Below are positions 1 through 64,000 of a stretch of 64,000 nt of DNA, in pieces (positions within the stretch are counted from its first letter, which is position 1; every line of letters begins with the position of its first letter). The translations under genes and the position numbers were made by a program. The notes below the pieces were generated by a model. The model saw nothing but the letters and a program-made list of their open reading frames with translations, was not told the origin of the DNA and searched no databases. The stretch is from Utricularia gibba. Taxonomy: Eukaryota > Streptophyta > Magnoliopsida > Lamiales > Lentibulariaceae. The DNA lies in NCBI GenBank assembly GCA_002189035.1, contig CM007989.1, forward strand, positions 434,001 through 498,000, read 5' to 3'.

Positions 1-1
1 G

Positions 2-1448
2 GAGGGCCTCATCCAAACAGCGAAAACGTCGGAAGGGCGGTTAGATTTGGCATTCAAACGTATCATTTTGCCAGTCCTCGAACTCTGCCAATCTCCACCT
101 CCTTTTTCTATTGAGCATCTTTCTTTAGCCCTTAAGCTACTTAGGAACCTATGTGCTGGAGAATCTAAAAACCAGAACTTGTTTATCGAACAAAGTGGTG
201 TGAGCGTTCTTTCAAATCTCATCTCGTCGCTTGGCCCAACATTTGCTTTTCAAAATGGTATACTTAATGTGGTCCTGCAAGTGCTGGCAAATGTATCATT
301 AGCTGGACAAAAGCATTGCGAAAGCATATGGCATCACTTCTTTCCTCATGGATTTTTGAATATTGCTAGATTCCGGAGCTGCAAAATTTGTGATCCCTTG
401 AGCATGATTATCTATGTATGTTTGCAATCTCTGGATGAAGGGGTCAGCGAGCTAATGTCAGATCAAGGGAAGCAAATTGTGATAGAAATCATTCAGACTG
501 TTGCAAAAGGTTATACCTTGTCTTCAATATTGATATCATTTTTTACCTTTGAGTTCTAATTACTTTCTTTCTTTTTCAGCTGGTTTTGAAGAGAATTGGG
601 TGAAACTGCTTCTTTCTGGAATTTGCATTGAGAAGAATTTCTTTCAGTCAGTTTTCAATGTATTGTCTGAGGAGAAAATCGATAATTTATCTTCAGCTAA
701 CCATTTTGGGGCCAATCAAGCTGCTTTGATGCGTGTTCTTGCAGAAGCAATAAATGATCATGTTGGAGAAGTTTCGGTTTCTACTGAATTTTCTCTTATG
801 TCTTTCAACGTATTCAGAAAGGCTATTGAGATTGTTAATTTCGGTATGGTGCCAAAGCTGCCTACTCTTCCAACCGCTTCAGCTGATGTTGATGTTCTTG
901 GTTACACCCTCTCCATTTTAAGGGACATTTGCGCTTGTGATTGTTCATCTGCTTCAAATCTTGAGAAACGGAATCCTGTGTCCATACTGGTTTCTGCGGG
1001 GATAGTTAAATTCCTGATAGAATTGCTTCGGGATTTAGGGCCACCAGCAGTTATTAGAAAGGCAACAATGCGTAACTCAGACAACGAGGCAGCATCTCAG
1101 ATGCCCACATTGAAGCATTGTCCTTACAAGGGATTTCGTAGAGATATTGTTGCCATTCTCGGGAACTGTAGCTACCGCTGGGCTCGTGTTCAGGATGAGA
1201 TTAGAGAGCGAGATGGTGTTTTTCTTCTTTTGCAGCAATGCGTCACTGATGAGGAGAATCCTTTCATGAGGGAGTGGGGGATTTGGTCACTAAGAAATAT
1301 TTTGGAAGGCAACACAAAAAACCAGCAATTGGTTGCTGAACTAGAACTACGCCAGGAAGTTGATACGCCTGAAACACGTGAACTTGGGATCAAAGTAGAA
1401 GTTGATCCTAACTCTGGACGTCCTAAGCTTGTGAACTTAACACCGTGA
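2..1448 (+). CDS. Ataxin-10 homologue, C-terminal part (5' end outside window)
   Basis: The frame is open from base 2. Exons are 2-509 and 580-1448, joined in phase 1 by a GT-AG intron, giving 458 residues in the window. The C-terminal 100 residues carry the ataxin-10 domain signature: YKGFRRDIVAILGNCSYR, then QDEIRERDGVFLLLQQC, then REWGIWSLRNILEGN. The rest looks like an all-helical ARM-repeat protein (LLRNLCAGESKNQNLF). Ataxin-10 proteins are cytosolic armadillo-type scaffold proteins; the plant member's partners are not evident from sequence. The stop is TGA at 1446-1448. The N-terminal part and promoter lie upstream of the window. Family assignment is firm; function in plants is not. Confidence 0.9.
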
Positions 1449-2802
1449 TGGTAAAATTTTCGAGTGTTCGCCTTTTCGCCTCTCGTTTGAGTTTCTTGTG
1501 GTCATCTTATGATTTTCTGGTACTTCTGTAGGAACAAGAATATCATGGATCGAAACGCATGTCCTGACTTAGGGATGCTGGCATTCGGCATTTGTGCTGC
1601 TCGACACCTCACCAATACATGATCGACCGATAAGCACCCTTCGCTTGACGTTAAAATCTAAGCTTGCACCATTCATATTGGATCAATTTTGAGCTGAAGC
1701 TTAAGAAGTTGATAAAACTTCTTGTATGCCGTGTTCCACACAACAGTTCAGATACTGGGGGCAGTATTCAACTCTGGGTCGCAGGCTCCTGGACACCTCT
1801 TACTCTGGTGAAAATCTCATCGTTCAGTTCCTCCTGGGAGATCTAGAAATTCTTGGGAATTTCTCTCTCTTTCTCGTTTTTCGTGTGTATCCTCAGATGT
1901 CTTGTAGCTGCAGTCGCATACTTGAAGTTCGATTATTTGGGATCACAATTATTACATTTATGTTACTAGAATTCATTAATGAGTGGTGCACATATGTTCC
2001 CTTCACTCTTGTTTGCAGGGACTGTAGAGGGTAGACTCTCTGCCCCCCCATTTACTCGCTGTCACCCTAAAGGCATCTTTTTTTGGTGGGGACTAGCTGG
2101 GGCTGAAATACAAAAAGCCAAGGACCTATCCTGGGCCCTTGATTTCACACATCACGTGATCGATGTTAGAAGCTACAGAGGCTTCCTTGACATTTCACGT
2201 AGACATCGCCTACCTGCCTAGTGTGGGGAGGTGAGATGGGTAGTGGGATTTCTCATTTATTACATGAACTTGGGTATGATTAGTTTTTTCATAATGATAG
2301 ATTCTTTGATAGTTTATTAACCGTATGAATTGAGGTTATCATACAACACAGTAAAAGAAGATATCTTGGAGTCACTGGATTGGAGTAAAGGCCAAAGAGC
2401 ACACTCACTCCAACTACCTGGATAATAAGGGATCTCTTTGCTTCTGCACTGGTGACAGGAATGCTGCTGTGTTCTCTCTTTTCGATCTGGGTTGATTCTT
2501 CACTTGCTCCTATGTTTTTGGTTTCTTGAAAAAGGTCAAGGATTTAGAAGATTTGCCTGTTTTTGGTTTCCACATTGTTGTTTCTTGTTAGGAGGTTGCG
2601 GAATACTTGTGGGATCTGCGTTTCTTTTGCTGCAGTTTTACCTTTTTCGCGATTGCAAATCCTTTTCTTTTTTCCCCTCTGTTGTGTATCTGTCTGTGTT
2701 GAGTATAGCTGCCTTGTTTTTCTGTGGGTCTTGCAGCTATCCAAGCAATTTCTGTAGTGGGGGGTCAATGGAATAGGCGGAGCAGGCAGTTAAGAGAAGT
2801 TC
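1449..2802. other. Intergenic/UTR stretch between ataxin-10 and TRM-like genes
   Basis: About 1.35 kb with no convincing coding exon. It should hold the 3' UTR of the ataxin-10 gene and the promoter and 5' UTR of the next gene. T-rich tracts near 2500-2760 resemble a 5' UTR intron, but I cannot fix its borders. Short ORFs here have no recognisable domain. Confidence 0.6.
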
Positions 2803-5800
2803 ATGGAACTCTTGGAGATGAATGGCCGGATATCTCCAGTGAGGGTGTTCTCTGATAAACCCGTTAAAAATGGTTCATTCTCTTTCTCTACTTACACTTG
2901 AGGATCTTTTTGTTAATGCTGCCTTGGAGCTTTTTCGCAATTTCTGCTGCAATTTTTCCGTGTTATCAAAATTTAGATCTGAAACTTAATGTCATATGAA
3001 CAGAATCTGGCTTTTCAAGAAATGTTTCAGATGCTACAAGGGTATGCTCATTAGAACAAAAGCGGGTAAATCAATATGTGCCGAACACTTTATTGTGCAT
3101 TCATTTTGTATTGTCTTGATTTGTTGTCACTTTTCTTGCCTCTGTGATGCTTTTAGATGACGTCTGAGCTGAATAACACTTGCACAACTGCCAAATCATG
3201 TGAAACGCCCGTCAAATTATTGATTGCCCAAGAGATGTCGAAGGAAGTGAAGTTCGCAGGTGGCCAACCAAACGTGGTCGCCAAGTTGATGGGACTTGAT
3301 GTCATTTCTAGAGTGGAGCCTGATTCATCTATGCAAAGAATGTGTGCTAGAAGTCGAAGTTGTTCACAAAATGGAGATGTGAACTGGGCTGATAGAAATA
3401 TGTTCAAGGATGCTCATGAAACAGGTAGACAGTCATGGAACGCACCCTGTAGAAAGGACTGTGAAAAGGTTGAAAAGGATGCACAGATAGCTCTTCTTGG
3501 ACGGAGATTGTCTGAAGCAAAGCGTTTTTCTAAAGATGAAGACCGATGTTTTAAAGAATTTCAAGACGCATTAGAGGTGTTGAGTTCCAATAAAGATGCA
3601 TTCCTCGAGTGTCTTCAGGAACGCACATCAGTATCCTCAGAGCCCCTTGACGGCTGGCATTCTGTTACTCCTTCTGATAAAAGACGAATCACAGTTCTTT
3701 TACCCTCAAAAAATCTGGCGAACCTCAATCCTCAGCTAGCTCTGAATAAGGATGGAAGTGATATGAACAAGGGCGCTATCTTTGGTCAAAAAGGTTCAGC
3801 AACAGCACATCCGGAATCATGCTCGTGTTCCACATGCATGGAGCGTTGTAAGAGCACAACTCAGCGAACCCGAATAGTGGTTCTGAAACCAGGGCCTCAG
3901 AACTTTAGTGTTGATAAGCTCAACGGCCCTCCCCGATTTGATCAATCTAGGCAGTTGTATGAGAAACTCTTCCATGGATGCGTGGAGAATGCCCAGAATC
4001 ATGAACCAAGGGGGACAAAAGTAGCAAGAGAGCATGCAGTTCCAGACCTTGACTGGCTATTCAGAGACCAAGTGTTGATTGCATCTGGCCCTTGCAATAG
4101 TTACACATGCGATGATCCTAATCCCAGGTGTCCAGACAACATGTCACCATTGTCTAGGCACTCATGGGATAATGCTAACAGGATTGGTAGTCCTATATCT
4201 TCTCCCTCGTATGGTCAAATGCCCTATTGTCCAGATTATTCAGATCGCTATGAAGCAAGAAAACGCCTCTCTGAAAGATGGGCTACGAACACGGTGACAT
4301 ATGATGGGACATGCAATGAACGGATGCTTAGTCAGGGAAGCTCCAAGTCATTAGGTGAGATGCTTGCCCTTTCTGAAGCAAGAAATTCAGCTGCTCCTAA
4401 TTCTGAAGAAGGAAATGCTCAGTTACTTCGTAGAACAAAAAGGGAGGGGGCTTCAGACAAGTTTCCCAGAAACCTCATCAGGTCAAATTCCCTCCCTGAA
4501 TCCTTTCCGGGGTTTGGAACTAGGTTGGATGTACGCACGGAGGAAGGAAAGAGAACAAGTGTGAAATTGTCATTCAAGGGGATGCTGTCTAGTTTATTTT
4601 CTTCGAGGAACAGAGGATCTGGTTTGGAGAAAGCCTACACCAAATATGAGAATGTCACTTTCTCCAATGAAGTTGGCTACAAAACCGTGATTAACTCTAC
4701 CAAGCTACACCAACCATTCCCTGCTCAAACTGGCAACAGAAAAATTCTGTCTCCCATGGTAAGATCACAATATTTTTTCATAAACTGAACGGAGCTGTTT
4801 TTAGGAGAGTTGGGTATCTACTCTCTTACTTTGATTTAACGACATTTTTGTGGAAAAAGAAAGGATTGCAAGGAATGCATAGAAACTTTCTGCACTTTGA
4901 GAAAATCAGCACCTTTTTATGATTTACTTCCTTCATCTCCATTTGTTATATAATGTTTTCATCAACTTCAGCCGTACGGAGGCCCTGTGGACAACCAGAA
5001 CCGGCCATGTCCAGTATTATTGGTTCCACATGTTGTAGATGAATGTATGGCTAGAGGTCTTCCCCAGAATTTAAAGCCAAATCAAAGATGTGCGAGTCCT
5101 GTCACCTAAGCCTTCTCATGTACAATACAGTATGCTTGGTATTTTCAATCATTATATAACATAGCTACTTTGTTTTCAGGTGCTAAGCTGTCTCCAAATT
5201 CTTGTGAATCCAACTTGATTGGAAAATCACCAGCAATTGGAACGGTTCCTCGCACCATTTCATGCAATGATCTACCCGCGGACACCACTTCGGCTCACCC
5301 TGCAACACGCCCCTTTGCAACTCCAAAAAGTAATGTGGTGCCTGACTGGATGATGCACGCCAAAACACTGCTGTCCGTTTCTGGTCTGCAGGATGTAGCA
5401 CTATCCAGCTACAATACTGAAAGCTGGCACTCACTTGAGAGTCCTTTGGACCCATCCCTCAGGGACAGGTATGTCGATCTCAGTGACAAGGAGACCCTCC
5501 ATGAGGCCAACAGAAGGCGAAGCCGTTCAACCAGAAACCTCGTGTATGATTGCGTAAACACAGCATTGATGCAGATCACCGGAACTTGGTTGGATTACTC
5601 CTCCAGTCGGGATAACACAGAAAGGCAGTCCCCTTTAGTGGACAAAGTTCTGGCCCTCATCGATGCATGGTGCTGTGGTGAAGCGCTGTGGCTGTCAGAT
5701 GAGGGTGTGGCGATGGACAATGTGGTGCAGGAGGAGGTTGTGGGATGGTGGTGGATGGATCAGTTGAAAACGCAGATGAACGATGTGAACATGAAGATTG

Positions 5801-5865
5801 CAGGGAGCTTAATGGAGAACCTCATGCATGATATGGTGGTTGACTTGGCAGGTGGAACTGACTGA
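2803..5865 (+). CDS. TRM/LONGIFOLIA-like protein (DUF3741 + DUF4378)
   Basis: Proposed exons are 2803-2872, 3004-3041, 3157-4758, 4972 to about 5095, and 5180-5865, about 839 residues. The first two exons join in phase 1 and phase 0 onto the long exon without a break. Family signatures are ETPVKLLIAQEMSKE and VVAKLMGLD near residues 50-85 (the LMGL motif of DUF3741), a basic Ser-rich middle (IRSNSLPESFPGFG), and a C-terminal DUF4378 block from PDWMMHAKTLLSVSGLQ to NLMHDMVVDLAGGTD. Proteins of this class include TON1-recruiting-motif and LONGIFOLIA proteins that bind microtubules and direct cell-shape growth. The exon 4 donor is uncertain: GT at 5090 or 5096, both in phase. A stop follows at 5107 if exon 4 is not spliced. 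ATG 2803 rather than 2818 is chosen only because it is first in frame. Confidence 0.85.
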
Positions 5866-7787
5866 CACCATGGCCATGGGTGCTTTTTTCTCTTCTTAGT
5901 ATTCAATCCCCATTCTAAACTCTGGTAAAAATGCTGAATAAATCTGGCTGGGGATTACCCAGTTCGACTCATCCAATGCGAAGGGCTGCTGAGACTTGCT
6001 GCTTTTCAGCAGTGGCCCTGCTCTTCTTGCTGTGTGTTCCGGTTGGATGGGGCAAACGAGGATGGCGATGAAGACGAAGGCGTTTATGTTACTGGGCCTA
6101 ATGGGCCCTGTAGATGGGCTTTCGTCCCACGAACTGGCTGAACTTGTTTTATTCTGCATGGAGAGCCTGGGGACTGGAAACCTTGCTTGCCAAGAGGTCT
6201 TGGATCAGATGTTTTGCAGGTTGAACTACTCTCTGCATTCCCCAGCTGAAGCTTCCATGTGCTCTGGAAGCCCGCCCCCCGGCCCCCACCAACAGTAGAA
6301 GCAAGGTGCCGCCTCATCAGAAGTCAGTCAGGAATGGAGACACGAGAAAAGGATTATTCCCACGTTTCCCATTATTTAATCAGCCTTATCTCCAATCTGA
6401 TAAGGTACTGGAATTAACTTTTTCTTCTCTCTTACCCTTCTGCGCTCTGCCTCCCTCCCTGCCTGCTTTTTTTTTTCTTTTTTTTTACCTGTGTGTGTTG
6501 GGGAGGGGACGCGTCCGCGTCCGCCTGCCCGCCGCAGTTTCGGCCAATCAGATCCCATTGTCATTATGATGACTTCACTCGGTCCATTCTGCACACTCCA
6601 CGTCGCACCCTGCACGGAGCCAATCACAAGCATCTCCGCGCCGCGCCCGCCCACTTGAGCCACGGACGCGACGCGGACAAAAGCAAAATATTCGTCCTTT
6701 CCGGCACTCACTAACCAATTGCTACTAAGAGAGGTAAGTGGTCTTGGCTTTCATAACATTTTAATTTTTTTTATTCTTTTATATTGAGTTTCAAGTTTTG
6801 TCCCTAATAAGAATCAACTTTGGTATTGTTTAGTTGATGAGATCATGTGGGTTTCATTTAACGAGTTTAAATAAACACATGATTATGTGAGTTTTTTTAA
6901 TTTTGTTTTATTTAAAACAATCTCTTTCTTTATTTTGCTTACTACCACTTAATCTCATTTTTAATTCTTTTAATTAAACATTATCTAAAAAACTAATTCA
7001 TCTCCAATATCTTTATTTAAAACTAATTAAGCTCAATTATTTTTATTTAATGTTCATTAACCTAATATTTACTTCATATTTTAGATGCTTTTTTATCTTT
7101 TCTCATCTAAAATTAATTTTTATTATCATAAATATGGAATGTAAAACTTATTCCATAACTATTTTCTGCAGCTGTTATCATCTAAGACTATGTCTTACAA
7201 AATAAATACTTTTAAATTAAAAATATATTTAGTCACAAGTTATTAAAAATTCCAAAAATTTAGAAGTAGTTTATTTATGTATTTAGGTCATGTATATATT
7301 ATAATATTGAATAGGTGTTGGAAGATGGGGGCATTAATAGATTCGTTATCTTGAGTGTATTTTAATGGAAGGAGCGGAGATGGGGAATGAGGACAATTCC
7401 TCGCCCATTCGAAATTTTGTACTTGAGCTACACCAAACGCACGACGACAAGAATGCGATGGGAAATGGAATCGGTTTCTCTTCTCTTCTCAGGGCTGGCC
7501 AATCGGGGGAGAGGCTGACGCACCGCGCCACTGGGGCTGGGCGGTGAGCAGACACACCGAGGAGGAGGATTTCTTTTAATCTTCCTGTCAATCCTCTTCG
7601 GATTCAAAACCTAACCTCATTCTTGTGGTGTGGTGCGGGCCCTTGTTTTCTAGAGCTCTCTTGTACTTTTGCTGGATTGGATTTCTGTCCCCTTTGCTCC
7701 AGCAGTGCTCCACTTCATCGGGTATTATATTCTGTAGCTTTCCTGATCTGGGAGAGAGGTACCCGTTTTGGGTCAGATTTTGTTGCT
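5866..7787. other. Intergenic region with AT-rich block, upstream of ABI3
   Basis: The first 500 bases are probably the 3' UTR of the TRM-like gene. Bases 6460-6490 are a T-rich tract. Bases 6500-6700 are GC-rich, which is unusual for the surroundings. Bases 6740-7340 are very AT-rich without ORFs and resemble decayed repeat DNA, though I see no terminal repeats. The last 400 bases are likely the ABI3 promoter and leader. The 100-codon ORF at 5996-6298 has no domain and is not called. Confidence 0.6.
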
Positions 7788-8072
7788 ATGAGTGAAGTCG
7801 GGGAGAGTCCGTGCTTGTGCGGGGAGGCGGGGGCGGTGGGGGGATGGCGGCGGATCAGATCGAGGGTTTGTGGGATAACGATATCCTGTCTGTGGACGGC
7901 GCTTCCTTTTTCTACGACGCCACGTTCCCACCTCTGCCGGAGTTTCCTTGCATGTCTTCCTCCTCCTCCTCCTCCTCACCGCCGGCACAGGCGCCTCACA
8001 AATCGGCTGGGCCTTCCTCGTCCTACTCCTCCGCCGCCTCCTCCTCATCCCCAGCCTCATGGGTATTGTTGA
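7788..8072 (+). promoter_or_regulatory. Upstream ATG/ORF overlapping the ABI3 start
   Basis: An ATG at 7788, with G at -3, lies 56 bases before the ABI3 ATG in a different frame. It stays open for 94 codons, to 8072, well inside ABI3. If it is in the mature leader it would compete with ABI3 translation. The product (MSEVGESPCLCGEAG...) has no known domain. Whether 7788 is transcribed cannot be seen here. Confidence 0.45.
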
Positions 8073-9960
8073 AGTCCGACCCGGAAGAGGTATCCGGGCA
8101 AACTGCGAATCTCGGCATCCCTCCGCTTCCGCCGCCGCCACCAGAAAGTATCGGGTATATGGAGTGTAATGAAATGTGGGACCCTTCATCTGTTTTCCAG
8201 AACGAGAATTTTCAGGAGCTGATTGAGGAAAGGGAGCCGGAAACAAGAATGAATTACGAGGACAAGAACGAAGGCCTAAGTTTCCTGAACGGAAACTCCG
8301 AGCTCGCTATGATTTTCTTGGACTGGTTGAAGCAGAACAAGGATTATATTTCAGCGGAGGACATGAGAAGCATCAAACTCAAGAGATCCACAATCGAATC
8401 CGCTTCCAGGCGCTTGGGTAGCGACAAAGAAGGTAAAAAACAGCTTCTCAAACTCATTCTAGAATGGGTTGAGCGCCACCAGCTCCAGAAGAAACGAACC
8501 ACTGTCGGTGAAACGTCCCAAGATTTCAACTTTATTCAAAACCCTGATTTTCCATATCCCGATCCCAAACCCTATTTCGCTCCGGTGCATGTGCCGCCAC
8601 CGCTGCCGCAGCCAATGATCATGCCGCCGTTGATGGCTCCTGGGTTTAACGCTGATCCGTACATGGATTATCAACAAGTGATTGATAGCTCGCCGCCCGT
8701 GTGGCAGATGGCGCCCCAATTCGGCACTTTCCCGGAGAATTGCAACTTTATCGGCAATCAACAAGGCTTGTATGGTCGTAATCCCTACCACCAAGTGGCC
8801 GATGGTGCAAATTTTGAGGGATTGGCGAGATTAGGGTCCTCGGCGACGAAGGAGGCTCGGAAGAAAAGAATGGCTAGACAAAGGAAGGTGCACTCGCATG
8901 GCCACCGTTACACTGATGGGTCAAACCAGCAGCCGCTCCAATTGAGTGATCATCCCCTTGTGCAAGGTGAGGGTGAAGTTAGTGATCTGTCTGGCAACTG
9001 GGTTTACTGGCCTACTGGAAACTCTCCCGATCCGGCAACTGCGATCGGATGCACCCCATGTGATCCGATGTCATCCAGTGATCGTGGCGGTGATCAGTCC
9101 TCCGGCGACCGCGCATTGCAGCAGGTTTGATTTTTCTTTTTCTTTTTTTTGTTACCCTAAAGGGTATTTCAAACTCAATACGTTAACCATGTCACCGAAC
9201 TTGTTCCAGGGATGGAAAACGGAGAAGAATCTGAAGTTTTTGCTGCAGAAGGTGTTGAAGCAAAGTGATGTGGGTAGTCTTGGGAGAATTGTGTTACCAA
9301 AGGTAATTCTTTGATTTCGTTTTATGCCCTATTGCAGTTGCGGAAACGACGATTTGAGTTTATCTATTTGAAAATGTGATGCTAGAGAGAAGCTGAAAGC
9401 CATCTCCCTGAACTCGAATCGAGAGACGGAATCTCCATTGCAATGGAAGACATTGGAACTTCTCGCGTTTGGAACATGCGTTACCGGTATCTACTTCATC
9501 ATCGTCCTACCACACGAATACGCGTCTTAGTTTCAGTTCAAAAATGTTTCAAAAGCGAGCCTGAAAATGCTGTAATGGGTTTCAGGTTTTGGCCGAACAA
9601 CAAGAGCCGAATGTATCTATTGGAGAACACAGGTATGCACACGCAATGATCTCCTTCTATAGATGTGTGTGTGTGTGTGGTTTGGATGGATTAAACTGTA
9701 TTACTGATTCTCTATCTGTAGGCGACTTTGTGAGGATGAATGGACTGCAGGAAGGAGATTTCATAGTAATCTACTCGGACACTAAATGCGGCAAATACGT
9801 AAGTACCATTTTCCTATTTTGACTTCGATTCTGTTGCATCAGCAGCATCCCGTATCCTTATATATTCCCTGTGCAGATGATCCGAGGGGTGAAAGTCCGG
9901 CAGCCGGGGGTGAAAACGGAAGCCAAGAAACCTGCCAGGAAGAACTGCCGCAACCGGTGA
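7844..9960 (+). CDS. ABI3: B3-domain transcription factor ABI3/VP1
   Basis: Six exons: 7844-9124, 9210-9302, 9386-9486, 9586-9632, 9722-9798, 9877-9960; 560 residues. All junctions are GT-AG and in phase. ABI3 is the seed-maturation factor that acts with ABI5-type bZIPs and binds RY elements through B3. Exon 1 encodes Ser- and Pro-rich acidic stretches, then the B1 block near residues 151-218 ([19 protein letters not shown] ... [19 protein letters not shown]) and the basic B2 motif [12 protein letters not shown] near residue 337. Exons 2-6 encode B3, from [15 protein letters not shown] through [17 protein letters not shown] to [16 protein letters not shown]. Residue LPKREAE replaces the usual LPKKEAE. 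ATG 7844 has G at -3 and +4 and the best family fit; the frame also opens earlier with GTG 7811. The C-tail after B3 is short and basic. Arabidopsis ABI3 is longer (720 residues). Confidence 0.97.
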
Positions 9961-11149
9961 TAGTGCGGCACGACAGCTGCATCCTTGTGTGTGTGTACAA
10001 GGCTGGTTAAGCTTGTAAAATGTGTGATTAGGAATTGTGAGACTGGATGATAAGGGGAGCAGCAGCTCCTCCCTCTGAACCACTCACTGTGTGCCCGCCC
10101 GTATTGTGCTGTGGGGATGTCACCGTATGTATGTGTTGGCTGTTGTGTTCCCGTAGCCCCCAGCCCTTGCCTCGTGTAGCTGCTGAACCAGGCTTCTTCA
10201 TAAGTGTATCATCATCGTTTCCCAGAGTAAAACACCCTCATCTTCCATGAACTTGCACCTTCACTATCAGGTGTGACCTGCTTTTCCCATCACCCTTCAT
10301 TCTGCTCTCACCCTAATGAAATGAAACCCCTTTTAAGTTCTCTGTGCAAGAAAAAGCACTGCTCTCACGATTAGGGTTTAGCCTGAAACTCCAGAAATGG
10401 GGTATCTGGAAATGAAATCTGCAAGGCTTCTTGGTACACGAAAGACCCCAATGGTTGGGGTCACTTTGTCAACACGCGAAACCTCAGGTGAATTATTCGA
10501 AATTACAAGGGTTGAAATCTATAATTTCTGTTTTCCAGGGGTCAATGTGCATGATCCTCAAAGTATGGCCATGCTTTTTTTTTTTCAAGAAAAAAAAAAA
10601 TTAATAATCTTCCCCCAGCAGGCGTACATATCATCATGCTGCTCCTTCCAGAATCTGCAATACGAAATTAGGGCTTCTTCCGTGGAATCGGGTCGGGTCA
10701 AAATAGAGGGTTACAGTTAGTGGTGGACCGGGCGGTCGGAAATGAATGGCATGGTGCACCACCTCAGGAATGGACCGCGAAGTCGGGAAGAACAGTGACC
10801 GGCCGGTCGGTGCGTCCACTTAAGGAAACTTCAACCTCACTCGAGACACATCCTCAATCATCCTCACACAAAAGTCTCTTTTTATTATCCTTCTCGAAAA
10901 GTGATTTTTTAAGTGCTTCATATTTAATAATCAAATATTTTTGAAATATTTTTTCAGAAGTTACTCAAAATAGATCTAAATATAACAGATAGTCTTTTTT
11001 TTTTTGAGGAATTGTTAAATAAATTAGAATTTATGAGTTATAATGAATACGAATAAATATCTAATTCATTAAATATTTTAAAAAATGGTATATTATGTCT
11101 CAAATTTTATGTAGAGAATTTACTATGTATGATATGAGTAATTGAGAAA
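9961..11149. other. ABI3 3' region and intergenic DNA
   Basis: The first 300-400 bases are probably ABI3 3' UTR. Bases 10400-10720 are open in one frame, but the ORF starts without family resemblance and contains low-complexity A/T tracts. From about 10880 onward the DNA is AT-rich. Nothing else is recognisable. Confidence 0.6.
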
Positions 11150-11340
11150 TATGATCATCTAGGTTAGATTAGGCGGGACTACCCGTTGAGTTTAAACATG
11201 TCAATAATTGAAGGAGAATAAACTTACGAGGATTCTCTTAGTAACGACAAGCGGATCCAGGAATAACCCAACTTGAGAATCATACGACTCCGTCTCTCGA
11301 ATTGTAGTATGTAGAAGTGTGTTGGAGCAGGGCTAAGTCA
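11150..11340 (+). pseudogene. Dispersed, decayed fragment of the 25S rRNA 5' end
   Basis: The block matches the beginning of plant 25S rRNA in order and orientation. Recognisable pieces are GGCGGGACTACCCG, GAGTTTAAACATGTCAATAA, AAACTTACGAGGATTC, TAGTAACG, AATAACCCAACTTGAGAATC and CGAATTGTAGT. Most differences from the conserved rRNA that I can see are C-to-T or G-to-A, with small gaps. The flanks are ordinary AT-rich DNA with no 5.8S/ITS2 before it and no further 25S after about 11340. It is therefore an isolated insertion, not an rDNA unit. Comparison is from memory of the conserved rRNA, so the exact ends are approximate. Confidence 0.85.
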
Positions 11341-12034
11341 ATATGTGTGTAAAAAAACGAACTATCTTTTTAATTTAATGTATAAAATAGAAAATGAAAA
11401 TGAAAATGATCGAATTTGTAAATGATAGTGGAGAATCTTGGCACTACACATGGAGTTTGGGGTGGGGCATCTTGGTGTAGCTCTCTCCCTGGACAAAATT
11501 ATGCGTTTCTTAATGGAGTTGCAAAGGCAGCGTCGGGAGAGGGCGGGCGGGTAGAGTGTCTTGTTCAGGTCCATGCATCGTATTAACTCCGGCGCCGTAC
11601 AAATGCGAGGGGGAGGACATGCCGACATGCGGCACCAGTTCCACTGACGCCCACCGCATGTCGTGTATCCATTTGCGCGCAACTGTCCGAAGATGCTTAC
11701 CCACCAAGCAAAGATTTGGGAAGAAGCTGTGGCCTTTTTTGTGCCATCTCCACTCCATCTTGCTGCAACGGTGTGTGTGTGTGTGTGTGTTTCCATCTGG
11801 GGATTCCGATTCTGCGGATTATTCTGGACTGGTTTGCCAAGGGGTCCTTCCACGTTTCACAGTTACCACGTAATTGATTAGCCGAAAACGAGATTAAAAG
11901 GGATGGCTTTATTCTATCTCTGTAACCGACTCAACTATAAAGATAACTACCGCTCTTCAGCTGCTCTGCAAATCATCTGCCTAACCTCTTCTGGCTTTTT
12001 GTCCTACGTGCATCACGTTCGGTTCCAGAGTAGC
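11341..12034. other. Intergenic DNA with a TG microsatellite
   Basis: No supported gene. A (GT)n tract lies at 11770-11790. ORFs on both strands at 11362-11881 have no domain and run across the microsatellite. The last 100 bases are likely the leader of the next gene. Confidence 0.55.
11770..11790. repeat. (GT)n microsatellite
   Basis: A perfect dinucleotide tract of about ten units in non-coding DNA. Confidence 0.95.
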
Positions 12035-12804
12035 ATGCAGGTTTGTTCCTTGCTTCCTGTGTTGAATCATTCATAGCTCTGGTTCCTCACTTCCTTGTGT
12101 TTGTTTGTTTCGCAGCACCTTCAGGAGTGGTTTGGTGGGAAGGGCGAGGCGCATTCTCGAGGTGAGACAGCATAGCGATTTCGCAGGGCCCCTTCATTCT
12201 GCTCATTTTATTGTTATTGTTGTCGTCTTTCAGAGAAGCTGAAAGGGAAGCCGGGTGTAGGGAGAAGCGACGTCAACTGCGAGAGCCTGTACTTGCTCAG
12301 AAGAAGACACGGGTCCAAGGTCAAGGATAAGCAAAAAGGAGAGGATGATTCAGGATCCAATCATGCAGGAAAGAAGGTTCTCCCTGTAACTGTGGCTGAT
12401 CCATCTTCCACTGCTGCTAACAAGGGAGAGCTGGGGAGAGGGAAACCGATCTGGCGGATGAAGAAGCTCTTCAAATGGGCTTCAGATGCCGCCCCAAAGG
12501 TGAGATACGGCACATCTTTCTCACCATCATCATCATCATCATGTTATCTGACGCAGCAGCCTCTGAACAGGAGCAGCGCCCACAGAACAAGACCGCTGCT
12601 GGTGCACAAGCGTTCCCCGACTCCCCGAAGATCAGTCTGCAACTGGAGAGGGATCAGGCCGACAGCCTTCGAGGAAACTGGATCACCACCGACTCTCAAT
12701 GTACGCACCCCATACCAAACCACCATCATATTATAAGCACACCGACATTCTTTTACAGATCGCTTTGGTGTTCCTTCTTCGCAGATGTCGTCCTGGAGCT
12801 GTGA
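12035..12804 (+). CDS. Small basic protein of unknown function ending in YVVLEL
   Basis: Proposed exons: 12035-12040 (ATG CAG), 12116-12161, 12234-12499, 12571-12700, 12785-12804; about 155 residues. Every junction is GT-AG and phases agree. The product starts MQHLQEWFGGKGE, has a Lys/Arg-rich middle (SLYLLRRRHGSKVKDKQKG), then KPIWRMKKLFKWASDAAPK, and ends SLRGNWITTDSQYVVLEL. The terminal YVVLEL appears only when the last intron is removed, which supports the model. An alternative acceptor at 12556 would keep another frame open and end differently, but gives a less protein-like tail. I do not recognise a domain or a function. The two-codon first exon is the weakest part of the model. Confidence 0.6.
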
Positions 12805-13820
12805 CGGCTGATCGGCACCGCCCATGGCAACCGCTTTCTCTGTAATGTTGTTGAAAAGCTGAGTTGAACTCCGTGTCGTGACGTCACTATATGAAGGCCG
12901 ATGTCGTCATCTCTGTGTACTGTGAAAATGCGCATGGGTGATTTGGCAGTTGAATATATATATATATAATGAAATTATCAGTAATTCAACTCCAAAATAA
13001 GTAAAATAATTTACTAAAAAAAAGTATTTCTAAATTTTTGAGTTTTCAAAATAGAAATCAATAGTAATTAATAAAAAAATATTGTAACATTCTTTTTAGA
13101 AATATAATTTATTTAAATTAAGATTGAAATCACAATCTTTTAAAAATCACGGTTTAATCGTAAACTATTCATGATAAATATTGGATTGAATTCGAACTGT
13201 TATGAAATAGAAAAAAATAGATCACAATTTCAAATATAATTTAGTAAATGCTTTTTAAAAAAATATATTAAAAATATTTTTTAAGAAAACGAATAATTCA
13301 ATTGTCACGTTTGAATCATTCAAATTGCAAATTATTGGTGTCAACGATTTACGCTTTTTATTGACGATTTAAGACGTTGCATAAATGGATTTAACTCACA
13401 ATTCGATTTTGTGGATTCGGGTCGGGTTTGAATCCGGGTACCTCCATCTAATTTCGAAAAAAGAAAAATATTATATGAATAAAAGGGAGAATATATTGAC
13501 AGCAGTTGGAGACAAGGAGTTTTTGGCATAACTATGAAGCACACGAATGTTTATTTCTTGTATTTTTCTTTTATTTTTTAATATAAATGAATATTGAGAG
13601 GGGAAGGCGGGCATTGAAAACTCAGCAGTCTATGTATCCTACTTGAAAATGACGATTCCCTTCTAGTCAATTAGCTGGGATCAGCCATAATGAACCTGGA
13701 CACAACGGTGGTCCTCCTTCATCACTCGCTTTTGTTTCTGGAATGGCCAAGTTTTCCTTCCCCTGCTACACGTAGTTGGATGTGTATCTGGTCGAACTTG
13801 AACGACGATTCCGTGACGAA
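12805..13820. other. AT-rich intergenic region
   Basis: Bases 12950-13600 are AT-rich, with a short (TA)n tract at 12955-12968 and long A/T runs. No ORF here shows a domain. The last 200 bases probably hold the promoter and leader of the SDI/MS5-like gene. No terminal repeats of a transposon were seen. Confidence 0.6.
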
Positions 13821-14950
13821 ATGGAAGCGGGAGGGCTCAAGGGGAGGAGTCCCCAAAGGGGAGATAAAGATTTGCTTCCCAAAGTTCCTTCCGGTGACGG
13901 TCCTTATGTTCGAGGAAAGCATGCTCAGGTACTAACTACTCCCTGAGTTTCTTCTTGTTTTCATGGAATATGGCACTGGGAAGGCGGTGAATTGAAGGGG
14001 AGTGGGATTAGTTTTATTGTGTGTTGATGATGATGGTGCTAGCAGTTAGTGGACAAGGATCCAGAGGCTGCAGTGGTCTGGTTTCGGAGAGCTGTAGGTG
14101 AAGGAGATAGAGTGGATAGTGCTCTGAAGGACATGGCCCTGGTGCTGAAGCAGCTTCATAGGACACAGGAAGCCATTGACGCGATCAACGATTTCCGGGG
14201 CTTGTGTTCAAGAAACGCACAGGAATCACTGGACAATGTGCTCATTGATCTGTACAGGGTGAGTGTGTGAATCCCCCCTTGTTCCCTGACAGGGCAGAGC
14301 TCACGGTCTTCTTCCATTGCAGAAATGCGGCAGAGTTGATGACCAGATTGAGCTTCTGAAGCATAAGCTCAGACTGATACATCAAGGGGAGCTTTTCAAC
14401 GGGAAGCCCACGAAAACAGCTCGCTCTCATGGGAAGAAGTTTCAAGTCTCTGTTAAACAAGAGACCTCCAGGATTCTGGCAAGTAGATAGATAGAACTGG
14501 AGCTAGAGTTTGTCTTTGTCTTTAGCTGCTGCTTCCTTGAAGTAAAAATGAATTTACAGGGTTGGTGTTTGTGGTGTTCAGGGAAACCTGGCCTGGGCAT
14601 ACATGCAGAAGCCCAACTTCATAGCTGCGGAGGTTGTGTACAGGAAGGCTCAGGCGATCGAGCCTGATGCAAACAAGGCCTTGAACCTCTGTCACTGCCT
14701 TTTAAAGCAGGGGAGGTATGATGAAGCTGAAGTGGTTTTGGACGATGTTTTGCAGTACAAGACGCCAGGCTCGGCTGAACCTAAAACGAGGGACAGAGCA
14801 GAGGAGTTGGCTCTGCAGCTGCTTAATGGGAAGCAGGGCACCGCTTCATCAGAACAAATGACGGGCAGGATCCAGTGGGCTCTCCCCAGATCAAGAAGGC
14901 TTCCTATTTTTGAAGAGATCACCCGATACAGGGATCAAATGGCATGTTGA
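13821..14950 (+). CDS. SULFUR DEFICIENCY-INDUCED / MS5-like TPR protein
   Basis: Four exons: 13821-13928, 14046-14258, 14323-14478, 14582-14950; 281 residues, close to the usual size of the family. Signatures are KVPSGDGPYVRGKHAQ, LVDKDPEAAVVWFRRAV, DRVDSALKDMALVLKQL, ILGNLAWAYMQ, and a TPR helix pair at YRKAQAIEPDANKALNLCHCLLKQGRYDEAE. Family members act in the nucleus or cytosol; SDI1/SDI2 repress glucosinolate synthesis under sulfur shortage, and MS5/POLLENLESS3 is needed in male meiosis. This short form fits SDI better than MS5. The third intron (14479-14581) begins with GC instead of GT (GCAAGT). A polyadenylation-like AATAAA lies near 15028. ATG 13821 is the in-frame start giving MEAGGLKGRSPQ. 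Confidence 0.92.
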
Positions 14951-15269
14951 CACGGCCTCATCAGTGCTGCTGGTTGCCGCTGATCATCATGTTTGTAAAA
15001 AACACACTGGGATGATACCGTTGTCAAGAATAAAACTGCTGTAATGTAGAGCATTATGGCAATGCATCATAGTTAAAGTAGTGTATACACCAAGCATTCA
15101 AGTACGACAGTATAAACATGGCAAGATAAGGAAAAAGAGTAGAGAAGCATACTATACTGAAGGACAGATACCGGATGGGACTCAAAAGAATTATGGCAGC
15201 AGAAGTAAATCTGATAACAGGCAACCATAGCCACCGCGCTGCTCAGTGAGGATGGATGAGGGTAAGGTT

Positions 15270-16707
15270 CTAGTGGCATTTGAAGCCATGACAAACCGAT
15301 AACACTATGATAAGGATCAGTGCAATGATGATGGCGAGGACGATAAGCTTTATCTTCATGTTCTGCAGCCACATCTTCTTCCTCATCTTGGTACCTTGCA
15401 CTTTGAAATCTTGTGCCTGCCAGCCCAAAGATCAACCGCATATCAAGCATGGTACAATATTAAACAGAAGAATAAGTAGCAGACATGTCGAATGCAATAT
15501 CAAGAAGATGAATCAACAAACCAGATATGATACAAACAGTCAAAAAACAATGAAGGCCCAAACCGAGTCTATGGAACCTAACATAGTGCAGTAAGACCAT
15601 GGACTTGGGTAGTCCCATTGAAAGAAAATCAAGAAATTTTCAACTTCAAATTGATGGCCGAAGATGAATTCTCAGACCTGAGAGCGAAGGTTCTCAGTTT
15701 TATCCACCAAAAGCTCAATCTTCTCTCCACGATCTAGAACCTGAGAGACAGCATCTGGAGGCTCAGACAATTTTCACGCATACTTCAGCTACTTCAATGA
15801 ATTCAGCAGCATTTACGAAAAAAAGGTAATAAAACAGCATTCTGTATTTCAGTGAACCTTCTCAATGTTCTCCATCATAACACCCTTGACTTCGGAAACC
15901 TGAGCCTTCACTTTTGCAAGCTTACTAATCTCCTCCGGATGATCTACACAGTACTGCATTTGCTCCTTCAACTTGGGTCTGATTGTTACGGTAATCCAGT
16001 TATCACGATGGAAACATAAATTTAACACATGATGATATTACAGAATTAGAGCAAATCTTACCCGAACTCCTTGTTCAAGCTATTAGCAACAGAAGTGGCA
16101 GCTTTCCCCCTCCATATTTCTTAACAAACTCCTCCTTGATCCGCTCGAGAAACGCAATAGGAATCTGCCTTCCAACAGATTCAACAGCCACCACACAATA
16201 CGCTGTGAACAGAAAAATAGATTTCAAGCTCCCGAAAAAGGAGATCAAGTGGCCTGAATCAGCTAGAAAATGCCCATGCGCGCTAGGTTGTAGAACAGAA
16301 ACTGTACTCATTTATGTACCATAACTGAAACTGGCGAATTCACAGAGCAACAATCCAATACCAAACAGTTCGATCGAATAAATGCGTATTCAAAGATCAT
16401 CCAATTCTTGAAAATTCATCAACCCCCACCCAATTAAATAAATAAAAGCTAAACAACAGATAACAGAACTAATCTAGGGATTCGTAGTGAAGACCGGATG
16501 CAAAAATCGGCACATACTGAATCCGTCCTCGACGAGGTAGTTGAAGGTGTGGTTGTCACAGTTGTAGGTAAACTTGTTGTTGGTAGCGGGGAGCTTCTGG
16601 AGACACTGCGCGGCGATTCCAGTGAAATTCCCGGTGAACTCTGTGTACTCGGAGAGAATCACCGTCCCACGCGCCACGAAGCTGTAGATCAACGACTGCT
16701 GCCCCAT
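15270..16707 (-). CDS. VAMP72: R-SNARE VAMP72 (VAMP721/722 type), one-base frame break
   Basis: Minus-strand exons: 16707-16518, 16202-16062, 15978-15858, 15740-15678, 15416-15270; 220 residues when the frame break is allowed for, the family's usual length. The N-terminal longin domain begins [18 protein letters not shown]. The SNARE helix spans [35 protein letters not shown], with the central Arg in VLDRG. A single C-terminal membrane anchor follows the [11 protein letters not shown] segment. VAMP721/722 proteins drive secretory vesicle fusion at the plasma membrane and cell plate. In exon 2 the run at 16103-16110 (G5A3 on the coding strand) is one base short: KKYGGG reads on in a wrong frame unless one base is restored, after which [14 protein letters not shown] continues. 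All other junctions are in phase. Confidence 0.93.
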
Positions 16708-17449
16708 TTCTATCCCCCCCTCAGATCCGAGGAACAAAACCCTTGACGCGGAGTTCCTGGTCGAGAAAATCAAGAAATGAGGAAAGCGAGTCCAAAGGCC
16801 CAAGCAGTAGAGAGAGAGAGACAGACAACACCTCCCCTGATGTTTAGCTTTTACCTTTTTCTTAAATAGAACGAGTTCTCTGTTTAAATTCAAAACCATC
16901 CCAAATTACGGATGTGCCATCGGTCTGGGACCCAGCGCCTCCTTATCGTTTCCCGAACTGAGCCTTTCCATAAGGCCCATTCGGGTGACAATGCCACAGC
17001 CCATTGAAGTACACCAGGCCCAATCCAACAATAATTCTGATACACTGAATTTGATTAACCCAAAATTTTTTATTATAAATACATTTATTGAATTTTAAAT
17101 ATATGATATTTAAAATAGAAATAAATGAAAAAGTTTTTTGGGTATCCAGTTGTCTTGAAAATAAATTATTATAAATTATTTTTTAAATTATGGTGTAATT
17201 GATGAGTCACCTGGGGCGAAGAAAGAGAGAGTGAATGGCTGGTTCTCTTTCCCTCAATCAGGGAGAGGAAGAAGACACCTTTTAGTAGTCGGTAGCGAAA
17301 TTTTCAGACACGATGCCTTTCAAGTCTCGCCTTTTTGTGAACCCTCTTCCTTTCCAACTCCCTCCCTCAACCCCCTTTCGGTTCAGTCATTCAATCATAC
17401 TTCTTCTTCTTCTTCTTCTTGGCGTTCGTGCTTCCTGCTTCCATCTTGC
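16708..17449. other. Divergent promoter region between VAMP72 and the CLE gene
   Basis: Bases 16708-16900 should hold the VAMP72 leader, with an (AG)n-rich tract at 16809-16822. Bases 17040-17200 are AT-rich. Bases 17230-17449 likely form the CLE transcript leader, with a (TTC)n tract at 17400-17420. The two genes are transcribed away from each other. Confidence 0.6.
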
Positions 17450-17668
17450 ATGGAGACTTCATCTTTCAAGCCCCTTCCCGTTCTCATCTTGGTGCTCCTT
17501 CTCGTCGACTCGACGACCGCGCCGCCCCAGGCCACGCCTCATGCTTCTCGGGAGAGGAAAGCTGTTGGAATGGAGGGAAAGAGTCATGGCTTTGGATCAA
17601 GGAATGGGGTGTTCGTGGAGAGTGCTCATGAGGTTCCTAGTGGGCCTAACCCCATCTCCAACAGGTGA
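17450..17668 (+). CDS. CLE41: CLE41/CLE44-type precursor of TDIF peptide
   Basis: A single-exon 72-residue prepropeptide. It starts with a signal peptide, METSSFKPLPVLILVLLLVDSTTA, then a variable basic stretch. It ends with the CLE dodecapeptide HEVPSGPNPISN (codons 17627-17662), one Arg and the stop TGA. That dodecapeptide is identical to TDIF, the tracheary element differentiation inhibitory factor, which is secreted from phloem and sensed by the PXY/TDR receptor kinase to maintain vascular stem cells. The Pro residues are the usual hydroxylation sites. ATG 17450 is the only ATG in frame before the signal peptide; the frame is open upstream to 17231 without an ATG. CLE41 and CLE44 cannot be told apart from this sequence. 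Confidence 0.95.
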   Translation: METSSFKPLPVLILVLLLVDSTTAPPQATPHASRERKAVGMEGKSHGFGSRNGVFVESAHEVPSGPNPISNR

Positions 17669-18635
17669 AGGAAATGATGGATCCTCTGCTGCCCCTGGTG
17701 CCATACGGATGAATTAGTGAATGTCTTCTTCTCCTCATTCATCGCCCTCTCTAGCCTCTTCAGAGAAAGGGAGTATCCCATTTCTTCTCCCTCTGTGTGA
17801 TGATTGCTGATCTTGATCTTTGTCAAGAAAACGAATCCCCTATTGATGTTAATGATGAATATGATGGTTCATCCGTCTGATGAAACTGATGCATGCATTG
17901 GGATTTCTAGGTGTCTGGATCTTGCTTTTGTCCAAGGAAGAAAAAAAGCTAATCATCATCATCATCGTCAAATCTTTCATTTCATACTTTTCATCACACT
18001 TTCACATCGCTGTCTCACTCACTACCGAATGAATTATGAAGCACCGTGCGTACATGTTAATTTCACAGCAATTTCATGCTACTTTCAAATGGAATCGTAC
18101 AACCTGCATCATTCATTGTGTTGGAGTTTGGGAAGATTCAGTAGACCGTACTACGAGACTGAGGGAAAAAGGTTGAATCTACAGTGATGTCACCAGTTCT
18201 CTGCACTAGAAATGAATGATAATGGTATAAATCCATTCAATTTGATTACCAAACTGTGAATTGTATTCGTAGTCGCGTTCTTACATGGAAAGTGAAAATG
18301 AAGCCTCCATGTGCATGTGCCACCTAACTCTCAGACAAGATAGTTCCTTGCCTATTGGATGAATCCCAGATCCCTCTGTCTGCCTCTGGCATTCCCTCTC
18401 TGAATATGTAATATGATTCCCTTGGTGCTGAAAAGTTCACATCTTTGTGTTGAAATTCTACCGAAATTAACCATTTTTAACTTTTTTTCTACCAACAAAA
18501 GTTTGTAGGATCCTTCATGGGACCCCGTGAATCACAACCACTTGTTCGTGGCTTGAGGATCACAAAATCTACAACCAAAAAGTCTATGTTGCTCGAATCA
18601 TTGTGGTCTCATTTCTTCAGCAAATCTTGTCCAAA
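17669..18635. other. 3' region of the CLE gene and intergenic DNA
   Basis: About 970 bases with no recognisable coding exon. The first part is presumably the CLE 3' UTR. The ORF at 17804-18187 contains a His run from a CAT repeat and no domain. The last part is the promoter of the fibrillin gene. Confidence 0.6.
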
Positions 18636-20433
18636 ATGGTGTGTATGGAAGCTAGGATAATTCCGCTACCCCTAAATCCTCGATCTGCGAACTTCCTAGG
18701 CACCAAGTATCACCAAAAAACCTACCGATTTTTATCATTAAAGTGTTCCCAGCAGACAATTCAGCAAGACGCTAAAAAAGATTCAGTTTTTACCGAAGAT
18801 GAAACTCAGCTAATCAATGCCTTGATTGGTATCCAGGGCAGAGGCCGCTCTGCTTCTCCTCAGCAAATCAAGGTACTTAACTATTTGATTGTTCTTGTAT
18901 CATTTGGGTTGTTTACCATGTTTTGTAACACAGGCAATTGAAAGAGCTGTGGAAAAATTGGAACTTGTTAAGGGTGTCGATAATCCAGTAAGTCTTCTTC
19001 CTGTTTCTGGTCTATTAAGTTTGAGGGTGTGAACGCGGTGCTTCTTGAATGAGAATTCTGAATGTCTGCACTAAACAGACTAGTTCGAGCTTGATTGATG
19101 GAAGATGGCAGTTGATGTTCACTACAAGGCCTGGAACTGCTTCCCCAATTCAGAGAACATTTGTTGGGGTGAATTCTTTCAGTGTGTTTCAAGATGTGTG
19201 TCTTGGAAACACAGATTCTCGTATATCAAACATTGTCAAATTTTCTGAGGCAATTGGTGAGCTCAAAGTTGAGGTATGGTTGGTGAGCACTAAACAGACT
19301 AGCTTCTGCGCAATGAGGATTCTCTAGTGGGAAATAGTTATGTCTCTGCATTTTATACAGGCAAAGGCTTTGATCAAAGATGAGAAGAGGATCATTTTTC
19401 AGTTTGACAGAGCTGCATTTTCCTTTAAGTTCCTTCCCTTCAACGTACCTTATCCTGTTCCATTTCGTCTATTGGGTGATGAAGCTAAGGGCTGGTTAGA
19501 CACTACTTATTTGTCAAAGTCCGGGAACATTCGAATTTCAAGAGGGAACAAGGTGAAAAACTGTCTATTCAAACAGTTTATGCACTTGCTGTTCGTTGGT
19601 TCTATGCTCTAAAGCACCTGGTATCTTACTCCAGGGAACAACATTTGTGCTGCAAAAGGAGACGGAGCCTAGACAAAAATTGCTTGCAGCTATTGCAACA
19701 GGCCAAGGTGTAAGCCAGGCTGTTGAAAAATTCGTTGAAACAGCATCTAGAAGTGATGTTGAACTCAGTCAAGGAGAATGGCTGATGATGTGGAGTACAC
19801 AGGTATAAGTTTTTCCATTTCATTGAAGCGAATTGTTTGGCAGTCTGCTGCTATCTATGTGTACTTTCAGGAAGCAACAGAGAGCTGGCTAGAGAATGCT
19901 TCCAAGGGATTAATGGGAAAGCAGGTACTCCAACTTTCCATCTTCTTCCCTGCATCCTTTTTTCATGATGCTTATAGATGGAACAATGGCAGATAATCCG
20001 GCCAAACGGGGAAATTAAGTTCCTAGTGGACATCCTCTTTGGCTTCAAATTTTCCATGACAGGGAAATATGCGTAAGTTGATGCTCTTGCTCCACACTAG
20101 AACACATCAAACATATATACTAGCTTGTGTTCTTACCTGCTTCTGTGTCTGTGTTCTGAAGGAAATGTGGCTCGAACACTTACGAGGTCACGATGGATGA
20201 TGCAGCGATCATAGCAGGTTCGTATGGGATTCCACAAGAAATGAGAACGGGCTTCACCATTCAACTCATGTAAGAGGAGACACTTTCACAGTATGAAACA
20301 GGCTTTCTGAGTTCAAACCATGGTGCTAACTGGTAGTAATGCCTGCCACTACAGATACGATGATGGCAAGATTCGGATCAGTCGCGGGTATGATGACATT
20401 CTTTTCATTCACATCCGTATTGATGATGATTAA
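18636..20433 (+). CDS. PAP12: Plastid-lipid-associated protein 12 (fibrillin)
   Basis: Nine exons: 18636-18872, 18934-18987, 19079-19273, 19361-19552, 19635-19802, 19871-19924, 19993-20072, 20162-20269, 20355-20433; 388 residues. All junctions are GT-AG and in phase. The first 45 residues are basic and Ser-rich, as in a chloroplast transit peptide. The PAP/fibrillin fold follows: IDGRWQLMFTTRPGTASPIQ, NIVKFSEAIGELKVEAKAL, and VPYPVPFRLLGDEAKGWLDTTY. A second part (TEPRQKLLAAIATGQGV ... YDDGKIRISRGYDDILFIHI) matches the longer PAP12/FBN10 subtype. Fibrillins bind lipids at thylakoids or plastoglobules; the exact role of this subtype is not settled. ATG 18636 is used; a second in-frame ATG is at 18645. 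Confidence 0.93.
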
Positions 20434-20669
20434 GAGATGGTTTCATCATTTACAAGTAACACATTCCCTCAGACCTGCACATTGTAGTCCCATTACCAGC
20501 CACTTGTCCAAAATGCCTTGTATCTCATTTGATTACAAATATGTCCACGATTGTGCAGAGGCATTCAGACACAACAGTATTTCCACAATTCAAACACTAA
20601 AGAACAAGGCCAGTAACTTTCTCAAATTATGTGCTCTTCTCAGTGCGGTGGCTGATGAAAGGGACTATT

Positions 20670-21494
20670 TTATTTGTATTTTTCCATGATTCTTCTAGCC
20701 TCTTCAAGACTATCCTCCACAGAAGTGGAAGTGGTTTCTCCTCCATTTCCCTTTGAGCCTTGGTCTTTGTTGAGTGATAAGAATGCAGCGTAGCTTAGCG
20801 CCATAACTGCCTGTTATCACACCATTCAAAGCAGCTTCTTATTTGTTGCAGAAAGCAAAAACCAAAACAAAATGTTGGTTACTATTAACAAGGGAAGAAA
20901 TTGGTACCACTGCGAAAAACAGCGTAGAGATGAGGGATTTCAGCACAAAGAGTGCTAAAGAAACGGCAAGTACAGTTACAGATATCCTTGCTATAGGTCT
21001 CGGAACAGCATCCTACACGATCATATCAAGCAAGGGTGATTAGGTGTTAGTTTAGGCATGTCAAACATAGCAAGAGTCTATGCTGACTTACCGGCACCAA
21101 CTTCATGCCGAACCCAACGCTGCTCTTGCCCGCATTCCAGACGGCTAGAACAGCTGTTGCACAACAAAATACGATATGAAATCACTGGAAGTTTCAGGCT
21201 TTCCCTCCATTCACAGCCATAAATACAAAGGAATCTTGAAATAAACAAAAGAAGCCAAAGATGAAGGGTACTTTTCAAAAAACCGGATTGTCCGGAACAG
21301 CGGACCGCAGAAGGGCCACGTTTCTGATACTGGAACCGCTTAATTACTCGAACTGAAGAGAAAGATGACTTCTTCAACTTAAAACTAAGAGGTGAGACCG
21401 ATGGAGGAGATATTGAAGACAGAATACTTTTGGAACCTGACACGGACGGAAAGAAGGGAAGGGTGGCTAAAGAAGCACCACAAATGTAAGCCAT
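20670..21494 (-). CDS. Predicted plastid-targeted small membrane protein, unknown function
   Basis: Minus-strand exons: 21494-21272, 21144-21092, 21012-20908, 20810-20670; 173 residues, all junctions GT-AG and in phase. The N-terminus (MAYICGASLATLPFFPSVSGS, then Ser/Lys-rich) looks like a chloroplast transit peptide. The mature part has VWNAGKSSVGFGMKLVP, then a hydrophobic helix ISVTVLAVSLALFVLKSLIS running into FFAVAVMALSYAAFLSL, so probably two membrane spans. It ends EDSLEEARRIMEKYK. I do not recognise the family by name. The coherent exon chain and Lys-rich tail make it a real gene. It is convergent with PAP12, and its start lies 635 bases from the first resolved RH41 exon, so the two may share a promoter region. 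Confidence 0.8.
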
Positions 21495-22128
21495 GAAACT
21501 CGATTTCGGTGGCCACTGATCACTCCGTCGACGCCATCAAATACGGCGGCGCAACCACCGTGCTGAACGGCTGAGCAGAACTGAGAATTCCTGAATCAGA
21601 TAAGGCATTGAATGAATATGGAGAACGGACAGAAAGCTATGGGCTTTTTGGGTTCAGGAGTCGCGGTTGGCACAGACGATGGGCCCATTAAAAGATGCGA
21701 AAGCCCAGAGGCCCAACCAGGGAGGGGTTTCTGGTGCTTTCCTGATCTCCTCCGGAATTTGGCGCAGCGATTGGGGATTATGAATCCTTGCACAACAAGT
21801 TCGATGCATTCCGGCGAAAATCCTCCGGCAGGAAAGTTTAATTTCATCACGTTAATTTATCTGTGCAGTTGCCTTAAGAAAAAGACGCAGTGCTAAAAGA
21901 TGTGGACAATTGCTGCCACTTTTCCCTCCTTGTTTCCGTATCTTTCAAAATTCGCACTGAATCCATGTTCGCCAATATGTATTTTCTTGATCAGGAAGGG
22001 ACTGCTTCCAAGCACCGCTGTGGATGATTATTTGGCCATATCTACCCTAATTTTGGTGTAGTTTGGTTTCTGGGGAGGCTTGATTTCTCCTTACTAATGT
22101 TTTCCTTCTTGTTCTGTTGCGGCTGCAG
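21495..22128. other. Bidirectional promoter region and unresolved first exon of RH41
   Basis: The RH41 reading frame begins at a splice acceptor (ag 22127-22128) and needs one base from an upstream exon. I could not identify that exon. ATGs at 21612, 21618 and 21780 open short frames, but none has a GT donor in the right phase. Alternative splicing signals or another base error may hide it. Confidence 0.5.
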
Positions 22129-23657
22129 AAGATGATGTGAAAGAAAGGCGTGAGGATCAAAGGGAAGCATTGCCTGGAGAACCTATCTGCGTTGTATGTG
22201 GGAGGTATGGTGAGTACATATGTGATGAGACTGATGATGATGTGTGCAGTATTGAGTGCAAAAGGTCTCTCCTCGGCCGGGTTGAGAGTTCTCTGGCTTC
22301 ATCGAGAAAACCACCGTCTCTAAGAATACCAGCTACGGATGAGTGCTACTACATCCATGATGCACATCAGAAACTGGAAAAGGGGTATCGAAATAGTCAG
22401 TCTGAAGTGATTAGGAGGAAACTTGAAATAGTCGTAAAGGGGGACAATGTTCCGGAACCCATGTTGTCTTTTTGCTCCGGCAATCTTCCTGAGAAGCTCT
22501 TTCAGAACTTAGGAGCTGCAGGGTACGACATACCAACTCCTGTGCAAATGCAAGCTATTCCACTTGCCTTATCTGGGCAGAGCTTGCTCGTCTCAGCTGA
22601 AACTGGGTCAGGGAAAACTTGTTCCTTTCTTGTCCCTATAATTTCACACTGTGCAAAGCTGAATAATTTCCCTCAGAAGCCTGCAGCATTGGTACTTGCT
22701 CCAACTAGAGAGCTCTGTATACAGGTGGAGGAACAAGCGAAGGTGCTTGGTAAGGGGTTGCCCTTCAAGACTGCACTGATAGTGGGAGGTGATGCCATGG
22801 CAGGGCAAGTATACCGCATACAACAAGGTGTTTCCATGATTGTGGGAACGCCGGGACGCCTTATCGACCTTCTGAGCAAACATGATTTCCCTTTGAATAG
22901 TGTATCCATGTTTGTGGTTGATGAAGTTGACTGCATGATACAGAAGGGGTTCCTTGAGCAAGTGACGCAAATTTTCAGGGCTTTGTATCAACCCCAAGTA
23001 TTGATGTACTCTGCCACGGTTTCCAAACAAGTTGAGATGGTTGCACTCTCAATGGTAAAGGAGATTGCGGTTGTTTCTGTAGGGATCCCCAGCAAACCCG
23101 CCAAAGCTGTCAAACAGTTAGCCATATGGGTGGAGTCCAACAAAAAGAAGGAAAAGCTTTTCAGTATAATAAAAAGCAAGCAGCATTTCAAGCCTCCGGT
23201 TGTGGTGTTTGTGGAATCAAAACTGGGAGCGGACCTACTTTCTTCTGCAATCACAACAGTTACAGGGGTGAAGGCTCTATCAATCCATGGAGATAAACCC
23301 ATGAAGGAGAGGAGAGAAGTGTTAAGTTCATTTTTGCTGGGGGAAGCGATGATTGTTGTGGCCACCGGAGTTTTAGGCCGAGGAGTTGACCTATTGCACG
23401 TCAGGCAGGTGATTGTTTTCGACATGCCGAATTCGATCAAAGAGTACGTGCATCAGATTGGGAGGGCGTCTAGAATGGGGGAACAGGGAACTGCCATTGC
23501 ATTTGTAAACGATGAGAGTAGGAAGCTGTTTCCAGACTTTGTTCAGCTACTCAAGTCAAGCGGGGCTGCTGTTCCTCCTGAGCTCGCGAACTCAAGATAT
23601 GGTAATCCAGGCTTCGCTTCAGCCAGAAACCCCCCTTCAAAGAAAAGGAAACGTTGA
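22129..23657 (+). CDS. RH41: DEAD-box RNA helicase RH41 with HIT zinc finger (first exon unresolved)
   Basis: A single long exon gives 509 residues; the start codon lies in an unresolved upstream exon. Near residues 15-45 there is a HIT-type zinc finger, CVVCGRYGEYICD and CSIECK. The helicase core follows: Q-motif GYDIPTPVQMQAIP, motif I AETGSGKT, motif Ia PTREL, GG, TPGRL, motif II DEVD, motif III SAT, then VLGRGVDL and HQIGRASRMG. The variants DEVD for DEAD and GRASRMG for GRTGRAG are, to my memory, also present in Arabidopsis RH41, so I read them as subfamily traits. It is likely an ATP-dependent RNA helicase in RNA processing. It ends in a basic tail, PPSKKRKR. Confidence 0.94.
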
Positions 23658-23993
23658 TTCCATATGCTTTTTGTACTAATCCAGATTCCTCACGGCTTCG
23701 AAAAGAGATCAAGGAAGCAAGATGTAAATTGAAGATAGAATCACAAGTTCAGGGTCAGAAATTACTGAGTAGATCTACATGGCGCTTACTTACATGACCA
23801 AGCCACATCAATGTAGAAACGGCACAATGTCTATGAGCTAGCAGCTCCCCACCAACTGTGAATACTAGTAAAAAGACTACAAGTTTCATCTTGTACAGTT
23901 TGCCTTCATTGGGTCGATTATTTGCTAGTAGTTTCATTGATCTCAGTAACTAGTTATCTAACTCTGCACACCTTGCTGGAATTGTGATGCACA
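23658..23993. other. Convergent 3' regions of RH41 and the coiled-coil gene
   Basis: Between the RH41 stop at 23657 and the stop of the minus-strand gene at 23994. Expected to hold two 3' UTRs. No ORF of note. Confidence 0.6.
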
Positions 23994-25464
23994 TTACTCT
24001 GTACTGTTTTCCATGACAACGTCTTGAACAGGCAAGTCGAATTTGTTTTCATCTCCACCCTCAAGGTTATCTGAGACATCACATGTAGATAAGCCGGTAG
24101 TGTTATCGGCACCAACGAGTTCAATCTCATTGCTTGTTCCTCTGCTGTCAAGGGCTCCAAGGTTACTGCTTTCACCGGCATCTGGAACGCCATTTTTCTC
24201 TGTAAATGTGACTGCATCGAAGTTATCTGTTTCATGACCTGAAGTAGACGCATCCAAAAGAACCTTTTTCTCGTCACTCAATTCCTCATGCCTGTGAACT
24301 TCTTCACGACTCTCACTTTCATTGTCAGACTCATTCTCCATCACTTCCTCGTTCATCTCTTCTCCTCTGTTTTGTTTTCTCTCCAGAAATTGCATTCTCC
24401 TTCTCAGATTTCCCAACTCACTCTCCATCAGGAACAATCTTTCCTTCAAAATCAAATTCTCCTCCTCCAAATGTGCAATATGGTTATCTTGATCATCAAC
24501 GCGATTTTCCAATACGGTATGATACTCCATGCTGGGAAGATTGTTCCTGTTTGGATTGTAGATCATTTCAAACCGACTCAAATCATGGTCCAACCTCCGC
24601 TCCAACTCGACATGCTCTTCGACATCAAGCTCACTGGAACCTCCTTCATCCTCCTCCTCATTTTCATCTCCGGGTGACCTCAACCTAATCAACCCCTTCA
24701 TCGATCCATATCCATCTACTCCCCATTCTTCCTTCGCCATATCCACCAAAACTTCTCGAGATGGGGAGAAAAAAGGAGAGGGTAAAATCGCAGGTGTCCC
24801 CGGAGAAGGAGATACCAGCGATGCTATACCCCACTTTTCTTCGCTCTGATTATAAAAGAAGTGGTATTTCTTGGAGCGTAAGGTGCAGATCTGCCGCTGC
24901 TGTTATCGTAAAAATCATTATGATTTCCCTTGTCCATGTTAACACCACCACTTTTGTTGAACCTCTTTTTTGGAAAAAACTTCCTCGTCTTCAATCGGTT
25001 TCGATGCTGCAATTCGTTTAAATTTGGGGGTTGATAGTTTGTAAAACTTGAAGAATTTCCCAAGCCACCAACTCCCATCATTTTACCACCTGAACCGACT
25101 AGTGCTGCTACGTTCTGCTGTTCAATTCTCCTCTTATCGTTCACGTTGCTACTACCAGCCGCTTTCTTGCCCTTCCAGTTACTCCTTGGACCCAACGGTT
25201 TCTCAAAACCAGGCACAACCCCAGGAATTGGTTTTGAGCAACGAAAGTGAGCCGGTGGCGGCCACATTCCATAGCCTACACGTGCAGGAAGCATCTGTAG
25301 ACGATGATAATAAACAAATCATGATTTAAAAAATACTGAAAAATTTTGACAAACATGAATACTATTACCTGTTGTTGAGATTGATTCATATTCATCAAAT
25401 TGTGGTTGTTCAAGTTCATCAATGGCGGCAGCGGCTGCTGCTGCTGTTGTTGTTGGTTCATCAT
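23994..25464 (-). CDS. Conserved plant protein with coiled coil, unknown function, one-base frame break
   Basis: Two exons on the minus strand: 25464-25369 and 25294-23994. Exon 1 encodes a Gln/Asn-rich start, MMNQQQQQQQPLPPLMNLNN. Exon 2 begins MLPARVGYGMWPPPAHFRC and has a basic stretch (RLKTRKFFPKKRFNKSGG). A central block TTSFIIRAKKSGG-IASLVSP leads to REVLVDMAKEEWGVDGYGSMKGLIRLRSPG, then an acidic stretch and a coiled coil (NRVDDQDNHIAHLEEENLILKER ... NLRRRMQFLERKQN). The C-terminus is acidic and low-complexity. The frame breaks at the run of four C at 24829-24832 (four G on the coding strand); one extra G joins the two halves. The well-kept frame on both sides argues for a real gene. 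I recall related plant proteins but no established function. Confidence 0.8.
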
Positions 25465-25994
25465 AATCCACTACAAGGAAACCAGATCGGGAAACCTAGC
25501 GCCTCTTAAACACACTGAACATGAGAAAATCGATTAGAATTCAGACAACCCCATATTTCAACAAAAAATAAATCAAGAAAAATTGAATCGCAAACCTAAT
25601 CGAAATCGGAGAAAAAGGTAGAAAATATAGGGAGATTTCCAGTTCGAGATTTCAAGATCCCAAGGAAGAACGATTCGACGAGAGCCCGTTAAAGGTTTAT
25701 TTCCCCAGGTTTCAGACGATTCCTTGCGAAGATGGATTTGTTGGTATATATAGACGGGGAATCGGGAAATCAACGGCTTGGATCATCTCATTGCCTTCAA
25801 CGGCTAAGATTAAGGCACGTGTCACCAATCGCGGAAAAAAAGAGACGAAATTATTTTGGTGCAAGAAAGACTAGACGACCGTGATGACAACAGTTGACAG
25901 CAAAGAACACAGCACAAAGGGAAACGCAATAACAACGAAAAATAAGCAGTTATGGCTGCAGCTTCACCAGCACCTGCATCCCCATGCTTCAATC
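25465..25994. other. Promoter of coiled-coil gene and 3' region of FAD2
   Basis: Bases 25465-25800 are upstream of the minus-strand coiled-coil gene. Bases 25870-25994 are presumably FAD2 3' UTR, read from the other side. No further ORF is supported. Confidence 0.55.
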
Positions 25995-27146
25995 TCAGTA
26001 CTTATTCTTGTACCAGTACACGCCCTTGTCCTCAGGAACCTCATCTTTCTCCACATACAAGCATTCTTTAGCCTCCCTCCAGAGGGCCTGGATCACAGGG
26101 GTGGAATCGAACTTGTAGTAATCTCCCAGCAATGGCTTGATTGCCTTGGTTGCTTCCATGGCGTGGTAATGGGGCATGGTGGAGAAGAGATGATGAGTCA
26201 CATGTGTGTCTGTGATGTTGTGGAACACTTTGTTCAGCACCCCATAGTCCCGATCCATGGTTGCAAGAGCTCCTCTCAGCCAGTCCCACTCAGAGGAATC
26301 ATAGTGTGGCAATGCCGGGTGAGTGTGTTGCAGGTAGGTGATGAGGACGAGGAAGCCATTGACGATGAGCAGCGGGATTCCGTAGATGGAGATGAGCCAG
26401 AACAGCCCTTTGGTCACAGCAACACGATAGAGCACAAACAAGGTTGCCAGAATACCTGCATCAGAGATAAAGATCTGAAGCCGCTCACGGTCATTGTAGA
26501 TCGGACCATAGGGATCGAAGTGGCAGGCGAAGCGATCATACGGCCTTCCTGATACATTAAACGCCAAGTACATTGGCCAGCCAAGGATAAGTTGGATCAG
26601 AATGATGAGAACACGGCCTGGTGGATTGTTCAGGTACTTGGAAAACCAGGGGACCTCTGACTTGGGCTTTGGGACAAACACTTCGTCTCTCTCAAGAGAT
26701 CCTGTGTTGGAGTGATGGCGGCGGTGGCTGTACTTCCAGGAGAAGTATGGGACAAGAAGAGCAGAATGAAGAATCAAGCCAACAGTGTCATCCACCCATT
26801 GGAAGTTACTGAATGCATGGTGGCCACATTCATGGGCTATCACCCACACTCCAGTGCAAACACAGCCTTGAACAACCCAATAAACCAGCCAGGCAGCGTA
26901 GCTCAACGGGGCAGGAAGCAGATGAAAGTAGGCTGTGGCGATGTAGTAGAACGCATAAACTATAGCAAGATCGTGAAGCACATATGAAAAGGAGCGGGTG
27001 AGTGATCTCTCGAAGCAGCGGGGTGGGATAGCCTTCTTGATGTCCCCCAGGGTGAAACTGGGTTTTTCTACAGGTGCTCTTTGGAGTGCATTTTCCTTAA
27101 GTTTATCTTTGGGAGTTGGAACTGGCATGCGTCCTCCGGCTCCCAT
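25995..27146 (-). CDS. FAD2: Delta-12 (omega-6) oleate desaturase, ER type
   Basis: An intronless coding region of 383 residues, the classic FAD2 length. It starts [21 protein letters not shown]. The three histidine boxes that bind the di-iron centre are present: HECGHH near 105, HRRHH near 141 and HVTHH near 315. The enzyme inserts the second double bond into oleate on phosphatidylcholine in the endoplasmic reticulum, making linoleate. Several hydrophobic spans flank the boxes. The C-terminus YKNKY fits the aromatic ER-retrieval pattern of plant desaturases. The frame is open upstream to 27164, but ATG 27146 matches the family start. An acceptor (ag, 27172-27171) sits 24 bases before the ATG, as expected for the 5' UTR intron typical of this gene. 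Confidence 0.98.
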
Positions 27147-27886
27147 CTTCCCCAACTGCTTCAAAGACCCTAAAAAAATTAACTATGAATTGCGGTGGGT
27201 TCTTAAACAATAAAACAGAGTTACGATTCACCATCACTGAATTTAGTACCACAAATATGATAGTAGCTTCAAAGAGACAGTAGCTGAAGAACAAGAAAAT
27301 ATTGATAAGAGATGCAAAGAATGAGTGATTAAAGTTCCTCAATCTCCTGAGAAACTCAAAAACAGACACCCAATTAAACCAGATGCCAAATATTGTTTTT
27401 AAGTGTAAAATTGCGTAACTTCACAATTGAGGTAGATGCCTACACAGAACATCATCCGTGAAACATAAAGCAACTTTTTTCCAAATGGAATCCCACACGC
27501 ATTCTGTGGGTTGAAACTTCAGCCATTTGAAAACGTGGACCACAAAAGTTTCAGGACATTGTAGACACAAACATGAAGAATCAATCAAAAAGACGACGAA
27601 ATATTCCAAAATAAACAAAAGAACACACCTTTCTCCACAAAAACCTCCAGGAAACATTAAATGCAGTTAGAGACACAAATCCTCGAAAAAAGACAGAGCA
27701 TTGAGCGACATAAAATCAAAATCCCAGAAAAAACGGGAATTTCCCCTGAAGAAACCCACCATTCCTTATTCAGATCTACAGATTACATGCCAATGTAGCT
27801 CCAAGAAACATCAGTAAAACAAAAAAACACGAAGCATGTTCATAAACTGATCACAGGATAAGGAAAATTCAGCCAGACCCCATACC
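27147..27886 (-). promoter_or_regulatory. FAD2 leader with probable 5' UTR intron
   Basis: Plant FAD2 genes usually have one intron just before the ATG that boosts expression. Here a T-rich tract and AG acceptor end at 27171 on the minus strand. The best donor I see is GTATGG at 27885-27880, giving an intron of about 715 bases that is T-rich throughout. The donor choice is uncertain. Confidence 0.5.
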
Positions 27887-29104
27887 CGGAAGAAGGAAAT
27901 TCGAGAGACTGAAACTCAACCACGAACGCCAATCCTCTTGTGCCCACTATTTGAGGAGCGGCCCACTGTTTTAGTAGACACAGCAACTTGTCATTTTCCG
28001 GGGCTGCACAAAACGGACCCTTCCTTCCATATAACGTCAATTTTATTTCTTCTTTTAATAGAATATCAAATTTTCGAGGAGCTAAAAAAAAAAGAAGACC
28101 GTGACGTGTGGGAATGGCTAAGAATAGTCCACCACGTGTCTCCTTAACATTGGTTGAGACCTCGTCAAAATTGGCTGTGGCGAATGGGGATTGCCCGATA
28201 CAATGCACCAGCCACACGGAACGGTGGAACATTCAAAATATACACGTGGCGTGGGCTTTTCTTTTTGAAAAATAAAAAAAGAAAACCATCGGGAAAATGA
28301 GAGGCGATGGAAACTCCGGCGGAGTTCACGAATGCTTTGCGAGGATGGCTGCCTCGGAAAACACCCGTCTGGGAAATGCATCTTCTTCTCTCCCATTGGC
28401 TTTGACTAGTGATGTGTAGAGAGGACGCAGGTACTTCATCCTTCCAACTCCTTTCGGAGTTCTGTCAACTTCAGCATGGTAGCTGCGGTACCCTACCGAA
28501 GAAACGCCACCGTCACGTCGTAATTTCTCGATTCCGAGTGTCTATCCCTCTCATCCGGAGGTGATACCTCTCATTCGACTGTCGAAAGTTGACAGTACAG
28601 AACGAGATCTCGACACAGGTGGAAAAACTGCCACCTTATAATCCGTTCATGGTGAGATAAATCTAGGGTGTCATCGGTATTAGTATCGAGAAGCATGTGT
28701 AGGGATTTGTGCAGATTGGTGTATGCAGAATCAAACAAATGCACCACAATTTTTAGCCAGAAAACCTGTAAAGGGAAAAAATTGGGTTCTGGCCACACCC
28801 CATAACTACGGGAGTCCACTAAAATAGGTGTTGTATACACAATACAAGATATGATCAGCAAGAAGAAACCTCTATCTAGTTGCTCTTCAATGTGCAATTT
28901 AGAAGAGAAAAACCAGAGCTCTCCTCTACTTCACCTACGTAACGGTGATCAAACAAAAAACCAGAACTCTGCTGTCTGATCTCCCTCCCCTTCGTGGTCA
29001 TGAGTCTGTTACATTTTCTCCTCCTCCATTTCCGGTTAGTTGAGAATATGTAGTTTGACTTGAACCTTGTTATCTTGAATCAGCTTGACTTGGGACTCAG
29101 CTAG
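27887..29104. other. FAD2 promoter side and intergenic DNA
   Basis: Bases 27887-28450 are probably FAD2 first leader exon and promoter. Bases 28450-29104 hold no recognisable gene. The ORF at 28571-28897 on the minus strand has no domain. Confidence 0.5.
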
Positions 29105-30794
29105 TTAATTCTGGTTCAATACAAACTCCTTAGCTGAGCCCAACAGCATGAACAGGTCTAAGCAAGTTTTCCACGTAGAGTTCCCATTCCTGTTCTCCCC
29201 ATTCGGCAAGTTCAGTTCATCCTCTCTAGGCATTCTGTCCTCACTGAATTCATTAGACAGAGGTAAAATACATGTATACACATCAGAAGTAGGTTCTAGA
29301 GCATATGGCGGTATGCCAGTTCCCTCAATCCACATTTTCAAATCAATGTGAGCTGGTATACCAGAAGCATTGGCTATATTCTTCTTGAATATGGAGGTGT
29401 CAATAGATTGAAACTTGAATGTGCCTATATTCTTCTTAAGAAGTTCATCACGTGCTGGTATACCAATCTGTGTATCAAGAGGAAACTTATCAAAATCTTG
29501 TGCGAAAAGGTAAAGCACAAAGAAATTCGATGTTTCAAAACAGCGACAAGTTGGCCACCTGTCTCTCGGTTCGCAGTAAGAAATGGTCTCGTATGGCACT
29601 CGAGAGTAGACATTGGATCAACTCCTTGCTGATCAGGTATCAGTTTTGTGAACCCCATGTAATCCCTGAAGCGCTCTGTTTCCTCAATCAGTCTCCTCCA
29701 ACCACTGCCAACTGACAGTGCAGCTTTTTCCTTGCTTTGCAGAGCCTCTACTATTTGCCCCTCAGCATATGTTGTGAAGCCCTGTAATCATGAATGGGTT
29801 TAAAGTTGACTGCTCAGTTTCATTCTCACTAGAGCCTTACAGTAGAATACTAGACGAGAAGTAACAGCGATACCTGTTTCAACCAGAAGTGGTCATTACT
29901 TTTGTTGGTGATCAAATTCCTGGTCTATCTGTGACCAACCTCATGAGCCACTACCTGTGCACCTGTTGCATCTTCTTCTATAACAGTTGGAGTTAAAGCA
30001 CCATCATAGGATCCTCCATTTCTCCTTAAGGAAAACTAGGGGGCAGAACCAAAAAGTCAAATCTTTCCTCGGTACCAGAAAACTCCGCAGCAGCAGCATC
30101 TAACAAGCTAGTAACCGCCTCCGAGTAAACCTCGATCCTCGGACCCGCTTCCTCAGATAGCAACTCTCCAACAGCAAAAGCAAATAAGTAAGGTGGGACT
30201 GGCTGCTCCATCACAAACTCCTCAACAACTCTGCCTTCCCTGCACCCCATTGAATCATCACACATGCACCAAAGCACTCACCAGGAAGAGGGTCTCTCCT
30301 GGAGACATGTTTGGCTGCCATGACATCAGATAAGTTGCTGGGTATGTTCAACTTTGCGGAATACTTGCTGCGGGCTGCAGGGGTATCTTGGCATGGGAAA
30401 CTTGACCTAGCGTGGATGGATTGGCACTGTGTGCACGAAAGGAAACGTCTTGTTGGATTTCTGAGATGGGTAAAGCGATTGAAGGGCAGAAGAGGAAGGT
30501 GTAGTTTTGTAGATGATAAGTAACTCTCAACCCCCAGATAGCGTCGCGACGATGGATTGGCCTACGATCGGGTCTGGATAAGTACCTGGAGCGAAAAATA
30601 TAGGGAAGGAAGAGTCTCCGGATCTAGAACGGCGGAGGCTTGGAGGGTGCCGGAAGCGAGAGACAAGGGACCGGAGTGAGGAGTGCTGTTAGAAAGAATG
30701 GTGGAAGAAGGGAAATCAAAGTAGAAGGAGAAATCGATGCGGTTGTTGAAGGGATGGGTTGAATCAGTGTATGAGCGAGGATCGACGGCGCCAT
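29105..30794 (-). pseudogene. Leukotriene-A4-hydrolase/aminopeptidase-like pseudogene
   Basis: Read on the minus strand, the pieces follow the order of the plant M1-family LTA4H-like aminopeptidase. They run from the N-terminal DPRSYTDSTHPFNNRIDFSFYFDF and PHSGPLSL, to GCREGRVVEEFVMEQPVPPYLFAFAVGE, then RFDFLVLPPSFP, then an exon GFTTYAEGQIVEALQSKEKAA. The end carries GTFKFQSIDTSIF, WIEGTGIPP and MPRED. The gene is broken many times. The zinc-binding HELAHSW region reads HEVGHR followed directly by a TAG stop (near 29930-29945). The Tyr of PPSFPYGG is a TAA, with more stops just after. Segments around residues 50-180 and before RFDFLV are frameshifted or lost. It cannot make an active enzyme. 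Confidence 0.9.
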
Positions 30795-31510
30795 TTCTGA
30801 ACGACAATGAGGATCCGCAGACAGAGGGGGGACGAAGATGACGACGGTAGAGAAGGGGGCTGTTTTTGAATCAAAGCATTCGACATTTTAATTAAATTAA
30901 AACAAGAAAAATTCACTTTGTTGATCCATTTGCAAATTTTTTTAACTGGGTTCCATGAAGGTAAAAACCCCATTTCTGCATTCTTTCGTTCTTTACAGCG
31001 CATGTTGCATAGGCTGCAAGTGGTGTAAGCGAAGCAAAGGCATATCGCCAAGTAACCAAACTCGAGAGTTTTTGTCCGTTTTCTTTAATCCTTTAACGGC
31101 CATCTCCATGATGATTGCCTTTCCTTTGAGAGTTTTGATTATGGGATGCGAACAAGAATCTCACAGTTAATATTCCTTTGTCTTATTATTCTTGGCTGGT
31201 TTCTCAACTGGGTGAGGGTCCTCTTTTCTTACGAGGTTGAATTTCTTCACTCCACTTTCTGCTGCTGCAAAATTTACTGGTATGGGAAGAAGCGATATCT
31301 CAAGAATTGTGTTTCGTGCTGATAGTTGAATTTCTTGTTCCCCTTTCTCTTCACTATTCCAGCAGCAGTACTTATTGCTTCTTTGATCTGCGCATTTATT
31401 GAAAAGGTAAGCATATATGTTTTAACACTTATCGGCATTTGACTGTAATCCTCACCTTACAAAAAAAGTTATTTTTATTTTCGGAGAAAGATGGGAACAT
31501 TCAATTTTGA
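30795..31510. other. Intergenic region before the DUF1680 gene
   Basis: About 700 bases between the pseudogene 5' end and the next start codon. The part from 31150 onward is T-rich and may include leader introns of the DUF1680 gene (the frame just before ATG 31511 ends in 'tgatgcag'-like sequence). No coding exon is supported. Confidence 0.5.
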
Positions 31511-34500
31511 ATGATGCAGATGCTGCTTACGGCAGTTTTATTCAGGATTTTGGCAGGGGCAGTGCTGTATTCTCTTTTTCTAGGGTGTGTTCTGACTGAT
31601 AAGGTTTGCACCAATTCCGGGGTGCATTATTCTCATACTTCACGACATGAATTGTTACACCCGAAAAAATCAGCTTGGGAAAAGCAAAATCTTGTCAACT
31701 TCTACCAAGTGCCTGGTGATGATCATAACTTAACTAAGTCGATTCCGAGGAAAATTTTGACTGAGAGTAGGCCTGAATGGAGTATACTGAATAGCCATGC
31801 TGGATTTAGAAGGGGAACTGGAACTAATTTTCTGCAGGAAGTTTCATTGCATGATGTGAGATTAGATCCAAATTCAATTCATGGTCACGCCCAGCAAACG
31901 AATTTGGAATATTTGATGCTGCTGGATGTCGACAGGCTTGTATGGAGCTTTAGGAAGACAGCAGGTTTGGCTACACCAAGTGAGCCATATGGCGGCTGGG
32001 AAGTTCCCAATGGAGAACTTCGTGGACATTTTGTAGGTTGGTATTGAGCATGTGGCTAGTTGCATCCTCTTTGTTAGTTTTTTTACATGTTGCAGGGTAA
32101 TACACTAGAGGGCTCTATCTTTTTTTCCTGGTTGTAGACTATTTTATATCCAATGGATTGCAACAGCTATCTCACAACACCTTCTTTCCTTTTCTTATTG
32201 AAGGGCATTTCTTGAGTGCTTCAGCACAAATGTGGGCTAGCACGCATAATGCTGATCTTCATGAGAAAATGTCTTCCCTGGTTTCTGCGCTTTCAGAATG
32301 CCAAACTAAAATAGGTACAGGGTACCTTTCTGCATTCCCATCTGAACTGTTCGACCGGTTTGAAGCTTTGGAGGATGTTTGGGCTCCATATTATACTATT
32401 CATAAGGTTAGAGGTTCTTGCAAGATTCATTGATATTCTTAAGACAGCTTGCGAACATGATCAGTTGATCATTCTCAATGTCTGTAGATATTGGCTGGTC
32501 TCTTGGATCAGTACACTTTTTCCGCAAACACGCAAGCCTTCAATATGGCTATCTGGATGGTTGACTACTTTCATAACCGTGTAAAAAGTGTAATTGCCAA
32601 CTACACAATTGAAAGGCACTGGCTATCGCTTAATGAAGAAACTGGAGGAATGAATGATGTTCTCTACAGATTGTATAGTATAACGGTGAGCGTGTTCTTG
32701 GATTCTTTTCACTTTTCTTTCCACTGTAGCTCTGCATAAACTAATGGTATTCCACTTCGGTTAAGAGTTGAAAATGCTTTTTCTAGTTTGCAATAGGGTA
32801 ACTTTTAAGGCGTATTGTTTACTGGCAGGGCGATACTAAGCATTTTTTGTTAGCTCACCTGTTTGACAAGCCCTGCTTTTTGGGACTTCTGGCCCTAAAG
32901 GTAGTCACTCAATTGCCCAACCTCTGTCTCTTCTCTCTCTCTCTCTCTATATATATATATACACACGCATACATATACTTTGGACTCATGGATTAAACTA
33001 TGAGATCAGAAGGCATGATTATCTTTTCTTGTAGGCTGATGACATATCAGGCTTCCATTCTAACACGCATATTCCAATTGTAATTGGATCTCAAATGCGT
33101 TATGAGATAACTGGTGATCCACTCTATAAAGAAATAGGGCATTTTTCATGGACATTGTCAACTCATCACACAGCTATGCAACTGGAGGCACGTCAGTTGA
33201 TGAATTCTGGTGCAAACTCTTAACATTGGGTAGTTCTTTTATCATATGAATGATGAAGTGTTGGCATCATTCATATGTTTTGTGGCACCACACCTCGTGC
33301 TGGTTTATGATGTTTTCTTTGTAAGTTTGGCTGCAGGGTTGATCCCCGCAGACTGGCTACCAAACTCGGAACTGAAAATCAAGAATCTTGTACAACTTAT
33401 AACATGCTGAAGGTGCATGCTCATGTCTATCTTTCAACTTTGTTTGAGGTTGTGGCAGGGTAACTCAGTGAACATCCTGTTATTTACCTTTTGATTGGAT
33501 TTTTTTTGTTGTATTCTTGCATTTTTTGAGTTTTAACTGGTTACAAGCCTGAAGAAAGGAGAATTTCATTATGCGATAACCATGTTAAAACCATTCCTTG
33601 TTTAAGATATCCAGCGCACTCAGTGAAAAAAAAATGGCTTGATTTTTCTACTTTTGTATTCACACCCTGATTTGATGCACTTTTGGTGCTGTACTTTTGG
33701 AATTTTTAGGTGTCCCGCCATCTCTTTAGATGGACCAAAGAAATGGCATATGCTGATTACTATGAGAGAGCACTAACAAATGGCGTTTTGGGCATCCAAA
33801 GGGGGAGAGAGCCGGGAGTCATGATTTATATGCTCCCATTGCGCCCAGGCAGCTCCAAGGCTCGGAGCTACCACGGATGGGGAACTAAGTTTAATTCCTT
33901 CTGGTGCTGCTATGGAACAGGTGCAGTGTCATTTAGTTGTCTTCCTAATATTGCTTATGGTGAAATACAAAGATTTGGGTGAAGTTCCGTCTTTTCTACT
34001 GTTGCTTATGGATCAGCCTTACATTACTCTAGCATTACGGGGGAATGTTCCTGTCTCCAGGGATTGAGTCCTTCTCAAAGCTAGGAGATTCCTTATACTT
34101 CGAAGATGTGGGAGGAAGCTTGGCACTCTATATCATACAGTACGTATCTAGCTCGCTTGATTGGAAGTCTGGCCAGATTGTTGTCACCCAGTCCGTAGAA
34201 CCCATTCTTTCATGGCAACAAAGGCTTAAAGTAACGGTGAAAATATCCAGCAAGAAGGTATGGAGCGCCTTTGAGATGCTGGCATGTAGCCACACGATGA
34301 TTTCCTTTTCCTGTAAATGATCACACTGGTCTTGTTTCTTGCAGCTCGTCCCAACAGCTTATCCATCAACTCTGAACTTGAGGATTCCCTTGTGGACACT
34401 TACAAGCGGTTCAAGGGCGTCTTTAAATGGTTTAAAACTCCCATTGCCACCACCAGGTATGAGCTCTTTCTTCTTCTTCTTCTTCTTCTTCTTCTCTTCT

Positions 34501-35469
34501 TCTTCCTCTTCTTCTTCTTCTTCTATGCACGGTTGTTGTATAAGCTTTCGTTTCTATCACTTGTGGGGCAGGAAATTTCCTGTCTGTAACAAAAATTTGG
34601 AGCCAGGGAGACGAAATCTACCTCGACCTTCCCGTGATTCTAAGGTCTGAATCCATTAAAGGTACCTCATCTTTTGAGTCTCTCCATGTTGAGCACTTCT
34701 ATGCTGTGTACCACCGCCTTTAACATGATAACCGTCTTCTAGATGATCGGCCAGAGTATGCTTCCGTTCAGGCTTTTCTTTTCGGCCCCTACCTTCTCGC
34801 CGGATTGTCTAGTGGCGATTGGGACATCAAAGTGCATCCCTATACCTCTGTTTCCGAGTTCATCAGCCCTGTCCCTGCTGATTACAGCTCCCACTTGATC
34901 ACCCTTGTCCAAGAATCCAACAGCTCCCTGTCTGTTGTAACGAACTCGAATCATTCGATCAAAATGGCTGCCTATCCGGAAGCTGGAACTGATTCCGCTG
35001 TGTCTGCAACTTTTAGGCTGATTGCAGCTAATCCAACTGATGCAGCAGGTCAAGTCGTCATGTTGGAGCCATTCGATCTTCCTGGTTATCTCGTATCACA
35101 CCAGGGCGAAGGCCAGACCCTCCGAGTCTCAGATGCTGCAGCCACTGGCATAGAGTTTTCTGAGTTTCGTCTGGTTTCCGGCCTGGACGGCAAGAACGGA
35201 AGTGTTTCCTTGGAGGCTGAATCCATGAGAGGCTGCTACGTTTGTTCCAGCAACCAGGGGCCAATCGTGGCGCTGAATTGTAGCTCGGGAGCCGCCGTGT
35301 CGATGGATTCCGAGTTCCGGAAAGCTGCGAGCTTTGCCTCCGAAAGTGGCATCAGCAGGTATCACAGTATCAGCTTTGTAGCGCGGGTGCTAAGAGGAAC
35401 TTCCTTTTGGCGCCATTGATGAGCTTCCGAGATGAGTCGTACACTGTGTATTTCAATGTCACGCAGTAG
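31511..35469 (+). CDS. DUF1680 / GH127-type beta-L-arabinofuranosidase-like protein, two frame breaks
   Basis: Eleven exons: 31511-32036, 32204-32406, 32488-32685, 32829-32900, 33035-33209, 33337-33412, 33710-33920, 34061-34257, 34345-34456, 34572-34661, 34743-35469. It begins with a signal-peptide-like hydrophobic segment (LLTAVLFRILAGAVLYSLFLG). The family core follows: VSLHDVRLDP, QQTNLEYLM, SEPYGGWE, LRGHFVGHFLSAS, VWAPYYTIHKILAGLLDQY, LNEETGGMNDVLY, HLFDKPCFL, HIPIVIGSQ, ESCTTYNMLKVSRHLFRWT, ADYYERALTNGVLGIQ, and NSFWCCYGTGIESFSKLGDSLYF. Glu and Cys residues used for zinc and catalysis in GH127 are kept in ESCTTYN and FWCCYG. It is probably a secreted or wall glycosidase acting on arabinose. 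Two G runs are one base short: GGG at 33137-33139 and GGG at 35385-35387. With each repaired, the frame runs to TAG at 35467. Exon 5 is otherwise intact. Confidence 0.9.
32931..32966. repeat. Compound (CT)n-(AT)n-(AC)n microsatellite
   Basis: Three dinucleotide tracts in a row inside intron 4 of the DUF1680 gene. Confidence 0.95.
34466..34524. repeat. (CTT)n polypyrimidine tract in an intron
   Basis: An imperfect trinucleotide tract of nearly 60 bases within intron 9 of the DUF1680 gene, starting about 10 bases after the donor site. Confidence 0.9.
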
Positions 35470-35677
35470 AAGGTTTGCTGGGTGCTATGACCGCCATAGC
35501 TGCTCCTGTATTTTCCGATGAAATAAAGCCGGCCGGTGCATTTTTTGTTGTCGTATTATTAAAAAAAATGAACAAGTTAATTGCTAATTTCTCGTTTTTT
35601 TTTTCTTTTTTATGGGGGAAGAAATTCCGAAGTCACTCAAATTGGATCGGTTGATCAGCTGGAGAAGGAAGGTACAG

Positions 35678-37236
35678 ATGGCTGTCCATATTCGGAGCCC
35701 TCCTCCGGCGCCATATCCAGCCTCACGCGCCTCCGGCGGCTGGTCTGGGAATCGATTACACCGCAGCGCCGCTTCATCCAGTGTCCGTTTCCATTTCTGT
35801 TCCCAATTTTCCGGTTGCCGAGCTTCCCCGCTACTCTCATTCACTCCCAACGCCTCGCCATCTCATCTTCCGGAATTGTGTGTCTCGGAAGCGATTTCCG
35901 ATTACGAGATTTTCGCTGCAGCGTCTCTTCGGGTCCGTACGTTTTATAATTTCTGTGACCAGATGTTTCGCGTTCAAGTGAGTCTCTTTAGGCTTTACCC
36001 CTTTGATTTGTTGATGTAATGTAAGCCTGATGTTTGCTTCCGATTCATCAAGTTGTATTAGGATCATAAAAGGTATTTATCGGAACGGGAATATGAAGCC
36101 ACGAAGGAGCGTTTAGCAGGGCAGACAAAGGGCTTCACGAGAGTTTCCTGCATCAACGCCACGCTTCCTCTGTCGAGTGTAATAAATGTGTCTGCAGATT
36201 TGTGTGCTTCTTGCAAAGTAAAGCTTCCCTTTTTACTTTCCTTACAAACCTCGAAGGATCACCATATGTTTGTTCATTGACGAAGAATTTGGGTGTTATA
36301 TGTAGTTTTCAGTGAAGGGAGAAGACCGAGTCGTTGTTGGTACACTAGATTTGAATCAATGCCTTAGCCTTCCAAATGAAATAGCTGGATTGAAACCCAA
36401 GGTAGTTGAGCTACTTGATCCTAGTGTTAGATTGATGAAAATGCAAAATGAGCTGCTTATAATCTCGACCCAAGTGCTTCTTAGGATACATGCATGCTAA
36501 TAACTATTTATTTTGATGGAAGAAGGAACGTATCCACATGTACATGATGACTTAAATATCCACGATCTCGTGATGATGCTGCATTTTATCAGGGTATTGA
36601 AGCTGAGTTACACAGAGTGTATACGAGCTTCTTGATCCTAGTGTATATCAGGCAATGCAAAATAAGCTTCTTATAATCTCGACCTTCTGCGATTCGTGGA
36701 ATAAACATGCAAGATTTATGATCTACTATGATGTGGCATTGGAGCTGAGTTACACAAAGTGTATATCAGCTTCTTGAACGTAGTGTCAGATTGATGAAAA
36801 TGCAAAATAAGCTGCTTGTAGTCTTGGCCTTTTATGATCTGCTATCATGTGACAGTGCTTCTGTTCTTTACCAGGGCATTGGAGCTGAGTCTCATAGAGC
36901 GTACATTAGCAATGTATGTGTGGCTAAAGAGTTGCAGCAAAAGGGTTTGGGCTCTCAGCTGTTGGCTACATGTAAGGATATTGCTGAAGATTGGGGTAAG
37001 GACAGGAGGCCTGATATTAAATCCATCATATATGTATGTGACTGAAGGGATGCTCTGTTATGTACCTTTTAGGAATAAGCGACTTGTATGTGCATGTGGC
37101 GGTGGACAATCTGCCTGCCAAGAAACTCTACATGAAAAGTGGCTTCACCTTTGAGAGCGAGGAACCTGCATCACGAGCCAGGTTGCTGGATCGGCGTCGA
37201 AGGCTCCTGTTGTGGACCGGCATCGTGAGACACTGA
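35678..37236 (+). CDS. Predicted plastid GNAT N-acetyltransferase
   Basis: Five exons: 35678-35977, 36062-36217, 36306-36401, 36875-36995, 37073-37236; 278 residues, all GT-AG and in phase. The first 90 residues are Ser/Arg/Pro-rich and poor in acids, as in a transit peptide. Then come YLSEREYEATKERLAGQ, VVVGTLDLNQCLSLP, and the acetyl-CoA binding block NVCVAKELQQKGLGSQLLATCKDIA. Motif B is DLYVHVAVDNLPAKKLYMKSGF, and the end is RARLLDRRRRLLLWTGI. The R/Q-x-x-G-x-G/A pattern (QKGLGS) is present. Plant plastid GNATs of this type acetylate protein N-termini and lysines. Intron 3 (36402-36874) holds partial copies of the start of exon 4, listed separately. Confidence 0.93.
36402..36905 (+). repeat. 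Imperfect tandem repeat containing decoy copies of an exon start
   Basis: Within intron 3 of the GNAT gene, a unit of about 140 bases recurs. One element resembles the start of exon 4 (GGCATTGGAGCTGAG). It occurs at 36593, 36735 and, as the real exon, 36875. A second element (CTTGATCCTAGTGT ... ATGCAAAATAAGCT) occurs near 36409, 36627 and 36770. The copy at 36593 even keeps an AG just before it. The copies diverge and cannot be spliced without shifting or stopping the frame. Confidence 0.85.
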
Positions 37237-37531
37237 TGATGCTGCAAGTGTTTCATTGTTCAGTCTCATTCAAAACTGCAATTCCAAAACCGGGCTGGCG
37301 TGCTAGACCCGGCCCAGCCACCCGGTTCTCATAGCAAAGAATGACAATATTTAATGAATAAACTAAAAAAAAGTAAAAACATAAAAAAAGCATCAACAAG
37401 AATGATTTTGACGCTATTTTCATGAAGCTTAAAAAATATATTAAATACGATATATTAATATGTTTTATTTATTTATTTTTAGTTCAACAAACAGATATTG
37501 GAGAGTCAGCAGGCGATCCACCATCCTAAAA

Positions 37532-38608
37532 ATGGCGACCACCGGTTGTGATGGGCAAGAGCTCGAAACTCCGGCGTCGCCCATAGTCATCACGATAAAG
37601 CCCATTGAAGCCACGGCCGTGAGCTTCCAAGAATTCGGACAAGTAATCGAGCCGTCGATGGACGGTGATGAGTACGGCCCTCGTGACGCGATCCTCGATC
37701 TTTCCCGCGGCACACCTAGGTCCTCCTACACCTAAAAATCTGTTATTTATTTGCAATCTTTCGATTCTTTAGCTGTTCTGTGACATTACTGTGATGGAGT
37801 TATATGATTTTAACTTCTCCCCTGCTTCTTCCAAAGTGTTCAGAGAGGATTCTTGGATGGGTATCAATATTCTGTTGACGTGTAGTTTCAAATGCTAGTT
37901 AAATTCCAAGCTGTTTGGTGTCCGTCCTTGGTCTCCTTCTCATATGTGATATTGGTTTCACGTGTCTGAAGTTATTCCAAAGACTTACTAGGATGGATTT
38001 GTTGAGAATCTTGTCTTTTACCCTGTGATAAGCTGTACTGAATTCCTTTTTGGTCTGCAAATGCTTATTCGTGGAAGTGACATGTTTCGTCAGGTTTTAC
38101 ATCATGCATATTGAGGATAGACCTCTGAAATTCTCAACTATTACACATCACGCCAATGTGACGCAGTGCCTTGGGTCTGTGGGTGGTCATGTTTGGTATC
38201 TTGGGGTCTCATCATCCACAATGGTGGATCCCGTGAGATTGATGGGAAGGAAACAGCAGATTTGGTGCAATCTCCCTGTGGCCATTTTTATATCCCTCCA
38301 AGGATTGAAGATGTTCGTGTTTTTAGAATTTCAGGGCCCAAGTTCTTGAAGTTAAACCATGGCACATGGCATGCTGGACCACTCTTCTCTCAGAAGGGAA
38401 TGGATTTCTACAATCTGGAACTCAGCAATACGAATGTTCGGCTGATCTCTATTTTCTTCCATCTTTTGCTTATTTTAGACCCAAGATCTGAAATTAGGTT
38501 TGCTTGTTCCTGTTGAGTTGACTTCCTAGTTTTAATGTGCAGGTGGTAGATCATACAACACACAACTTCCGTAAAAGAAACAAGGTTGTTTATTCGATTG
38601 AGGAATAG
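37532..38608 (+). CDS. Ureidoglycolate-hydrolase-like cupin protein, one-base frame break
   Basis: Three exons: 37532-37719, 38094-38435, 38543-38608; 198 residues after one frame correction. Signatures are ITIKPIEATAVSFQEFGQVIEPSMDGDEYGPRDA, DLSRGTPRFYIMHIEDRPLKFSTITHHANVTQCLGS, GGHVWYLGV, PCGHFYIPPRIEDVRVFRISGPKFLKL, GTWHAGPLF, and MDFYNLELSNTNVVDH. The His and Asp/Glu pattern fits the small cupin fold of the ureidoglycolate lyase/hydrolase family. Purine-ureide degradation is possible, but plant members of this clade are poorly studied. The frame breaks at CCC 38230-38232: VDP is followed by the wrong frame until one base is restored, then EIDGKETADLVQS continues. Confidence 0.9.
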
Positions 38609-38796
38609 CAAAAGCAGCTTGTGGTGATGTTTCATTCTCTTGTTAGTTTGATTCTGCCTCGCAAGTCATATTTTGTATATCATACATTCAGAATTACTGA
38701 AGGAGTATATTGTAATCATCATGCATACGCAGATGTGCAGAAATAACAGGCAGATTAATTGTTCTTGAAAGACATATCTTGAAACATGAAAGACCC

Positions 38797-39559
38797 CTAA
38801 GGAGTAAGAAACAGAGTGAAATGGGTGATAGTTTCCATGCCGTCTGTTGTGTGCTGGTCTTCATGTGGAAGAGTTTCGATACTAGAATACGCTTTAGCAT
38901 TCTCATACTAATGATGGCTATGTTAGAAATCGGTGTGGTTGTCCTATATATACCAAAGAAGCAAATACTATCCTCAATATCTTGATCTCCACCATGGAAT
39001 ACTGCTGTCAAATGCCAGAGTATGGCTGCTGCCCTCCACGGAACTCTACAGGTAAAACCCCTGAGCCTTTCCTGTTACTGAGAAATCAAGCTCATGTTCT
39101 TCTATCACCTCAAAGTCCGCCTCTGTAATAGATTCAAACATTAGCTTCTGGAGGGTGAGACTGGCCGGAAGTTTCCCTGCTGTCACGAAAGCTTGGTTCC
39201 CAGGATTTTTGCTATTAGATTGAGTGGCCGGAGAGCCAGTGCGCCCAATCAAGAAGGGGTAGTTGTTATTGTTGATAATACTATTGATGTTGTTTAGGGG
39301 ACTCCGCCATTGATTGGTATGATCAGGCTATTGGGCTTGGAGAATGGGAGTTCATTAGCTCCACTGTTGGCTACTATACTGGTGGAGGCACAGTCATGGT
39401 GGATGAAGAAGTATCTGAACATGTGCTGGTGGAGCCTCCTGGATTAGGGATATTGGTAGGGAAAGGAAATGGTGAGGCAACAGTAACATCCTCTAGAATC
39501 CTGGCTGAAGATCCTGGAGTGCATACTGTGAGACAACAAAACAACAGGAAAGCAGGCAC
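38797..39559 (-). pseudogene. Dirigent-domain (DIR25-like) pseudogene
   Basis: Read on the minus strand, the pieces match the Gly/Asn-rich dirigent proteins related to ESB1/DIR25. The signal peptide PAFLLFCCLTVCTPGSSARILED is present, as are ELPFSKPNS, NNINSIINNNNYPFLIGRTG, GNQAFVTAGKLPASLTLQKLMFESIT, HELDFSVTGKAQGFYL, then FHGGDQDIEDSICFFGIYRT, and the end ETLPHEDQHTTDGMETITHF. Damage: the start region is out of frame, the stretch around the conserved FFMHDI block is missing, and the frame breaks after GGVP. There is a TAG right after GFYL (near 39043), another shift follows, and a loss occurs before the C-terminal part. It ends in TAG at 38799-38797. Dirigent proteins guide lignin coupling in the cell wall; this copy cannot. 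Confidence 0.88.
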
Positions 39560-40003
39560 ACAAAGCCCTCATCTTGGCAGTTTAGGAACAAAGATGCTTC
39601 ATTGATTTCAGCATACTTATAGCCCCCGGAGGCTGCAGTATTGAAATGGGAGAAAGCTCAACATCTGCTGCACTCAAATTGCTGATGGTTCAGTTGGAAA
39701 CCCACGAGTTGAAATCCTGTTGAATCTGGTCATTTCGGTAATATGCTTTTTAAAAAAATATATTTTTTGTTTAAAAATTGAAATCTAGTGCGCTCAAATA
39801 CGTTTGCAATAAACCCCTTGCATTTTGAGGAAAACTCGAAAGAGACCACCACTCACCAGGTAAAGTTACGAGTCGAGAACAAGAGCCCTCTACTTCGAAT
39901 TAAACGGCGTCCAGTTCAGTTTCAGCCCCACGAGGAAAGCAACCGCGGCCCCTTCCCCGAGGCCGTGCCTGAGAATTGGGGCAGTTTCGAAGCCAGTTTC
40001 AAA

Positions 40004-41654
40004 ATGGATGATTATACCAGAGAAATGATGGATTTGAAGACGCTCATAACTCGTACGCTGGAGAAGAAGGGTGTTCTTGCTAAGATCCGCGTTTGTATAC
40101 TTGATTCCTCTCAATTTCATGCATTTGCTTTGGAATTTGTGTTTCTTTTACGTCTGCTTGTTTATATCGCGCTCCCGCGGCAGTCGTCGGGTATTTTGCT
40201 TATTGCTTGACGGTGATTTGGTAGATCTTGTCAATTGGGTTCATAAGGTTTCGGTTTGCATTTTCCTGTGGATTTGATGCCTGAATTCTTGTGTATTTTT
40301 GCCCTAGGCATTAGGAATTAGGAAATGTTAGTGTCCATTTCACTTATGCTTAGGAAATTACGTTCTCGTTGCTGAAACTTTGTCGCACGTGAGCGTTCTA
40401 TGAAATTGCTTCATGGATTGTTTTGTATCTTCTGCTTTTCTGCGTTAACAGGCCGAGTTGCGAGCCAGCGTTTTTGAAGCAATTGAAGAGGAGGATAGAG
40501 TACTAGAGAAAGAAGAAGGCCTTCCTCCTGCTCTTTTGGGTAGCTGCAATGCCCGTGCAAAGCAACTTCATAACTCGCCATCAGGCAATTTTCATTTGAT
40601 GACCTTTTCATTGGAATTATGCCGAAATTCTCCGTAACTTTGGATGCTCAATTTCAGGAAGGCTCCTCACTGCGTTGATATCTGAATATTTGGACTGGGC
40701 ACAGTTAAATCACACATTGAAAGTCTATCTTCCAGAATGTAATTTGGTATATATTCCAAGCATATTTTTTCATGGTTCGTCTGTCAAAAAATTATTCATA
40801 ATTCTTTAGCATAACATGCATGTGCTTTCTTTACCAGCCAAAGGATTCATGGAAAGCTGAGTTAAAGGAATTTAGTAGCAAGAATGGATATGACCTTAAT
40901 CGAAGTTCGGAGAGTGGGCCTCTGCTCTTGGATGTCCTTGAGGGTTTTTTGAAATATGAGGTCTGGTCGGGTGTAAACCCATTATTTTCTTACTGGAAAT
41001 TTAGATCCTATGCTGCAGGAAATCTTTACATATTGATAACATGTATCTATGAAGAAGCAATTCAGCCTTCTTAATATGTTACACTTGCCAGCTAATGTGA
41101 ATATTTCTCTTGGTGTTTTTTTATCGTTGTATGCTTTAATAATGGCTAAAGAAGGGCTTTTAACCGTTTTTCTTTTGTCGATTGTAGAATTTATCTCAAG
41201 GAAGGGGTAATAGCAACAGGAGATTCAGTCCCATGGATCCTGAACCTCTAACAAACTTGGAATCCCGAACTAGTAGAAGACCATCACCTTCGCCGATGGC
41301 TGGAGGCTTGCCTTCCCTCGGAAAGTAAACCCATTACAACTACCCTACTGTAACCTGCAAGTTTTTTACCCCATTAGTTGCTCATTTGTTCATCTTTTTG
41401 CAGGCCTATCCCAGGCTTACATTTACCTGGTAAGCAGTGACACTGATAAGGAGTTAGTCTACAGCTGTTTGAATGTGTTCCCCCCTTTAAATAGCACCTG
41501 CTCTCGAGTCTCAGATAGAAGAGCTGGATCATCCGCAGCTGGCTACAGGAAAGATGACTACAACTGGCGCGGTGACATTGACGAGTTTCCCGATGATTTA
41601 GTCCGTGCATCGAGTGCGTTAGAGAACCTGCAGCTGGAAAAAAAACCTCGCTGA
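40004..41654 (+). CDS. TON1: TONNEAU1 (TON1a/b) microtubule-organising protein
   Basis: Exons: 40004-40090, 40452-40584, 40658-40746, 40838-40960, 41188-41324, 41404-41429, and from about 41509 to 41654. Exon 1 encodes MDDYTREMMDLKTLITRTLEKKGVLAKIR, almost identical to known TON1. Next come AELRASVFEAIEEEDRV, PPALLGSCNARAKQL, LLTALISEYLDWAQLNHTLKVYLPEC (LisH-like), DSWKAELKEF, and GPLLLDVLEGFLKYE. The end carries GYRKDDYNW and RASSALENLQLEKK. TON1 is a FOP-like protein of the TTP complex needed for the preprophase band and cortical microtubule order. Intron 2 (40585-40657) starts with GC. Uncertain points are the acceptor of exon 7 (ag at 41507-41508 keeps phase) and the stop. With one A fewer in the A8 run 41638-41645, the frame would read NLADQTPE and join an exon at 41767-41820. 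Confidence 0.93.
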
Positions 41655-42354
41655 TCAGACACCGGAGGTCCGCTTTGTTAACAATATATTCAAGGTGTTT
41701 AGGCCTATTTGACAGCCATGATGGCAAATGCCTTGAGTACATTTCACCCCGTGTTTGCTGTTGCAGGCACCAAGGAGACGGAAATTGGCATCCGGCGCCG
41801 GACACCAGATGAATGAATGATTTTATAGTTGAGAAATGTTGGCCGTTGGCACTGAGAACCAAAACTCGTGTTATAAGTGGAGCTCTTTCTGCGTTTTCAT
41901 TTCACTCTTTATTCGGTTTGGGAATTTCAAATGTATTTTATTCTCATATAATTGCTTTTATCGTTCAAATACATATTAAATTTTCATCTACCATAAATTT
42001 TATTTTAGAATTATTTTAATAAGTATATATTTATAATTTATAGTTATTTTTATAAATAATAATTATTAATATATATTATCTCGAACATGTTTTGCGTGGG
42101 AAAAAGTAGCATGAGATTCAGAGAAACTGTGAATTTGCGGAAGGGGGCGATTTTGTAATATTTTAAAAGAGGAGGGGCCTTCATCGCCACTGTTGTCATC
42201 TCTCTCCTCTCTCAAGTCGTCTTGGTCTCTTCTTTCCTTCTTTCTCGGGCCCCTTTTTCTTTTCTACTTCACCTCCTGCTGATTTTTTTTTTCTTTTCTC
42301 ACGTCTCCTGCTACTCACCAGCACTTCACTTACTCACACTCGGAGAATTGGAGA
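41655..42354. other. Intergenic region between TON1 and the PBL kinase
   Basis: May include a last TON1 exon at 41767-41820 (see TON1). Bases 41930-42100 are AT-rich. Bases 42200-42354 are pyrimidine-rich and probably the leader of the kinase gene. Confidence 0.55.
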
Positions 42355-44578
42355 ATGGGCTGGTTTCTTTGTTCCGGAAAATTTAAGAAGAAATCAGAGG
42401 ACAAGAGCTCCGAGGATCAGATCCCATCTAACGCAAGTACCTCAGGGTTCAAAATGTCGGACAAAGGTTTCTGGGCCTTTTTTCTTCACTGATAATCTAA
42501 TATTTTCAGCTCTTCTTTGCAATCCTTGTTTTTAATTTGAGAAATATATTTTTAGTTGCATTCTCCACTCTCATATTCCTCACTTGATCGTCCTTGTGTT
42601 TTTTTTCCTGATCCCATTTGATTTCTGTGCAAATTGGTTGTTAAAATGAATTTTCTTTCTCTTTAAACTAGGCTTGGGTTGCTTCTTCTTTGGCATGAAT
42701 ATTATGCGTTTTTTGTGTCCTGATCCTTCTTGCATTTTCAAGTTGAGTGAAATAAGCCTTGTTACTTCAGATTTTTTTCTGTTTCTCCACAATGATTCCT
42801 GTGGGACACATGGGTTCTGGTGAACGGTGATTGGTTCCGGTTTTTTGAATCTGCTAAAACAGTCGGTTTCCATTTTTTTTTTTTTTTTTGTTGCTATAAT
42901 TCTGTTGATCCAAAGTTTCGTTTAACTGTGTATGCTTAATTCGGGCATTGAATCTGATTTTAATCTATTGGTTGAACCTGGAGTTTTGAATAATCTTATT
43001 GCAGAAAAGGGGAGGGTGAATTCTTCATTTGATTTGAAAAAAGAAGCTTCGAAAGATGGAGGATCTGGCCTCATTGCCGCTCACACATTCACGTTTCGTG
43101 AACTTGCCACAGCTACCAAGAACTTTAGGGCAGATTGTCTTTTGGGTGAAGGTGGATTTGGAAGAGTATACAAAGGACGTCTAGAAAGTACTAATCAGGT
43201 AACTGGCTCTGTCCTTGGTATCTAGTTTTTTTTTTTTTTTACACAGAGGAACCTGTCCACTTTTCCATGGGGATCCGATGAACTTACTCTTGGTGAGATC
43301 CGGAATCTTTCTTTTTTGTTTGTGGGCCTGAAAGAGCAAGCTGTTCACCATTGTTATGTTTGATAAAAGGGTGTAATATTAAGCAAATCATATGCAGTTG
43401 TCAACGAGTGATTTTTCATAAGACCTCCCAATAGCGGGTTCCTTACTAAAGGCACTGTCTTGCTTAGGTTGTGGCTATAAAGCAGCTTGATCGAAATGGT
43501 CTGCAAGGAAACCGAGAATTTCTCGTTGAAGTGTTGATGTTAAGCCTTCTTCATCACCCCAACTTGGTAAATTTGATTGGTTATTGCGCTGATGGAGATC
43601 AAAGACTCTTGGTGTATGAATACATGCCATTGGGGTCCCTTGAAGATCATCTTCATGGTATGTTCTGAGAAATGCAATGTTACTTACTTTCTGCATTTTA
43701 AGAAATTAAGAGAACTACGGATGCATTTTTACGCACATGATATGAGCAAGAAGTGGATGGTAATTTTTCTTTGATCTCCAGGTCTTCCTCCTGACAAAAA
43801 GAGACTCGACTGGAACACAAGAATGAAAATAGCTGCAGGGGCTGCAAAAGGCTTGGAATATTTACATGATAAAGCAAGTCCTCCTGTCATATATCGAGAT
43901 TTGAAATGCTCAAACATTCTACTGGATGAAGGATATCACCCGAAGCTTTCTGATTTTGGGTTGGCTAAATTGGGGCCTGTTGGGACAAGACGCATGTTTC
44001 CACTAGAGTGATGGGAACATATGGATACTGTGCTCCCGAATATGCAATGACAGGGCAGCTTACACTAAAATCTGATGTTTATAGTTTTGGAGTTGTACTC
44101 CTGGAGATAATTACTGGCAGAAGGGCTATTGATAACTCAAAGGCAGCTGGTGAAAACAATCTAGTTGCATGGGTAATATACCTTTCAACTATTTTTGCTG
44201 CACATTTCATTTGATTACCTGCTATAGACTGAAGAAGCGTAGTTTCTTCAAATGTATATTCACATCCTCCAATGCAAGTGCTCTTCTCTGTTGTTTGTAC
44301 AGGCCAGGCCCCTGTTCAAGGATCGTCGAAAGTTCTCCCAGATGGCTGACCCCATGCTTCAAGGGCTGTACCCAGCCAGGGGCTTGTACCAAGCTCTAGC
44401 AGTTGCTGCAATGTGTGTTCAGGAGCAACCTACCATGCGGCCTCTAATCGCGGATGTTGTAACAGCCTTGACCTACCTTGCTGCTCAGAAATACAAACCG
44501 GAAACACACACAGTCCAGAGGCAGCAGGCTCCTGGTTCAGGATCTTCTACACCAAGGATGCAGCGGGAACAGAGGTAG
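42355..44578 (+). CDS. PBL27: Receptor-like cytoplasmic kinase, PBL27-like, one-base frame break
   Basis: Five exons: 42355-42466, 43005-43198, 43468-43657, 43782-44172, 44303-44578; about 388 residues after one correction. It begins MGWFLCSGK, with Gly2 for myristoylation and Cys6 for palmitoylation, so plasma-membrane bound. Kinase motifs are [34 protein letters not shown] (RD type), [45 protein letters not shown] and [15 protein letters not shown]27 links the chitin receptor to a MAP kinase cascade; related PBLs act with other receptors. Subfamily assignment is by resemblance. In the activation loop the run GGG at 43982-43984 is one base short: after PVG the true frame resumes [15 protein letters not shown]. 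The exon 1 donor could also be at 42437, skipping some residues. Confidence 0.92.
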
Positions 44579-45172
44579 CGATCACCCTGACTGAACACTC
44601 CCAACTTCTCAAACTTTCACCACTCTGCCGTTTCAAAACATGGAAGAGCTACTCAACAAAGAGAAAACAAAAAAGAAGTGGAATGCAGTTCCCCCCTCCC
44701 CAAAAAACCTCACCAAGCTAAATTTTGTGATGTTGGTATTCATTTGTTTATAGGTTTGATTCATTTGCATCTCCTCCGAGGAAACTTTCCCTTCATCCTT
44801 TTCGTATCAGTTTACCTCTGCCTCCATCTCCATCTTGTATCAATTCTCTTCTAATCTCCCTTTTGGGTAGACAGTAATGCGCACTCTTGTACATTTGAGA
44901 GTGTGAGTTCTCATGACATTCATCCTGAAAGCAGAAGAGAAGTTGAGATAACTCACACATACAACTCTGTACTTGCTGCAAGACCGCCTCTAAACTAAGT
45001 TGATCTATGGGCCCTCCTTTTTTTAACAGAATGGTCTTGGACCCAAAGGCCAAAAATCTTGTCTTTGGAACCATTCTTATAAGGGTAAAAAAATACTTGT
45101 TTTTTGAGTCCTGCAGAGAAACAATCTTCTACAATCTCGGCCCGCCGTTGGAAGTGAGCCCTGCTCCCCGCC
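44579..45172. other. 3' region of the PBL kinase and leader of PGP synthase
   Basis: No coding exon supported. The minus-strand ORF 44793-45074 has no domain. Confidence 0.6.
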
Positions 45173-47249
45173 ATGTCTAGGGCCATAAAGCTTACCAATT
45201 TATATACTCTTCTTCACGATCGTAAACCCTACAGACTGATTCGCAGATGGAAATCGACACCCCCTGACGCGTCTGGGTTCAAATTTAAAGTTTTTGCTGC
45301 TAGGTGGGCAATCCCCCATCGACGGGGCGCCACCCAGTTTTCTGATTTGTGGAATAGCGGCGGGAATCTGTGTTCGTACACTTCCCATTCTAGGAAGGGA
45401 GATCGAGAGCAAGATATGCGCTCTAGGGCCAGAAGTGACATCACTGGGACTGAAATGGGCACTACCCCTGTTCCCGGAAAATTTAACGAATCTGTCCAGA
45501 CGCCACCACCGCAAAATCACAGCGAGGAACAGCCGATGGTTTCGTCAAAGTTACTCACTTTTCCTACTGTACTGACGATTGGGCGGGTTGCTGCTACCCC
45601 TCTTCTAGTATGTGGTAGGTATTCGACGTTAATCCCTCATGTTGCTGACAATCATGTTTCCTTTGTCTTGTCTTCTTCCTTAATGTATGAGCATTGAGCC
45701 GTGAGGCTGATTCAGTTTTGTATGCGGATTTGCTTTGCTGATTGGAGCTATCGTGTTGATCATCTTTGAATAGCCTTTTATTCTAGTAGCTGGTGGGCAC
45801 CGGCTGCTGCCACTGGAATATTCATAGCAGCTGCGATTACTGATTGGCTTGATGGATATCTCGCTCGAAAGGTGATACATTGATCATTTTGCTGAAGAGC
45901 CTTCCAGTTAGTTGCAATCTGCTGTCTCTTGACTGCCTTGGTCTTTTCATTTTGGATTTCCAGATGCAAGTGCGTACTCAGTTTGGTGCATTTTTAGATC
46001 CTGTGGCAGATAAGGTAAGCTCTATAATCTCTTTGCTGGAAGTTTACATTACCTATTAGAGGGTTGTCATGATTGATGATGAAGCTCAGTGATGTATGCT
46101 GTATGAGCTTCAGCAAATTTGAATACTTAACGTTCTATTTCAGCCCAAGATTTAGTCTTTCATGTCCATTGTTTTTCAGCTGATCGTAGCAACTACCTTG
46201 ATCTTGTTGTGCACAAGACCCTTTGCAGGGCATACATCATGGCTAATGGCGGTGCCTGCTATTGCCATAATTGGTAGAGAGGTGAGATCTAGAACGTTTT
46301 ACCATTTTGTAGAACTTGCGTATTTTCATTACTTCACCACCCGTACTGATATACAGTTGAACTTTGGCTGTCCAAAATAATAGCCGTGTATGTCATTTTT
46401 CCATGTTTTTCGGGTTGTCAAGTCAAAGTTAGCAGCACATGATGGACCTGTTTTTCTTTTTAACGGTAAAAAAAGTCAAATTTAGCTGCGTACTGTGTGG
46501 TTCTCTGGCCTCAACCTGAAGAAACAGTTTCGTGGGAGAAAAAGTTATTTCTTTGTCCTTTGTTTCGTAAAAAAATTTGAAGTTTATATTGCGGCCTTAC
46601 CACTTCACTTTAAGCCCCATTAATCATGCTAAACAGTGTCTTTTTCGCTTACAACGCTTGTGTAAGTAGACCTAGTTCAGCATATTAGGAACCCTGACTC
46701 TGAGATTCCACTCAAAGCACCTTATTCTTTGTTTCTTTGCAATCCGATTTCAGATAACCATGTCTGCAGTCAGGGAATGGGCTGCTACACAGGATAAAAA
46801 GCTGTTAAAGGTTCTGTCTAAATTGTGGGAAATAACAATTATTTGCCCACCGCTTCACTTCAACCCAATCATCTTGCATTCCCATACAGGCTGTTGCTGT
46901 CAATGACATTGGCAAATGGAAAACTGCAACACAGATGGTTGCGCTCACCATTCTTTTAGCTGCCCAAGATGGAAGGTTTTGCCATCCGAATCTCATTCTT
47001 TACAAACTTGTGTGTTACATCATGATAGATGCAATTCTCCTGCATTGTTTCCATTAGATACAAATGCATCCCATCTATCTGATACACATCTTCCCCTCAA
47101 CCAGCACTCTCTCGCTTTGCTTGTGCAGCTTGGTGGGCGCAGGAAGCCTTGCATCAGCTGGCATTGTGCTTCTGTACGTATCAGCATGGCTATCATTATG
47201 GTCACTGTACATCTACATCAGCAAAATATGGAGACAGCTCTTGCTGTAA
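45173..47249 (+). CDS. PGP1: Phosphatidylglycerophosphate synthase (organellar)
   Basis: Seven exons: 45173-45614, 45774-45871, 45964-46014, 46180-46281, 46754-46810, 46890-46975, 47129-47249; 318 residues, all GT-AG and in phase. The first 120 residues are rich in Arg/Ser, as in a plastid/mitochondrial targeting peptide. The CDP-alcohol phosphatidyltransferase signature DG-x2-AR-x8-G-x3-D-x3-D is complete, spanning DGYLARK to FLDPVAD. Membrane spans are at LTIGRVAATPLLVC, AAATGIFIAAAITDW, LIVATTLILLC, MAVPAIAIIG, MVALTILLAAQ, and LASAGIVLLYVSAWLSLWSLY. It transfers phosphatidate from CDP-diacylglycerol to glycerol-3-phosphate. This is the first committed step to phosphatidylglycerol, needed for thylakoids and cardiolipin. 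Confidence 0.97.
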
Positions 47250-48454
47250 TCCCAACATGATGAAAATGTGCAAATGTTCTTTCTGTACACTGAGTTTTAC
47301 AACAGATCGAAGTGTGATTGATAACAGTTTTGGTAACGTGTGTTTTTGTTTCATAAAGCATCCACCAGTTAGAACCAGAGAGCAGAGGCTTCTCTCAGGC
47401 GGGTTCTGTGTCCTGCCACACCATTTGGCTGAATCCGTGTGCCAACTTTGGACTGTTGGATGGGGCCTACCTCGCTGGCCCAAATCTTGTGGGCTATAGA
47501 CAGAGCCGCATGGCGATCCGTTTCGAATCAATGTACAACGGTATTTTGAAACGCTCAATTCATAAATCATGATTCATTATTGATTTCAATTTTGACTTCG
47601 ATTTAAAACCAAATTTTTAAACCTTAAATCGAAACACGTGATTTAGATTTGAAAATATTGAATCAAATCGGAATCGAATGATTTCAGGTTCTTATAATGG
47701 TATGTTAAAAAATATTTAGAAATGATACTAAAAAATATAGAATATTTCTTAAACACTCATACAAGACATTGTAGATATTTAAAAAACACTTTATTTTTTT
47801 AAATGTTCCTTTGTTACAGCTCTGGCCTGTAGGTTTGAGACAGCCCAAATAGATGTAATAAAAAAATATATTTGTCATTATATATTTTTTAAATAGAGGG
47901 GCATGTCTGCGGACTGCGAATGATTGAGGGTGGCATATGGGCCCACCATTCTGCGGGAGTAGGCCCATTAGAAACGGGCCCAAATAGCCCACGATGACCC
48001 GTATTCGATACATATATGTAAATGGGAAAGTTGGAAAAAAAAAAAGAGGTATTGAAGCCGGACGCGAGCAGGAGGTTGAACTGGGGATTAAATGTTGGGT
48101 TTGGAGTCCGCGGAGGGGGCGCCCTCCATTTCATTTCTTCCTCCTTACCTTTCCTTTTCGCCCTCCTCGCTTGTCGCTTCTCGCTTCTTATTGTTTCACT
48201 TTACCCTCTTTCTCTTCTATTCTCCTCACAAACAACAGATTACAGGAAATCTTGTATTGCAATTCGCAAGGATTCCGATTCAGAGTTGTGGAAGGAAAAT
48301 TCGCAATCCGAGCATATATATTTTTTTCCTTGTTCAGTTCTTGAACCCACCAAAAATACTTCCCTTTGCTCCTGTAATTCGTCGAGGGAGGTATCTTTTG
48401 GCTGTTTTCTTTGGATGAGACTGAAAAGAAACGGTGGAACAATTTGAGAAATTG
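47250..48454. other. Intergenic region before POWERDRESS
   Basis: The first 250 bases are likely the 3' UTR of PGP1. Bases 47560-47900 are AT-rich. The last 400 bases are a likely leader, with T-rich tracts and possible leader intron; no ORF with a known domain was seen. Confidence 0.55.
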
Positions 48455-51400
48455 ATGCCGCCGGAGCAATTGCCTTGGGATCGACGGGACTTTAGAAAGC
48501 ATGAGAGATCCGCATCCGACCCACGGTTTGTAAATGGTGGTGGAGGTTTTGGAGGTAGGTGGAGGGACCACCACCATCCTCATGCCCCTCCGCCGCCGTC
48601 GCATCCTCCGCCTTATCATCATCACCAAAACCCCCAGCAACCGCAGCGTTGGTATTCGGATTTTCGTTCATCTAGGCCTATCCCTAACGGTGAGTTCCTT
48701 TTTTCGGTTAATACAGCTGGGCGTGACTTCCTCTGGTTTTACGTTGCTGTGTTCTCTTTAGACCTCCCTCCGTTTCTGTTGACTCTCTGGAACGGCGCTT
48801 GTTTATGGAATGTTAGTCGTGCTGAGTTATTAGGTTTGGAGTGTCCCTGGTGTGGGAAATCCGTTATTCTTTTGACTTTTTTGCGGAAAGGTTTCCTCTT
48901 TTGTGATTGTTATCGACGAGAGGATTCTAGGATATGAAATAAATGAGCAAGGTTTGATCTTTTTCACGGGGACTGCCTCAGATAGCTTCTGCTTTTTGAC
49001 TCACACGAGTGTCCTGTGTTGGAAATATTGTTAGATCTGATAACTTAAAACTGGCAACATAAATCGGGTTGCAAAGGGTGTTAATGCTTTATTGGGGATA
49101 TTATGCTTTTTTAGTTAACGTTGAAGTCCCGTATGCAAATTAAACCCACAATACTTGGTGATCTTATTGTTCGTTTTCAGTTCTTTCGTTAATTTCTTCT
49201 TTGTTTTTTTTTTTCCATGTTCTTGCTGAAGGTCATAGTAAGCAGGGTGGATGGCATGTGCATTCAGATGAAGCTGGTCATGGGTTTCCACCATTTGGAT
49301 CTAGACACAACGACAGAAATTTTGAGGATGACGGACTGCGACCTTTAGGTTTTCGTGGGGATGGAAGGTATATCCGGAATAGCAGGGAAAGTAGGGGGGG
49401 TTTTGGCCACAAGGAGTGGAGATCTCCTAATTGGGAGATCACTGCAGGCTCCAGTGGTCCAGGGAAACACACTGTCGAGATTGGTAATCATCAGCCTCAA
49501 GAAAATGCATCCTGCCATAAGCCTGCTATTCCTGTCACCGTTTTGCCATCAGATCAGCATAAGTCTGATTTAAAAGAGAAGAATGAAGACAGAGGGGTTT
49601 CTGAGTGGCATGCGGGATCAAGCCAGAATATTGCATCTTCTAGTAGTCTGGAGAAACCACTTGTTGAGCTTACTAGTCCTAAGCCTGTGGAAAATGTATC
49701 ATTGCCTTATAACGGTAAACTTGATGACTTGGCTTGTGCTGTCACTGTTTCACCTTTAGATCAGCATCCAACTGTCTTGAATGAGAAGAATGAAGACGTC
49801 ATGGGTGCTGATGCTGTGACTAGATCAGTCCAGAGTTTTGAAAAAGAAAATACTCTTGGATCCATTGACAGGAGATTCCTTAAATGGTCACGGTCAGGAA
49901 GTCTGTCATCAAGGTGCTCTTTTGTAAATTCCAGTAGCTCAAAGGGTGATGAAGTACGCCATACTGAGACTGGTAGCGATCTGTGTTCACAGAGCATGAT
50001 GCCTCTTGATTCACCTTCTACAGGTGTTTGTGTTGCTTCCATTGTTACAAGCCCTACTGATAACACAAATTCTAGGAAAAAGCCACGGCTGGGTTGGGGG
50101 GAGGGTCTTGCTAAGTATGAAAGAAAGAAGGTTGAAGGGCCTGACAACATTCCAGAGAAAAGTGAACCGTTTTCCATCCCTGATACAGAAATCGGGCATT
50201 CACCACCTGGAAATTTGCTAGAGAAAACTCCCATACTTGCAAGTTTACCAGTGTCCCCTACCACTCCAACTTCTGTCACTTGTCGCCTTTCACCTGGTAA
50301 TTTTTTTACCTTTTTAGCGTGGTAAAAAAAATTGATGATATTCATGGTCTTTACCTTTTCTTTTGTTCTGGGATTTTCCCAGCCATGGTAACAATTTAAC
50401 GGATGGGGTTACTCCACCATGCATGCTTTTGTTTCTACGCAGCAGAAATTGCTTCCGCGATAAACCTATAAGCGAAATAGCTCTTGCTCCATATATTTTG
50501 ATTCTGTATGCCATGGAAGATTTTTGTGTTATCCTGTTTTCCTATAAAGAGTGATTCTTGGTGATTTGTTGACTATATACGTTTTTTTGGTACTTTTGGT
50601 AACATTTTTTGTGATGGTGGTCCATATTCATTCCAAAGTACGTGTCTTCCCCATTTTTTTGGTGTGCAAGAATATTGATTTAATATCCTGGGCAGGTATG
50701 GATGAGCATCAATCCCGCAAAGCAGTGGGTGCTGATCAAATAAGTGCAAGTATCAAAAGCTCAGAACCTGAATGCAAGGAACCGAGTTTTAAGTTAGAAA
50801 GCATTGACGAGTTGTCTAATTTGAGTAGTCTGGTGAATGAGTTGCTGCAATCTAATGATCAGGGATTTGTTGAAACAGAGTATGTTAAATCAACTTCATT
50901 GAATAAGTTGCTTTTGTGGAAAGTGAACGCATTGAAGGCCCTTGAGGTGACAGAATCTGAAATAGATTCACTTGAAACACAATTTAGAACACTGGTTGGT
51001 GATCCTAGAAGTTGCTGTCCTGGCCCATCAGTCTCAGTGTCTTCAACAGGGGACTGCTGTATAAAGCCTTGTTCAGAAATGGTCAATTCTTGGAGTTTCA
51101 ACACTGAACCTACTTTGTTGAAGGAAGCTGTGCCTAAAGATATGAATGTTGGGGATGCTGCAGCTCAACAGGAAGACGATTCTGTCCTGCGAAATGATGG
51201 AAGGACTGACGTTACACTCAGCAATTCACTTGAATTAGTTGATTCTTCACCATCTGAACTATCTTCCAAGACATTTAAACATACTGAATACCAGAGTACA
51301 GACCCTGCCAGTTCCTGTAACTTTGGTCAGGCATATGTTTGGAACATGGATCATCTTTATGACTCTATAATTTCTTCCAATAAAGATGCCGCTGGTAAAG

Positions 51401-54400
51401 TGTCAGATGACTTGAATAAAATATTACCTTCTCAGTGGCATAATTTTGATCCTTCATCCTCATCGCACACCTCCTCTTTTATGTGGAATCCCTCGGGCAT
51501 TAAGGAGAAGATTCTGAAGAGAAGGTGGGCAACCCGATTCAATGAGAAGGTTCTGATTCTCAAGTATAAGGTATTTCAGCATTTCTGGAAGGAAGGCCGA
51601 GTCATCTCTGTGAAGAAAATTAGAGGGAAGTTTCACAAGAAATTTGGTTTGAGTCAGAATACATGCAGCTCAAATCGCTCATCCAGTCATTCTAGACTTC
51701 TATATTCTGGTAAGCATGCTCATTGTTGGTTCTTGGTTTTTCTTTTTTTTTTCCCTCTTTCAAAATGATTGCACCAGCTCCTGCCTTTTTTTGTTTCTAC
51801 TTGAAGGCCATGCCTTTCTTGACTGCCATTTTTTTTCTTGTGGTTATGATGTTTGATTGTTATGTTGTATTTCATTTGCATACATAACAAGAAATAGACA
51901 GCGGGTAGGCTTTAAAGATTCTTGTGATACTAATGGTGCAACATTCTTCCGGAAAAAATTATTATGGTGTAATGAGAAATACTGTTATCTATACGTTTCT
52001 AGGACAAGAAGTTGGAATACTGTTATCTATACCTTTTAAGATCATTTCTTACGGCATTTTCCTTGTTAGCTAGTTGATTTCTACATTTACTGCTGATCAG
52101 GGATCTTTCCTGAGATAAAGTATCTTAATTAAGTAGCATGTAAATGATTGAATGGTTAAATGTGTCCATTGTCCTGTTTGGCAAGTTGGTCTACTCTAAT
52201 AAAATATGGGCGACGTTGTAAAAAGCAGGAGTTAATAGTAGGTTTTTAGAAGATGTCAAACTCAAATGAATTCAATGTGTATTTTATCTTTGACTTCGTA
52301 TGACTTTTGATGAATTGGTGTGAGACTATTTGAATAGAGAATTACATTTATTTTCACGTGAATTGCACTTCAAAGTTTATACGGTCACGCATTATCTCAG
52401 GATGATTGCTTCTTTTTGCCATTGGGCACTACATGAGTGAATCACTTTTCCTTTTCTCTTTTGCATGCTATAATGTCAACGCAAATTCCAATAGAATCCA
52501 GAATCTTCTTAAAGCTGGGAATTGTTCCATCCATCTTTTTGTGATTTACACATTGACGTTTAAGATCTACTTGTATTGCAGCTGGGAGCCTTATAACAGT
52601 GCCTGCTGAAGAAATAGTTGATTTGGTCAATAATTTGCTCTCAAATTTTCCATTCAAACCATGTAGGAGTACTCTCAAAATGCCATCATTAATTCTTGAC
52701 AGTCAAACAAAGAAGTCACAGTTCGTTTCAAACAATGGCCTCGTGGATGATCCTGCTGCTGTTGAAAACGAAAGGTCTATTATTAACCCATGGACTTTCG
52801 AAGAGCAGGAAGTTTTCATTGACAAGCTTGCTGCATTTGGCAAAGACTTTCGGAAAATTGCTTCTTTTCTGGATCACAAAACAATAGCTGACTGCATTGA
52901 TTTCTATTACAAGAACCACAAGTCTGAATGCTTTTCAAGAGCTAAGAGAAAATCTGATTGCGCCAAAAAGAAGTCTCACTCCAGCACATACCTGGTGGGA
53001 GCCGGGAAAAGATTGTATCGGGATTCGAATGCTGTCTCTCTCAGTATACTGGGTGAAGCAGCAAACGCCAGTAGTTACATTGAGATGCAGCCTAAATACA
53101 AATCTCGAACGCCCCTGGGTTCTTCTAGATACCAGAACTCTCCAAGGGGTGAGGAAAGCACATCACAGTTACCGGACAATGTGGATTTCTATAGCAATGA
53201 AACTGCAGCTGTTGATGTATTGGCAGGCATATGTGGTTCCTTATCATCCGAGGCTATGAGTTCTTGCATCACGAGTTCCATTGATCCTGTTGATGGAAAC
53301 CAAGATCGGAAAATACAGAGGCAAAATTTGTGCATAAAACGCCCTCTTACCCCTGATGTTACACAGTGTGTTGATGAGTGCTCAGAAGAGAGCTGTGAAG
53401 AGATTGATTCTACCGACTGGACTGATGAGGAGAAGTCCATGTTTATTCAGGCTGTTTCATTGTATGGCAAAGATTTCTTGATGATATCACGTTTTATGAG
53501 AACAAGATCCAGAGACCAGTGCAGAATTTTTTTCAGCAAGGCTCGTAAGTGTCTGGGGTTAGATCTTATTCAGCCTCCTGCACCCTATGTCTCATCTGAT
53601 AATATAGGTGTTGGTGGTGGTGATACTGAAGGGGCCTCTGTCATGGGGACCAGCTCATCTTTTTGCAATATTGTCTCTGGGGAACCTTTTGATGGCAAGC
53701 CCGTGAAAGAAAATAAAGTTTCTAATGGACATGAACCCAGTGCTGAAGTTCAAACCATGTTTGTGTCATCTGAAGTTGGATCCAGGCCCGTTTATAAGCA
53801 AGACAATGCTTTCTTTGCTACAAGCAATAAAATCACATTAAAGGATTCTAATTTGAATCATTCCATGGATAAAAATGGATCGTGCACTTCAGCTGAAGAG
53901 TTTAAGGACAATGATACTGAGAAAACAGGTATTATGTCATTTAATGTTCCTATTTTTAGCTTCACAAGTGATAGAATGATGACTGAGCGCCACCTACCAT
54001 ATACTGATCCATGTCCTGTTGATGCAGATTCTTGTATGCTTAATAAACGTGATGGGACGGCCGATGAGATTGTTAACGTTTGTGATGGAATTACATCTTG
54101 TATGTTGTCATTGCAAAAGGATGATGCTTCGGAATCCATGGTTTCGACATCGATGTTGTTCCCAGTTCCAATCAAGTACCAAAGGAATTCGTTTAGTGGT
54201 GTGATCGCCAAAACGTTTGTTCAAGTGGTGTTGATGCTGTGCATTCTCAGAGGGTCTTGCAGACTACAGAGTGCCTGTCTTGTCACTCGTTTTCTTCCCA
54301 GTCAAATCCTTCTGAATCTACCCATATCCCAAAAGGGTACCCTGTTTCAGTGACAACCTGTGAAGGAATAACCTGGGACGGTGATAACAAAACACGGATC

Positions 54401-55102
54401 ACACGTGATTGCGGATCTAAACAGATCAAAGAAGTACCATCAGATCAACATGAAGTTTCCTCCCAACAGGAATGTGATCATGCAAGCCATCAGAATGATA
54501 CAGTTCCTCAGTGGATTCATTCACCGGGACAAAATGGCACACACTCTAGATGTCAGTCAAGTGTTTCAGTAGAGGATAAATCGCCCAGGAATGGTGATGT
54601 GAAGCTGTTTGGAAAAGTTTTGGTAGCCCTTGAATCAAAATCTAGCCCTGTAGAGAGTGATGATCATGGGAAATGCCATAAACAGGAGTCTTTGAAACTG
54701 AACTCCGAGACAGGGACCGGGTTTCCCCATATGCCCGATTCCAGATCTACTGCAGAATTGCACCAGATATCGACACAAACAGCTGTGCAGAGCAATGAAT
54801 ACCTTCCAAATGGTGCTTCTGTCTTCTCAGGAAAAGCGCTAAGCAGATGTCATGGATCACCGGGGGCCAGTGTGTTACAGGCGCAAGATGTACTGTGGAC
54901 AGGAAACCGGGCGCATTTTAACTCAAGAGATGCCTCCACCGGCTCAAGAGTTGTCGTTGGAGGTCAGTGTTCCAGTGTTTCAGACCCCATATCTGTGATC
55001 AAAAAGCACCACTATTCAAAAGGTCAAAGTGTTAGTGTTCAAGGAGGAAACATAGTTGGTGATGAGGATGCATGGAGAATGAACGGGGATGTGGCTCGGT
55101 AG
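48455..55102 (+). CDS. PWR: POWERDRESS-like SANT-domain co-repressor, one-base frame break
   Basis: Four exons: 48455-48689, 49232-50296, 50696-51709, 52582-55102; about 1611 residues after one correction, near the length I recall for the Arabidopsis protein (about 1650). It starts MPPEQLPWDRRDFRKHERS, then His/Pro-rich. A hallmark is RKKPRLGWGEGLAKYERKKVEGPD. Two SANT domains follow: NPWTFEEQEVFIDKLAAFGKDFRKIASFL, and TDWTDEEKSMFIQAVSLYGKDFLMISRFM. POWERDRESS works with histone deacetylase HDA9 in repression of transcription, flowering and stem-cell control. It resembles animal NCoR/SMRT. In exon 4 the A run 54210-54213 is one base short: GVIAK is followed by a wrong frame until one A is restored, then VCSSGVDAVHSQR continues to the stop. 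Confidence 0.93.
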
Positions 55103-55502
55103 CAGATCCCCTTATTGCTTTCTGTTGTATCATATTTTTTTTGTTTTGTCTTTGATTTACCTAGTTTATAGAGCATTCGGTAGTCTATGATCCACTCCTT
55201 TCTGTGTAGAGGTAGAAAAACTATCGATCCTGTAATGTATCAAAAAGCCCCTGTCTCTTGTTGTTTTGTGGAGATACAGCTGAATAATTTCTAGGATTTG
55301 TTGAAGAAGGAAACTCCTTTCCTTTAGCATCCTTGCCAAGTAGAGTTGAGCAGTATTTAAATAATAGCTTTGGGTTCAACTCGGTCTAGGTATTCATGCT
55401 TCTAAAGTTTCATAATGCGGCTTTATATCGAATGCTTCACTGCCAAGTTGGTGAGTGGACTGCACTCCAGGGCGAGGATCCACCCCTCTTGAACAACAGC
55501 AT
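55103..55502. other. Convergent 3' regions of POWERDRESS and TFIIF-beta
   Basis: Between stops at 55102 and 55503. No ORF with family resemblance. Confidence 0.6.
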
Positions 55503-56896
55503 TCACTCCTGGGATCTCCGGTACTCAGGCTTGAGCTCATATGTTCCTTGGTTGGCTCCTTTGTTGTTATACACACAGAGGAGCTTAAGCATGTCCTTCA
55601 GAAATTGCTGCACACAAACACAGTATTATCACACCAGAAGCAAAGATAATGGATGCTCTCCGGCACACCTCTGGCTGGTCTGTCTCCTGAACCAGTTTCT
55701 TAAGTGTCCAGTTGGGCTGCTTCTCGAACAGCTTAAACATGATCTTTTCCATTTCTGCAGGATCTCTTCTGGTTCTTTTAGTCTCTGATGCCTTCATGCC
55801 TACTTTCTTCTTCTCCTGCAGGCATCCCTATCCCATTAAAAATGACTGACAAACCTCTGTTGCATTAATTGGTTGTTATCTCAACATGGTGAGTACCGCA
55901 GAGCCGGAAGCTTTGACATCAAACATCCCAGGCAGAGCCGTCATCCGCATTCCGCTATCATTATCAATTATCTGATTGGGTTCATCAGCACACAAATACC
56001 AGCCATGAGTGCCACCTGCCTTTCTACTAAAAACGTCAAATAGATAGATGAGTGTCATGTGTACCTGTATTTGCCTGGTTCTTGTCATGTATTTATTCGT
56101 CCTCTCACGGCACAGCTTCGCATAGTCTTCACAGTTTTCATCAAGCGGTTTCACGTCGAACTTGTGGTATATTTTCCCCTCCACAGTAGACTTCCCTGGA
56201 TAATTAATCACAGCAAGAAATCAATGAAGCCATGGCTGCACACCATCTGTGCATTCATTGCTAGATGATAAGGATATACGTATACATGCCACTAAAACTT
56301 CATCCAACGCCTATCTCTGAGCAGTGCAAATGCATCACCTAAAACCAAGAAAATGCAGCAGCGGTGAACACAGGATTCACCTTGAGATGACTCTGAGAAC
56401 ACAGACATGGGAACTAAATCTGTGGACATGTCCATTGCGTAGCATTGGGTATGTTCGTCTCCACCGCACCTGATAACTCCATCTTGAACTGATCACCAGG
56501 GATTGAATTAGAAAGCTAATCCCCATGGCAAATATTACAATCAAGAAGAGATCGCGTTTCTTGAATAAAAGCATAACGTGCGGGTTCACAGAAAGCGTCA
56601 CATCTCTTCTCGGCCGCCAAATCCACACCCAAAAAAAAAAAAAAAAAAAAAAAATTCAATCAAGAAAGGGCACCTGGGTCGAGGAGCAATCATCGGCGGG
56701 AATCAACGGGTCCACTGCGACGACAACCTTGGCGATGCTCGTACCACATGGGGGCGAGAACGGCGATGTGGGGTGGTTGCTGGATCTGCATGGCGTGGGT
56801 CACGAGAGGCGGGCATTTCATCAGCCACACATGCCGCTCGGCCTTGCTGGTATCCAGGAAACAATCGCTAAACCCCCTGTTGGATCCCTCCGCCAT
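55503..56896 (-). CDS. Transcription initiation factor IIF beta subunit (TFIIF-beta/RAP30), two frame breaks
   Basis: Six minus-strand exons: 56896-56674, 56488-56381, 56195-56065, 55971-55897, 55815-55669, 55607-55503; about 262 residues, the usual size. It begins MAEGSNRGFSDCFLDTSKAERHVWLMKCPPLV. The dimerisation part has AKVVVAVDPLIP, FKMELSGAVETNIP and DMSTDLVPMSVFSESSQGKS. Then come VEGKIYHKFDVKP, KLCRERTNKYMTRTRQIQ and DNDSGMRMTALPGM. The C-terminal winged-helix part is KRTRRDPAEMEKIMFKLFEKQPNWTLKKLVQETDQPEQFLKDMLKLLCVYNNKG. It binds RNA polymerase II with TFIIF-alpha. Two frame breaks: a C run at 56750-56754 (coding strand) is one too long or two short; a C run at 56446-56448 is one short. 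Intron 1 holds a 24-base T tract (coding strand), A24 at 56631-56654 on the plus strand. Confidence 0.9.
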
Positions 56897-57952
56897 AACT
56901 GCCGCTGCGCGAATGACGGTATATATAATAGTGGTCCAGCAATACGTAGATTTTAGACCTACCTAAAAACAACCCGTGGATTCCACCAACATTGCCCAAA
57001 ATGCACTATTTACCACCTCCTCCTCCTCGCCAAGTCAAACATTGGAGATCGAGATCTAGGGTAGGCTCCACGATTCGTCAGACAGAAAGTGACTGGGGCG
57101 CCATGGCCATGCTTCACAACTCACGATAGAATTCTGTTGGATTTGGGTGGATCCAAACCCTAAATGTTGCAGTACTTTTCTTCATATCGCATCAGTGAAA
57201 CAACACCAGAGCATTAATAAGATGGTTGAGAATCTTAAGATGCATTGGAAGCCTTCCCTTTCTGGGAGCCCTGCATTGGGTCTCATTGCATAGTGGTGCG
57301 TGCAACTTGCCAGTGGCGAACTGCGTCGGATCTCCACCACTTGGAGGGTGTGGTCGGCAATGCTGTAATGGTGCAACATGTCACTGTCCTCCCTGTCTTT
57401 TTCTATTAAACTTAAACGCAGAGAGGAGAAGAGGAGAGAGTAAATCCTAGCCCATGCTGCCCAGACCTGGAAGCTGATTGGGCGCGCAGCAGAGAGATGT
57501 TGAATGTGGGGGAATTGGGGTTGACGTGTCACCTTCTTCCGTACCGCCATTGATGGTGCTCCGGGCCAACACCATGACCCACACTCCTTCAACCTGCAAG
57601 ACAACTTTCACCTCCCGCCGGAGCACCACTTCTTCTGCAGTAGATCGGCAAACAGACCACCACCATTCTATAACGTGGAACTCCCCTTTTCTTTGTTTTT
57701 ACGGTGGTAATTTGATTGCCAGAGATTGTTTCACTTTACGACCAAATTGTGTAGCAAACAAGTGTTGATGAAGAGAGGGGGGCCACCACGTGTGCGCCAT
57801 TCTCTTCTCCCCTCACTCCATTCCAATTCTCTCTTACTTCTTGCTGGTATTACTCACACACACGCCAATCTCCTCCACCCCTGCTCACTACCGTTCTCCT
57901 TGTAATCGCATCCCTCTCCCCAACACAAAGAAAGCTTCGGTTCAGGCTCAGC
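56897..57952. other. Intergenic region before the ALOG gene
   Basis: About 1 kb between the divergent TFIIF-beta and ALOG genes. A minus-strand ORF (57182-57604) has no domain. Nothing else recognisable; it should contain both promoters. Confidence 0.6.
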
Positions 57953-58426
57953 ATGGATTCGCCTTCAGCCGGGGAGGGAGCGCCGACCAGCCGATACGAG
58001 TCCCAGAAGCGCCGAGACTGGCATACTTTCCAGCAGTACCTGAGGAGCCACGAGCCCCCCCTGACGGTGGAGAGCTTCAGCGGCGAGCACGTGATCGAGT
58101 TTCTCAAGTACCTGGATCAGTTCGGGAAGACGAAGGTGCACGTCTCTGGATGCCCTTATTTCGGCGATCCCAATCCACCGGCCGCTTGCCCCTGCCCTTT
58201 GAAGCAAGCTTGGGGCAGCCTGGATGCGCTCATCGGTCGACTCCGCGCCGCCTACGACGAAAACGGCGGCGCCCAAGAGGACAATCCCTTCGGAGATAAA
58301 TCCGTGAGGGGGTATCTCAAAGAGTTGCGCCAATCACAAGCCGAGGCACGCGGCGTCCCCTACGATAAGAAGAAGCGGAAAAGAGCGGCACCAGGCGGCG
58401 TCGGCAGCAGCTCCAGCGCCGGCTGA
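57953..58426 (+). CDS. ALOG-domain protein (LIGHT-DEPENDENT SHORT HYPOCOTYLS family)
   Basis: An intronless 157-residue protein. The ALOG domain fills most of it: [59 protein letters not shown], then the zinc-ribbon-like insert [32 protein letters not shown], then [34 protein letters not shown], which includes a nuclear localisation signal. ALOG proteins are DNA-binding regulators of light response, organ boundaries and inflorescence form. The start [11 protein letters not shown] is the usual short Ser-rich lead. The GC-rich coding sequence contrasts with its AT-rich flanks, as is normal for this intronless family. Which LSH member it is cannot be decided. Confidence 0.96.
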
Positions 58427-58690
58427 AGATTATGTGCAACACTTTACGCTACACCTGGATGACTCAGTACGAAAAGGGAAGGCGTACGCGTGGGTGGACG
58501 AGGTCATTTTGTATGCAGAAACAAGGGATGTTCTCTGTAGCTGCCTCGTGACTTTTTTTTGAGTTCCATCTTCTGCATTGAGATTCTTCCATTTTCAAAC
58601 CAGCAGCACCGTGGGCCCTTCCTGTTGGATCTTGTTCCTCGTGTGGTTAATCAGGCTAAGACACATTTATTTTAGCAACTCTCATCACCG

Positions 58691-58761
58691 GCACCAGTGG
58701 TCTAGTGGTAGAATAGTACCCTGCCACGGTACAGACCCGGGTTCGATTCCCGGCTGGTGCA
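58691..58761 (+). tRNA. tRNA-Gly, anticodon GCC
   Basis: A 71-base cloverleaf. The acceptor stem GCACCAG pairs with CTGGTGC plus discriminator A. The D arm contains TGGTCTAGTGGTA (A box), the anticodon loop reads CTGCCAC with anticodon GCC, and the T arm holds GGTTCGATTCC (B box). There is no intron and no encoded CCA. A T5 tract a few bases after the end (58767-58771) fits an RNA polymerase III terminator. Confidence 0.98.
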
Positions 58762-58973
58762 CATCCTTTTTCAATTCTGGCCCCAAAACTCTTGCGTAAT
58801 TGCAACACACACCCTTCCAATGATTTTGGTGGTGTCCACTGTCCACATGAGCTTCTCAAAAACCGAAAACGAAGATGAACAAACCATAATTAGCAGAAGC
58901 CACGGAGAACCAGGAAATGGAACTTGTGTGTTTCGGGTTCTCCTTTTGATGCTCGCATGCGTTTGTTTCTTCG

Positions 58974-61426
58974 ATGGACAATGTCGATCTCCCCCAGTAC
59001 GCGGAGTTGATCAAGAAAGGCCTCGTCATTTGTCGCCGGAAACGAAAAGCTCATCCTTTCGGCGTATTCTACGGGCAAAATCCGTTGGATTACGGCTTCC
59101 CCCTAATCTTAATCCTTGCCTCGACCAAGATCGTTCTTACCCGCATTGTCCGTTTTTTAATCAAGCCCCTGCGCCAACCCACCATCGTTTCCGATGTCCT
59201 TGTAAGTACCCATTTTCTTGAAATGCTCTTAGGTTCCGTTGATTTTGGTCGTAATGATGATGGGTTTTTGTGTGCGTAGGCTGGCATCATCATTGGTCCT
59301 CGGTGATGGGTCGAAACAGTAAATTCTTTACATACGTTTACAGGGACAACGCCTATTATGTGATTAGGAACATAGCGCTGTTGGGATTCATGTACTTTCT
59401 GTTTTTAGCTGGAGTGAAAATGGATTTGGGGATCATAAAGAAGGCGAGGAGAAAGCACTGGTGCATTGCATCAGTTGCAATTTTTTTCCCACTGGGGTGT
59501 GCTATGTTGGTGGGATATCTAGAAAGATCAAACTGTACCCACTCACTGGCTCAGCCTGCTTCTTTATGGGGAATAAGTGCAATTTTCTCTTCTACAACCT
59601 TTCCAGTTCTGTATCCAATAGTCAGAGAGCTCAATCTTTTGAGCTCCGGGATCGGGCGTATGGCGTTGTATACAACACTGGCTGAGGATTTTATAATGGG
59701 AACAACTGTGTTTCTCATTTTTCAGATTCTGGGACAGTTGAAACACCATCCTATCAATATTCTGTGGTATGTTATTTCATTTGTTGTCATTGCAACAATC
59801 ATGTCAGGCGTTAGATATCTAATGAAGTGGATTGTGCGTTTCACTCCAGAAGGAGAGCCGGTGGCTCAAATCTATGTCATTGCGATATTGCTAAGTGTCC
59901 TGGTTGCAGGGCTAGTCACAGACACCTTTGGCCTTTCCGTTGCAATTGGACCACTGTGGCTAGGTTTGGCTGTTCCTTCTGGACCTCCTCTGGGAGCCAT
60001 CTTGGTAGAGAAGAGCGAGACTATTCTCAAGCACATTCTCATGCCCTTCTGCTTCATCTACATAGGTGTAACATTTGATCTCTATTCACTGAGCAACCAC
60101 TGGCCCCATCTAAAGCCAATCTTATTGATGATCATGGGTAGTTATATAGTCAAGATTGCTTCCATTGCCGTTTCTTCTCGCTTTTTATCCTTGACAGTCA
60201 GAGATAGCCTCACACTCTCCCTGATAATGACTTTGAAGGGTGAGGTGGAGTTTCTATGGTTACTTCACTTCTGGGAGATGAAGATTGTAGGCATACCAGA
60301 ATACACATTCCTGGTGCTTTTAGCCACATCTATGACAGCCTTGTCCACACCACTTATCTGCATGCTCTATGATCCCACAAGGCCCTACATGGTGAATAAG
60401 AGGAGGAATATTCAGCACACTCCACCCAATACTGAACTCCAAATAGTGGCTTGTATTCATGGGGAGGATACTCTCTCTGGTGTCATGAAGTTGCTCGAGG
60501 TATCGAATCCCACACTCAGTAGCCCTTTATCGGTCTCCGCTCTTTGCTTGGTGGAGCTGGTGGGTCGCTCCAATCCAGACCTCATAGACCATGAGATTGA
60601 GCAGACAGCCTCTGTCCGCATCCACAATGCTCTGAAAATGTTCGAGGAGTCGAGAAGCGAGTGTATGAAGATACATTCCTACACAACCATCACTTCCAAG
60701 CAGAGCATGTATCAAGACATCTGCGAGCTAGCATTCTCCAAGAAAGCTTGCCTGATCATCCTCCCCTTAAAGCTTGACAGCATAAAGGGAACGAGAGGTT
60801 CAAACCAAGGTGCCCACTCAGTGAACTCGTATGTTCTTAAGCATGCACCTTGCTCGGTTGCCATTCTTGTTGACAGGAGCCCATATCAGAATCTTGTCAA
60901 CGGTATTCTCAGAAGCTCCATACATCGCCTGGCACTTCTCTTCCTAGGAGGAGCCGATGCAAGAGAGGCGTTGATGTATGCGGACCGGATGGCAGAAAAC
61001 CCGTCTGTATCACTAACGGTAGTAAGATTTCTGTCACAAGACAGCCTTGGAGATGACGAAATGGAAAAGAAACTGGACGACGGGTTGGTAACACGGTTCT
61101 GGGTGAAAAGCGAGAGAAATCGCCGCATCGCATATCGCGAGGCCGTGGTGAGGAATGGACAGGAGACAATGGCAGCCATAAGAGAAATGAACAACGAGTC
61201 TCATGATCTATGGATCGTGGGAAGAACACATGGGATCAATCCTGTTTTGCTGAGAGGATTAACCAACTGGAGTGAAACCAATGAACTGGGAGTCATCGGT
61301 GACTTCGTCGCATCCGCAGATTTCGACACAAACGCCTCAGTTTTGTCCGTGCAGCAGCAGATACTCAGAGGCCAAGAGAAGTCTAGCCTTTTCAGGGTGT
61401 TCACCTCCCGCGCATGGCTGCGGTAA
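58974..61426 (+). CDS. Cation/H+ exchanger of the CHX family (CPA2), one-base frame break
   Basis: Exons 58974-59201 and 59280-61426; 791 residues after one correction. The N-terminus is soluble, then FPLILILASTKIVLTRIV and about eleven further membrane spans through CMLYDPTRPY (near residue 370-450). Signatures are SDVLAGIIIGP, YFLFLAGVKMDLGIIKKA, LTLSLIMTLKGEVEF, and a long cytosolic tail with universal-stress-like folds (ELQIVACIHGEDTL; RLALLFLGGADAREALMYADRM). CHX proteins move K+ or other cations in exchange for protons at endomembranes or the plasma membrane. At the start of exon 2, GGTCC at 59295-59299 is one base short: IIIGP needs one more base before SVMGRNSKFF. The intron (59202-59279) is GT-AG. 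Confidence 0.92.
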
Positions 61427-62218
61427 GAAGCCAGCCAAGTCCCCCAGTCTTCCCTTCATCTGTACATCAAACGCCATTACTCGGAGGATTCATTTCTCTC
61501 TCTGTTTCATCAAGGCAAGCCCGTAGGCATCGTCTTGTCGGGGCAAGAAATGAGTAATATTCTAACAATTATTGCGGCCCTTAGGCTTCTAGAAGAGCAA
61601 TTTACAGTTACAGACATGCCCCCCACTACGCACTGCATGTCCCTACCCCCTCGATGCTGCAATAATTACCATAATGTCCTCCAGGCCCACGCCACCATCC
61701 CTAGATGCCCGTTCCGTACCACCCGCGTGATAAAAAAAAAATACAACATTTTTTAATAATAATTTGAAAGTTTTCCCGCACATGTTGGCATATGTGATTA
61801 AATAAATATTCATTTGCGTGACGTATGCATTAATATATTTAAAAACTAATATTGTATCAATATTATTTTTTTAATAATATAATAAAAAATTCCTTACTAT
61901 CTTCTTTTCCTGTATCGGCTCACGTGATAAAAAAAACACGTGGTCATTTATAATAATAATAATACTACTATAATGAATAACATATACGTATTTTTTAAAA
62001 TTAAAATTTTGAAACAAAATCGACAAGTTCACCATTTTTTGATCGGTAAATTTTTTTTTATATAGTTAATAAAATTTAACTATTTGATGATTTCATGTCA
62101 TAAGGTATTTGATTGGATTTTTCTAACCATAAAATCAAACATGACAAACCATTGAGCCGTACGAATGGGCTCGAAATTGAATAAGGGTCATGGAACACTA
62201 CATTCCGATCATCATGAA
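61427..62218. other. Intergenic, AT-rich
   Basis: The first 300 bases are likely the 3' UTR of the CHX gene. Bases 61730-62130 are very AT-rich with runs of A and T. No gene seen. Confidence 0.6.
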
Positions 62219-63532
62219 TCAGGTGTCTTCCGGCGGGAATAGAACGGGAACGAGGAGCCTGGTTAGCTGCTGGGTGACGATCCGGTAAACGGGCTCCGTG
62301 GGGTGTATGCTGTCGAAGAACATGTACTGGTTAGGGTTCCCACACGGGGCTCAGCTCCGTACAGAGCGGGCCGGCTTCCACCACACCGGAGCCGCAGCAA
62401 CCTTTACCTGTTTCCAGGAATCCTGCATCACGAATTTGGGTGTTTTATTTGGGAAAGACAAGGATGAGGGCGATTTGGGAATGATGATAGGCTTGTGGTT
62501 GTTACCGTAATGATGTGGGTTGTGGACCATGTCGAGGAGGGTGGTGAAGATGTCAGCGTACACGATTTTACTTCCCGGGAGCTGGGTTTCGATCTGAGGG
62601 AGAAGCCTTTGGAGTTTCATGTTGTAAGACTGAGCATCTACGTTTTGCCGGTGGATGCATTGGCGGAGAAGCGGCGACCTCGCTGTCATTTGTATCGGTA
62701 GACATCCCAGCGGCGGCAGCCCGGCCACCACGATTTTGCGACCGCCCAGTTGGTACAGCTCCTGTCACTCAAATGTCAGTAGGTTCCGGCCATCCAAAAG
62801 GAACTTCCAGGAAGGTTCAGAGCTTATATGACCTCAAGGAAGGTTTGGAGCTTATTTAGCAGCAAGTCTTGGTACTTGTCAATGGTGTACTCTACGCGTC
62901 TCCTGGGGATATCGTAGAAGTTGAGAACGAAGTCATTGGTGCCGGCGCTAATGATCAGCGGCGACCGGTTGAGAATTTCGGAGGCCTCGCCCTCCCCAAC
63001 GATCCCTCGAGCCTGCGAATGTATGCTCGGAAGTACTCAAGTTGACCGGAGAAGGGGATACCCAGAGAAATGGTTGTCGTCATCTCATCATACCTTTACA
63101 TAAAAAATAAACAGTTGTACTTAAGGCAGTACTTTCACATTTAAAAAGACAGAAGAGTGCGACGGGTACCCTGATCCGGCGGAAGCAAAGCTGACTCCGG
63201 TGAGAAGATCCTCCTCGGAAAGATAAGGATCAAGGAAGGGGGGAACGGTTTCCTTGAGACGAAACATGGAAGCCAGGAAGTCTGGAATGAGCTTGCCGTC
63301 GGTTAAGCGGCCGGTGGGGATGCTGCCTTGGAAGTTGAGGCCGTACGGGGGATGATTGCCTCTGAAGAGTGTGGTTATGAAGTTGTTGTTACCAGGATCC
63401 ACGGTGGAGTCTCCGAAGACGTAAGATCGCCGGAAACAGCGTCTCGTTCCCCCTTCTAGAATCCACCAGAGGGAACCAGAGGCAAAAGAAGAAGACGAAG
63501 AAGCCGCAGAAGGTGGCGGTAGAAGCAGCCAT
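62219..63532 (-). CDS. GDSL-type esterase/lipase, three frame breaks
   Basis: Four minus-strand exons: 63532-63170, 63093-62833, 62761-62506, 62422-62219; about 360 residues after corrections. It begins with a signal peptide (MAASTATFCGFFVFFFCLWFP). GDSL block I is FGDSTVDPGNNN. Then NHPPYGLNFQGSIPTGRLTDGKLIPDFLA and GVSFASAGSGYDEMTTTISLGIPFSGQLEYF follow. Block III is SAGTNDFVLNFYDIP, then KIVVAGLPPLGCLPIQ and CCGSGVVEAGPLC. Block V is NQYMFFDSIHPT, with the catalytic His. Such enzymes are usually secreted and act on acyl esters of lipids, cutin or wall polymers. Breaks: an extra T (or two missing bases) at 63423-63424 before YVFGDS; a G run one short at 63004-63006 inside RRLEGIVGEGEA; and one base extra or two missing near 62339-62341 before NPNQYMFF. 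Confidence 0.88.
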
Positions 63533-64000
63533 GGGCGTTTTGCCTGGTTTCGCGCGTGTGAGCCGAGAATATGCAGAAGAAGAGTTGTAGTGCAACCGTC
63601 GCGGTGGCCGGCATTTAATTCGGAGCATTATGAAGGTGACCCCATAGGCCCCAGTTCACGTCTTCTGCGACCGTGACTGAGAGCACCTTCCACCTTCCAC
63701 CTTCACCCACATCCACTTTCACCTCACTAAACTCCCACTGGCCTAAACCCTAAACCAACCCTGCATCTCCCCATCCGTTTCGACGTCAATTTTATTTTTA
63801 TCGAACTCTGTCGAACAAATGAAAACGAACACCTATGTTTTGTATTCATTTATTTGATTTTATCGAACTAAAAAATTAATAAATTCTTAACCTCATGTCC
63901 ACCCAATGGCAGAGGAGCGATATGCCACATAAATTTTGGAATGTATTTACATAAAACGATACAAAATCTAATGTTGAAAATAATAATATCTTACAGTAAA
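63533..64000. other. Upstream region of the GDSL gene
   Basis: Contains the likely promoter of the minus-strand GDSL gene, with CACCTTC-like repeats at 63685-63725, and AT-rich DNA to the window end. No ORF of note. Confidence 0.55.

What the first reader, a model, noticed from the sequence alone, without database searches (positions are those of the whole stretch)
15270..63532. Many conserved genes carry one-base frame breaks, mostly a missing base in short G/C runs
At least nine unrelated genes are intact except for frame breaks inside well-conserved exons. Sites: 16103-16110 (VAMP72), 24829-24832 (coiled-coil protein), 33137-33139 and 35385-35387 (DUF1680), 38230-38232 (ureidoglycolate-like), 43982-43984 (PBL27), 54210-54213 (POWERDRESS), 56446-56448 and 56750-56754 (TFIIF-beta), 59298-59299 (CHX), 63423-63424, 63004-63006 and 62339-62341 (GDSL). 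Most are a missing base in a run of 3-5. Splice sites and stops stay intact, so consensus error from long reads is the likeliest cause. The less likely view is that the window is a decaying duplicated segment.
Basis: partly seen in the sequence, partly recalled or inferred. Interest (0 to 1): 0.7.

Follow-up and report, generated by a model that had tools for sequence, protein, structure and literature searches.

The report
Long-read assembly errors mimic broken genes
The "broken" plant genes in this window are almost certainly whole genes seen through small sequencing mistakes (mostly one dropped G or C) that occur throughout this long-read plant assembly, so the finding is a quality warning and not new biology.

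Summary
In detail: 13 frame breaks in nine genes, twelve of net minus one base and one of plus one (63423). Twelve are supported by related genes elsewhere in the same genome; the ureidoglycolate-type gene has no second copy and rests on its reading frames. The POWERDRESS site is misplaced by about 10 bases.

The breaks are not special to this window. The same single-base losses occur in HSP70, HSP90, CHX and cellulose-synthase genes on other contigs. The decisive test was internal. Contig C236 repeats part of C505 with 0 substitutions but 20 indels in 8 kb; C241 against C304 gives mainly 1-bp indels as well. One-base losses in the two large contigs run at 5.3 per 10 kb, concentrated in homopolymers and tilted to G/C. 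That predicts about 11 breaks in the roughly 21 kb of alignable coding sequence here; 13 were found.

Real decay looks different. An unlisted LTA4H-like pseudogene (28.3-30.9 kb) has stops and indels of many sizes.

Size, contig lengths and literature suggest the Utricularia gibba PacBio/HGAP assembly. Published RNA-seq would settle each site.

The parts
16101..16110 (-). VAMP72-type gene, frame break, net -1
   Evidence: three paralogs (C317, C375, C480) have one base more; Longin domain upstream
24828..24832 (-). coiled-coil protein gene, frame break, net -1 in a C run
   Evidence: C317 and C3 copies have one base more
33137..33140 (+). GH127/DUF1680 gene, frame break a, net -1
   Evidence: PF07944 matched by both frames; C3 paralog continuous apart from an intron
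35385..35387 (+). GH127/DUF1680 gene, frame break b, net -1
   Evidence: C3 paralog is continuous in one frame through the site
38230..38232 (+). ureidoglycolate-type gene, frame break, net -1
   Evidence: frame change; only copy in the held genome; no Pfam match to the pieces, so the family name rests on motif recall
43982..43984 (+). PBL27-type kinase gene, frame break, net -1
   Evidence: C317 and C3 copies have one base more; kinase domain on both sides
54195..54213 (+). POWERDRESS-type gene, frame break, net -1, best placed at 54201
56446..56448 (-). TFIIF-beta gene, frame break a, net -1
   Evidence: C414 paralog continuous
56715..56775 (-). TFIIF-beta gene, frame break b, placed only to this interval
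   Evidence: C414 paralog has both halves in one frame
59297..59300 (+). CHX antiporter gene, frame break just after an intron, net -1
   Evidence: C321 CHX paralog continuous; PF00999 downstream
63422..63425 (-). GDSL lipase gene, frame break a, net +1 (extra base)
   Evidence: frames; VFGDS motif position
63003..63007 (-). GDSL lipase gene, frame break b
   Evidence: paralogs continuous
62338..62344 (-). GDSL lipase gene, frame break c
   Evidence: C1:1.81M paralog continuous
   Evidence: PF17900 E=1e-10; stops and 2, 4, 5, 7, 13, 16-bp indels against the C317 copy
22098..23657 (+). contrast: unbroken DEAD-box/zf-HIT gene
   Evidence: 519-codon open frame, Pfam
25995..27182 (-). contrast: unbroken fatty-acid desaturase (FAD2-type) gene
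   Evidence: 395-codon open frame, Pfam

Best explanation
The frame breaks are residual consensus errors of a long-read-only genome assembly. Most are one base too few in a homopolymer of two or more, more often G/C than expected; a few are extra bases or losses outside runs. They are spread over the whole assembly at roughly 5 per 10 kb. The nine genes are most likely intact in the plant. Shown: breaks on many contigs, indel-only differences between redundant contigs, homopolymer enrichment and a matching rate. Inferred: the cause (consensus calling of PacBio reads), the species (Utricularia gibba), and that each individual window site is an error.
For: (1) Same single-base losses in conserved genes on other contigs: HSP70 on C496, C451 and C255 (two), flanks differing mainly at third codon positions; HSP90 on C451 and C255 (two); CHX on C321 and C508; cellulose synthase on C244; C3 ALOG copy broken where the window copy is intact. 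(2) Redundant contigs: C236 vs C505, 0 substitutions and 20 indels in 8,025 columns; C241 vs C304, 18 substitutions and 11 indels, ten of 1 bp, in 14.5 kb. (3) Rate: 12 one-base losses in the two large contigs over 22.5 kb = 5.3e-4 per base; 21.1 kb of window lies under translated matches, so about 11 breaks expected, 13 seen. (4) 21/24 events in homopolymers of 2 or more. (5) Constraint on both sides of a break: PBL27 mismatches at codon positions 1,2,3 are 2,1,12 upstream and 1,1,11 downstream. (6) Species and method: 100.09 Mb, 516 contigs, largest seen 8.5 Mb, C451 6.82 Mb; U. gibba was assembled from PacBio with HGAP at 88x (PMC5793159) and its Unitig_8 is 6.8 Mb (PMC8333044).
Against: No near-identical redundant copy of the window itself was found, so its 13 sites could not be checked directly; no reads or transcripts were available. 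88x PacBio with Quiver would usually leave fewer errors than 5e-4 per base (my knowledge). One HSP70 copy has the same break in both C304 and C241, which needs a shared systematic error, shared reads or a real lesion. Codon-position bias is weak in POWERDRESS, so constraint there is not a strong argument. The 21.1 kb figure includes some overlapping-frame matches and is an upper bound.
Confidence: 0.95

Rival explanations
1. The window is a decaying duplicated segment: after whole-genome duplication its genes lost function and are accumulating real lesions.
For: The window does have an ohnologous segment on C317 and an older one on C3, and one gene in it, LTA4H-like, is a real pseudogene.
Against: The listed genes show single-base breaks only, with no premature stop by substitution noticed; constraint continues past the PBL27 break. 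DUF1680, ureidoglycolate-type, CHX and GDSL genes, with seven of 13 breaks, gave no C317 match, and TFIIF-beta is itself a decayed remnant on C317, so these are not spare copies of that duplication. The same breaks sit in HSP70/HSP90 elsewhere.
Confidence: 0.03
2. A mixture: most breaks are errors but a few (best candidates the TFIIF-beta copy with two breaks, or the GDSL gene with three) are real lesions in dispensable copies.
For: TFIIF-beta has another copy on C414 and is diverged from it; GDSL genes are many in this genome; one site is a +1.
Against: The window TFIIF-beta copy runs to a normal C-terminal end while the C317 remnant is visibly decayed. At the measured error rate several breaks in one gene are not rare.
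Confidence: 0.15
3. Real, genome-wide single-base deletion bias in this lineage (for example oxidative mutagenesis), with tolerated frame breaks.
For: Breaks are genome-wide and biased to G/C runs.
Against: C236 and C505 differ by indels with no substitution at all, which a mutation process would not be expected to give; conserved chaperone genes are hit.
Confidence: 0.01
4. Programmed ribosomal frameshifting or transcript-level repair makes the breaks functional.
For: None found.
Against: Sites differ between genes, and paralogs of the same gene are unbroken at the same place.
Confidence: 0.01

Closest known systems
Homopolymer-length indel errors in long-read-only assemblies (as addressed by Polypolish, PMC8812927, and Kastor, PMC12007338)
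   Same: single-base indels concentrated in homopolymers, breaking genes, spread over the assembly
   Different: here in a plant assembly, mostly in short runs (2 to 5) with a G/C excess; read-level proof was not possible
Pseudogenes of duplicate copies after whole-genome duplication
   Same: frame breaks inside otherwise recognisable genes within an ohnologous segment
   Different: pseudogenes show stops, mixed indel sizes and inserted repeats, as the LTA4H-like remnant does; the nine listed genes do not

Membership tests
Long-read consensus indel error | single-base indels, mainly losses, in homopolymers | tested here: met
   12 of 13 window sites net -1; 21 of 24 events in redundant contigs in runs of 2 or more
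Long-read consensus indel error | assembly-wide, independent of gene function | tested here: met
   HSP70, HSP90, CHX, CesA, ALOG on C496, C451, C255, C321, C508, C244, C3
Long-read consensus indel error | indel differences without substitutions between redundant assemblies of one sequence | tested here: met
   C236/C505: 0 substitutions, 20 indels in 8 kb
Long-read consensus indel error | accurate reads disagree with the assembly at the site | not testable with these tools
   no reads available; RNA-seq BioProjects named in PMC10663240
Decaying pseudogene | mixed lesions: stops, indels of many sizes | tested here: not met
   not seen in the listed genes; met by the LTA4H-like remnant
Decaying pseudogene | relaxed constraint beyond the lesion | tested here: inconclusive
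   clear constraint in PBL27 on both sides, moderate in the coiled-coil gene, too few mismatches in VAMP72, weak in PWR
Programmed frameshift | break conserved at the same site in related genes | tested here: not met
   paralogs unbroken at the site

The most novel reading that the evidence does not exclude
A few of the 13 breaks, most plausibly in the TFIIF-beta or GDSL copy, are real recent lesions in spare gene copies of a compact plant genome, hidden among many assembly errors.
Probability: 0.15. Interest if true: 0.2.

Novelty: not a real feature. Interest (0 to 1): 0.15.

Why it matters
If the assembly is the U. gibba reference, a 1-bp loss rate near 5e-4 per base means a 1.2-kb coding sequence has somewhat under an even chance of an artificial frame break (1 - exp(-0.6), about 45%). 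Claims of gene loss or truncation in this minimal plant genome should be checked against reads or transcripts gene by gene; at least one such claim (truncated DCL3) was checked by RNA-seq and 5' RACE (PMC8333044). The redundant-contig comparison gives a simple read-free way to measure the error rate of an assembly.

Tried and rejected
A 32-kb DNA query was over the limit. A first automatic scan of frame jumps with translated BLAST was swamped by matches in overlapping frames; keeping only the best match per region fixed it, at the cost of missing short exons such as VAMP72. The main U. gibba genome paper is not in the library, and no paper was found that reports frameshift errors in that assembly.

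Full report
WHAT WAS CLAIMED.

THE BREAKS ARE THERE. Three-frame translations around each site show the coding frame jumping inside conserved sequence. The window lies in a held genome of 100.09 Mb in 516 contigs, at C1:434001-498000, which supplies related gene copies. Window 7.8-10 kb, 15-16.7 kb and 24-31 kb match C317:855-881 kb in reverse, and 40-58.4 kb match C317:779-805 kb forward, at 67-93% identity: an ohnologous segment with an inversion; a more distant copy lies on C3:3553-3576 kb. DNA alignment shows the window copy one base short at 16101-16110 (three paralogs), 24828 (two), 43983 (two) and 54201 (one). Protein-to-DNA comparison with the C3 DUF1680 gene confirms 35386 and, across an intron present only in the C3 copy, 33138. 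TFIIF-beta (C414), CHX (C321) and GDSL (C1:1.81M, C98, C304 and others) paralogs support the remaining sites except 38231. That gene has no other copy in the held genome. The GDSL site 63423 is a net +1; the rest are net -1.

THE BREAKS ARE GENOME-WIDE. Searching the genome with conserved families showed pairs of matches that abut in both DNA and profile but change frame. Read at DNA level, cytosolic HSP70 genes on C496, C451 and C255 (two sites) lack one base in a short G/C run relative to intact HSP70 genes, with flanks differing mainly at third codon positions. HSP90 on C451 and C255 (two sites), CHX on C321 and C508, and a cellulose synthase on C244 show the same. Most are G/C runs, two are T runs. 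Six cytosolic HSP70 and five cytosolic HSP90 genes, about 18 kb by my count, hold seven breaks. The C3 copy of the ALOG gene is broken where the window copy is intact.

DIRECT MEASURE OF THE ERROR. Some small contigs repeat stretches of large ones. C236:1-8000 and C505:1100254-1108253 align over 8,025 columns with no substitution and 20 indels, 14 of one base. C241 and C304 align over 14.5 kb with 18 substitutions and 11 indels, ten of one base. Indels without substitutions are the mark of the same sequence assembled twice with errors. Counting only the two large contigs, 12 one-base losses in 22.5 kb give 5.3e-4 per base. Against a background where 50% of bases lie in runs of two or more and 21% in runs of three or more, 21 and 17 of the 24 one-base events do (P = 1e-4 and 3e-7); 15 of 24 are G or C at 42.5% GC (P = 0.04). 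Translated matches cover at most 21.1 kb of the window, so about 11 breaks are expected; 13 are listed.

DECAY LOOKS DIFFERENT. In the same window an LTA4H-like gene at 28.3-30.9 kb (PF17900) carries premature stops and indels of 2, 4, 5, 7, 13 and 16 bases against its largely open C317 copy, and a repeat with 90% identical copies on C412 and C505 lies inside it. The nine listed genes have none of this. Mismatches to C317 concentrate at third positions before and after the PBL27 break (2,1,12 and 1,1,11), less clearly in the coiled-coil gene and hardly in POWERDRESS. The window TFIIF-beta copy reaches a normal C-terminal end while its C317 counterpart is a remnant.

SOURCE. Genome size, contig number, an 8.5-Mb contig and a 6.82-Mb contig fit Utricularia gibba, sequenced with PacBio and assembled with HGAP at 88x (PMC5793159), whose Unitig_8 is 6.8 Mb (PMC8333044). 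This identification is an inference and was not tested by sequence. I found no paper reporting this error in that assembly, but homopolymer-length errors in long-read-only assemblies are well known (PMC8812927, PMC12007338).

WHAT REMAINS OPEN. The 13 window sites were not tested with reads. One HSP70 copy shares a break between C304 and C241, so some errors are systematic or some breaks are real. A few of the window breaks could be real lesions; I put that at 15%.

Noticed in passing
window 28300-30900 (-): LTA4H-like pseudogene with stops, mixed-size indels and an inserted repeat at about 28697-29154; its C317 copy (855.6-858.3 kb) looks largely open in the catalytic part.
   Followed up: partly
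window 33130-33140 vs L024 2870-2960: The C3 paralog of the DUF1680 gene has an intron where the window gene has none: a clean intron gain or loss.
   Followed up: no
L028 / L029 (C304:2235301-2237700 and C241:16401-18700): Two near-identical contigs (4 substitutions, no gaps in 2.3 kb) share the same HSP70 frame break, so it is either real or a systematic error.
   Followed up: partly
L067 vs L068 (C236:1-8000 and C505:1100201-1108300): Zero substitutions but 20 indels in 8 kb: the assembly holds redundant contigs that measure its own error rate.
   Followed up: yes
L027 1156-1160 (C3:3574656-3574660): ALOG-domain gene copy with a frame break where the window copy is intact.
   Followed up: no
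L055 (C255 HSP90), about position 990 on the coding strand: A 9-bp in-frame loss in a conserved HSP90 stretch, besides two 1-bp breaks.
   Followed up: no
window 58691-58762 (+): tRNA-Gly (GCC), near-identical copies on many contigs.
   Followed up: yes
window 7800-58400 vs C317:779-881k: Ohnologous segment split into a forward and a reversed block, so an inversion happened after duplication on one side.
   Followed up: no
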